Shown here one piece after another: positions 1 to 64,000 of a DNA stretch of 64,000 bases. The notes beneath the pieces are model-generated. The model saw only the letters and a program-made list of their open reading frames with translations. It did not search any database and had not been told where the DNA came from. Within the stretch, counting starts at the first letter, position 1. The number at the start of each line of letters is the position of its first letter. Source of the stretch: Phorcus lineatus (taxonomy: Eukaryota; Mollusca; Gastropoda; Trochida; Trochidae); the NCBI GenBank assembly GCA_921293015.1, contig OV121097.1:33481929-33545928 (forward strand), read 5' to 3'. The position numbers were made by a program, and so were the translations under genes.

Positions 1-69
1 AGCAATAAAAACTTCCTGTCAGATTCTTAATATGGGCTCCAGATTCGAGCTTAAACAGGTCCAGATAGC

Positions 70-87
70 CGATTTTGACCAAAATCG
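70..87. other. 18-bp dyad symmetry element in the monomer (example copy)
   Basis: CGATTTTG and CAAAATCG form a perfect 8-bp inverted repeat separated by AC, and the element recurs in most monomers. Variants break one arm without a matching change in the other: T73A (the CGAATTTG haplotype), G77A, A82C and C86T. Pairing is therefore not strictly maintained. A dyad this tight suits a dimeric DNA-binding protein better than a cruciform, since a 2-nt loop is unfavourable. Binding is inference only. Confidence 0.75.
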
Positions 88-108
88 CGGAAAAAGACTA
101 AGTCGAAT

Positions 109-118
109 ATATGCATAT
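109..118. other. Palindrome ATATGCATAT, with a TGCATATT direct repeat 39 bp downstream (example copy)
   Basis: ATATGCATAT at 109-118 is a perfect 10-bp palindrome. The octamer TGCATATT at 112-119 recurs at 151-158, preceded by an A-run. The core TGCATA is present in essentially every monomer I read, including those altered at neighbouring sites 108 (T, A or C) and 148. It is therefore among the most constant parts of the unit. A binding site is possible but not shown. Confidence 0.7.
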
Positions 119-2080
119 TGTTGTAGCGAGCGTGATAACTTTCTTAAAAATGCATATTTCTAAACCAAACTTTCATCAAATGTACATCACAATGTGTTCT
201 ATCGATTGAGCAATAAAAAATTCCTGTCAGATTATTGGTATGGGCTCCAGATTCGAGCTTAAACATGTCCAGATAGCCGATTTTGACCAAAATCGCGGAA
301 AAAGACTAAGTCGAATATATGCATATTGTTGTAGCAAGCGTGATAACTTTCTTAAAAATGCATATTTCTAAACCAAACTTTCATCAAATGTACATCACAA
401 TGTGTTCTATCGATTGAGCAATAAAAAATTCCTGTCAGATTCTTGGTATGGGCTCCAGATTCGAGCTTAAACAGGTCCAGATAGCCGATTTTGACCAAAA
501 TCGCGGAAAAAGACTAAGTCGAATATATGCATATTGTTGTAGCAAGCGTGATACCTTTCTTAAAAATGCATATTTCTAAACCAAACTTTCATCAAATGTA
601 CATCACAATGTGTTCTATCGATTGAGCAATAAAAAAATCCTGTCAGATTATTGGTATGGGCTCCAGATTCGAGCTTAAACAGGTCCAGATAGCCGATTTT
701 GACCAAAATCGCGGAAAAAGACTAAGTCGAAAATATGCATATTGTTGTAGCGAGCGTGATAACTTTCTTAAAAATGCATATTTCTAAACCAAACTTTCAT
801 CAAATGTACATCACAATGTGTTCTATCGATTGAGCAATAAAAAATTCCTGTCAGATTTTTAATATGGGCTCCAGATTCGAGCTTAAACAGGTCCAGATAG
901 CCGATTTTGACCAAAATCGCGGAAAAAGACTAAGTCGAATATATGCATATTGTTGTAGCAAGCGTGATACCTTTCTTAAAAATGCATATTTCTAAACCAA
1001 ACTTTCATCAAATGTACATCACAATGTGTTCTATCGATTGAGCAATAAAAAAATCCTGTCAGATTATTGGTATGGGCTCCAGATTCGAGCTTAAACAGGT
1101 CCAGATAGCCGATTTTGACCAAAATCGCGGAAAAAGACTAAGTCGAAAATATGCATATTGTTGTAGCGAGCGTGATAACTTTCTTAAAAATGCATATTTC
1201 TAAACCAAACTTTCATCAAATGTACATCACAATGTGTTCTATCGATTGAGCAATAAAAAATTCCTGTCAGATTATTGGTATGGGCTCCAGATTCGAGCTT
1301 AAACAGGTCCAGATAGCCGATTTTGACCAAAATCGCGGAAAAAGACTAAGTCGAATATATGCATATTGTTGTAGCAAGCGTGATAACTTTCTTAAAAATG
1401 CATATTTCTAAACCAAACTTTCATCAAATGTACATCACAATGTGTTCTATCGATTGAGCAATAAAAAATTCCTGTCAGATTCTTAATATGGGCTCCAGAT
1501 TCGAGCTTAAACAGGTCCAGATAGCCGATTTTGACCAAAATCGCGGAAAACGACTAAGTCGAATATATGCATATTGTTGTAGCGAGCGTGATAACTTTCT
1601 TAAAAATGCATATTTCTAAACCAAACTTTCATCAAATGTACATCACAATGTGTTCTATCGATTGAGCAATAAAAAAATCCTGTCAGATTATTGGTATGGG
1701 CTCCAGATTCGAGCTTAAACAGGTCCAGATAGCCGATTTTGACCAAAATCGCGGAAAAAGACTAAGTCGAAAATATGCATATTGTTGTAGCGAGCGTGAT
1801 AACTTTCTTAAAAATGCATATTTCTGAACCAAACTTTCATCAAATGTACATCACAATGTGTTCTATCGATTGAGCAATAAAAAATTCCTGTCAGATTTTT
1901 AATATGGGCTCCAGATTCGAGCTTAAACAGGTCCAGATAGCCGATTTTGACCAAAATCGCGGAAAAAGACTAAGTCGAATATATGCATATTGTTGTAGCA
2001 AGCGTGATACCTTTCTTAAAAATGCATATTTCTAAACCAAACTTTCATCAAATGTACATCACAATGTGTTCTATCGATTG

Positions 2081-2289
2081 AGCAATAAAAAAATCCTGTC
2101 AGATTATTGGTATGGGCTCCAGATTCGAGCTTAAACAGGTCCAGATAGCCGATTTTGACCAAAAATTGCGGAAAAAGACTAAGTCGAAAATATGCATATT
2201 GTTGTAGCGAGCGTGATAACTTTCTTAAAAATGCATATTTCTAAACCAAACTTTCATCAAATGTACATCACAATGTGTTCTATCGATTG
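2081..2289. repeat. 209-bp monomer with a one-base insertion
   Basis: The usual GACCAAAATCGCGG reads GACCAAAAATTGCGG here: an extra A in the A-run just after the dyad centre, plus a C-to-T change. This moves the monomer phase by +1 from here to 38898. It is a private event; no other copy in the window has it. Confidence 0.9.
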
Positions 2290-2497
2290 AGCAATAAAAA
2301 ATTCCTGTCAGATTATTGGTATGGGCTCCAGATTCGAGCTTAAACAGGTCCAGATAGCCGATTTTGACCAAAATCGCGGAAAAAGACTAAGTCGAATATA
2401 TGCATATTGTTGTAGCGAGCGTGATAACTTTCTTAAAAATGCATATTTCTAAACCAAACTTTCATCAAATGTACATCACAATGTGTTCTATCGATTG

Positions 2498-3121
2498 AGC
2501 AATAAAAAATTCCTGTCAGATTATTGGTATGGGCTCCAGATTCGAGCTTAAACAGGTCCAGATAGCCGATTTTGACCAAAATCGCGGAAAAAGACTAAGT
2601 CGAATATATGCATATTGTTGTAGCAAGCGTGATAACTTTCTTAAAAATGCATATTTCTAAACCAAACTTTCATCAAATGTACATCACAATGTGTTCTATC
2701 GATTGAGCAATAAAAAATTCCTGTCAGATTCTTAATATGGGCTCCAGATTCGAGCTTAAACAGGTCCAGATAGCCGATTTTGACCAAAATAGCGGAAAAA
2801 GACTAAGTCGAAAATATGCATATTGTTGTAGCGAGCGTGATAACTTTCTTAAAAATGCATATTTCTAAACCAAACTTTCATCAAATGTACATCACAATGT
2901 GTTCTATCGATTGAGCAATAAAAACTTCCTGTCAGATTCTTAATATGGGCTCCAGATTCGAGCTTAAACAGGTCCAGATAGCCGATTTTGACCAAAATCG
3001 CGGAAAAAGACTAAGTCGAATATATGCATATTGTTGTAGCGAGCGTGATAACTTTCTTAAAAATGCATATTTCTAAACCAAACTTTCATCAAATGTACAT
3101 CACAATGTGTTCTATCGATTG
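2498..3121. repeat. Three-monomer block repeated eight monomers later (copy 1)
   Basis: The ordered triplet is: attattgg with GCAAGCG; cttaatatggg with AGCGG and GAAAATATG; aaaaactt with cttaatatggg. It recurs at 4162..4785, an offset of 1664 bp or 8 monomers. The following monomer differs between the copies because an extra AGCGG monomer sits at 4786..4993 before the matching AAACATGTCC monomer. Confidence 0.7.
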
Positions 3122-4161
3122 AGCAATAAAAAATTCCTGTCAGATTCTTGGTATGGGCTCCAGATTCGAGCTTAAACATGTCCAGATAGCCGATTTTGAC
3201 CAAAATCGCGGAAAAAGACTAAGTCGAAAATATGCATATTGTTGTAGCAAGCGTGATAACTTTCTTAAAAATGCATATTTCTAAACCAAACTTTCATCAA
3301 CTGTACATCACAATGTGTTCTATCGATTGAGCAATAAAAAAATCCTGTCAGATTCTTGGTATGGGCTCCAGATTCGAGCTTAAACAGGTCCAGATAGCCG
3401 ATTTTGACCAAAATCGCGGAAAAAGACTAAGTCGAATATATGCATATTGTTGTAGCAAGCGTGATAACTTTCTTAAAAATGCATATTTCTAAACCAAACT
3501 TTCATCAAATGTACATCACAATGTGTTCTATCGATTGAGCAATAAACAATTCCTGTCAGATTCTTGGTATGGGCTCCAGATTCGAGCTTAAACAGGTCCA
3601 GATAGCCGATTTTGACCAAAATCGCGGAAAAAGACTAAGTCGAATATATGCATATTGTTGTAGCGAGCGTGATAACTTTCTTAAAAATGCATATTTCTGA
3701 ACCAAACTTTCATCAAATGTACATCACAATGTGTTCTATCGATTGAGCAATAAAAAATTCCTGTCAGATTCTTGGTATGGGCTCCAGATTCGAGCTTAAA
3801 CAGGTCCAGATAGCCGATTTTGACCAAAATCGCGGAAAAAGACTAAGTCGAATATATGCATATTGTTGTAGCAAGCGTGATACCTTTCTTAAAAATGCAT
3901 ATTTCTAAACCAAACTTTCATCAAATGTACATCACAATGTGTTCTATCGATTGAGCAATAAAAAAATCCTGTCAGATTATTGGTATGGGCTCCAGATTCG
4001 AGCTTAAACAGGTCCAGATAGCCGATTTTGACCAAAATCGCGGAAAAAGACTAAGTCGAAAATATGCATATTGTTGTAGCGAGCGTGATAACTTTCTTAA
4101 AAATGCATATTTCTAAACCAAACTTTCATCAAATGTACATCACAATGTGTTCTATCGATTG

Positions 4162-4785
4162 AGCAATAAAAAATTCCTGTCAGATTATTGGTATGGGCTC
4201 CAGATTCGAGCTTAAACAGGTCCAGATAGCCGATTTTGACCAAAATCGCGGAAAAAGACTAAGTCGAATATATGCATATTGTTGTAGCAAGCGTGATAAC
4301 TTTCTTAAAAATGCATATTTCTAAACCAAACTTTCATCAAATGTACATCACAATGTGTTCTATCGATTGAGCAATAAAAAATTCCTGTCAGATTCTTAAT
4401 ATGGGCTCCAGATTCGAGCTTAAACAGGTCCAGATAGCCGATTTTGACCAAAATAGCGGAAAAAGACTAAGTCGAAAATATGCATATTGTTGTAGCGAGC
4501 GTGATAACTTTCTTAAAAATGCATATTTCTAAACCAAACTTTCATCAAATGTACATCACAATGTGTTCTATCGATTGAGCAATAAAAACTTCCTGTCAGA
4601 TTCTTAATATGGGCTCCAGATTCGAGCTTAAACAGGTCCAGATAGCCGATTTTGACCAAAATCGCGGAAAAAGACTAAGTCGAATATATGCATATTGTTG
4701 TAGCGAGCGTGATAACTTTCTTAAAAATGCATATTTCTAAACCAAACTTTCATCAAATGTACATCACAATGTGTTCTATCGATTG
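4162..4785. repeat. Three-monomer block, copy 2 of 2498..3121
   Basis: It carries the same ordered diagnostic variants as 2498..3121. The AGCGG plus GAAAATATG monomer type reappears at 4786 and 5410, which suggests further local shuffling of this module. Confidence 0.7.
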
Positions 4786-6241
4786 AGCAATAAAAAATTC
4801 CTGTCAGATTCTTAATATGGGCTCCAGATTCGAGCTTAAACAGGTCCAGATAGCCGATTTTGACCAAAATAGCGGAAAAAGACTAAGTCGAAAATATGCA
4901 TATTGTTGTAGCGAGCGTGATAACTTTCTTAAAAATGCATATTTCTAAACCAAACTTTCATCAAATGTACATCACAATGTGTTCTATCGATTGAGCAATA
5001 AAAAATTCCTGTCAGATTCTTGGTATGGGCTCCAGATTCGAGCTTAAACATGTCCAGATAGCCGATTTTGACCAAAATCGCGGAAAAAGACTAAGTCGAA
5101 AATATGCATATTGTTGTAGCGAGCGTGATAACTTTCTTAAAAATGCATATTTCTAAACCAAACTTTCATCAACTGTACATCACAATGTGTTCTATCGATT
5201 GAGCAATAAAAAATTCCTGTCAGATTCTTGGTATGGGCTCCAGATTCGAGCTTAAACAGGTCCAGATAGCCGATTTTGACCAAAATCGCGGAAAAAGACT
5301 AAGTCGAATATATGCATATTGTTGTAGCGAGCGTGATAACTTTCTTAAAAATGCATATTTCTAAACCAAACTTTCATCAAATGTACATCACAATGTGTTC
5401 TATCGATTGAGCAATAAAAAATTCCTGTCAGATTCTTAATATGGGCTCCAGATTCGAGCTTAAACAGGTCCAGATAGCCGATTTTGACCAAAATAGCGGA
5501 AAAAGACTAAGTCGAAAATATGCATATTGTTGTAGCGAGCGTGATAACTTTCTTAAAAATGCATATTTCTAAACCAAACTTTCATCAAATGTACATCACA
5601 ATGTGTTCTATCGATTGAGCAATAAAAAAATCCTGTCAGATTATTGGTATGGGCTCCAGATTCGAGCTTAAACAGGTCCAGATAGCCGATTTTGACCAAA
5701 ATCGCGGAAAAAGACTAAGTCGAAAATATGCATATTGTTGTAGCGAGCGTGATAACTTTCTTAAAAATGCATATTTCTAAACCAAACTTTCATCAAATGT
5801 ACATCACAATGTGTTTTATCGATTGAGCAATAAAAAATTCCTGTCAGATTCTTGGTATGGGCTCCAGATTCGAGCTTAAACAGGTCCACATAGCCGATTT
5901 TGACCAAAATCGCAGAAAAAGACTAAGTCAAATATATGCATATTGTTGTAGCGAGCGTGATAACTTTCTTAAAAATGCATATTTCTGAACCAAACTTTCA
6001 TCAAATGTACATCACAATGTGTTCTATCGATTGAGCAATAAAAAATTCCTGTCAGATTTTTAATATGGGCTCCAGATTCGAGCTTAAACAGGTCCAGATA
6101 GCCGATTTTGACCAAAATCGCGGAAAAAGACTAAGTCGAATATATGCATATTGTTGTAGCGAGCGTGATAACTTTCTTAAAAATGCATATTTCTAAACCA
6201 AACTTTCATCAAATGTACATCACAATGTGTTCTATCGATTG

Positions 6242-8945
6242 AGCAATAAAAAATTCCTGTCAGATTATTGGTATGGGCTCCAGATTCGAGCTTAAACAGG
6301 TCCAGATAGCCGATTTTGACCAAAATCGCGGAAAAAAACTAAGTCGAATATATGCATATTGTTGTAGCGAGCGTGATAACTTTCTTAAAAATGCATATTT
6401 CTAAACCAAACTTTCATCAAATGTACATCACAATGTGTTCTATCGATTGAGCAATAAAAAATTCCTGTCAGATTCTTGGTATGGGCTCCAGATTCGAGCT
6501 TAAACAGGTCCAGATAGCCGATTTTGACCAAAATCGCGGAAAAAGACTAAGTCGAATATATGCATATTGTTGTAGCAAGCGTAATAACTTTCTTAAAAAT
6601 GCATATTTCTAAACCAAACTTTCATCAAATGTACATCACAATGTGTTCTATCGATTGAGCAATAAAAAAATCCTGTCAGATTATTGGTATGGGCTCCAGA
6701 TTCGAGCTTAAACAGGTCCAGATAGCCGATTTTGACCAAAATCGCGGAAAAAGACTAAGTCGAAAATATGCATATTGTTGTAGCGAGCGTGATAACTTTC
6801 TTAAAAATGCATATTTCTAAACCAAACTTTCATCAAATGTACATCACAATGTGTTCTATCGATTGAGCAATAACAAATTCCTGTCAGATTCTTGGTATGG
6901 GCTCCAGATTCGAGCTTAAACAGGTCCAGATAGCCGATTTTGACCAAAATCGCAGAAAAAGACTAAGTCAAATATATGCATATTGTTGTAGCGAGCGTGA
7001 TAACTTTCTTAAAAATGCATATTTCTGAACCAAACTTTCATCAAATGTACATCACAATGTGTTCTATCGATTGAGCAATAAAAACTTCCTGTCAGATTCT
7101 TGGTTTGGGCTCCAGATTCGAGCTTAAACAGGTCCACATAGCCGATTTTGACCAAAATCGCAGAAAAAGACTAAGTCAAATATATGCATATTGTTGTAGC
7201 GAGCGTGATAACTTTCTTAAAAATGCATATTTCTGAACCAAACTTTCATCAAATGTACATCACAATGTGTTCTATCGATTGAGCAATAAAAAATTCCTGT
7301 CAGATTTTTAATATGGGCTCCAGATTCGAGCTTAAACAGGTCCAGATAGCCGATTTTGACCAAAATCGCGGAAAAAGACTAAGTCGAACATATGCATATT
7401 GTTGTAGCGAGCGTGATAACTTTCTTAAAAATGCATATTTCTGAACCAAACTTTCATCAAATGTACATCACAATGTGTTCTATCGATTGAGCAATAAAAA
7501 ATTCCTGTCAGATTATTGGTATGGGCTCCAGATTCGAGCTTAAACAGGTCCAGATAGCCGAATTTGACCAAAATCGCGGAAAAAGACTAAGTCGAAAATA
7601 TGCATATTGTTGTAGCGAGCGTGATAACTTTCTTAAAAATGCATATTTCTGAACCAAACTTTCATCAAATGTACATCACAATGTGTTCTATCGATTGAGC
7701 AATAAAAAATTCCTGTCAGATTATTGGTATGGGCTCCAGATTCGAGCTTAAACAGGTCCAGATAGCCGATTTTGACCAAAATCGCGGAAAAAGACTAAGT
7801 CGAATATATGCATATTGTTGTAGCGAGCGTGATAACTTTCTTAAAAATGCATATTTCTAAACCAAACTTTCATCAAATGTACATCACAATGTGTTCTATC
7901 GATTGAGCAATAAAAAAATCCTGTCAGATTCTTGGTATGGGCTCCAGATTCGAGCTTAAACAGGTCCAGATAGCCGATTTTGACCAAAATCGCGGAAAAA
8001 GACTAAGTCGAATATATGCATATTGTTGTAGCGAGCGTGATAACTTTCTTAAAAATGCATATATCTGAACAAAACTTTCATCAAATGTACATCACAATGT
8101 GTTCTATCGATTGAGCAATAAAAAATTCCTGTCAGATTTTTGGTATGGGCTCCAGATTCGAGCTTAAACAGGTCCAGATAGCCGATTTTGACCAAAATCG
8201 CGGAAAAAGACTAAGTCGAATATATGCATATTGTTGTAGCGAGCGTGATAACTTTCTTAGAAATGCATATTTCTAAACCAAACTTTCATCAAATGTACAT
8301 CACAATGTGTTCTATCGATTGAGCAATAAAAAATTCCTGTCAGATTCTTAATATGGGCTCCAGATTCGAGCTTAAACAGGTCCAGATAGCCGATTTTGAC
8401 CAAAATCGCGGAAAAAGACTAAGTCGAATATATGCATATTGTTGTAGCGAGCGTGATAACTTTCTTAAAAATGCATATTTCTAAACCAAACTTTCATCAA
8501 ATGTACATCACAATGTGTTCTATCGATTGAGCAATAAAAAATTCCTGTCAGATTATTGGTATGGGCTCCAGATTCGAGCTTAAACAGGTCCAGATAGCCG
8601 AATTTGACCAAAATCGTGGAAAAAGACTAAGTCGAACATATGCATATTGTTGTAGCGAGCGTGATAACTTTCTTAAAAATGCATATTTCTGAACCAAACT
8701 TTCATCAAATGTACATCACAATGTGTTCTATCGATTGAGCAATAAAAAATTCCTGTCAGATTATTGGTATGGGCTCCAGATTCGAGCTTAAACAGGTCCA
8801 GATAGCCGATTTTGACCAAAATCGCGGAAAAAGACTAAGTCGAATATATGCATATTGTTGTAGCGAGCGTGATAACTTTCTTAAAAATGCATATTTCTGA
8901 ACCAAACTTTCATCAAATGTACATCACAATGTGTTCTATCGATTG
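6242..8945. repeat. 13-mer higher-order repeat, copy 1 (2704 bp)
   Basis: The thirteen monomers carry an ordered set of variants: attattgg; cttgg with GCAAGCG; aaaaaaat with GAAAATATG; aacaaatt with CGCAG and CAAAT; aaaaactt with TTTGGG and CACATAG; ttttaatatggg with GAACAT; CGAATTTG; attattgg; aaaaaaat with GAACAAAAC; tttttgg with TTAGAAATG; cttaatatggg; CGAATTTG with CGTGG; attattgg. The same order follows directly at 8946..11649. Differences I saw are few: extra A in GGAAAAAAACT near 6334 (G96A), GCGTAATAAC near 6581, GAAAAT versus GAACAT near 7594 and ATATATCTG near 8061. Confidence 0.9.
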
Positions 8946-11649
8946 AGCAATAAAAAATTCCTGTCAGATTATTGGTATGGGCTCCAGATTCGAGCTTAAA
9001 CAGGTCCAGATAGCCGATTTTGACCAAAATCGCGGAAAAAGACTAAGTCGAATATATGCATATTGTTGTAGCGAGCGTGATAACTTTCTTAAAAATGCAT
9101 ATTTCTAAACCAAACTTTCATCAAATGTACATCACAATGTGTTCTATCGATTGAGCAATAAAAAATTCCTGTCAGATTCTTGGTATGGGCTCCAGATTCG
9201 AGCTTAAACAGGTCCAGATAGCCGATTTTGACCAAAATCGCGGAAAAAGACTAAGTCGAATATATGCATATTGTTGTAGCAAGCGTGATAACTTTCTTAA
9301 AAATGCATATTTCTAAACCAAACTTTCATCAAATGTACATCACAATGTGTTCTATCGATTGAGCAATAAAAAAATCCTGTCAGATTATTGGTATGGGCTC
9401 CAGATTCGAGCTTAAACAGGTCCAGATAGCCGATTTTGACCAAAATCGCGGAAAAAGACTAAGTCGAAAATATGCATATTGTTGTAGCGAGCGTGATAAC
9501 TTTCTTAAAAATGCATATTTCTAAACCAAACTTTCATCAAATGTACATCACAATGTGTTCTATCGATTGAGCAATAACAAATTCCTGTCAGATTCTTGGT
9601 ATGGGCTCCAGATTCGAGCTTAAACAGGTCCAGATAGCCGATTTTGACCAAAATCGCAGAAAAAGACTAAGTCAAATATATGCATATTGTTGTAGCGAGC
9701 GTGATAACTTTCTTAAAAATGCATATTTCTGAACCAAACTTTCATCAAATGTACATCACAATGTGTTCTATCGATTGAGCAATAAAAACTTCCTGTCAGA
9801 TTCTTGGTTTGGGCTCCAGATTCGAGCTTAAACAGGTCCACATAGCCGATTTTGACCAAAATCGCAGAAAAAGACTAAGTCAAATATATGCATATTGTTG
9901 TAGCGAGCGTGATAACTTTCTTAAAAATGCATATTTCTGAACCAAACTTTCATCAAATGTACATCACAATGTGTTCTATCGATTGAGCAATAAAAAATTC
10001 CTGTCAGATTTTTAATATGGGCTCCAGATTCGAGCTTAAACAGGTCCAGATAGCCGATTTTGACCAAAATCGCGGAAAAAGACTAAGTCGAACATATGCA
10101 TATTGTTGTAGCGAGCGTGATAACTTTCTTAAAAATGCATATTTCTGAACCAAACTTTCATCAAATGTACATCACAATGTGTTCTATCGATTGAGCAATA
10201 AAAAATTCCTGTCAGATTATTGGTATGGGCTCCAGATTCGAGCTTAAACAGGTCCAGATAGCCGAATTTGACCAAAATCGCGGAAAAAGACTAAGTCGAA
10301 CATATGCATATTGTTGTAGCGAGCGTGATAACTTTCTTAAAAATGCATATTTCTGAACCAAACTTTCATCAAATGTACATCACAATGTGTTCTATCGATT
10401 GAGCAATAAAAAATTCCTGTCAGATTATTGGTATGGGCTCCAGATTCGAGCTTAAACAGGTCCAGATAGCCGATTTTGACCAAAATCGCGGAAAAAGACT
10501 AAGTCGAATATATGCATATTGTTGTAGCGAGCGTGATAACTTTCTTAAAAATGCATATTTCTAAACCAAACTTTCATCAAATGTACATCACAATGTGTTC
10601 TATCGATTGAGCAATAAAAAAATCCTGTCAGATTCTTGGTATGGGCTCCAGATTCGAGCTTAAACAGGTCCAGATAGCCGATTTTGACCAAAATCGCGGA
10701 AAAAGACTAAGTCGAATATATGCATATTGTTGTAGCGAGCGTGATAACTTTCTTAAAAATGCATATTTCTGAACAAAACTTTCATCAAATGTACATCACA
10801 ATGTGTTCTATCGATTGAGCAATAAAAAATTCCTGTCAGATTTTTGGTATGGGCTCCAGATTCGAGCTTAAACAGGTCCAGATAGCCGATTTTGACCAAA
10901 ATCGCGGAAAAAGACTAAGTCGAATATATGCATATTGTTGTAGCGAGCGTGATAACTTTCTTAGAAATGCATATTTCTAAACCAAACTTTCATCAAATGT
11001 ACATCACAATGTGTTCTATCGATTGAGCAATAAAAAATTCCTGTCAGATTCTTAATATGGGCTCCAGATTCGAGCTTAAACAGGTCCAGATAGCCGATTT
11101 TGACCAAAATCGCGGAAAAAGACTAAGTCGAATATATGCATATTGTTGTAGCGAGCGTGATAACTTTCTTAAAAATGCATATTTCTAAACCAAACTTTCA
11201 TCAAATGTACATCACAATGTGTTCTATCGATTGAGCAATAAAAAATTCCTGTCAGATTATTGGTATGGGCTCCAGATTCGAGCTTAAACAGGTCCAGATA
11301 GCCGAATTTGACCAAAATCGTGGAAAAAGACTAAGTCGAACATATGCATATTGTTGTAGCGAGCGTGATAACTTTCTTAAAAATGCATATTTCTGAACCA
11401 AACTTTCATCAAATGTACATCACAATGTGTTCTATCGATTGAGCAATAAAAAATTCCTGTCAGATTATTGGTATGGGCTCCAGATTCGAGCTTAAACAGG
11501 TCCAGATAGCCGATTTTGACCAAAATCGCGGAAAAAGACTAAGTCGAATATATGCATATTGTTGTAGCGAGCGTGATAACTTTCTTAAAAATGCATATTT
11601 CTAAACCAAACTTTCATCAAATGTACATCACAATGTGTTCTATCGATTG
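8946..11649. repeat. 13-mer higher-order repeat, copy 2 (2704 bp)
   Basis: This is a direct tandem continuation of 6242..8945, with the same 13 diagnostic monomers in the same order. From 9154 onward it also forms the left part of the longer 19-mer unit, so the two HOR levels overlap. This means the 13-mer duplication arose first and a 19-monomer segment including most of copy 2 was duplicated later (inference from nesting). Confidence 0.9.
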
Positions 11650-13105
11650 AGCAATAAAAAATTCCTGTCAGATTCTTGGTTTGGGCTCCAGATTCGAGCT
11701 TAAACAGGTCCACATAGCCGAATTTGACCAAAATCGTGGAAAAAGACTAAGTCGAACATATGCATATTGTTGTAGCGAGCGTGATAACTTTCTTAAAAAT
11801 GCATATTTCTGAACCAAACTTTCATCAAATGTACATCACAATGTGTTCTATCGATTGAGCAATAAAAAATTCCTGTCAGATTATTGGTATGGGCTCCAGA
11901 TTCGAGCTTAAACAGGTCCAGATAGCCGATTTTGACCAAAATCGCGGAAAAAGACTAAGTCGAATATATGCATATTGTTGTAGCGAGCGTGATAACTTTC
12001 TTAAAAATGCATATTTCTAAACCAAACTTTCATCAAATGTACATCACAATGTGTTCTATCGATTGAGCAATAAAAAATTCCTGTCAGATTCTTGGTATGG
12101 GCTCCAGATTCGAGCTTAAACAGGTCCAGATAGCCGATTTTGACCAAAATCGCGGAAAAAGACTAAGTCGAACATATGCATATTGTTGTAGCGAGCGTGA
12201 TAACTTTCTTAAAAATGCATATTTCTGAACCAAACTTTCATCAAATGTACATCACAATGTGTTCTATCGATTGAGCAATAAAAAATTCCTGTCAGATTAT
12301 TGGTATGGGCTCCAGATTCGAGCTTAAACAGGTCCAGATAGCCGAATTTGACCAAAATCGTGGAAAAAGACTAAGTCGAACATATGCATATTGTTGTAGC
12401 GAGCGTGATAACTTTCTTAAAAATGCATATTTCTGAACCAAACTTTCATCAAATGTACATCACAATGTGTTCTATCGATTGAGCAATAAAAAATTCCTGT
12501 CAGATTATTGGTATGGGCTCCAGATTCGAGCTTAAACAGGTCCAGATAGCCGATTTTGACCAAAATCGCAGAAAAAGACTAAGTCAAATATATGCATATT
12601 GTTGTAGCGAGCGTGATAACTTTCTTAAAAATGCATATTTCTGAACCAAACTTTCATCAAATGTACATCACAATGTGTTCTATCGATTGAGCAATAAAAA
12701 ATTCCTGTCAGATTATTGGTATGGGCTCCAGATTCGAGCTTAAACAGGTCCAGATAGCCGATTTTGACCAAAATCGCGGAAAAAGACTAAGTCGAATATA
12801 TGCATATTGTTGTAGCGAGCGTGATAACTTTCTTAAAAATGCATATTTCTAAACCAAACTTTCATCAAATGTACATCACAATGTGTTCTATCGATTGAGC
12901 AATAAAAAATTCCTGTCAGATTCTTGGTATGGGCTCCAGATTCGAGCTTAAACAGGTCCAGATAGCCGATTTTGACCAAAATCGCAGAAAAAGACTAAGT
13001 CAAATATATGCATATTGTTGTAGCGAGCGTGATAACTTTCTTAAAAATGCATATTTCTGAACCAAACTTTCATCAAATGTACATCACAATGTGTTCTATC
13101 GATTG
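9154..13105. repeat. 19-mer higher-order repeat, copy 1 (3952 bp)
   Basis: It starts at the cttgg plus GCAAGCG monomer, runs through the last twelve monomers of 13-mer copy 2, and adds seven: TTTGGG with CACATAG, CGAATTTG and CGTGG (11650); attattgg (11858); cttgg with GAACAT (12066); CGAATTTG with CGTGG (12274); CGCAG with CAAAT (12482); attattgg (12690); cttgg with CGCAG and CAAAT (12898). The whole set recurs in order at 13106..17057. Confidence 0.92.
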
Positions 13106-16100
13106 AGCAATAAAAAATTCCTGTCAGATTCTTGGTATGGGCTCCAGATTCGAGCTTAAACAGGTCCAGATAGCCGATTTTGACCAAAATCGCGGAAAAA
13201 GACTAAGTCGAATATATGCATATTGTTGTAGCAAGCGTGATAACTTTCTTAAAAATGCATATTTCTAAACCAAACTTTCATCAAATGTACATCACAATGT
13301 GTTCTATCGATTGAGCAATAAAAAAATCCTGTCAGATTATTGGTATGGGCTCCAGATTCGAGCTTAAACAGGTCCAGATAGCCGATTTTGACCAAAATCG
13401 CGGAAAAAGACTAAGTCGAAAATATGCATATTGTTGTAGCGAGCGTGATAACTTTCTTAAAAATGCATATTTCTAAACCAAACTTTCATCAAATGTACAT
13501 CACAATGTGTTCTATCGATTGAGCAATAACAAATTCCTGTCAGATTCTTGGTATGGGCTCCAGATTCGAGCTTAAACAGGTCCAGATAGCCGATTTTGAC
13601 CAAAATCGCAGAAAAAGACTAAGTCAAATATATGCATATTGTTGTAGCGAGCGTGATAACTTTCTTAAAAATGCATATTTCTGAACCAAACTTTCATCAA
13701 ATGTACATCACAATGTGTTCTATCGATTGAGCAATAAAAACTTCCTGTCAGATTCTTGGTTTGGGCTCCAGATTCGAGCTTAAACAGGTCCACATAGCCG
13801 ATTTTGACCAAAATCGCAGAAAAAGACTAAGTCAAATATATGCATATTGTTGTAGCGAGCGTGATAACTTTCTTAAAAATGCATATTTCTGAACCAAACT
13901 TTCATCAAATGTACATCACAATGTGTTCTATCGATTGAGCAATAAAAAATTCCTGTCAGATTTTTAATATGGGCTCCAGATTCGAGCTTAAACAGGTCCA
14001 GATAGCCGATTTTGACCAAAATCGCGGAAAAAGACTAAGTCGAACATATGCATATTGTTGTAGCGAGCGTGATAACTTTCTTAAAAATGCATATTTCTGA
14101 ACCAAACTTTCATCAAATGTACATCACAATGTGTTCTATCGATTGAGCAATAAAAAATTCCTGTCAGATTATTGGTATGGGCTCCAGATTCGAGCTTAAA
14201 CAGGTCCAGATAGCCGAATTTGACCAAAATCGCGGAAAAAGACTAAGTCGAACATATGCATATTGTTGTAGCGAGCGTGATAACTTTCTTAAAAATGCAT
14301 ATTTCTGAACCAAACTTTCATCAAATGTACATCACAATGTGTTCTATCGATTGAGCAATAAAAAATTCCTGTCAGATTATTGGTATGGGCTCCAGATTCG
14401 AGCTTAAACAGGTCCAGATAGCCGATTTTGACCAAAATCGCGGAAAAAGACTAAGTCGAATATATGCATATTGTTGTAGCGAGCGTGATAACTTTCTTAA
14501 AAATGCATATTTCTAAACCAAACTTTCATCAAATGTACATCACAATGTGTTCTATCGATTGAGCAATAAAAAAATCCTGTCAGATTCTTGGTATGGGCTC
14601 CAGATTCGAGCTTAAACAGGTCCAGATAGCCGATTTTGACCAAAATCGCGGAAAAAGACTAAGTCGAATATATGCATATTGTTGTAGCGAGCGTGATAAC
14701 TTTCTTAAAAATGCATATATCTGAACAAAACTTTCATCAAATGTACATCACAATGTGTTCTATCGATTGAGCAATAAAAAATTCCTGTCAGATTTTTGGT
14801 ATGGGCTCCAGATTCGAGCTTAAACAGGTCCAGATAGCCGATTTTGACCAAAATCGCGGAAAAAGACTAAGTCGAATATATGCATATTGTTGTAGCGAGC
14901 GTGATAACTTTCTTAGAAATGCATATTTCTAAACCAAACTTTCATCAAATGTACATCACAATGTGTTCTATCGATTGAGCAATAAAAAATTCCTGTCAGA
15001 TTCTTAATATGGGCTCCAGATTCGAGCTTAAACAGGTCCAGATAGCCGATTTTGACCAAAATCGCGGAAAAAGACTAAGTCGAATATATGCATATTGTTG
15101 TAGCGAGCGTGATAACTTTCTTAAAAATGCATATTTCTAAACCAAACTTTCATCAAATGTACATCACAATGTGTTCTATCGATTGAGCAATAAAAAATTC
15201 CTGTCAGATTATTGGTATGGGCTCCAGATTCGAGCTTAAACAGGTCCAGATAGCCGAATTTGACCAAAATCGTGGAAAAAGACTAAGTCGAACATATGCA
15301 TATTGTTGTAGCGAGCGTGATAACTTTCTTAAAAATGCATATTTCTGAACCAAACTTTCATCAAATGTACATCACAATGTGTTCTATCGATTGAGCAATA
15401 AAAAATTCCTGTCAGATTATTGGTATGGGCTCCAGATTCGAGCTTAAACAGGTCCAGATAGCCGATTTTGACCAAAATCGCGGAAAAAGACTAAGTCGAA
15501 TATATGCATATTGTTGTAGCGAGCGTGATAACTTTCTTAAAAATGCATATTTCTAAACCAAACTTTCATCAAATGTACATCACAATGTGTTCTATCGATT
15601 GAGCAATAAAAAATTCCTGTCAGATTCTTGGTTTGGGCTCCAGATTCGAGCTTAAACAGGTCCACATAGCCGAATTTGACCAAAATCGTGGAAAAAGACT
15701 AAGTCGAACATATGCATATTGTTGTAGCGAGCGTGATAACTTTCTTAAAAATGCATATTTCTGAACCAAACTTTCATCAAATGTACATCACAATGTGTTC
15801 TATCGATTGAGCAATAAAAAATTCCTGTCAGATTATTGGTATGGGCTCCAGATTCGAGCTTAAACAGGTCCAGATAGCCGATTTTGACCAAAATCGCGGA
15901 AAAAGACTAAGTCGAATATATGCATATTGTTGTAGCGAGCGTGATAACTTTCTTAAAAATGCATATTTCTAAACCAAACTTTCATCAAATGTACATCACA
16001 ATGTGTTCTATCGATTGAGCAATAAAAAATTCCTGTCAGATTCTTGGTATGGGCTCCAGATTCGAGCTTAAACAGGTCCAGATAGCCGATTTTGACCAAA

Positions 16101-17057
16101 ATCGCGGAAAAAGACTAAGTCGAACATATGCATATTGTTGTAGCGAGCGTGATAACTTTCTTAAAAATGCATATTTCTGAACCAAACTTTCATCAAATGT
16201 ACATCACAATGTGTTCTATCGATTGAGCAATAAAAAATTCCTGTCAGATTATTGGTATGGGCTCCAGATTCGAGCTTAAACAGGTCCAGATAGCCGAATT
16301 TGACCAAAATCGTGGAAAAAGACTAAGTCGAACATATGCATATTGTTGTAGCGAGCGTGATAACTTTCTTAAAAATGCATATTTCTGAACCAAACTTTCA
16401 TCAAATGTACATCACAATGTGTTCTATCGATTGAGCAATAAAAAATTCCTGTCAGATTATTGGTATGGGCTCCAGATTCGAGCTTAAACAGGTCCAGATA
16501 GCCGATTTTGACCAAAATCGCAGAAAAAGACTAAGTCAAATATATGCATATTGTTGTAGCGAGCGTGATAACTTTCTTAAAAATGCATATTTCTGAACCA
16601 AACTTTCATCAAATGTACATCACAATGTGTTCTATCGATTGAGCAATAAAAAATTCCTGTCAGATTATTGGTATGGGCTCCAGATTCGAGCTTAAACAGG
16701 TCCAGATAGCCGATTTTGACCAAAATCGCGGAAAAAGACTAAGTCGAATATATGCATATTGTTGTAGCGAGCGTGATAACTTTCTTAAAAATGCATATTT
16801 CTAAACCAAACTTTCATCAAATGTACATCACAATGTGTTCTATCGATTGAGCAATAAAAAATTCCTGTCAGATTCTTGGTATGGGCTCCAGATTCGAGCT
16901 TAAACAGGTCCAGATAGCCGATTTTGACCAAAATCGCAGAAAAAGACTAAGTCAAATATATGCATATTGTTGTAGCGAGCGTGATAACTTTCTTAAAAAT
17001 GCATATTTCTGAACCAAACTTTCATCAAATGTACATCACAATGTGTTCTATCGATTG
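13106..17057. repeat. 19-mer higher-order repeat, copy 2 (3952 bp)
   Basis: It matches 9154..13105 monomer for monomer at an offset of exactly 3952 bp. The one difference I noticed is ATATATCTG near 14717, where copy 1 has ATATTTCTG near 10764. Copy 2 agrees instead with the older 13-mer copy 1 near 8061. That mosaic points to conversion, or to a later reversion in the middle copy. Confidence 0.92.
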
Positions 17058-18929
17058 AGCAATAAAAAATTCCTGTCAGATTCTTAATATGGGCTCCAGA
17101 TTCGAGCTTAAACAGGTCCAGATAGCCGATTTTGACCAAAATCGCGGAAAAAGACTAAGTCGAATATATGCATATTGTTGTAGCGAGCGTGATAACTTTC
17201 TTAAAAATGCATATTTCTAAACCAAACTTTCATCAAATGTACATCACAATGTGTTCTATCGATTGAGCAATAAAAAATTCCTGTCAGATTCTTAATATGG
17301 GCTCCAGATTCGAGCTTAAACAGGTCCAGATAGCCGATTTTGACCAAAATCGCGGAAAAAGACTAAGTCGAATATATGCATATTGTTGTAGCGAGCGTGA
17401 TAACTTTCTTAAAAATGCATATTTCTAAACCAAACTTTCATCAAATGTACATCACAATGTGTTCTATCGATTGAGCAATAAAAAATTCCTGTCAGATTAT
17501 TGGTATGGGCTCCAGATTCGAGCTTAAACAGGTCCAGATAGCCGAATTTGACCAAAATCGTGGAAAAAGACTAAGTCGAACATATGCATATTGTTGTAGC
17601 GAGCGTGATAACTTTCTTAAAAATGCATATTTCTGAACCAAACTTTCATCAAATGTACATCACAATGTGTTCTATCGATTGAGCAATAAAAAATTCCTGT
17701 CAGATTCTTAATATGGGCTCCAGATTCGAGCTTAAACAGGTCCAGATAGCCGATTTTGACCAAAATCGCGGAAAAAGACTAAGTCGAATATATGCATATT
17801 GTTGTAGCGAGCGTGATAACTTTCTTAAAAATGCATATTTCTAAACCAAACTTTCATCAAATGTACATCACAATGTGTTCTATCGATTGAGCAATAAAAA
17901 ATTCCTGTCAGATTCTTAATATGGGCTCCAGATTCGAGCTTAAACAGGTCCAGATAGCCGATTTTGACCAAAATCGCGGAAAAAGACTAAGTCGAACATA
18001 TGCATATTGTTGTAGCGAGCGTGATAACTTTCTTAAAAATGCATATTTCTAAACCAAACTTTCATCAAATGTACATCACAATGTGTTCTATCGATTGAGC
18101 AATAAAAAATTCCTGTCAGATTATTGGTATGGGCTCCAGATTCGAGCTTAAACAGGTCCAGATAGCCGAATTTGACCAAAATCGTGGAAAAAGACTAAGT
18201 CGAACATATGCATATTGTTGTAGCGAGCGTGATAACTTTCTTAAAAATGCATATTTCTGAACCAAACTTTCATCAAATGTACATCACAATGTGTTCTATC
18301 GATTGAGCAATAAAAAATTCCTGTCAGATTATTGGTATGGGCTCCAGATTCGAGCTTAAACAGGTCCAGATAGCCGATTTTGACCAAAATCGCGGAAAAA
18401 GACTAAGTCGAATATATGCATATTGTTGTAGCGAGCGTGATAACTTTCTTAAAAATGCATATTTCTAAACCAAACTTTCATCAAATGTACATCACAATGT
18501 GTTCTATCGATTGAGCAATAAAAAATTCCTGTCAGATTCTTAATATGGGCTCCAGATTCGAGCTTAAACAGGTCCAGATAGCCGATTTTGACCAAAATCG
18601 CGGAAAAAGACTAAGTCGAATATATGCATATTGTTGTAGCGAGCGTGATAACTTTCTTAAAAATGCATATTTCTAAACCAAACTTTCATCAAATGTACAT
18701 CACAATGTGTTCTATCGATTGAGCAATAAAAAATTCCTGTCAGATTATTGGTATGGGCTCCAGATTCGAGCTTAAACAGGTCCAGATAGCCGAATTTGAC
18801 CAAAATCGTGGAAAAAGACTAAGTCGAACATATGCATATTGTTGTAGCGAGCGTGATAACTTTCTTAAAAATGCATATTTCTAAACCAAACTTTCATCAA
18901 ATGTACATCACAATGTGTTCTATCGATTG
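17058..18929. repeat. Mixed monomers, no clear HOR (9 units)
   Basis: Two classes alternate irregularly: cttaatatggg monomers (17058, 17266, 17682, 17890 and 18514) and the CGAATTTG/CGTGG/GAACAT haplotype (17474, 18098 and 18722), with one plain attattgg unit at 18306. The monomer at 17890 combines cttaatatggg with GAACAT, and that at 18722 combines the CGAATTTG haplotype with CTAAACC. Both look like recombinants between classes. I see a loose three-monomer rhythm but no clean repeat. Confidence 0.7.
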
Positions 18930-20801
18930 AGCAATAAAAAATTCCTGTCAGATTCTTGGTATGGGCTCCAGATTCGAGCTTAAACAGGTCCAGATAGCCG
19001 ATTTTGACCAAAATCGCAGAAAAAGACTAAGTCAAATATATGCATATTGTTGTAGCGAGCGTGATAACTTTCTTAAAAATGCATATTTCTGAACCAAACT
19101 TTCATCAAATGTACATCACAATGTGTTCTATCGATTGAGCAATAAAAAATTCCTGTCAGATTCTTAATATGGGCTCCAGATTCGAGCTTAAACAGGTCCA
19201 GATAGCCGATTTTGACCAAAATCGCGGAAAAAGACTAAGTCGAATATATGCATATTGTTGTAGAGAGCGTGATAAGTTTCTTAATAATGCATATTTCTAA
19301 ACCAAACTTTCATCAAATGTACATCACAATGTGTTCTATCGATTGAGCAATAAAAAATTCCTGTCAGATTATTGGTATGGGCTCCAGATTCGAGCTTAAA
19401 CAGGTCCACATAGCCGATTTTGACCAAAATCGCGGAAAAAGACTAAGTCGAATATATGCATATTGTTGTAGCGAGCGTGATAACTTTCTTAAAAATGCAT
19501 ATTTCTGAACCAAACTTTCATCAAATGTACATCACAATGTGTTCTATCGATTGAGCAATAAAAAATTCCTGTCAGATTATTGGTATGGGCTCCAGATTCG
19601 AGCTTAAACAGGTCCAGATAGCCGAATTTGACCAAAATCGTGGAAAAAGACTAAGTCTAACATATGCATATTGTTGTAGCGAGCGTGATAACTTTCTTAA
19701 AAATGCATATTTCTGAACCAAACTTTCATCAAATGTACATCACAATGTGTTCTATCGATTGAGCAATAAAAAATTCCTGTCAGATTATTGGTATGGGCTC
19801 CAGATTCGAGCTTAAACAGGTCCAGATAGCCGATTTTGACCAAAATCGCAGAAAAAGACTAAGTCAAATATATGCATATTGTTGTAGCGAGCGTGATAAC
19901 TTTCTTAAAAATGCATATTTCTGAACCAAACTTTCATCAAATGTACATCACAATGTGTTCTATCGATTGAGCAATAAAAAATTCCTGTCAGATTATTGGT
20001 ATGGGCTCCAGATTCGAGCTTAAACAGGTCCAGATAGCCGATTTTGACCAAAATCGCGGAAAAAGACTAAGTCGAATATATGCATATTGTTGTAGCGAGC
20101 GTGATAACTTTCTTAAAAATGCATATTTCTAAACCAAACTTTCATCAAATGTACATCACAATGTGTTCTATCGATTGAGCAATAAAAAATTCCTGTCAGA
20201 TTCTTAATATGGGCTCCAGATTCGAGCTTAAACAGGTCCAGATAGCCGATTTTGACCAAAATCGCGGAAAAAGACTAAGTCGAATATATGCATATTGTTG
20301 TAGCGAGCGTGATAACTTTCTTAAAAATGCATATTTCTAAACCAAACTTTCATCAAATGTACATCACAATGTGTTCTATCGATTGAGCAATAAAAAATTC
20401 CTCTCAGATTCTTGGTATGGGCTCCAGATTCGAGCTTAAACAGGTCCAGATAGCCGAATTTGACCAAAATCGTGGAAAAAGACTAAGTCGAACATATGCA
20501 TATTGTTGTAGCGAGCGTGATAACTTTCTTAAAAATGCATATTTCTAAACCAAACTTTCATCAAATGTACATCACAATGTGTTCTATCGATTGAGCAATA
20601 AAAACTTCCTGTCAGATTATTGGTATGGGCTCCAGATTCGAGCTTAAACAGGTCCAGATAGCCGATTTTGACCAAAATCGCGGAAAAAGACTAAGTCGAA
20701 TATATGCATATTGTTGTAGCGAGCGTGATAACTTTCTTAAAAATGCATATTTCTAAACCAAACTTTCATCAAATGTACATCACAATGTGTTCTATCGATT
20801 G
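18930..20801. repeat. 9-mer unit (1872 bp), partly repeated downstream
   Basis: It begins with cttgg/CGCAG/CAAAT, then the first AAGTTTC...TAATAATG monomer in the window (19138), then CTGAACC, CGAATTTG, CGCAG and attattgg monomers. The first six recur in order from 20802. Private changes in this copy are TAGAGAGCG near 19263, CACATAG near 19407, GTCTAACAT near 19656 and CTCTCAG near 20401. Confidence 0.75.
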
Positions 20802-22049
20802 AGCAATAAAAAATTCCTGTCAGATTCTTGGTATGGGCTCCAGATTCGAGCTTAAACAGGTCCAGATAGCCGATTTTGACCAAAATCGCAGAAAAAGACT
20901 AAGTCAAATATATGCATATTGTTGTAGCGAGCGTGATAACTTTCTTAAAAATGCATATTTCTGAACCAAACTTTCATCAAATGTACATCACAATGTGTTC
21001 TATCGATTGAGCAATAAAAAATTCCTGTCAGATTCTTAATATGGGCTCCAGATTCGAGCTTAAACAGGTCCAGATAGCCGATTTTGACCAAAATCGCGGA
21101 AAAAGACTAAGTCGAATATATGCATATTGTTGTAGCGAGCGTGATAAGTTTCTTAATAATGCATATTTCTAAACCAAACTTTCATCAAATGTACATCACA
21201 ATGTGTTCTATCGATTGAGCAATAAAAAATTCCTGTCAGATTATTGGTATGGGCTCCAGATTCGAGCTTAAACAGGTCCAGATAGCCGATTTTGACCAAA
21301 ATCGCGGAAAAAGACTAAGTCGAATATATGCATATTGTTGTAGCGAGCGTGATAACTTTCTTAAAAATGCATATTTCTGAACCAAACTTTCATCAAATGT
21401 ACATCACAATGTGTTCTATCGATTGAGCAATAAAAAATTCCTGTCAGATTATTGGTATGGGCTCCAGATTCGAGCTTAAACAGGTCCAGATAGCCGAATT
21501 TGACCAAAATCGTGGAAAAAGACTAAGTCGAACATATGCATATTGTTGTAGCGAGCGTGATAACTTTCTTAAAAATGCATATTTCTGAACCAAACTTTCA
21601 TCAAATGTACATCACAATGTGTTCTATCGATTGAGCAATAAAAAATTCCTGTCAGATTATTGGTATGGGCTCCAGATTCAAGCTTAAACAGGTCCAGATA
21701 GCCGATTTTGACCAAAATCGCAGAAAAAGACTAAGTCAAATATATGCATATTGTTGTAGCGAGCGTGATAACTTTCTTAAAAATGCATATTTCTGAACCA
21801 AACTTTCATCAAATGTACATCACAATGTGTTCTATCGATTGAGCAATAAAAAATTCCTGTCAGATTAATGGTATGGGCTCCAGATTCGAGCTTAAACAGG
21901 TCCAGATAGCCGATTTTGACCAAAATCGCGGAAAAAGACTAAGTCGAATATATGCATATTGTTGTAGCGAGCGTGATAACTTTCTTAAAAATGCATATTT
22001 CTAAACCAAACTTTCATCAAATGTACATCACAATGTGTTCTATCGATTG
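20802..22049. repeat. 6-mer copy of the start of 18930..20801 (1248 bp)
   Basis: The six monomers repeat the order cttgg/CGCAG/CAAAT; AAGTTTC with TAATAATG; CTGAACC; CGAATTTG; CGCAG; then an attaatgg monomer where the first copy has attattgg. This is the first appearance of attaatgg, which becomes a regular member of the 8-mer HOR downstream. A private GATTCAAGC lies near 21677. Confidence 0.75.
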
Positions 22050-24753
22050 AGCAATAAAAAATTCCTGTCAGATTCTTGGTATGGGCTCCAGATTCGAGCT
22101 TAAACAGGTCCAGATAGCCGATTTTGACCAAAATCGCAGAAAAAGACTAAGTAAAATATATGCATATTGTTGTAGCGAGCGTGATAACTTTCTTAAAAAT
22201 GCATATTTCTGAACCAAACTTTCATCAAATGTACATCACAATGTGTTCTATCGATTGAGCAATAAAAAATTCCTGTCAGATTCTTAATATGGGCTCCAGA
22301 TTCGAGCTTAAACAGGTCCAGATAGCCGATTTTGACCAAAATCGCGGAAAAAGACTAAGTCGAATATATGCATATTGTTGTAGCGAGCGTGATAAGTTTC
22401 TTAATAATGCATATTTCTAAACCAAACTTTCATCAAATGTACATCACAATGTGTTCTATCGATTGAGCAATAAAAAATTCCTGTCAGATTATTGGTATGG
22501 GCTCCAGATTCGAGCTTAAACAGGTCCAGATAGCCGATTTTGACCAAAATCGCGGAAAAAGACTAAGTCGAATATATGCATATTGTTGTAGCGAGCGTGA
22601 TAACTTTCTTAAAAATGCATATTTCTGAACCAAACTTTCATCAAATGTACATCACAATGTGTTCTATCGATTGAGCAATAAAAAATTCCTGTCAGATTAT
22701 TGGTATGGGCTCCAGATTCGAGCTTAAACAGGTCCAGATAGCCGATTTTGACCAAAATCGCGGAAAAAGACTAAGTCGAATATATGCATATTGTTGTAGC
22801 GAGCGTGATAACTTTCTTAATAATGCATATTTCTAAACCAAACTTTCATCAAATGTACATCACAATGTGTTCTATCGATTGAGCAATAAAAAATTCCTGT
22901 CAGATTATTGGTATGGGCTCCAGATTCGAGCTTAAACAGGTCCAGATAGCCGATTTTGACCAAAATCGCGGAAAAAGACTAAGTCGAATATATGCATATT
23001 GTTGTAGCGAGCGTGATAACTTTCTTAAAAATGCATATTTCTAAACCAAACTTTCATCAAATGTACATCACAATGTGTTCTATCGATTGAGCAATAAAAA
23101 ATTCCTGTCAGATTCTTGGTATGGGCTCCAGATTCGAGCTTAAACAGGTCCAGATAGCCGATTTTGACCAAAATCGCGGAAAAAGACTAAGTCGAATATA
23201 TGCATATTGTTGTAGCGAGCGTGATAACTTTCTTAAAAATGCATATTTCTAAACCAAACTTTCATCAAATGTACATCACAATGTGTTCTATCGATTGAGC
23301 AATAAAAAATTCCTGTCAGATTCTTGGTATGGGCTCCAGATTCGAGCTTAAACAGGTCCAGATAGCCGATTTTGACCAAAATCGCGGAAAAAGACCAAGT
23401 CGAATATATGCATATTGTTGTAGCAAGCGTGATAACTTTCTTAAAAATGCATATTTCTAAATCAAACTTTCATCAAATGTACATCACAATGTGTTCTATC
23501 GATTGAGCAATAAAAAATTCCTGTCAGATTCTTGTTATGGGCTCCAGATTCGAGCTTAAACAGGTCCAGATAGCCGATTTTGACCAAAATCGCAGAAAAA
23601 GACTAAGTCAAATATATGCATATTGTTGTAGCGAGCGTGATAACTTTCTTAAAAATGCATATTTCTGAACCAAACTTTCATCAAATGTACATCACAATGT
23701 GTTCTATCGATTGAGCAATAAAAAATTCCTGTCAGATTCTTGGTATGGGCTCCAGATTCGAGCTTAAACAGGTCCAGATAGCCGATTTTGACCAAAATCG
23801 CGGAAAAAGACTAAGTCGAATATATGCATATTGTTGTAGCGAGCGTGATAACTTTCTTAAAAATGCATATTTCTAAACCAAACTTTCATCAAATGTACAT
23901 CACAATGTGTTCTATCGATTGAGCAATAAAAAATTCCTGTCAGATTATTGATATGGGCTCCAGATTAGAGCTTAAACAGGTCCACATAGCCGATTTTGAC
24001 CAAAATCGCAGAAAAAGACCAAGTCGAATATATGCATATTGTTGTAGCGAGCGTGATAACTTTCTTAAAAATGCATATTTCTGAACCAAACTTTTATCAA
24101 ATGTACATCACAATGTGTTCTATCGATTGAGCAATAAAAAATTCCTGTCAGATTCTTAATATGGGCTCCAGATTCGAGCTTAAACAGGTCCAGATAGCCG
24201 ATTTTGACCAAAATCGCAGAAAAAGACTAAGTCGAATATATGCATATTGTTGTAGCGAGCGTGATAACTTTCTTAAAAATGCATATTTCTAAACCAAACT
24301 TTCATCAAATGTACATCATAATGTGTTCTATCGATTAAGCAATAAAAAATTCCTGTCAGATTATTGGTATGGGCTCCAGATTCGAGCTTAAACAGGTCCA
24401 GATAGCCGATTTTGACCAAAATCGCGGAAAAAGACTAAGTCGAATATATGCATATTGTTGTAGCGAGCGTGATAACTTTCTTAAAAATGCATATTTCTAA
24501 ACCAAACTTTCATCAAATGTACATCACAATGTGTTCTATCGATTGAGCAATAAGAAATTCCTGTCAGATTCTTGGTATGGGCTCCAGATTCGAGCTTAAA
24601 CAGGTCCAGATAGCCGATTTTGACCAAAATCGCGGAAAAAGACTAAGTCGAATATATGCATATTGTTGTAGCGAGCGTGATAACTTTCTTAAAAATGCAT
24701 ATTTCTAAACCAAACTTTCATCAAATGTACATCACAATGTGTTCTATCGATTG
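22050..24753. repeat. Mixed monomers with many private variants (13 units)
   Basis: It opens with another cttgg/CGCAG plus AAGTTTC pair and then becomes irregular. It holds single-copy variants not seen elsewhere or seen rarely: CTTGTTATGGG near 23533, GATATGGG and GATTAGAGC near 23950-23966, CTTTTATC near 24093, CATCATAATG near 24317 and the aagaaatt module near 24553. The monomer at 23298 combines GACCAAG, GCAAGCG and CTAAATCAAAC. The last two also mark monomers at 44929 and 47841. The density of private changes suggests an older, less recently homogenised stretch. Confidence 0.75.
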
Positions 24754-26417
24754 AGCAATAAACAATTCCTGTCAGATTCTTGGTATGGGCTCCAGATTCG
24801 AGCTTAAACAGGTCCACATAGCCGATTTTGACCAAAATCGCAGAAAAAGACTAAGTCGAATATATGCATATTGTTGTAGCGAGCGTGATAACTTTCTTAA
24901 AAATGCATATTTCTGAACCAAACTTTCATCAAATGTACAACACAATGTGTTCTATCGATTGAGCAATAAAAAATTCCTGTCAGATTATTGGTATGGGCTC
25001 CAGATTCGAGCTTAAACAGGTCCAGATAGCCGATTTTGACCAAAATCGCGGAAAAAGACTAAGTCGAATATATGCATATTGTTGTAGCGAGCGTGATAAC
25101 TTTCTTAAAAATGCATATTTCTGAACCAAACTTTCATCAAATGTACATCACAATGTGTTCTATCGATTGAGCAATAAAAAATTCCTGTCAGATTAATGGT
25201 ATGGGCTCCAGATTCGAGCTTAAACAGGTCCAGATAGCCGATTTTGACCAAAATCGCGGAAAAAGACTAAGTCGAATATATGCATATTGTTGTAGCGAGC
25301 GTGATAACTTTCTTAAAAATGCATATTTCTAAACCAAACTTTCATCAAATGTACATCACAATGTGTTCTATCGATTGAGCAATAAAAAATTCCTGTCAGA
25401 TTCTTGGTATGGGCTCCAGATTCGAGCTTAAACAGGTCCAGATAGCCGATTTTGACCAAAATCGCAGAAAAAGACTAAGTCAAATATATGCATATTGTTG
25501 TAGCGAGCGTGATAACTTTCTTAAAAATGCATATTTCTGAACCAAACTTTCATCAAATGTACATCACAATGTGTTCTATCGATTGAGCAATAAAAAATTC
25601 CTGTCAGATTCTTAATATGGGCTCCAGATTCGAGCTTAAACAGGTCCAGATAGCCGATTTTGACCAAAATCGCGGAAAAAGACTAAGTCGAATATATGCA
25701 TATTGTTGTAGCGAGCGTGATAAGTTTCTTAATAATGCATATTTCTAAACCAAACTTTCATCAAATGTACATCACAATGTGTTCTATCGATTGAGCAATA
25801 AAAAATTCCTGTCAGATTATTGGTATGGGCTCCAGATTCGAGCTTAAACAGGTCCAGATAGCCGATTTTGACCAAAATTGCGGAAAAAGACTAAGTCGAA
25901 TATATGCATATTGTTGTAGCGAGCGTGATAACTTTCTTAAAAATGCATATTTCTGAACCAAACTTTCATCAAATGTACATCACAATGTGTTCTATCGATT
26001 GAGCAATAAAAAATTCCTGTCAGATTATTGGTATGGGCTCCAGATTCGAGCTTAAACAGGTCCAGATAGCCGAATTTGACCAAAATCGTGGAAAAAGACT
26101 AAGTCGAACATATGCATATTGTTGTAGCGAGCGTGATAACTTTCTTAAAAATGCATATTTCTGAACCAAACTTTCATCAAATGTACATCACAATGTGTTC
26201 TATCGATTGAGCAATAAAAAATTCCTGTCAGATTCTTAATATGGGCTCCAGATTCGAGCTTAAACAGGTCCAGATAGCCGATTTTGACCAAAATCGCGGA
26301 AAAAGACTAAGTCGAATATATGCATATTGTTGTAGCGAGCGTGATAACTTTCTTAAAAATGCATATTTCTAAACCAAACTTTCATCAAATGTACATCACA
26401 ATGTGTTCTATCGATTG
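24754..26417. repeat. 8-mer higher-order repeat, copy 1 (1664 bp)
   Basis: The order is: aaacaatt with cttgg, CACATAG, CGCAG and TACAACAC; attattgg with CTGAACC; attaatgg; cttgg with CGCAG and CAAAT; cttaatatggg with AAGTTTC and TAATAATG; AAAATTGCGG; CGAATTTG with CGTGG and GAACAT; cttaatatggg. The next two units repeat it. Confidence 0.9.
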
Positions 26418-28705
26418 AGCAATAAACAATTCCTGTCAGATTCTTGGTATGGGCTCCAGATTCGAGCTTAAACAGGTCCACATAGCCGATTTTGACCAAA
26501 ATCGCAGAAAAAGACTAAGTCGAATATATGCATATTGTTGTAGCGAGCGTGATAACTTTCTTAAAAATGCATATTTCTGAACCAAACTTTCATCAAATGT
26601 ACAACACAATGTGTTCTATCGATTGAGCAATAAAAAATTCCTGTCAGATTATTGGTATGGGCTCCAGATTCGAGCTTAAACAGGTCCAGATAGCCGATTT
26701 TGACCAAAATCGCGGAAAAAGACTAAGTCGAATATATGCATATTGTTGTAGCGAGCGTGATAACTTTCTTAAAAATGCATATTTCTGAACCAAACTTTCA
26801 TCAAATGTACATCACAATGTGTTCTATCGATTGAGCAATAAAAAATTCCTGTCAGATTAATGGTATGGGCTCCAGATTCGAGCTTAAACAGGTCCAGATA
26901 GCCGATTTTGACCAAAATCGCGGAAAAAGACTAAGTCGAATATATGCATATTGTTGTAGCGAGCGTGATAACTTTCTTAAAAATGCATATTTCTAAACCA
27001 AACTTTCATCAAATGTACATCACAATGTGTTCTATCGATTGAGCAATAAAAAATTCCTGTCAGATTCTTGGTATGGGCTCCAGATTCGAGCTTAAACAGG
27101 TCCAGATAGCCGATTTTGACCAAAATCGCAGAAAAAGACTAAGTCAAATATATGCATATTGTTGTAGCGAGCGTGATAACTTTCTTAAAAATGCATATTT
27201 CTGAACCAAACTTTCATCAAATGTACATCACAATGTGTTCTATCGATTGAGCAATAAAAAATTCCTGTCAGATTCTTAATATGGGCTCCAGATTCGAGCT
27301 TAAACAGGTCCAGATAGCCGATTTTGACCAAAATCGCAGAAAAAGACTAAGTCAAATATATGCATATTGTTGTAGCGAGCGTGATAACTTTCTTAAAAAT
27401 GCATATTTCTGAACCAAACTTTCATCAAATGTACATCACAATGTGTTCTATCGATTGAGCAATAAAAAATTCCTGTCAGATTAATGGTATGGGCTCCAGA
27501 TTCGAGCTTAAACAGGTCCAGATAGCCGATTTTGACCAAAATCGCGGAAAAAGACTAAGTCGAATATATGCATATTGTTGTAGCGAGCGTGATAACTTTC
27601 TTAAAAATGCATATTTCTAAACCAAACTTTCATCAAATGTACATCACAATGTGTTCTATCGATTGAGCAATAAAAAAATCCTGTCAGATTCTTGGTATGG
27701 GCTCCAGATTCGAGCTTAAACAGGTCCAGATAGCCGATTTTGACCAAAATCGCAGAAAAAGACTAAGTCAAATATATGCATATTGTTGTAGCGAGCGTGA
27801 TAACTTTCTTAAAAATGCATATTTCTGAACCAAACTTTCATCAAATGTACATCACAATGTGTTCTATCGATTGAGCAATAAAAAATTCCTGTCAGATTCT
27901 TAATATGGGCTCCAGATTCGAGCTTAAACAGGTCCAGATAGCCGATTTTGACCAAAATCGCGGAAAAAGACTAAGTCGAATATATGCATATTGTTGTAGC
28001 GAGCGTGATAAGTTTCTTAATAATGCATATTTCTAAACCAAACTTTCATCAAATGTACATCACAATGTGTTCTATCGATTGAGCAATAAAAAATTCCTGT
28101 CAGATTATTGGTATGGGCTCCAGATTCGAGCTTAAACAGGTCCAGATAGCCGATTTTGACCAAAATTGCGGAAAAAGACTAAGTCGAATATATGCATATT
28201 GTTGTAGCGAGCGTGATAACTTTCTTAAAAATGCATATTTCTGAACCAAACTTTCATCAAATGTACATCACAATGTGTTCTATCGATTGAGCAATAAAAA
28301 ATTCCTGTCAGATTATTGGTATGGGCTCCAGATTCGAGCTTAAACAGGTCCAGATAGCCGAATTTGACCAAAATCGTGGAAAAAGACTAAGTCGAACATA
28401 TGCATATTGTTGTAGCGAGCGTGATAACTTTCTTAAAAATGCATATTTCTGAACCAAACTTTCATCAAATGTACATCACAATGTGTTCTATCGATTGAGC
28501 AATAAAAAATTCCTGTCAGATTCTTAATATGGGCTCCAGATTCGAGCTTAAACAGGTCCAGATAGCCGATTTTGACCAAAATCGCGGAAAAAGACTAAGT
28601 CGAATATATGCATATTGTTGTAGCGAGCGTGATAACTTTCTTAAAAATGCATATTTCTAAACCAAACTTTCATCAAATGTACATCACAATGTGTTCTATC
28701 GATTG
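26418..28705. repeat. 8-mer higher-order repeat, copy 2, with three extra monomers (2288 bp)
   Basis: The first four and last four monomers match copy 1, but three monomers (27250..27873) are inserted between them. The first, at 27250, begins as cttaatatggg but continues with CGCAG, CAAAT and CTGAACC. It is a chimera of two HOR positions. The next two repeat attaatgg and cttgg/CGCAG, the latter with an aaaaaaat module. This is the footprint expected from an out-of-register exchange inside the HOR. Confidence 0.88.
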
Positions 28706-30369
28706 AGCAATAAACAATTCCTGTCAGATTCTTGGTATGGGCTCCAGATTCGAGCTTAAACAGGTCCACATAGCCGATTTTGACCAAAATCGCAGAAAAA
28801 GACTAAGTCGAATATATGCATATTGTTGTAGCGAGCGTGATAACTTTCTTAAAAATGCATATTTCTGAACCAAACTTTCATCAAATGTACAACACAATGT
28901 GTTCTATCGATTGAGCAATAAAAAATTCCTGTCAGATTATTGGTATGGGCTCCAGATTCGAGCTTAAACAGGTCCAGATAGCCGATTTTGACCAAAATCG
29001 CGGAAAAAGACTAAGTCGAATATATGCATATTGTTGTAGCGAGCGTGATAACTTTCTTAAAAATGCATATTTCTGAACCAAACTTTCATCAAATGTACAT
29101 CACAATGTGTTCTATCGATTGAGCAATAAAAAATTCCTGTCAGATTAATGGTATGGGCTCCAGATTCGAGCTTAAACAGGTCCAGATAGCCGATTTTGAC
29201 CAAAATCGCGGAAAAAGACTAAGTCGAATATATGCATATTGTTGTAGCGAGCGTGATAACTTTCTTAAAAATGCATATTTCTAAACCAAACTTTCATCAA
29301 ATGTACATCACAATGTGTTCTATCGATTGAGCAATAAAAAATTCCTGTCAGATTCTTGGTATGGGCTCCAGATTCGAGCTTAAACAGGTCCAGATAGCCG
29401 ATTTTGACCAAAATCGCAGAAAAAGACTAAGTCAAATATATGCATATTGTTGTAGCGAGCGTGATAACTTTCTTAAAAATGCATATTTCTGAACCAAACT
29501 TTCATCAAATGTACATCACAATGTGTTCTATCGATTGAGCAATAAAAAATTCCTGTCAGATTCTTAATATGGGCTCCAGATTCGAGCTTAAACAGGTCCA
29601 GATAGCCGATTTTGACCAAAATCGCGGAAAAAGACTAAGTCGAATATATGCATATTGTTGTAGCGAGCGTGATAAGTTTCTTAATAATGCATATTTCTAA
29701 ACCAAACTTTCATCAAATGTACATCACAATGTGTTCTATCGATTGAGCAATAAAAAATTCCTGTCAGATTATTGGTATGGGCTCCAGATTCGAGCTTAAA
29801 CAGGTCCAGATAGCCGATTTTGACCAAAATTGCGGAAAAAGACTAAGTCGAATATATGCATATTGTTGTAGCGAGCGTGATAACTTTCTTAAAAATGCAT
29901 ATTTCTGAACCAAACTTTCATCAAATGTACATCACAATGTGTTCTATCGATTGAGCAATAAAAAATTCCTGTCAGATTATTGGTATGGGCTCCAGATTCG
30001 AGCTTAAACAGGTCCAGATAGCCGAATTTGACCAAAATCGTGGAAAAAGACTAAGTCGAACATATGCATATTGTTGTAGCGAGCGTGATAACTTTCTTAA
30101 AAATGCATATTTCTGAACCAAACTTTCATCAAATGTACATCACAATGTGTTCTATCGATTGAGCAATAAAAAATTCCTGTCAGATTCTTAATATGGGCTC
30201 CAGATTCGAGCTTAAACAGGTCCAGATAGCCGATTTTGACCAAAATCGCGGAAAAAGACTAAGTCGAATATATGCATATTGTTGTAGCGAGCGTGATAAC
30301 TTTCTTAAAAATGCATATTTCTAAACCAAACTTTCATCAAATGTACATCACAATGTGTTCTATCGATTG
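28706..30369. repeat. 8-mer higher-order repeat, copy 3 (1664 bp)
   Basis: All eight diagnostic monomers appear in the copy 1 order, with TACAACAC near 28888, attaatgg near 29146, AAGTTTC near 29674 and AAAATTGCGG near 29827. It abuts the 18-mer unit. A further seven- to eight-monomer run of the same type is embedded in that unit around 31618..33697. Confidence 0.9.
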
Positions 30370-33300
30370 AGCAATAAAAAATTCCTGTCAGATTATTGGT
30401 ATGGGCTCCAGATTCGAGCTTAAACAGGTCCAGATAGCCGAATTTGACCAAAATCGTGGAAAAAGACTAAGTCGAACATATGCATATTGTTGTAGCGAGC
30501 GTGATAACTTTCTTAAAAATGCATATTTCTGAACCAAACTTTCATCAAATGTACATCACAATGTGTTCTATCGATTGAGCAATAAAAAATTCCTGTCAGA
30601 TTATTGGTATGGGCTCCAGATTCGAGCTTAAACAGGTCCAGATAGCCGATTTTAACCAAAATCGCGGAAAAAGACTAAGTAAAATATATGCATATTGTTG
30701 TAGCGAGCGTGATAACTTTCTTAAAAATGCATATTTCTAAACCAAACTTTCATCAAATGTACATCACAATGTGTTCTATCGATTGAGCAATAAAAAATTC
30801 CTGTTAGATTCTTGGTATGGGCTCCAGATTCGAGCTTAAACAGGTCCAGATAGCCGATTTTGACCAAAATCGCGGAAAAAGACTAAGTCGAATATATGCA
30901 TATTGTTGTAGCGAGCGTGATAAGTTTCTTAATAATGCATATTTCTAAACCAAACTTTCATCAAATGTACATCACAATGTGTTCTATCGATTGAGCAATA
31001 AAAAATTCCTGTCAGATTATTGGTATGGGCTCCAGATTCGAGCTTAAACAGGTCCAGATAGCCGATTTTGACCAAAATCGCGGAAAAAGACTAAGTCGAA
31101 TATATGCATATTGTTGTAGCGAGCGTGATAACTTTCTTAAAAATGCATATTTCTGAACCAAACTTTCATCAAATGTACATCACAATGTGTTCTATCGATT
31201 GAGCAATAAAAAATTCCTGTCAGACTATTGGTATGGGCTCCAGATTCGAGCTTAAACAGGTCCAGATAGCCGAATTTGACCAAAATCGTGGAAAAAGACT
31301 AAGTTAAACATATGCATATTGTTGTAGCGAGCGTGATAACTTTCTTAAAAATGCATATTTCTGAACCAAACTTTCATCAAATGTACATCACAATGTGTTC
31401 TATCGATTGAGCAATAAAAAATTCCTGTCAGATTATTGGTATGGGCTCCAGATTCGAGCTTAAACAGGTCCAGATAGCCGATTTTGACCAAAATCGCGGA
31501 AAAAGACTAAGTCGAATATATGCATATTGTTGTAGCGAGCGTGATAACTTTCTTAATAATGCATATTTCTAAACCAAACTTTCATCAAATGTACATCACA
31601 ATGTGTTCTATCGATTGAGCAATAAAAAATTCCTGTCAGATTATTGGTATGGGCTCCAGATTCGAGCTTAAACAGGTCCAGATAGCCGATTTTGACCAAA
31701 ATCGCGGAAAAAGACTAAGTCGAATATATGCATATTGTTGTAGCGAGCGTGATAACTTTCTTAAAAATGCATATTTCTGAACCAAACTTTCATCAAATGT
31801 ACATCACAATGTGTTCTATCGATTGAGCAATAAAAAATTCCTGTCAGATTAATGGTATGGGCTCCAGATTCGAGCTTAAACAGGTCCAGATAGCCGATTT
31901 TGACCAAAATCGCGGAAAAAGACTAAGTCGAATATATGCATATTGTTGTAGCGAGCGTGATAACTTTCTTAAAAATGCATATTTCTAAACCAAACTTTCA
32001 TCAAATGTACATCACAATGTGTTCTATCGATTGAGCAATAAAAAATTCCTGTCAGATTCTTGGTATGGGCTCCAGATTCGAGCTTAAACAGGTCCACATA
32101 GCCGATTTTGACCAAAATCGCAGAAAAAGACTAAGTCAAATATATGCATATTGTTGTAGCGAGCGTGATAACTTTCTTAAAAATGCATATTTCTGAACCA
32201 AACTTTCATCAAATGTACATCACAATGTGTTCTATCGATTGAGCAATAAAAAATTCCTGTCAGATTCTTAATATGGGCTCCAGATTCGAGCTTAAACAGG
32301 TCCAGATAGCCGATTTTGACCAAAATCGCGGAAAAAGACTAAGTCGAATATATGCATATTGTTGTAGCGAGCGTGATAAGTTTCTTAATAATGCATATTT
32401 CTAAACCAAACTTTCATCAAATGTACATCACAATGTGTTCTATCGATTGAGCAATAAAAAATTCCTGTCAGATTATTGGTATGGGCTCCAGATTCGAGCT
32501 TAAACAGGTCCAGATAGCCGATTTTGACCAAAATTGCGGAAAAAGACTAAGTCGAATATATGCATATTGTTGTAGCGAGCGTGATAACTTTCTTAAAAAT
32601 GCATATTTCTGAACCAAACTTTCATCAAATGTACATCACAATGTGTTCTATCGATTGAGCAATAAAAAATTCCTGTCAGATTATTGGTATGGGCTCCAGA
32701 TTCGAGCTTAAACAGGTCCAGATAGCCGAATTTGACCAAAATCGTGGAAAAAGACTAAGTCGAACATATGCATATTGTTGTAGCGAGCGTGATAACTTTC
32801 TTAAAAATGCATATTTCTGAACCAAACTTTCATCAAATGTACATCACAATGTGTTCTATCGATTGAGCAATAAAAAATTCCTGTCAGATTCTTAATATGG
32901 GCTCCAGATTCGAGCTTAAACAGGTCCAGATAGCCGATTTTGACCAAAATCGCGGAAAAAGACTAAGTCGAATATATGCATATTGTTGTAGCGAGCGTGA
33001 TAACTTTCTTAAAAATGCATATTTCTAAACCAAACTTTCATCAAATGTACATCACAATGTGTTCTATCGATTGAGCAATAAACAATTCCTGTCAGATTCT
33101 TGGTATGGGCTCCAGATTCGAGCTTAAACAGGTCCACATAGCCGATTTTGACCAAAATCGCAGAAAAAGACTAAGTCGAATATATGCATATTGTTGTAGC
33201 GAGCGTGATAACTTTCTTAAAAATGCATATTTCTGAACCAAACTTTCATCAAATGTACAACACAATGTGTTCTATCGATTGAGCAATAAAAAATTCCTGT

Positions 33301-34113
33301 CAGATTATTGGTATGGGCTCCAGATTCGAGCTTAAACAGGTCCAGATAGCCGATTTTGACCAAAATCGCGGAAAAAGACTAAGTCGAATATATGCATATT
33401 GTTGTAGCGAGCGTGATAACTTTCTTAAAAATGCATATTTCTGAACCAAACTTTCATCAAATGTACATCACAATGTGTTCTATCGATTGAGCAATAAAAA
33501 ATTCCTGTCAGATTAATGGTATGGGCTCCAGATTCGAGCTTAAACAGGTCCAGATAGCCGATTTTGACCAAAATCGCGGAAAAAGACTAAGTCGAATATA
33601 TGCATATTGTTGTAGCGAGCGTGATAACTTTCTTAAAAATGCATATTTCTAAACCAAACTTTCATCAAATGTACATCACAATGTGTTCTATCGATTGAGC
33701 AATAAAAAATTCCTGTCAGATTCTTGGTATGGGCTCCAGATTCGAGCTTAAACAGGTCCAGATAGCCGATTTTGACCAAAATCGCAGAAAAAGACTAAGT
33801 CGAACATATGCATATTGTTGTAGCGAGCGTGATAACTTTCTTAAAAATGCATATTTCTGAACCAAACTTTCATCAAATGTACATCACAATGTGTTCTATC
33901 GATTGAGCAATAAAAAATTCCTGTCAGATTCTTAATATGGGCTCCAGATTCGAGCTTAAACAGGTCCAGATAGCCGATTTTGACCAAAATCGCGGAAAAA
34001 GACTAAGTCGAATATATGCATATTGTTGTAGCGAGCGTGATAACTTTCTTAAAAATGCATATTTCTAAACCAAACTTTCATCAAATGTACATCACAATGT
34101 GTTCTATCGATTG
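30370..34113. repeat. 18-mer higher-order repeat, copy 1 (3744 bp)
   Basis: It starts CGAATTTG, then TTTTAACC with GTAAAAT (30578), then cttgg with AAGTTTC (30786), CTGAACC, CGAATTTG and AACTTTC with TAATAATG. It continues through most of the 8-mer series and ends with TACAACAC, CTGAACC, attaatgg, cttgg/CGCAG/GAACAT and cttaatatggg. Private changes are CTGTTAG near 30804, AGACTATTGG near 31224 and GTTAAACAT near 31304. The phase of the unit is my choice. Confidence 0.85.
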
Positions 34114-36817
34114 AGCAATAAAAAATTCCTGTCAGATTATTGGTATGGGCTCCAGATTCGAGCTTAAACAGGTCCAGATAGCCGAATTTGACCAAAATCG
34201 TGGAAAAAGACTAAGTCGAACATATGCATATTGTTGTAGCGAGCGTGATAACTTTCTTAAAAATGCATATTTCTGAACCAAACTTTCATCAAATGTACAT
34301 CACAATGTGTTCTATCGATTGAGCAATAAAAAATTCCTGTCAGATTATTGGTATGGGCTCCAGATTCGAGCTTAAACAGGTCCAGATAGCCGATTTTAAC
34401 CAAAATCGCGGAAAAAGACTAAGTAAAATATATGCATATTGTTGTAGCGAGCGTGATAACTTTCTTAAAAATGCATATTTCTAAACCAAACTTTCATCAA
34501 ATGTACATCACAATGTGTTCTATCGATTGAGCAATAAAAAATTCCTGTCAGATTCTTGGTATGGGCTCCAGATTCGAGCTTAAACAGGTCCAGATAGCCG
34601 ATTTTGACCAAAATCGCGGAAAAAGACTAAGTCGAATATATGCATATTGTTGTAGCGAGCGTGATAAGTTTCTTAATAATGCATATTTCTAAACCAAACT
34701 TTCATCAAATGTACATCACAATGTGTTCTATCGATTGAGCAATAAAAAATTCCTGTCAGATTATTGGTATGGGCTCCAGATTCGAGCTTAAACAGGTCCA
34801 GATAGCCGATTTTGACCAAAATCGCGGAAAAAGACTAAGTCGAATATATGCATATTGTTGTAGCGAGCGTGATAACTTTCTTAAAAATGCATATTTCTGA
34901 ACTAAACTTTCATCAAATGTACATCACAATGTGTTCTATCGATTGAGCAATAAAAAATTCCTGTCAGATTATTGGTATGGGCTCCAGATTCGAGCTTAAA
35001 CAGGTCCAGATAGCCGAATTTGACCAAAATCGTGGAAAAAGACTAAGTCGAACATATGCATATTGTTGTAGCGAGCGTGATAACTTTCTTAAAAATGCAT
35101 ATTTCTGAACCAAACTTTCATCAAATGTACATCACAATGTGTTCTATCGATTGAGCAATAAAAAATTCCTGTCAGATTATTGGTATGGGCTCCAGATTCG
35201 AGCTTAAACAGGTCCAGATAGCCGATTTTGACCAAAATCGCGGAAAAAGACTAAGTCGAATATATGCATATTGTTGTAGCGAGCGTGATAACTTTCTTAA
35301 TAATGCATATTTCTAAACCAAACTTTCATCAAATGTACATCACAATGTGTTCTATCGATTGAGCAATAAAAAATTCCTGTCAGATTATTGGTATGGGCTC
35401 CAGATTCGAGCTTAAACAGGTCCAGATAGCCGATTTTGACCAAAATCGCGGAAAAAGACTAAGTCGAATATATGCATATTGTTGTAGCGAGCGTGATAAC
35501 TTTCTTAAAAATGCATATTTCTGAACCAAACTTTCATCAAATGTACATCACAATGTGTTCTATCGATTGAGCAATAAAAAATTCCTGTCAGATTAATGGT
35601 ATGGGCTCCAGATTCGAGCTTAAACAGGTCCAGATAGCCGATTTTGACCAAAATCGCGGAAAAAGACTAAGTCGAATATATGCATATTGTTGTAGCGAGC
35701 GTGATAACTTTCTTAAAAATGCATATTTCTAAACCAAACTTTCATCAAATGTACATCACAATGTGTTCTATCGATTGAGCAATAAAAAATTCCTGTCAGA
35801 TTCTTGGTATGGGCTCCAGATTCGAGCTTAAACAGGTCCACATAGCCGATTTTGACCAAAATCGCAGAAAAAGACTAAGTCAAATATATGCATATTGTTG
35901 TAGCGAGCGTGATAACTTTCTTAAAAATGCATATTTCTGAACCAAACTTTCATCAAATGTACATCACAATGTGTTCTATCGATTGAGCAATAAAAAATTC
36001 CTGTCAGATTCTTAATATGGGCTCCAGATTCGAGCTTAAACAGGTCCAGATAGCCGATTTTGACCAAAATCGCGGAAAAAGACTAAGTCGAATATATGCA
36101 TATTGTTGTAGCGAGCGTGATAAGTTTCTTAATAATGCATATTTCTAAACCAAACTTTCATCAAATGTACATCACAATGTGTTCTATCGATTGAGCAATA
36201 AAAAATTCCTGTCAGATTTTTGGTATGGGCTCCAGATTCGAGCTTAAACAGGTCCAGATAGCCGATTTTGACCAAAATTGCGGAAAAAGACTAAGTCGAA
36301 TATATGCATATTGTTGTAGCGAGCGTGATAACTTTCTTAAAAATGCATATTTCTGAACCAAACTTTCATCAAATGTACATCACAATGTGTTCTATCGATT
36401 GAGCAATAAAAAATTCCTGTCAGATTCTTGGTATGGGCTCCAGATTCGAGCTTAAACAGGTCCAGATAGCCGAATTTGACCAAAATCGTGGAAAAAGACT
36501 AAGTCGAACATATGCATATTGTTGTAGCGAGCGTGATAACTTTCTTAAAAATGCATATTTCTGAACCAAACTTTCATCAAATGTACATCACAATGTGTTC
36601 TATCGATTGAGCAATAAAAAATTCCTGTCAGATTCTTAATATGGGCTCCAGATTCGAGCTTAAACAGGTCCAGATAGCCGATTTTGACCAAAATCGCGGA
36701 AAAAGACTAAGTCGAATATATGCATATTGTTGTAGCGAGCGTGATAACTTTCTTAAAAATGCATATTTCTAAACCAAACTTTCATCAAATGTACATCACA
36801 ATGTGTTCTATCGATTG
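34114..36817. repeat. 18-mer higher-order repeat, copy 2, lacking five monomers (2704 bp)
   Basis: Thirteen monomers match the first thirteen of 30370..34113 in order. The last five (equivalent to 33074..34113) are absent, and a third start follows at 36818. Changes against copy 1 include CTGAACTAAAC near 34897, and tttttgg and cttgg in place of attattgg near 36217 and 36425. Confidence 0.85.
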
Positions 36818-37441
36818 AGCAATAAAAAATTCCTGTCAGATTATTGGTATGGGCTCCAGATTCGAGCTTAAACAGGTCCAGATAGCCGAATTTGACCAAA
36901 ATCGTGGAAAAAGACTAAGTCGAACATATGCATATTGTTGTAGCGAGCGTGATAACTTTCTTAAAAATGCATATTTCTGAACCAAACTTTCATCAAATGT
37001 ACATCACAATGTGTTCTATCGATTGAGCAATAAAAAATTCCTGTCAGATTATTGGTATGGGCTCCAGATTCGAGCTTAAACAGGTCCAGATAGCCGATTT
37101 TAACCAAAATCGCGGAAAAAGACTAAGTAAAATATATGCATATTGTTGTAGCGAGCGTGATAACTTTCTTAAAAATGCATATTTCTAAACCAAACTTTCA
37201 TCAAATGTACATCACAATGTGTTCTATCGATTGAGCAATAAAAAATTCCTGTCAGATTCTTGGTATGGGCTCCAGATTCGAGCTTAAACAGGTCCAGATA
37301 GCCGATTTTGACCAAAATCGCAGAAAAAGACTAAGTAAAATATATGCATATTGTTGTAGCGAGCGTGATAACTTTCTTAAAAATGCATATTTCTGAACCA
37401 AACTTTCATCAAATGTACATCACAATGTGTTCTATCGATTG
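34946..37441. repeat. 12-monomer source block of a 4367-bp-distant duplication
   Basis: These twelve monomers run from CGAATTTG through the AACTTTC/TAATAATG, attaatgg, CACATAG, AAGTTTC, tttttgg/AAAATTGCGG, CGAATTTG and TTTTAACC units to cttgg/CGCAG/GTAAAAT. They recur in the same order, with the same sub-variants, at 39313..41808. The offset is 21 monomers minus one base, because the 207-bp monomer lies between. Confidence 0.88.
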
Positions 37442-37649
37442 AGCAATAAAAAATTCCTGTCAGATTCTTAATATGGGCTCCAGATTCGAGCTTAAACAGG
37501 TCCAGATAGCCGATTTTGACCAAAATCGCGGAAAAAGACTAAGTCGAATATATGCATATTGTTGTAGCGAGCGTGATAACTTTCTTAAAAATGCATATTT
37601 CTAAACCAAACTTTCATCAAATGTACATCACAATGTGTTCTATCGATTG
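36818..37649. repeat. Third, broken start of the 18-mer series (4 monomers)
   Basis: CGAATTTG and TTTTAACC/GTAAAAT repeat the first two positions of the 18-mer. The third monomer instead carries CGCAG, GTAAAAT and CTGAACC, and the fourth is cttaatatggg with ordinary AACTTTC. The series is then cut by the cgaattt block at 37650. Confidence 0.8.
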
Positions 37650-38897
37650 AGCAATACGAATTTCCTGTCAGATTCTTGGTTTGGGCTCCAAAATCGAGCT
37701 TAAACAGGTCCAGATAGCCGATTTTGACCAAAATCGCGGAAAAAGACTAAGTCGAATATATGCATATTGTTGTAGCGAGCGTGATAACTTTCTTAAAAAT
37801 GCATATTTCTAAACCAAACTTTCATCAAATGTACATCACAATGTGTTCTATCGATTGAGCAATACGAATTTCCTGTCAGATTCTTGGTTTGGGCTCCAGA
37901 TTCGAGCTTAAACAGGTCCAGATAGCCGATTTTGACCAAAATCGCGGAAAAAGACTAAGTCGAATATATGCATATTGTTGTAGCGAGCGTGATAACTTTC
38001 TTAAAAATGCATATTTCTAAACCAAACTTTCATCAAATGTACATCACAATGTGTTCTATCGATTGAGCAATACGAATTTCCTGTCAGATTCTTGGTTTGG
38101 GCTCCAGATTTGAGCTTAAACAGGTCCAGATAGCCGATTTTGACCAAAATCGCGGAATAAGACTAAGTCGAATATATGCATATTGTTGTAGCGAGCGTGA
38201 TAACTTTCTTAAAAATGCATATTTCTAAACCAAACTTTCATCAAATGTACATCACAATGTGTTCTATCGATTGAGCAATACGAATTTCCTGTCAGATTCT
38301 TGGTTTGGTCTCAAGATTTGAGCTTAAACAGGTCCAGATAGCCGATTTTGACCAAAATCGCGGAATAAGACTAAGTCGAATATATGCATATTGTTGTAGC
38401 GAGCGTGATAACTTTCTTAAAAATGCATATTTCTAAACAAAACTTTCATCAAATGTACATCACAATGTGTTCTATCGATTGAGCAATACGAATTTCCTGT
38501 CAGATTCTTGGTTTGGGCTCCAGATTCGAGCTTAAACAGGTCCAGATAGCCGATTTTGACCAAAATCGCGGAAAAAGACTAAGTCGAATATATGCATATT
38601 GTTGTAGCGAGCGTGATAACTTTCTTAAAAATGCATATTTCTAAACCAAACTTTCATCAAATGTACATCACAATGTGTTCTATCGATTGAGCAATACGAA
38701 TTTCCTGTCAGATTCTTGGTTTGGGCTCCAAAATCGAGCTTAAACAGGTCCAGATAGCCGATTTTGACCAAAATCGCGGAAAAAGACTAAGTCGAATATA
38801 TGCATATTGTTGTAGCGAGCGTGATAACTTTCTTAAAAATGCATATTTCTAAACCAAACTTTCATCAAATGTACATCACAATGTGTTCTATCGATTG
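37650..38897. repeat. Six-monomer 'cgaattt' subfamily block (1248 bp)
   Basis: Six consecutive monomers share the acgaattt module at 7-14 and cttggtttggg, and they lack the variants of their neighbours. The first and sixth (37650 and 38690) also share CTCCAAAATCGAG and look the same throughout, so a 5-monomer (1040 bp) repeat is visible. Monomers 38066 and 38274 share GATTTGAG and CGGAATAAG. The edges are abrupt on both sides. Single acgaattt monomers occur only at 51169, 55954 and 63444, there with TATGGG. This is a locally amplified minor subfamily inside the 18-mer territory. Confidence 0.9.
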
Positions 38898-39104
38898 AGC
38901 AATAAAAATTCCTGTCAGATTCTTGGTATGGGCTCCAGATTCGAGCTTAAACAGGTCCAGATAGCCGATTTTGACCAAAATCGCGGAAAAAGACTAAGTC
39001 GAATATATGCATATTGTTGTAGCGAGCGTGATAACTTTCTTAAAAATGCATATTTCTGAACTAAACTTTCATCAAATGTACATCACAATGTGTTCTATCG
39101 ATTG
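38898..39104. repeat. 207-bp monomer with a one-base deletion
   Basis: The A-run after AGCAAT is one A shorter (AGCAATAAAAATTCC), giving the only 207-bp unit in the window and returning the phase to zero. It sits exactly at the right edge of the cgaattt block, so it may mark the recombination joint. It carries CTGAACTAAAC, shared with the next monomer (39105) and with 34738. Confidence 0.88.
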
Positions 39105-39312
39105 AGCAATAAACAATTCCTGTCAGATTCTTGGTATGGGCTCCAGATTCGAGCTTAAACAGGTCCAGATAGCCGATTTTGACCAAAATCGCGGAAAAAG
39201 ACTAAGTCGAATATATGCATATTGTTGTAGCGAGCGTGATAACTTTCTTAAAAATGCATATTTCTGAACTAAACTTTCATCAAATGTACATCACAATGTG
39301 TTCTATCGATTG

Positions 39313-41808
39313 AGCAATAAAAAATTCCTGTCAGATTATTGGTATGGGCTCCAGATTCGAGCTTAAACAGGTCCAGATAGCCGAATTTGACCAAAATCGT
39401 GGAAAAAGACTAAGTCGAACATATGCATATTGTTGTAGCGAGCGTGATAACTTTCTTAAAAATGCATATTTCTGAACCAAACTTTCATCAAATGTACATC
39501 ACAATGTGTTCTATCGATTGAGCAATAAAAAATTCCTGTCAGATTATTGGTATGGGCTCCAGATTCGAGCTTAAACAGGTCCAGATAGCCGATTTTGACC
39601 AAAATCGCGGAAAAAGACTAAGTCGAATATATGCATATTGTTGTAGCGAGCGTGATAACTTTCTTAATAATGCATATTTCTAAACCAAACTTTCATCAAA
39701 TGTACATCACAATGTGTTCTATCGATTGAGCAATAAAAAATTCCTGTCAGATTATTGGTATGGGCTCCAGATTCGAGCTTAAACAGGTCCAGATAGCCGA
39801 TTTTGACCAAAATCGCGGAAAAAGACTAAGTCGAATATATGCATATTGTTGTAGCGAGCGTGATAACTTTCTTAAAAATGCATATTTCTGAACCAAACTT
39901 TCATCAAATGTACATCACAATGTGTTCTATCGATTGAGCAATAAAAAATTCCTGTCAGATTAATGGTATGGGCTCCAGATTCGAGCTTAAACAGGTCCAG
40001 ATAGCCGATTTTGACCAAAATCGCGGAAAAAGACTAAGTCGAATATATGCATATTGTTGTAGCGAGCGTGATAACTTTCTTAAAAATGCATATTTCTAAA
40101 CCAAACTTTCATCAAATGTACATCACAATGTGTTCTATCGATTGAGCAATAAAAAATTCCTGTCAGATTCTTGGTATGGGCTCCAGATTCGAGCTTAAAC
40201 AGGTCCACATAGCCGATTTTGACCAAAATCGCAGAAAAAGACTAAGTCAAATATATGCATATTGTTGTAGCGAGCGTGATAACTTTCTTAAAAATGCATA
40301 TTTCTGAACCAAACTTTCATCAAATGTACATCACAATGTGTTCTATCGATTGAGCAATAAAAAATTCCTGTCAGATTCTTAATATGGGCTCCAGATTCGA
40401 GCTTAAACAGGTCCAGATAGCCGATTTTGACCAAAATCGCGGAAAAAGACTAAGTCGAATATATGCATATTGTTGTAGCGAGCGTGATAAGTTTCTTAAT
40501 AATGCATATTTCTAAACCAAACTTTCATCAAATGTACATCACAATGTGTTCTATCGATTGAGCAATAAAAAATTCCTGTCAGATTTTTGGTATGGGCTCC
40601 AGATTCGAGCTTAAACAGGTCCAGATAGCCGATTTTGACCAAAATTGCGGAAAAAGACTAAGTCGAATATATGCATATTGTTGTAGCGAGCGTGATAACT
40701 TTCTTAAAAATGCATATTTCTGAACCAAACTTTCATCAAATGTACATCACAATGTGTTCTATCGATTGAGCAATAAAAAATTCCTGTCAGATTCTTGGTA
40801 TGGGCTCCAGATTCGAGCTTAAACAGGTCCAGATAGCCGAATTTGACCAAAATCGTGGAAAAAGACTAAGTCGAACATATGCATATTGTTGTAGCGAGCG
40901 TGATAACTTTCTTAAAAATGCATATTTCTGAACCAAACTTTCATCAAATGTACATCACAATGTGTTCTATCGATTGAGCAATAAAAAATTCCTGTCAGAT
41001 TCTTAATATGGGCTCCAGATTCGAGCTTAAACAGGTCCAGATAGCCGATTTTGACCAAAATCGCGGAAAAAGACTAAGTCGAATATATGCATATTGTTGT
41101 AGCGAGCGTGATAACTTTCTTAAAAATGCATATTTCTAAACCAAACTTTCATCAAATGTACATCACAATGTGTTCTATCGATTGAGCAATAAAAAATTCC
41201 TGTCAGATTATTGGTATGGGCTCCAGATTCGAGCTTAAACAGGTCCAGATAGCCGAATTTGACCAAAATCGTGGAAAAAGACTAAGTCGAACATATGCAT
41301 ATTGTTGTAGCGAGCGTGATAACTTTCTTAAAAATGCATATTTCTGAACCAAACTTTCATCAAATGTACATCACAATGTGTTCTATCGATTGAGCAATAA
41401 AAAATTCCTGTCAGATTATTGGTATGGGCTCCAGATTCGAGCTTAAACAGGTCCAGATAGCCGATTTTAACCAAAATCGCGGAAAAAGACTAAGTAAAAT
41501 ATATGCATATTGTTGTAGCGAGCGTGATAACTTTCTTAAAAATGCATATTTCTAAACCAAACTTTCATCAAATGTACATCACAATGTGTTCTATCGATTG
41601 AGCAATAAAAAATTCCTGTCAGATTCTTGGTATGGGCTCCAGATTCGAGCTTAAACAGGTCCAGATAGCCGATTTTGACCAAAATCGCAGAAAAAGACTA
41701 AGTAAAATATATGCATATTGTTGTAGCGAGCGTGATAACTTTCTTAAAAATGCATATTTCTGAACCAAACTTTCATCAAATGTACATCACAATGTGTTCT
41801 ATCGATTG
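39313..41808. repeat. 12-monomer copy of 34946..37441 (2496 bp)
   Basis: Every diagnostic monomer of 34946..37441 recurs in order. I found no differences at the variant sites. The match ends in the next monomer, where 37442 has AACTTTC and 41809 has AAGTTTC with TAATAATG. To the left, the monomer at 39105 matches 34738 only in its 3' part, so the joint lies inside that monomer. Confidence 0.88.
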
Positions 41809-44800
41809 AGCAATAAAAAATTCCTGTCAGATTCTTAATATGGGCTCCAGATTCGAGCTTAAACAGGTCCAGATAGCCGATTTTGACCAAAATCGCGGAA
41901 AAAGACTAAGTCGAATATATGCATATTGTTGTAGCGAGCGTGATAAGTTTCTTAATAATGCATATTTCTAAACCAAACTTTCATCAAATGTACATCACAA
42001 TGTGTTCTATCGATTGAGCAATAAAAAATTCCTGTCAGATTATTGGTATGGGCTCCAGATTCGAGCTTAAACAGGTCCAGATAGCCGATTTTGACCAAAA
42101 TCGCGGAAAAAGACTAAGTCGAATATATGCATATTGTTGTAGCGAGCGTGATAACTTTCTTAAAAATGCATATTTCTGAACCAAACTTTCATCAAATGTA
42201 CATCACAATGTGTTCTATCGATTGAGCAATAAAAAATTCCTGTCAGATTATTGGTATGGGCTCCAGATTCGAGCTTAAACAGGTCCAGATAGCCGAATTT
42301 GACCAAAATCGTGGAAAAAGACTAAGTCGAACATATGCATATTGTTGTAGCGAGCGTGATAACTTTCTTAAAAATGCATATTTCTGAACCAAACTTTCAT
42401 CAAATGTACATCACAATGTGTTCTATCGATTGAGCAATAAAAAATTCCTGTCAGATTATTGGTATGGGCTCCAGATTCGAGCTTAAACAGGTCCAGATAG
42501 CCGATTTTGACCAAAATCGCGGAAAAAGACTAAGTCGAATATATGCATATTGTTGTAGCGAGCGTGATAACTTTCTTAATAATGCATATTTCTAAACCAA
42601 ACTTTCATCAAATGTACATCACAATGTGTTCTATCGATTGAGCAATAAAAAATTCCTGTCAGATTATTGGTATGGGCTCCAGATTCGAGCTTAAACAGGT
42701 CCAGATAGCCGATTTTGACCAAAATCGCGGAAAAAGACTAAGTCGAATATATGCATATTGTTGTAGCGAGCGTGATAACTTTCTTAAAAATGCATATTTC
42801 TAAACCAAACTTTCATCAAATGTACATCACAATGTGTTCTATCGATTGAGCAATAAAAAATTCCTGTCAGATTATTGGTATGGGCTCCAGATTCGAGCTT
42901 AAACAGGTCCAGATAGCCGATTTTGACCAAAATCGCGGAAAAAGACTAAGTCGAATATATGCATATTGTTGTAGCGAGCGTGATAACTTTCTTAAAAATG
43001 CATATTTCTAAACCAAACTTTCATCAAATGTACATCACAATGTGTTCTATCGATTGAGCAATAAAAAATTCCTGTCAGATTCTTGGTATGGGCTCCAGAT
43101 TCGAGCTTAAACAGGTCCAGATAGCCGATTTTGACCAAAATCGCGGAAAAAGACTAAGTCGAATATATGCATATTGTTGTAGCAAGCGTGATAACTTTCT
43201 TAAAAATGCATATTTCAAAATCAAACTTTCATCAAATGTACATCACAATGTGTTCTATCGATTGAGCAATAAAAAATTCCTGTCAGATTCTTGGTATGGG
43301 CTCCAGATTCGAGCTTAAACAGGTCCAGATAGCCGATTTTGACCAAAATCGCGGAAAAAGACTAAGTCAAATATATGCATATTGTTGTAGCGAGCGTGAT
43401 AACTTTCTTAAAAATGCATATTTCTAAACCAAACTTTCATCAAATGTACATCACAATGTGTTCTATCGATTGAGCAATAAAAAATTCCTGTCAGATTATT
43501 GGTATGGGCTCCAGATTCGAGCTTAAACAGGTCCAGATAGCCGATTTTGACCAAAATCGCGGAAAAAGACTAAGTCGAATATATGCATATTGTTGTAGCG
43601 AGCGTGATAAGTTTCTTAATAATGCATATTTCTAAACCAAACTTTCATCAAATGTACATCACAATGTGTTCTATCGATTGAGCAATAAAAAATTCCTGTC
43701 AGATTATTGGTATGGGCTCCAGATTCGAGCTTAAACAGGTGCAGATAGCCGAATTTGACCAAAATCGTGGAAAAAGACTAAGTCGAACATATGCATATTG
43801 TTGTAGCGAGCGTGATAACTTTCTTAAAAATGCATATTTCTAAACCAAACTTTCATCAAATGTACATCACAATGTGTTCTATCGATTGAGCAATAAAAAA
43901 TTCCTGTCAGATTATTGGTATGGGCTCCAGATTCGAGCTTAAACAGGTCCAGATAGCCGATTTTAACCAAAATCGCGGAAAAAGACTAAGTCGAATATAT
44001 GCATATTGTTGTAGCGAGCGTGATAACTTTCTTAAAAATGCATATTTCTAAACCAAACTTTCATCAAATGTACATCACAATGTGTTCTATCGATTGAGCA
44101 ATAAAAAATTCCTGTCAGATTCTTGGTATGGGCTCCAGATTCGAGCTTAAACAGGTCCAGATAGCCGATTTTGACCAAAATCGCAGAAAAAGACTAAGTA
44201 AAATATATGCATATTGTTGTAGCGAGCGTGATAACTTTCTTAAAAATGCATATTTCTGAACCAAACTTTCATCAAATGTACAGCACAATGTGTTCTATCG
44301 ATTGAGCAATAAAAAATTCCTGTCAGATTCTTAATATGGGCTCCAGATTCGAGCTTAAACAGGTCCAGATAGCCGATTTTGACCAAAATCGCGGAAAAAG
44401 ACTAAGTCGAATATATGCATATTGTTGTAGCGAGCGTGATAAGTTTCTTAATAATGCATATTTCTAAACCAAACTTTCATCAAATGTACATCACAATGTG
44501 TTCTATCGATTGAGCAATAAAAAATTCCTGTCAGATTATTGGTATGGGCTCCAGATTCGAGCTTAAACAGGTCCAGATAGCCGATTTTGACCAAAATCGC
44601 GGAAAAAGACTAAGTCGAATATATGCATATTGTTGTAGCGAGCGTGATAACTTTCTTAAAAATGCATATTTCTGAACCAAACTTTCATCAAATGTACATC
44701 ACAATGTGTTCTATCGATTGAGCAATAAAAAATTCCTGTCAGATTATTGGTATGGGCTCCAGATTCGAGCTTAAACAGGTCCAGATAGCCGATTTTGACC

Positions 44801-45552
44801 AAAATCGCGGAAAAAGACTAAGTCGAATATATGCATATTGTTGTAGCGAGCGTGATAACTTTCTTAAAAATGCATATTTCTAAACCAAACTTTCATCAAA
44901 TGTACATCACAATGTGTTCTATCGATTGAGCAATAAAAAATTCCTGTCAGATTCTTGGTATGGGCTCCAGATTCGAGCTTAAACAGGTCCAGATAGCCGA
45001 TTTTGACCAAAATCGCGGAAAAAGACTAAGTCGAATATATGCATATTGTTGTAGCAAGCGTGATAACTTTCTTAAAAATGCATATTTCTAAATCAAACTT
45101 TCATCAAATGTACATCACAATGTGTTCTATCGATTAAGCAATAAAAAATTCCTGTCAGATTATTGGTATGGGCTCCAGATTCGAGCTTAAACAGGTCCAG
45201 ATAGCCGATTTTGACCAAAATCGCGGAAAAAGACTAAGTCGAATATATGCATATTGTTGTAGCGAGCGTGATAACTTTCTTAAAAATGCATATTTCTAAA
45301 TCAAACTTTCATCAAATGTACATCACAATGTGTTCTATCGATTGAGCAATAAAAAATTCCTGTCAGATTATTGGTATGGGCTCCAGATTCGAGCTTAAAC
45401 AGGTCCAGATAGCCGATTTTGACCAAAATCGCGGAAAAAGACTAAGTCGAATATATGCATATTGTTGTAGCGAGCGTGATAACTTTCTTAAAAATGCATA
45501 TTTCTAAACCAAACTTTCATCAAATGTACATCACAATGTGTTCTATCGATTG
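41809..45552. repeat. Mixed segment with a 12-monomer echo (18 monomers)
   Basis: The ordered set TTTTAACC; cttgg/CGCAG/GTAAAAT; cttaatatggg/AAGTTTC; CTGAACC at 41393..42224 recurs at 43889..44720, an offset of 2496 bp. Between these are plain attattgg monomers and CTAAATCAAAC/GCAAGCG units. Private changes are T-to-A at 43217 (removing an in-frame stop), AGGTGCAG near 43741 and TACAGCAC near 44282. The monomer at 43473 joins attattgg to AAGTTTC, a combination otherwise seen only at 47633. Confidence 0.75.
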
Positions 45553-46592
45553 AGCAATAAACAATTCCTGTCAGATTCTTGGTATGGGCTCCAGATTCGA
45601 GCTTAAACAGGTCCACATAGCCGATTTTGACCAAAATCGCAGAAAAAGACCAAGTCGAATATATGCATATTGTTGTAGCGAGCGTGATAACTTTCTTAAA
45701 AATGCATATTTCTGAACCAAACTTTCATCAAATGTACATCACAATGTGTTCTATCGATTGAGCAATAAAAAATTCCTGTCAGATTCTTAATATGGGCTCC
45801 AGATTCGAGCTTAAACAGGTCCAGATAGCCGATTTTGACCAAAATCGCGGAAAAAGACTAAGTCGAATATATGCATATTGTTGTAGCGAGCGTGATAACT
45901 TTCTTAAAAATGCATATTTCTAAACCAAACTTTCATCAAATGTACATCACAATGTGTTCTATCGATTAAGCAATAAAAAATTCCTGTCAGATTATTGGTA
46001 TGGGCTCCAGATTCGAGCTTAAACAGGTCCAGATAGCCGATTTTGACCAAAATCGCGGAAAAAGACTAAGTCGAATATATGCATATTGTTGTAGCGAGCG
46101 TGATAACTTTCTTAAAAATGCATATTTCTAAACCAAACTTTCATCAAATGTACATCACAATGTGTTCTATCGATTGAGCAATAAAAAATTCCTGTCAGAT
46201 TCTTGGTATGGGCTCCAGATTCGAGCTTAAACAGGTCCAGATAGCCGATTTTGACCAAAATCGCGGAAAAAGACTAAGTCGAATATATGCATATTGTTGT
46301 AGCGAGCGTGATAACTTTCTTAAAAATGCATATTTCTAAACCAAACTTTCATCAAATGTACATCACAATGTGTTCTATCGATTGAGCAATAAACAATTCC
46401 TGTCAGATTCTTGGTATGGGCTCCAGATTCGAGCTTAAACAGGTCCAGATAGCCGATTTTGACCAAAATCGCGGAAAAAGACTAAGTCAAATATATGCAT
46501 ATTGTTGTAGCGAGCGTGATAACTTTCTTAAAAATGCATATTTCTGAACCAAACTTTCATCAAATGTACATCACAATGTGTTCTATCGATTG
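45553..46592. repeat. 5-mer unit, copy 1 (1040 bp)
   Basis: The order is: aaacaatt/cttgg/CACATAG/CGCAG/GACCAAG; cttaatatggg ending CGATTAAG; attattgg; cttgg; aaacaatt/cttgg/CAAAT/CTGAACC. The first four monomers form a cassette that recurs across the right third of the window, for example at 46593, 48257, 51377, 52209, 56786, 59283 and 60115, with small changes. Confidence 0.8.
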
Positions 46593-47632
46593 AGCAATAA
46601 ACAATTCCTGTCAGATTCTTGGTATGGGCTCCAGATTCGAGCTTAAACAGGTCCACATAGCCGATTTTGACCAAAATCGCAGAAAAAGACCAAGTCGAAT
46701 ATATGCATATTGTTGTAGCGAGCGTGATAACTTTCTTAAAAATGCATATTTCTGAACCAAACTTTCATCAAATGTACATCACAATGTGTTCTATCGATTG
46801 AGCAATAAAAAATTCCTGTCAGATTCTTAATATGGGCTCCAGATTCGAGCTTAAACAGGTCCAGATAGCCGATTTTGACCAAAATCGCGGAAAAAGACTA
46901 AGTCGAATATATGCATATTGTTGTAGCGAGCGTGATAACTTTCTTAAAAATGCATATTTCTAAACCAAACTTTCATCAAATGTACATCACAATGTGTTCT
47001 ATCGATTAAGCAATAAAAAATTCCTGTCAGATTATTGGTATGGGCTCCAGATTCGAGCTTAAACAGGTCCAGATAGCCGATTTTGACCAAAATCGCGGAA
47101 AAAGACTAAGTCGAATATATGCATATTGTTGTAGCGAGCGTGATAACTTTCTTAAAAATGCATATTTCTAAACCAAACTTTCATCAAATGTACATCACAA
47201 TGTGTTCTATCGATTGAGCAATAAAAAATTCCTGTCAGATTCTTGGTATGGGCTCCAGATTCGAGCTTAAACAGGTCCAGATAGCCGATTTTGACCAAAA
47301 TCGCGGAAAAAGACTAAGTCGAATATATGCATATTGTTGTAGCGAGCGTGATAACTTTCTTAAAAATGCATATTTCTAAACCAAACTTTCATCAAATGTA
47401 CATCACAATGTGTTCTATCGATTGAGCAATAAACAATTCCTGTCAGATTTTTGGTATGGGCTCCAGATTCGAGCTTAAACAGGTCCAGATAGCCGATTTT
47501 GACCACAATCGCGGAAAAAGACTAAGTCGAATATATGCATATTGTTGTAGCGAGCGTGATAACTTTCTTAAAAATGCATATTTCTGAACCAAACTTTCAT
47601 CAAATGTACATCACAATGTGTTCTATCGATTG
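46593..47632. repeat. 5-mer unit, copy 2 (1040 bp)
   Basis: The first four monomers match 45553..46384. The fifth differs: it has aaacaatt, tttttgg and CCACAATC (A82C), a monomer type reused at 50545 and 55330 in the 23-mer HOR. Confidence 0.78.
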
Positions 47633-49504
47633 AGCAATAAAAAATTCCTGTCAGATTATTAGTATGGGCTCCAGATTCGAGCTTAAACAGGTCCAGATAG
47701 CCGATTTTGACCAAAATCGTGGAAAAAGACTAAGTCGAATATATGCATATTGTTGTAGCGAGCGTGATAAGTTTCTTAATAATGCATATTTCTAAACCAA
47801 ACTTTCATCAAATGTACATCACAATGTGTTCTATCGATTGAGCAATAAAAAATTCCTGTCAGATTCTTGGTATGGGCTCCAGATTCGAGCTTAAACAGGT
47901 CCAGATAGCCGATTTTGACCAAAATCGCGGAAAAAGACTAAGTCGAATATATGCATATTGTTGTAGCAAGCGTGATAACTTTCTTAAAAATGCATATTTC
48001 TAAATCAAACTTTCATCAAATGTACATCACAATGTGTTCTATCGATTGAGCAATAAAAAATTCCTGTCAGATTATTGGTATGGGCTCCAGATTCGAGCTT
48101 AAACAGGTCCAGATAGCCGATTTTGACCAAAATCGCGGAAAAAGACTAAGTCGAATATATGCATATTGTTGTAGCGAGCGTGATAACTTTCTTAAAAATG
48201 CATATTTCTAAACCAAACTTTCATCAAATGTACATCACAATGTGTTCTATCGATTGAGCAATAAACAATTCCTGTCAGATTCTTGGTATGGGCTCCAGAT
48301 TCGAGCTTAAACAGGTCCACATAGCCGATTTTGACCAAAATCGCAGAAAAAGACTAAGTCGAATATATGCATATTGTTGTAGCGAGCGTGATAACTTTCT
48401 TAAAAATGCATATTTCTGAACCAAACTTTCATCAAATGTACATCACAATGTGTTCTATCGATTGAGCAATAAAAAATTCCTGTCAGATTCTTAATATGGG
48501 CTCCAGATTCGAGCTTAAACAGGTCCAGATAGCCGATTTTGACCAAAATCGCGGAAAAAGACTAAGTCGAATATATGCATATTGTTGTAGCGAGCGTGAT
48601 AACTTTCTTAAAAATGCATATTTCTAAACCAAACTTTCATCAAATGTACATCACAATGTGTTCTATCGATTAAGCAATAAAAAATTCCTGTCAGATTATT
48701 GGTATGGGCTCCAGATTCGAGCTTAAACAGGTCCAGATAGCCGATTTTGACCAAAATCGCGGAAAAAGACTAAGTCGAATATATGCATATTGTTGTAGCG
48801 AGCGTGATAACTTTCTTAAAAATGCATATTTCTAAACCAAACTTTCATCAAATGTACATCACAATGTGTTCTATCGATTGAGCAATAAAAAATTCCTGTA
48901 AGATTCTTGGTATGGGCTCCAGATTCGAGCTTAAACAGGTCCAGATAGCCGATTTTGACCAAAATCGCGGAAAAAGACTAAGTCGAATATATGCATATTG
49001 TTGTAGCGAGCGTGATAACTTTCTTAAAAATGCATATTTCTGAACCAAACTTTCATCAAATGTACATCACAATGTGTTCTATCGATTGAGCAATAAAAAA
49101 TTCCTGTCAGATTAATGGTATGGGCTCCAGATTCGAGCTTAAACAGGTCCAGATAGCCGATTTTGACCAAAATCGCGGAAAAAGACTAAGTCGAATATAT
49201 GCATATTGTTGTAGCGAGCGTGATAACTTTCTTAAAAATGCATATTTCTAAACCAAACTTTCATCAAATGTACATCACAATGTGTTCTATCGATTGAGCA
49301 ATAAACAATTCCTGTCAGATTATTGGTATGGGCTCCAGATTCGAGCTTAAACAGGTCCACATAGCCGATTTTGACCAAAATCGCAGAAAAAGACCAAGTC
49401 AAATATATGCATATTGTTGTAGCGAGCGTTATAACTTTCTTAAAAATGCATATTTCTAAACCAAACTTTCATCAAATGTACATCACAATGTGTTCTATCG
49501 ATTG
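47633..49504. repeat. Mixed monomers left of the 23-mer pair (9 units)
   Basis: It contains ATTAGTATGGG with CGTGG and AAGTTTC (47633), CTAAATCAAAC with GCAAGCG (47841), the CACATAG/CGATTAAG cassette (48257..48880), attaatgg (49089), and CACATAG/GACCAAG/CAAAT with a private GCGTTATAAC near 49427. The monomer at 48881 has C-to-A at 48900, which removes a minus-strand stop codon. Confidence 0.75.
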
Positions 49505-52500
49505 AGCACTAAGAATTTCCTGTCAGATTCTTGGTATGGGCTCCAGATTCGAGCTTAAACAGGTCCAGATAGCCGATTTTGACCAAAATCGCGGAAAAAG
49601 ACTAAGTCGAATATATGCATATTGTTGTAGCGAGCGTGATAACTTTCTTAAAAATGCATATTTCTAAACCAAACTTTCATCAAATGTACATCACAATGTG
49701 TTCTATCGATTGAGCAATAAAAAATTCCTGTCAGATTATTGGTATGGGCTCCAGATTCGAGCTTAAACAGGTCCACATAGCCGATTTTGACCAAAATCGC
49801 AGAAAAAGACCAAGTCGAATATATGCATATTGTTGTAGCGAGCGTGATAACTTTCTTAAAAATGCATATTTCTGAACCAAACTTTCATCAAATGTACATC
49901 ACAATGTGTTCTATCGATTGAGCAATAAAAAATTCCTGTCAGATTCTTAATATGGGCTCCAGATTCGAGCTTAAACAGGTCCAGATAGCCGATTTTGACC
50001 AAAATCGCGGAAAAAGACTAAGTCGAATATATGCATATTGTTGTAGCGAGCGTGATAACTTTCTTAAAAATGCATATTTCTAAACCAAACTTTCATCAAA
50101 TGTACATCACAATGTGTTCTATCGATTAAGCAATAAAAAATTCCTGTCAGATTATTGGTATGGGCTCCAGATTCGAGCTTAAACAGGTCCAGATAGCCGA
50201 TTTTGACCAAAATCGCGGAAAAAGACTAAGTCGAATATATGCATATTGTTGTAGCGAGCGTGATAACTTTCTTAAAAATGCATATTTCTGAACCAAACTT
50301 TCATCAAATGTACATCACAATGTGTTCTATCGATTGAGCAATAAAAAATTCCTGTCAGATTAATGGTATGGGCTCCAGATTCGAGCTTAAACAGGTCCAG
50401 ATAGCCGATTTTGACCAAAATCGCGGAAAAAGACTAAGTCGAATATATGCATATTGTTGTAGCGAGCGTGATAACTTTCTTAAAAATGCATATTTCTGAA
50501 CCAAACTTTCATCAAATGTACATCACAATGTGTTCTATCGATTGAGCAATAAACAATTCCTGTCAGATTTTTGGTATGGGCTCCAGATTCGAGCTTAAAC
50601 AGGTCCAGATAGCCGATTTTGACCACAATCGCGGAAAAAGACTAAGTCGAATATATGCATATTGTTGTAGCGAGCGTGATAACTTTCTTAAAAATGCATA
50701 TTTCTGAACCAAACTTTCATCAAATGTACATCACAATGTGTTCTATCGATTGAGCAATAAAAAAATCCTGTCAGATTATTGGTATGGGCTCCAGATTCGA
50801 GCTTAAACAGGTCCACATAGCCGATTTTGACCAAAATCGCAGAAAAAGGCCAAGTCGAATATATGCATATTGTTGTAGCGAGCGTGATAACTTTCTTAAA
50901 AATGCATATTTCTAAACCAAACTTTCATCAAATGTACATCACAATGTGTTCTATCGATTGAGCACTAAGAATTTCCTGTCAGATTCTTGGTATGGGCTCC
51001 AGATTCGAGCTTAAACAGGTCCAGATAGCCGATTTTGACCAAAATCGCGGAAAAAGACTAAGTCAAATATATGCATATTGTTGTAGAGAGCGTGATAACT
51101 TTCTTAAAAATGCATATTTCTAAACCAAACTTTCATCAAATGTACATCACAATGTGTTCTATCGATTGAGCAATACGAATTTCCTGTCAGATTCTTGGTA
51201 TGGGCTCCAGATTCGAGCTTAAACAGGTCCAGATAGCCGATTTTGACCAAAATCGCGGAAAAAGACTAAGTCGAATATATGCATATTGTTGTAGCGAGCG
51301 TGATAACTTTCTTAAAAATGCATATTTCTAAACCAAACTTTCATCAAATGTACATCACAATGTGTTCTATCGATTGAGCAATAAACAATTCCTGTCAGAT
51401 TATTGGTATGGGCTCCAGATTCGAGCTTAAACAGGTCCACATAGCCGATTTTGACCAAAATCGCAAAAAAAGACTAAGTCGAATATATGCATATTGTTGT
51501 AGCGAGCGTGATAACTTTCTTAAAAATGCATATTTCTGAACCAAACTTTCATCAAATGTACATCACAATGTGTTCTATCGATTGAGCAATAAAAAATTCC
51601 TGTCAGATTCTTAATATGGGCTCCAGATTCGAGCTTAAACAGGTCCAGATAGCCGATTTTGACCAAAATCGCGGAAAAAGACTAAGTCGAATATATGCAT
51701 ATTGTTGTAGCGAGCGTGATAACTTTCTTAAAAATGCATATTTCTAAACCAAACTTTCATCAAATGTACATCACAATGTGTTCTATCGATTAAGCAATAA
51801 AAAATTCCTGTCAGATTATTGGTATGGGCTCCAGATTCGAGCTTAAACAGGTCCAGATAGCCGATTTTGACCACAATCGCGGAAAAAGACTAAGTCGAAT
51901 ATATGCATATTGTTGTAGCGAGCGTGATAACTTTCTTAAAAATGCATATTTCTAAACCAAACTTTCATCAAATGTACATCACAATGTGTTCTATCGATTG
52001 AGCAATAAAAAATTCCTGTCAGATTCTTGGTATGGGCTCCAGATTCGAGCTTAAACAGGTCCAGATAGCCGATTTTGACCAAAATCGCGGAAAAAGACTA
52101 AGTCGAATATATGCATATTGTTGTAGCGAGCGTGATAACTTTCTTAAAAATGCATATTTCTAAACCAAACTTTCATCAAATGTACATCACAATGTGTTCT
52201 ATCGATTGAGCAATAAACAATTCCTGTCAGATTATTGGTATGGGCTCCAGATTCGAGCTTAAACAGGTCCACATAGCCGATTTTGACCAAAATCGCAAAA
52301 AAAGACTAAGTCGAATATATGCATATTGTTGTAGCGAGCGTGATAACTTTCTTAAAAATGCATATTTCTGAACCAAACTTTCATCAAATGTACATCACAA
52401 TGTGTTCTATCGATTGAGCAATAAAAAATTCCTGTCAGATTCTTAATATGGGCTCCAGATTCGAGCTTAAACAGGTCCACATAGCCGATTTTGACCAAAA

Positions 52501-54289
52501 TCGCGGAAAAAGACTAAGTCGAATATATGCATATTGTTGTAGCGAGCGTGATAACTTTCTTAAAAATGCATATTTCTAAACCAAACTTTCATCAAATGTA
52601 CATCACAATGTGTTCTATCGATTAAGCAATAAAAAATTCCTGTCAGATTATTGGTATGGGCTCCAGATTCGAGCTTAAACAGGTCCAGATAGCCGATTTT
52701 GACCAAAATCGCGGAAAAAGACTAAGTCGAATATATGCATATTGTTGTAGCGAGCGTGATAACTTTCTTAAAAATGCATATTTCTAAACCAAACTTTCAT
52801 CAAATGTACATCACAATGTGTTCTATCGATTGAGCAATAAAAAATTCCTGTCAGATTCTTGGTATGGGCTCCAGATTCGAGCTTAAACAGGTCCAGATAG
52901 CCGATTTTGACCAAAATCGCGGAAAAAGACTAAGTCGAATATATGCATATTGTTGTAGCGAGCGTGATAACTTTCTTAAAAATGCATATTTCTAAACCAA
53001 ACTTTCATCAAATGTACATCACAATGTGTTCTATCGATTGAGCAATAAACAATTCCTGTCAGATTATTGGTATGGGCTCCAGATTCGAGCTTAAACAGGT
53101 CCAGATAGCCGATTTTGACCAAAATCGCAGAAAAAGACTAAGTCGAATATATGCATATTGTTGTAGCGAGCGTGATAACTTTCTTAAAAATGCATATTTC
53201 TGAACCAAACTTTCATCAAATGTACAACACAATGTGTTCTATTGATTGAGCAATAAAAAAATTCCTGTCAGATTATTGGTATGGGCTCCAGATTCGAGCT
53301 TAAACAGGTCCAGATAGCCGATTTTGACCAAAATCGCGGAAAAAGACTAAGTCGAATATATGCATATTGTTGTAGCGAGCGTGATAACTTTCTTAAAAAT
53401 GCATATTTCTGAACCAAACTTTCATCAAATGTACATCACAATGTGTTCTATCGATTGAGCAATAAAAAATTCCTGTCAGATTAATGGTATGGGCTCCAGA
53501 TTCGAGCTTAAACAGGTCCAGATAGCCGATTTTGACCACAATCGCGGAAAAAGACTAAGTCGAATATATGCATATTGTTGTAGCGAGCGTGATAACTTTC
53601 TTAAAAATGCATATTTCTGAACCAAACTTTCATCAAATGTACATCACAATGTGTTCTATCGATTGAGCAATAAACAATTCCTGTCAGATTCTTGGTATGG
53701 GCTCCAGATTCGAGCTTAAACAGGTCCACATAGCCGATTTTGACCAAAATCGCAGAAAAAGACCAAGTCGAATATATGCATATTGTTGTAGCGAGCGTGA
53801 TAACTTTCTTAAAAATGCATATTTCTAAACCAAACTTTCATCAAATGTACATCACAATGTGTTCTATCAATTGAGCACTAAGAATTTCCTGTCAGATTCT
53901 TGGTATGGGCTCCAGATTTGAGCTTAAACAGGTCCAGATAGCCGATTTTGACCAAAATCGCAGAAAAAGACTAAGTCAAATAAATGCATATTGTTGTAGC
54001 GAGCGTGATAACTTTCTTAAAAATGCATATTTCTAAACCAAACTTTCATCAAATGTACATCACAATGTGTTCTATCGATTGAGCAATAAAAAATTCCTGT
54101 CAGATTCTTGGTATGGGCTCCAGATTCGAGCTTAAACAGGTCCAGATAGCCGATTTTGACCAAAATCGCGGGAAAAGACTAAGTCGAATATATGCATATT
54201 GTTGTAGCGAGCGTGATAACTTTCTTAAAAATGCATATTTCTAAACCAAACTTTCATCAAATGTACATCACAATGTGTTCTATCGATTG
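49505..54289. repeat. 23-mer higher-order repeat, copy 1 (4785 bp)
   Basis: It begins at the monomer GCACTAAGAATTT/cttgg. Landmarks are CACATAG/GACCAAG (49713), CGATTAAG (end of 49921), attaatgg (50337), tttttgg/CCACAATC (50545), AAGGCCAAG (50753), CAAAT/TAGAGAGCG (50961), acgaattt (51169), CGCAAAAAAAGAC (51377 and 52209), TACAACAC with ATTGATTG (53041), the 209-bp unit (53249), ATCAATTG (end of 53666), GATTTGAG with CAAATAAATG (53874) and CGCGGGAAAAG (54082). The same series restarts at 54290. Confidence 0.93.
53249..53457. repeat. 209-bp monomer, inserted A (HOR copy 1)
   Basis: The A-run after AGCAAT has seven A before TTCC instead of six. The preceding monomer ends ATTGATTG after TACAACAC. 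The same linked trio of changes recurs at 57826 and 61155, so one insertion was copied by HOR duplication. Confidence 0.9.
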
Positions 54290-57200
54290 AGCACTAAGAA
54301 TTTCCTGTCAGATTCTTGGTATGGGCTCCAGATTCGAGCTTAAACAGGTCCAGATAGCCGATTTTGACCAAAATCGCGGAAAAAGACTAAGTCGAATATA
54401 TGCATATTGTTGTAGCGAGCGTGATAACTTTCTTAAAAATGCATATTTCTAAACCAAACTTTCATCAAATGTACATCACAATGTGTTCTATCGATTGAGC
54501 AATAAAAAATTCCTGTCAGATTATTGGTATGGGCTCCAGATTCGAGCTTAAACAGGTCCACATAGCCGATTTTGACCAAAATCGCAGAAAAAGACCAAGT
54601 CGAATATATGCATATTGTTGTAGCGAGCGTGATAACTTTCTTAAAAATGCATATTTCTGAACCAAACTTTCATCAAATGTACATCACAATGTGTTCTATC
54701 GATTGAGCAATAAAAAATTCCTGTCAGATTCTTAATATGGGCTCCAGATTCGAGCTTAAACAGGTCCAGATAGCCGATTTTGACCAAAATCGCGGAAAAA
54801 GACTAAGTCGAATATATGCATATTGTTGTAGCGAGCGTGATAACTTTCTTAAAAATGCATATTTCTAAACCAAACTTTCATCAAATGTACATCACAATGT
54901 GTTCTATCGATTAAGCAATAAAAAATTCCTGTCAGATTATTGGTATGGGCTCCAGATTCGAGCTTAAACAGGTCCAGATAGCCGATTTTGACCAAAATCG
55001 CGGAAAAAGACTAAGTCGAATATATGCATATTGTTGTAGCGAGCGTGATAACTTTCTTAAAAATGCATATTTCTGAACCAAACTTTCATCAAATGTACAT
55101 CACAATGTGTTCTATCGATTGAGCAATAAAAAATTCCTGTCAGATTAATGGTATGGGCTCCAGATTCGAGCTTAAACAGGTCCAGATAGCCGATTTTGAC
55201 CAAAATCGCGGAAAAAGACTAAGTCGAATATATGCATATTGTTGTAGCGAGCGTGATAACTTTCTTAAAAATGCATATTTCTAAACCAAACTTTCATCAA
55301 ATGTACATCACAATGTGTTCTATCGATTGAGCAATAAACAATTCCTGTCAGATTTTTGGTATGGGCTCCAGATTCGAGCTTAAACAGGTCCAGATAGCCG
55401 ATTTTGACCACAATCGCGGAAAAAGACTAAGTCGAATATATGCATATTGTTGTAGCGAGCGTGATAACTTTCTTAAAAATGCATATTTCTGAACCAAACT
55501 TTCATCAAATGTACATCACAATGTGTTCTATCGATTGAGCAATAAAAAAATCCTGTCAGATTATTGGTATGGGCTCCAGATTCGAGCTTAAACAGGTCCA
55601 CATAGCCGATTTTGACCAAAATCGCAGAAAAAGGCCAAGTCGAATATATGCATATTGTTGTAGCGAGCGTGATAACTTTCTTAAAAATGCATATTTCTAA
55701 ACCAAACTTTCATCAAATGTACATCACAATGTGTTCTATCGATTGAGCACTAAGAATTTCCTGTCAGATTCTTGGTATGGGCTCCAGATTCGAGCTTAAA
55801 CAGGTCCAGATAGCCGATTTTGACCAAAATCGCGGAAAAAGACTAAGTCAAATATATGCATATTGTTGTAGAGAGCGTGATAACTTTCTTAAAAATGCAT
55901 ATTTCTAAACCAAACTTTCATCAAATGTACATCACAATGTGTTCTATCGATTGAGCAATACGAATTTCCTGTCAGATTCTTGGTATGGGCTCCAGATTCG
56001 AGCTTAAACAGGTCCAGATAGCCGATTTTGACCAAAATCGCGGAAAAAGACTAAGTCGAATATATGCATATTGTTGTAGCGAGCGTGATAACTTTCTTAA
56101 AAATGCATATTTCTAAACCAAACTTTCATCAAATGTACATCACAATGTGTTCTATCGATTGAGCAATAAACAATTCCTGTCAGATTATTGGTATGGGCTC
56201 CAGATTCGAGCTTAAACAGGTCCACATAGCCGATTTTGACCAAAATCGCAAAAAAAGACTAAGTCGAATATATGCATATTGTTGTAGCGAGCGTGATAAC
56301 TTTCTTAAAAATGCATATTTCTGAACCAAACTTTCATCAAATGTACATCACAATGTGTTCTATCGATTGAGCAATAAAAAATTCCTGTCAGATTATTGGT
56401 ATGGGCTCCAGATTCGAGCTTAAACAGGTCCAGATAGCCGATTTTGACCACAATCGCGGAAAAAGACTAAGTCGAATATATGCATATTGTTGTAGCGAGC
56501 GTGATAACTTTCTTAAAAATGCATATTTCTAAACCAAACTTTCATCAAATGTACATCACAATGTGTTCTATCGATTGAGCAATAAAAAATTCCTGTCAGA
56601 TTCTTGGTATGGGCTCCAGATTCGAGCTTAAACAGGTCCAGATAGCCGATTTTGACCAAAATCGCGGAAAAAGACTAAGTCGAATATATGCATATTGTTG
56701 TAGCGAGCGTGATAACTTTCTTAAAAATGCATATTTCTAAACCAAACTTTCATCAAATGTACATCACAATGTGTTCTATCGATTGAGCAATAAACAATTC
56801 CTGTCAGATTATTGGTATGGGCTCCAGATTCGAGCTTAAACAGGTCCACATAGCCGATTTTGACCAAAATCGCAAAAAAAGACTAAGTCGAATATATGCA
56901 TATTGTTGTAGCGAGCGTGATAACTTTCTTAAAAATGCATATTTCTGAACCAAACTTTCATCAAATGTACATCACAATGTGTTCTATCGATTGAGCAATA
57001 AAAAATTCCTGTCAGATTCTTAATATGGGCTCCAGATTCGAGCTTAAACAGGTCCACATAGCCGATTTTGACCAAAATCGCGGAAAAAGACTAAGTCGAA
57101 TATATGCATATTGTTGTAGCGAGCGTGATAACTTTCTTAAAAATGCATATTTCTAAACCAAACTTTCATCAAATGTACATCACAATGTGTTCTATCGATT

Positions 57201-58866
57201 AAGCAATAAAAAATTCCTGTCAGATTATTGGTATGGGCTCCAGATTCGAGCTTAAACAGGTCCAGATAGCCGATTTTGACCAAAATCGCGGAAAAAGACT
57301 AAGTCGAATATATGCATATTGTTGTAGCGAGCGTGATAACTTTCTTAAAAATGCATATTTCTAAACCAAACTTTCATCAAATGTACATCACAATGTGTTC
57401 TATCGATTGAGCAATAAAAAATTCCTGTCAGATTCTTGGTATGGGCTCCAGATTCGAGCTTAAACAGGTCCAGATAGCCGATTTTGACCAAAATCGCGGA
57501 AAAAGACTAAGTCGAATATATGCATATTGTTGTAGCGAGCGTGATAACTTTCTTAAAAATGCATATTTCTAAACCAAACTTTCATCAAATGTACATCACA
57601 ATGTGTTCTATCGATTGAGCAATAAACAATTCCTGTCAGATTATTGGTATGGGCTCCAGATTCGAGCTTAAACAGGTCCAGATAGCCGATTTTGACCAAA
57701 ATCGCAGAAAAAGACTAAGTCGAATATATGCATATTGTTGTAGCGAGCGTGATAACTTTCTTAAAAATGCATATTTCTGAACCAAACTTTCATCAAATGT
57801 ACAACACAATGTGTTCTATTGATTGAGCAATAAAAAAATTCCTGTCAGATTATTGGTATGGGCTCCAGATTCGAGCTTAAACAGGTCCAGATAGCCGATT
57901 TTGACCAAAATCGCGGAAAAAGACTAAGTCGAATATATGCATATTGTTGTAGCGAGCGTGATAACTTTCTTAAAAATGCATATTTCTGAACCAAACTTTC
58001 ATCAAATGTACATCACAATGTGTTCTATCGATTGAGCAATAAAAAATTCCTGTCAGATTAATGGTATGGGCTCCAGATTCGAGCTTAAACAGGTCCAGAT
58101 AGCCGATTTTGACCACAATCGCGGAAAAAGACTAAGTCGAATATATGCATATTGTTGTAGCGAGCGTGATAACTTTCTTAAAAATGCATATTTCTGAACC
58201 AAACTTTCATCAAATGTACATCACAATGTGTTCTATCGATTGAGCAATAAACAATTCCTGTCAGATTCTTGGTATGGGCTCCAGATTCGAGCTTAAACAG
58301 GTCCACATAGCCGATTTTGACCAAAATCGCAGAAAAAGACCAAGTCGAATATATGCATATTGTTGTAGCGAGCGTGATAACTTTCTTAAAAATGCATATT
58401 TCTAAACCAAACTTTCATCAAATGTACATCACAATGTGTTCTATCAATTGAGCACTAAGAATTTCCTGTCAGATTCTTGGTATGGGCTCCAGATTTGAGC
58501 TTAAACAGGTCCAGATAGCCGATTTTGACCAAAATCGCAGAAAAAGACTAAGTCAAATAAATGCATATTGTTGTAGCGAGCGTGATAACTTTCTTAAAAA
58601 TGCATATTTCTAAACCAAACTTTCATCAAATGTACATCACAATGTGTTCTATCGATTGAGCAATAAAAAATTCCTGTCAGATTCTTGGTATGGGCTCCAG
58701 ATTCGAGCTTAAACAGGTCCAGATAGCCGATTTTGACCAAAATCGCGGGAAAAGACTAAGTCGAATATATGCATATTGTTGTAGCGAGCGTGATAACTTT
58801 CTTAAAAATGCATATTTCTAAACCAAACTTTCATCAAATGTACATCACAATGTGTTCTATCAATTG
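54290..58866. repeat. 23-mer higher-order repeat, copy 2, lacking one monomer (4577 bp)
   Basis: The monomers match copy 1 in order at an offset of 4785 bp up to 56369. After that the offset is 4577 bp, because the equivalent of 51585..51792 (cttaatatggg ending CGATTAAG) is missing. Besides this deletion I saw only CTAAACC for CTGAACC in the 55122 monomer and ATCAATTG for ATCGATTG near 58861. The near identity over more than 4.5 kb indicates a recent tandem duplication. Confidence 0.93.
57826..58034. repeat. 209-bp monomer, inserted A (HOR copy 2)
   Basis: It has the same seven-A run and the same TACAACAC/ATTGATTG lead-in as 53249, at an offset of 4577 bp. It shifts the monomer phase by a further base. 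Confidence 0.9.
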
Positions 58867-59698
58867 AGCAATAAAAAATTCCTGTCAGATTCTTGGTATG
58901 GGCTCCAGATTCGAGCTTAAACAGGTCCAGATAGCCGATTTTGACCAAAATCGCGGAAAAAGACTAAGTCGAATATATGCATATTGTTGTAGCGAGCGTA
59001 ATAACTTTCTTAAAAATGCATATTTCTAAACCAAACTTTCATCAAATGTACATCACAATGTGTTCTATCGATTGAGCAATAAAAAATTCCTGTCAGATTA
59101 TTGGTATGGGCTCCAGATTCGAGCTTAAACAGGTCCAGATAGCCGATTTTGACCAAAATCGCGGAAAAAGACTAAGTCGAATATATGCATATTGTTGTAG
59201 CGAGCGTGATAACTTTCTTAAAAATGCATATTTCTAAACCAAACTTTCATCAAATGTACATCACAATGTGTTCTATCGATTGAGCAATAAACAATTCCTG
59301 TCAGATTATTGGTATGGGCTCCAGATTCGAGCTTAAACAGGTCCACATAGCCGATTTTGACCAAAATCGCAAAAAAAGACTAAGTCGAATATATGCATAT
59401 TGTTGTAGCGAGCGTGATAACTTTCTTAAAAATGCATATTTCTAAACCAAACTTTCATCAAATGTACATCACAATGTGTTCTATCGATTGAGCAATAAAA
59501 AATTCCTGTCAGATTCTTAATATGGGCTCCAGATTCGAGCTTAAACAGGTCCAGATAGCCGATTTTGACCAAAATCGCGGAAAAAGACTAAGTCGAATAT
59601 ATGCATATTGTTGTAGCGAGCGTGATAACTTTCTTAAAAATGCATATTTCTAAACCAAACTTTCATCAAATGTACATCACAATGTGTTCTATCGATTA
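58867..59698. repeat. Four-monomer joint between the 22-mer and its partial copy
   Basis: The order is: cttgg with GCGTAATAAC (58867); attattgg (59075); aaacaatt/attattgg/CACATAG/CGCAAAAAAAGAC ending CTAAACC (59283); cttaatatggg ending CGATTAAG (59491). The last two resemble 51377 and 51585, including the type of monomer that copy 2 of the 23-mer has lost. The downstream copy may therefore descend from an intact 23-mer. Confidence 0.8.
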
Positions 59699-62611
59699 AG
59701 CAATAAAAAATTCCTGTCAGATTATTGGTATGGGCTCCAGATTCGAGCTTAAACAGGTCCAGATAGCCGATTTTGACCACAATCGCGGAAAAAGACTAAG
59801 TCGAATATATGCATATTGTTGTAGCGAGCGTGATAACTTTCTTAAAAATGCATATTTCTAAACCAAACTTTCATCAAATGTACATCACAATGTGTTCTAT
59901 CGATTGAGCAATAAAAAATTCCTGTCAGATTCTTGGTATGGGCTCCAGATTCGAGCTTAAACAGGTCCAGATAGCCGATTTTGACCAAAATCGCGGAAAA
60001 AGACTAAGTCGAATATATGCATATTGTTGTAGCGAGCGTGATAACTTTCTTAAAAATGCATATTTCTAAACCAAACTTTCATCAAATGTACATCACAATG
60101 TGTTCTATCGATTGAGCAATAAACAATTCCTGTCAGATTATTGGTATGGGCTCCAGATTCGAGCTTAAACAGGTCCACATAGCCGATTTTGACCAAAATC
60201 GCAAAAAAAGACTAAGTCGAATATATGCATATTGTTGTAGCGAGCGTGATAACTTTCTTAAAAATGCATATTTCTGAACCAAACTTTCATCAAATGTACA
60301 TCACAATGTGTTCTATCGATTGAGCAATAAAAAATTCCTGTCAGATTCTTAATATGGGCTCCAGATTCGAGCTTAAACAGGTCCACATAGCCGATTTTGA
60401 CCAAAATCGCGGAAAAAGACTAAGTCGAATATATGCATATTGTTGTAGCGAGCGTGATAACTTTCTTAAAAATGCATATTTCTAAACCAAACTTTCATCA
60501 AATGTACATCACAATGTGTTCTATCGATTAAGCAATAAAAAATTCCTGTCAGATTATTGGTATGGGCTCCAGATTCGAGCTTAAACAGGTCCAGATAGCC
60601 GATTTTGACCAAAATCGCGGAAAAAGACTAAGTCGAATATATGCATATTGTTGTAGCGAGCGTGATAACTTTCTTAAAAATGCATATTTCTAAACCAAAC
60701 TTTCATCAAATGTACATCACAATGTGTTCTATCGATTGAGCAATAAAAAATTCCTGTCAGATTCTTGGTATGGGCTCCAGATTCGAGCTTAAACAGGTCC
60801 AGATAGCCGATTTTGACCAAAATCGCGGAAAAAGACTAAGTCGAATATATGCATATTGTTGTAGCGAGCGTGATAACTTTCTTAAAAATGCATATTTCTA
60901 AACCAAACTTTCATCAAATGTACATCACAATGTGTTCTATCGATTGAGCAATAAACAATTCCTGTCAGATTATTGGTATGGGCTCCAGATTCGAGCTTAA
61001 ACAGGTCCAGATAGCCGATTTTGACCAAAATCGCAGAAAAAGACTAAGTCGAATATATGCATATTGTTGTAGCGAGCGTGATAACTTTCTTAAAAATGCA
61101 TATTTCTGAACCAAACTTTCATCAAATGTACAACACAATGTGTTCTATTGATTGAGCAATAAAAAAATTCCTGTCAGATTATTGGTATGGGCTCCAGATT
61201 CGAGCTTAAACAGGTCCAGATAGCCGATTTTGACCAAAATCGCGGAAAAAGACTAAGTCGAATATATGCATATTGTTGTAGCGAGCGTGATAACTTTCTT
61301 AAAAATGCATATTTCTGAACCAAACTTTCATCAAATGTACATCACAATGTGTTCTATCGATTGAGCAATAAAAAATTCCTGTCAGATTAATGGTATGGGC
61401 TCCAGATTCGAGCTTAAACAGGTCCAGATAGCCGATTTTGACCACAATCGCGGAAAAAGACTAAGTCGAATATATGCATATTGTTGTAGCGAGCGTGATA
61501 ACTTTCTTAAAAATGCATATTTCTGAACCAAACTTTCATCAAATGTACATCACAATGTGTTCTATCGATTGAGCAATAAACAATTCCTGTCAGATTCTTG
61601 GTATGGGCTCCAGATTCGAGCTTAAACAGGTCCACATAGCCGATTTTGACCAAAATCGCAGAAAAAGACCAAGTCGAATATATGCATATTGTTGTAGCGA
61701 GCGTGATAACTTTCTTAAAAATGCATATTTCTAAACCAAACTTTCATCAAATGTACATCACAATGTGTTCTATCAATTGAGCACTAAGAATTTCCTGTCA
61801 GATTCTTGGTATGGGCTCCAGATTTGAGCTTAAACAGGTCCAGATAGCCGATTTTGACCAAAATCGCAGAAAAAGACTAAGTCAAATAAATGCATATTGT
61901 TGTAGCGAGCGTGATAACTTTCTTAAAAATGCATATTTCTAAACCAAACTTTCATCAAATGTACATCACAATGTGTTCTATCGATTGAGCAATAAAAAAT
62001 TCCTGTCAGATTCTTGGTATGGGCTCCAGATTCGAGCTTAAACAGGTCCAGATAGCCGATTTTGACCAAAATCGCGGGAAAAGACTAAGTCGAATATATG
62101 CATATTGTTGTAGCGAGCGTGATAACTTTCTTAAAAATGCATATTTCTAAACCAAACTTTCATCAAATGTACATCACAATGTGTTCTATCAATTGAGCAA
62201 TAAAAAATTCCTGTCAGATTCTTGGTATGGGCTCCAGATTCGAGCTTAAACAGGTCCAGATAGCCGATTTTGACCAAAATCGCGGAAAAAGACTAAGTCG
62301 AATATATGCATATTGTTGTAGCGAGCGTAATAACTTTCTTAAAAATGCATATTTCTAAACCAAACTTTCATCAAATGTACATCACAATGTGTTCTATCGA
62401 TTGAGCAATAAAAAATTCCTGTCAGATTATTGGTATGGGCTCCAGATTCGAGCTTAAACAGGTCCAGATAGCCGATTTTGACCAAAATCGCGGAAAAAGA
62501 CTAAGTCGAATATATGCATATTGTTGTAGCGAGCGTGATAACTTTCTTAAAAATGCATATTTCTAAACCAAACTTTCATCAAATGTACATCACAATGTGT
62601 TCTATCGATTG
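59699..62611. repeat. 14-monomer copy of 56370..59282 (2913 bp)
   Basis: It repeats the end of 23-mer copy 2 and the first two joint monomers at an offset of 3329 bp. Included are CCACAATC (59699), CGCAAAAAAAGAC (60115), TACAACAC/ATTGATTG, the 209-bp unit, GATTTGAG/CAAATAAATG, CGCGGGAAAAG with ATCAATTG, and GCGTAATAAC (near 62328). I saw no differences at the diagnostic sites, including those private to copy 2. It was therefore copied after copy 2 acquired them and is the youngest event I can order. Confidence 0.92.
61155..61363. repeat. 209-bp monomer, inserted A (HOR copy 3)
   Basis: It is a third copy of the insertion-bearing monomer, 3329 bp after 57826, with the same flanking variants. 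It shows that the 59699..62611 block descends from the 23-mer series. Confidence 0.9.
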
Positions 62612-63859
62612 AGCAATAAAAAATTCCTGTCAGATTCTTGGTATGGGCTCCAGATTCGAGCTTAAACAGGTCCAGATAGCCGATTTTGACCAAAATCGCG
62701 GAAAAAGACTAAGTCGAAAATATGCATATTGTTGTAGCGAGCGTGATAACTTTCTTAAAAATGCATATTTCTAAACCAAACTTTCATCAAATGTACATCA
62801 CAATGTGTTCTATCGATTGAGCAATAAAAAATTCCTGTCAGATTCTTGGTATGGGCTCCAGATTCGAGCTTAAACAGGTCCAGATAGCCGATTTTGACCA
62901 AAATCGCGGAAAAAGACTAAGTCAAATATATGCATATTGTTGTAGCGAGCGTGATAACTTTCTTAAAAATGCATATTTCTGAACCAAACTTTCATCAAAT
63001 GTACATCACAATGTGTTCTATCGATTGAGCAATAAACAATTCCTGTCAGATTCTTGGTATGGGCTCCAGATTCGAGCTTAAACAGGTCCAGATAGCCGAT
63101 TTTGACCAAAATCGCGGAAAAAGACTAAGTCGAATATATGCATATTGTTGTAGCGAGCGTGATAACTTTCTTAAAAATGCATATTTCTAAACCAAACTTT
63201 CATCAAATGTACATCACAATGTGTTCTGTCGATTGAGCAATAAGAAATTCCTGTCAGATTCTTGGTATGGGCTCCAGATTCGAGCTTAAACAGGTCCAGA
63301 TAGCCGATTTTGACCAAAATCGCGGAAAAAGACTAAGTCGAATATATGCATATTGTTGTAGCGAGCGTGATAACTTTCTTAAAAATGCATATTTCTAAAC
63401 CAAACTTTTATCAAATGTACATCACAATGTGTTCTATCGATTGAGCAATACGAATTTCCTGTCAGATTCTTGGTATGGGCTCCAGATTCGAGCTTAAACA
63501 GGTCCAGATAGCCGATTTTGACCAAAATCGCGGAAAAAGACTAAGTCGAAAATATGCATATTGTTGTAGCGAGCGTGATAACTTTCTTAAAAATGCATAT
63601 TTCTGAACCAAACTTTCATCAAATGTACATCACAATGTGTTCTATCGATTGAGCAATAACAAATTCCTGTCAGATTCTTGGTATGGGCTCCAGATTCGAG
63701 CTTAAACAGGTCCAGATAGCCGATTTTGACCAAAATCGCGGAAAAAGACTAAGTCGAATATATGCATATTGTTGTAGCGAGCGTGATAACTTTCTTAAAA
63801 ATGCATATTTCTAAACCAAACTTTCATCAAATGTACATCACAATGTGTTCTGTCGATTG
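62612..63859. repeat. Right-edge mixed monomers (6 units)
   Basis: All six have cttgg. GAAAATATG, a hallmark of the left 10 kb of the window, reappears at 62612 and 63444. The pair 63028 and 63236 (ending TCTGTCGATTG, then the aagaaatt module) recurs at 63652 and 63860, an offset of 624 bp, so a 3-monomer repeat may begin here and continue past the window. The TCTGTCGATTG change removes the ClaI site. Confidence 0.8.
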
Positions 63860-64000
63860 AGCAATAAGAAATTCCTGTCAGATTCTTGGTATGGGCTCCA
63901 GATTCGAGCTTAAACAGGTCCAGATAGCCGATTTTGACCAAAATCGCGGAAAAAGACTAAGTCGAATATATGCATATTGTTGTAGCGAGCGTGATAACTT
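63860..64000. repeat. Partial monomer at the window end (141 bp)
   Basis: It starts AGCAATAAGAAATTCC with cttgg and CGCGG, and stops at GTGATAACTT because the window ends. The array evidently continues to the right. The left edge likewise begins exactly at a monomer by chance of my chosen phase. Confidence 0.95.

What the first reader, a model, noticed from the sequence alone, without database searches (positions are those of the whole stretch)
1..64000. 64 kb pure satellite with layered, non-uniform higher-order repeats
Diagnostic variants recur in order at offsets of 8, 13, 16, 18, 19, 21, 22 and 23 monomers in different parts of the array. Units are nested (13 inside 19; 8 inside 18; a 4-monomer cassette inside 23). 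This is unlike an array with one fixed HOR length. It looks like a record of successive local segment duplications, which can be ordered by nesting. I do not recognise the 208-bp family, so it may be undescribed.
Basis: partly seen in the sequence, partly recalled or inferred. Interest (0 to 1): 0.75.

Follow-up and report, generated by a model that had tools for sequence, protein, structure and literature searches.

The report
Satellite array grown by local duplications
The window lies inside a half-megabase block of a 208-base repeat in a nearly one-gigabase genome, and its units recur in order because stretches of varying length were copied next to themselves, which is how such repeat arrays are already thought to grow.

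Summary
The window is 307 full head-to-tail 208-bp monomers, 117 distinct. Runs of identical monomers recur at all eight offsets named (8, 13, 16, 18, 19, 21, 22, 23) and at 11, 32 and 38; none was reached at the same offset in 1000 shuffles. The window lies in a block spanning about 500 kb, C39:33371607-33871460, of a 957.8-Mb genome. In 250 kb of it (1201 monomers) I count 24 distinct near-complete tandem duplications of 4-19 monomers (shuffles: mean 1.06, maximum 5) and no strong match beyond 200 monomers (0 of 123). Some junction monomers are hybrids. One island (monomers 181-187) belongs to a subfamily otherwise common 255-350 kb away. Best explanation: repeated local out-of-register homologous repair or break-induced replication, as described for maize CentC and human alpha satellite. 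The 208-bp family matched nothing I could search, but no eukaryote repeat database was on hand. New member of a known kind. A centromeric role is plausible but untested. Reader: partly supported.

The parts
1..64000 (+). uninterrupted 208-bp satellite array, single orientation, 307 full monomers
   Evidence: array continues on both sides
6338..8898 (+). 13-monomer tandem duplication, first copy (m31-m43; partner +2704); this and the other match ends below are good to a few bases at best
   Evidence: 12.31 monomers, 3 mismatches
9108..13133 (+). 19-monomer tandem duplication, first copy (m44-m63; partner +3952)
   Evidence: 19.35 monomers, 1 mismatch, span/offset 1.02
12928..13135 (+). hybrid junction monomer m63: 5' part as m82, 3' part as m44
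   Evidence: differs from m82 only at 207-208 and from m44 only at 59, 75, 132
25067..27337 (+). 11-monomer tandem duplication, first copy (m121-m132; partner +2288)
   Evidence: 10.92 monomers, 1 mismatch
27280..27487 (+). mosaic monomer m132: 5' part as m131, 3' end as m121/m129
27355..28714 (+). block repeated at offset 8 (m132-m138); also m118-m124 at offset 8
   Evidence: scores 30.6 and 28.0, 1 and 0 mismatches
30043..33082 (+). 18-monomer repeat, first copy (m145-m159; partner +3744); contains the 8-monomer block
   Evidence: 14.61 monomers, 7 mismatches, span/offset 0.81
34764..37579 (+). 13.5 monomers repeated without mismatch at offset 21 (m167-m181; partner +4367)
   Evidence: 0 mismatches, span/offset 0.64
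37472..38926 (+). island m181-m187 of a different subfamily, between the two copies of the preceding part (first 108 bases of m181 also belong to the match)
   Evidence: relatives in C39:33777108-33844998 and contig C40
49431..51609 (+). repeat at offset 23 (m238-m248)
   Evidence: 10.47 monomers, 1 mismatch
51195..54284 (+). block m246-m261 repeated at offset 38; from m249 also at offset 22
   Evidence: 14.85 monomers, 1 mismatch; 11.98 monomers, 0 mismatches
56192..56399 (+). m271, a fusion of types m248 (5') and m249 (3'): loss of one monomer relative to the other copies
   Evidence: differs from m248 only at 204, 207, 208 and from m249 at 34, 59, 60, 132, 178
56370..59291 (+). 16-monomer tandem duplication, first copy (m271-m285; partner +3329)
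   Evidence: 14.05 monomers, 0 mismatches

Best explanation
This is the interior of one large block (spanning about 500 kb) of a 208-bp satellite on a chromosome-size contig of a eukaryotic genome. It grows and turns over by repeated local repair between out-of-register monomers of the same array: a broken or stalled end pairs with a nearby monomer, in phase with the 208-bp unit, and copies on, so that a stretch of often 4-20 monomers (0.8-4 kb) is duplicated next to itself. Successive events of different length nest inside one another, and no single higher-order unit takes over. Shown: local, in-phase tandem duplications of many lengths, some hybrid junction monomers, one one-monomer loss, and an island of a distant subfamily. 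Inferred: that the enzymatic route is break-induced replication or related sister-chromatid repair rather than reciprocal crossover alone, and that the block is the centromere or lies beside it.
For: Order not random: longest runs at 11 offsets, each reached at its offset in 0 of 1000 shuffles. Some tandem spans close to one offset. In 250 kb: 123 self-matches with score 25 or more, against 0 in each of 5 shuffles (shuffles scanned to offset 150, the data at all offsets); 119 of 123 at offsets up to 80 monomers, 4 at 81-200, 0 beyond. 24 distinct near-complete tandem duplications of 4-19 monomers (8 of them of 4 monomers; at most one difference per monomer), shuffle mean 1.06, maximum 5 of 200 shuffles. 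In phase: 1199 of 1201 anchor spacings are 205-210 bases, the other two 180 and 217. Hybrid or mosaic monomers m63, m132, m271. Exchange between monomers is general: 41 of 55 pairs of common variable sites show all four combinations, mean r2 0.014-0.069 by distance class. Island relatives: 99% over about 1.53 kb in the right-hand domain and 98-99% for near-full matches in C40, against 97% for an overlapping neighbouring stretch.
Against: Reciprocal unequal crossover predicts the same simple tandem junctions, so the route is not settled. With strictly identical monomers only 6 distinct complete duplications of 3 or more monomers are left (shuffle mean 1.70), 2 of them of 4 or more; the count of 24 depends on allowing one difference per monomer. 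Match comparison was made only at whole-monomer offsets. The island differs from its best sampled relative at 16 positions in m181-m186, so it is no fresh copy of a known source, and the 13.5-monomer copies could equally be a gene-conversion tract. No chromatin data, FISH, reads or second haplotype. Most of 33630001-33730000 and other stretches were only sampled. Whether other chromosomes carry the family was not resolved.
Confidence: 0.75

Rival explanations
1. Reciprocal unequal crossover between sister chromatids alone (Smith-type model) made the array, without break-induced replication.
For: Ten junctions with span equal to or a little above the offset and hybrid junction monomers are what unequal crossover gives.
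Against: The island of a distant subfamily lies between two mismatch-free copies, and many matches cover only part of their offset; these ask for a second process such as conversion or template switching. Not strong, because repeated crossovers could also leave partial copies.
Confidence: 0.35
2. Replication slippage of single monomers built the array.
For: Slippage is common in short tandem repeats (general knowledge). Up to 6 distinct one-monomer and 5 distinct two-monomer exact duplications are possible.
Against: Identical neighbours number 11 against about 40 in local shuffles, 0 of 500 as low, so one-monomer steps leave no excess; the long ordered runs need multi-monomer units.
Confidence: 0.05
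3. Excised circles of satellite were amplified (rolling circle) and reinserted.
For: Could explain the island and non-adjacent copies.
Against: No strong match at offsets beyond 200 monomers within 250 kb. Complete copies are adjacent; the longest train of one unit listed is about four copies of 4 monomers (offset 4, 13.2 monomers matched).
Confidence: 0.07
4. The nested pattern is an assembly artefact.
For: Satellite arrays are hard to assemble; a 39,727-bp contig C40 with the same satellite was left separate.
Against: Many different offsets with their own private variants; hybrids in phase; pattern continuous over 250 kb, and no N in the 20 stretches fetched.
Confidence: 0.07

Closest known systems
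Maize CentC arrays of centromere 10 (PMC4806543; sections 23 and 28 and passages of others read)
   Same: Irregular local HORs made by adjacent segmental duplication (a 10-monomer case is described), and loss of one monomer leaving a chimeric monomer.
   Different: No sequence comparison was made; CentC monomers are shorter (recalled). CentC arrays there are broken by CR retrotransposons; here one non-satellite insert was met in the parts read. Centromeric histone defines that region there; here nothing was tested.
Human alpha-satellite HORs (PMC8997354; section 5 and passages read)
   Same: Nested HORs, older divergent monomers at the edges; BIR and unequal exchange proposed; template switching suggested.
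   Different: No CENP-B box beyond chance here; no dominant HOR in the 250 kb; monomers far more alike (98.5% to consensus, against pairs of 50-70% within an alpha HOR).
Drosophila ananassae-subgroup peri/centromeric satellite Fam1 (PMC11917152; passages and first part of section 10 read)
   Same: Long, rarely interrupted arrays with HOR structure; monomer variants 109-411 bp.
   Different: No sequence was available to compare; the host genome here is 957.8 Mb.
Drosophila 1.688 satellite (PMC7642928; passages and first part of section 11 read)
   Same: Similar monomer length class (about 190 bp subfamily).

Membership tests
Satellite DNA array with higher-order repeats | long head-to-tail tandem array of one monomer | tested here: met
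Satellite DNA array with higher-order repeats | ordered multi-monomer units more alike to each other than neighbouring monomers | tested here: met
Satellite DNA array with higher-order repeats | one regular HOR dominating the array (typical of human arrays, not needed in all) | tested here: not met
   many offsets, none dominant in the window or in 250 kb; so it is the irregular form
Functional centromere | CENP-A / CENH3 occupancy | not testable with these tools
   sequence only
Functional centromere | one such block per chromosome | tested here: inconclusive
   matches listed on C39 and C40 only, but only 40 of 727 and 7 of 719 first-look candidates were scored; the follow-up search did not complete
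CENP-B-dependent satellite (alpha satellite type) | CENP-B box core, 9 fixed bases (pattern recalled, not from a call) | tested here: not met
   best site has 2 mismatches of 9, in the consensus and in the best of the window's 307 monomers; 104 of 500 base shuffles of the consensus do as well or better
Drosophila 1.688 satellite | sequence similarity to the family | tested here: inconclusive
   printed 50 letters reached by 146 and 63 of 1000 shuffles (+, -); recalled 359-bp letters by 465 and 30 of 1000; D. melanogaster letters only

The most novel reading that the evidence does not exclude
The array preserves intermediate steps of break-induced replication with template switching: a fork copied 13.5 monomers, switched to (or from) a domain some 300 kb away for seven monomers, and returned to its starting point, leaving two mismatch-free copies around an island of the distant subfamily. 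If so, one natural array would show both the step length of local expansion (mostly 0.8-4 kb) and the long-range switch that carries subfamilies between domains.
Probability: 0.15. Interest if true: 0.6.

Novelty: new member of a known kind. Interest (0 to 1): 0.33.

Why it matters
What sets the length of higher-order repeats, and whether they arise by crossover or by replication restart, is open. An array of very similar monomers with enough variants to mark many junctions, and no dominant unit to hide earlier steps, gives a sample of individual duplication lengths (24 distinct ones in 250 kb) and junctions against which models can be fitted. It is otherwise an ordinary satellite.

Tried and rejected
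Drosophila 1.688 membership, suggested by recalled motifs: inconclusive by sequence; I set it aside because the 957.8-Mb genome is far larger than those of the melanogaster group (recalled). Identity by text: six 17-21 letter pieces gave 0 papers; six 12-14 letter pieces gave 1 irrelevant paper; '208 bp' and '208-bp' searches gave nothing recognisable as this family by title and abstract start (1, 0, 7 and 3 papers; listings only, not opened). Plasmid and phage records: no match for window 1-2080. Viral contigs: 0 exact matches of a 22-mer. Genome contigs: 14 exact matches of a 17-mer, all in bacterial records, no more than chance by my own estimate. Rfam: 0 matches at gathering score in window 1-4000. 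No coding: 2 ORFs of 60 aa or more in 64 kb, 76 and 66 aa. Strand folding of one monomer no better than shuffles, z -0.02. I first read the shortage of identical neighbours (11 against about 40) as a minimum duplication length of about 0.8 kb. Counting events gives 6 distinct exact one-monomer and 5 two-monomer cases, against 26 and 25 in shuffles, so they cannot be told from chance and cannot be excluded: that claim is withdrawn. The score threshold cannot see single duplications of fewer than about 5 monomers. A second marker of the island, counted, came out 0 in every bin because my pattern was wrong; it is not used.
Full report
What is there. The 64-kb window is one uninterrupted head-to-tail array of a 208-bp unit, 35.5-36% G+C. 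I aligned 307 full monomers: 117 distinct sequences, mean identity to the consensus 98.5%, mean pairwise difference 5.29. No gene-like ORF (2 of 60 aa or more), no Rfam match in the first 4 kb, no CENP-B box beyond chance, no unusual fold of one monomer. The three monomers examined each carry a perfect 8-bp inverted repeat with a 2-nt spacer and ATGCAT-centred palindromes.

The order is not random. Exact runs of identical monomers recur at offsets 8, 11, 13, 16, 18, 19, 21, 22, 23, 32 and 38; the longest are 13 monomers at offsets 16 and 21. None of these runs was reached at its own offset in 1000 shuffles; a run of 4 at some offset from 1 to 59 occurred in 2 of 1000, so the exact runs of 4 at 13, 18 and 23 rest also on the mismatch-tolerant scores (53.2, 49.6, 51.4 against 19.7 for the best of 20 shuffles). 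At base resolution the 19 unit is a clean tandem duplication, 19.35 monomers matched at offset 19 with one mismatch, and 11, 13 and 16 are nearly complete (ratios 0.99, 0.95, 0.88). Offsets 32 and 38 are sums (13 + 19, 22 + 16). The best matches at 8, 18, 21, 22 and 23 cover 0.46-0.82 of their offset, so later events or gene conversion have overwritten part of them.

Junctions. Monomer 63, at the junction of the 19-unit copies, is a hybrid: its 5' part is that of monomer 82 and its 3' part that of monomer 44. Monomer 271 is a fusion of the types of 248 and 249 and marks the loss of one monomer in the middle of three copies of a block. Monomer 132 mixes two types. In the 250-kb stretch ten matches have a span at least as long as their offset; six of their junction intervals lie inside one monomer and four run across a monomer border. 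Matches were sought only at whole-monomer offsets, so the phase is judged from monomer lengths: 1199 of 1201 anchor spacings are 205-210 bases, the other two 180 and 217, which leaves little room for out-of-phase joins. 41 of 55 pairs of common variable sites show all four combinations. This fits homologous exchange in phase with the unit.

The surroundings. The window is C39:33481929-33545928 of a 957.8-Mb genome in 74 contigs; C39 is 44.39 Mb. The satellite begins abruptly at 33371607 and ends at 33871460; by eye the first and last monomers are more divergent. Between these ends I read 33371607-33376000, 33380001-33630000, 33693016-33696715, 33730001-33740000, 33797501-33803500, 33840866-33845000 and 33869001-33871460; the rest was only sampled with 500-800-base probes or seen through hits. 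One non-satellite stretch ends at 33840865 and starts between 33830501 and 33836001; the only ORF of 100 aa or more in the part read has no Pfam match. A 39,727-bp contig, C40, begins with at least 16.7 kb of the same satellite.

The pattern is general. In 250 kb (1201 monomers, 467 distinct) there are 123 strong self-matches, none in 5 shuffles: 0 at offsets 1-3, 9 at 4-7, 19 at 8-12, 17 at 13-18, 17 at 19-25, 25 at 26-40, 32 at 41-80, 4 at 81-200, 0 beyond (many are sums or copies of one another, single duplications shorter than about 5 monomers cannot reach this score, and the shuffles were scanned only to offset 150). Counting near-complete tandem duplications (all but one monomer of the unit, at most one difference per monomer, offsets up to 40) and collapsing copies gives 24 distinct ones of 4 to 19 monomers, 8 of them of 4 monomers, against a mean of 1.06 and a maximum of 5 in 200 local shuffles. 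With strictly identical monomers only 6 of 3 or more monomers remain (shuffle mean 1.70), 2 of them of 4 or more, so most duplications have already picked up changes. One search adds one nearly complete unit of 32 monomers. Copying is therefore local and of variable length, mostly 0.8-4 kb. Identical monomers side by side are rare (11 against about 40 in local shuffles, 0 of 500 as low), but one- and two-monomer duplications cannot be told from chance (6 and 5 distinct exact cases against 26 and 25 in shuffles), so no minimum length is proven.

The island. Monomers 181-186 carry a CGAATTT variant in the A-run, found in 0-17% of monomers per 10-kb bin up to 33.63 Mb and in 67-100% in the sampled bins from 33.76 Mb rightward (those bins hold 3 to 19 monomers). 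The island lies between two mismatch-free copies of 13.5 monomers. For six of the seven island monomers the closest relative outside the island in my sample is in the right-hand part: m182 has one a single change away at 33800119 and m183 one at 33798660; m181 ties with nearer monomers. A whole-genome search gave 99% at 33843214-33844741 and 98-99% for near-full matches on C40, against 97% for an overlapping neighbouring stretch (7 of 719 candidates scored). Base by base, m181-m186 differ from that stretch at 16 positions together, while m179, m180, m187 and m188 differ at 10, 10, 6 and 7 each. The island thus belongs to another domain's subfamily, but its exact source was not found and its age is not settled.

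Mutation. CpG is not depleted (8 sites, observed/expected 1.18), yet 10 of 16 possible CpG transitions are seen as variants, against 15 of 59 other C/G transitions. This hints at cytosine methylation in the host.

How it works. The most likely process is repeated local, out-of-register homologous repair, by break-induced replication or by unequal sister exchange, acting on a large satellite block, with occasional conversion and at least one contact with a distant domain. A review describes this model for centromeric satellites, including nested HORs, disordered edges and template switching (PMC8997354, section 5 and passages). Maize CentC shows the same two signatures, an adjacent duplication of 10 monomers and a one-monomer loss leaving a chimeric monomer (PMC4806543, sections 23 and 28 and passages); its authors favour alternative end-joining, which is a further route I did not separate. 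Similar long HOR arrays are reported in the ananassae subgroup of Drosophila (PMC11917152, passages and part of section 10). That block size, position and decayed edges suit a centromere is an inference; I could not test occupancy or other chromosomes.

Novelty. The family may be undescribed: text searches and the collections searched gave no match, but none of these is a eukaryotic repeat library. The kind of array is known. Interest is moderate, because the irregular state and dense variants make individual duplication steps countable.

Noticed in passing
window 37472-38926: Seven monomers of a subfamily otherwise typical of the right-hand part of the block; their lengths vary from 205 to 210 bases.
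   Followed up: partly
C40 (39,727 bp), 1-17000: A small contig that starts inside the same satellite; either an unplaced piece of this block, another haplotype or another chromosome.
   Followed up: partly
L081:1-4865 (C39:33836001-33840865): Non-satellite stretch inside the block ending in an 11/22-bp tandem repeat; at least 4.9 kb and at most about 10.4 kb, possibly a transposable element.
   Followed up: partly
monomer CpG sites, for example positions 58, 59, 75 and 98: CpG sites are often hit by transitions (10 of 16 possible against 15 of 59 for other C/G), suggesting cytosine methylation in the host.
   Followed up: partly
monomer positions 207-208: GG/AA seems to be exchanged as a pair: each base is A in 54 of 307 window monomers, a two-base change that spreads as one marker.
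   Followed up: no
L082:8808-9000 (C39:33877808-33878000): Short tandem repeats of 8, 13 and 21 bp, about 6 kb outside the right edge of the satellite block.
   Followed up: no
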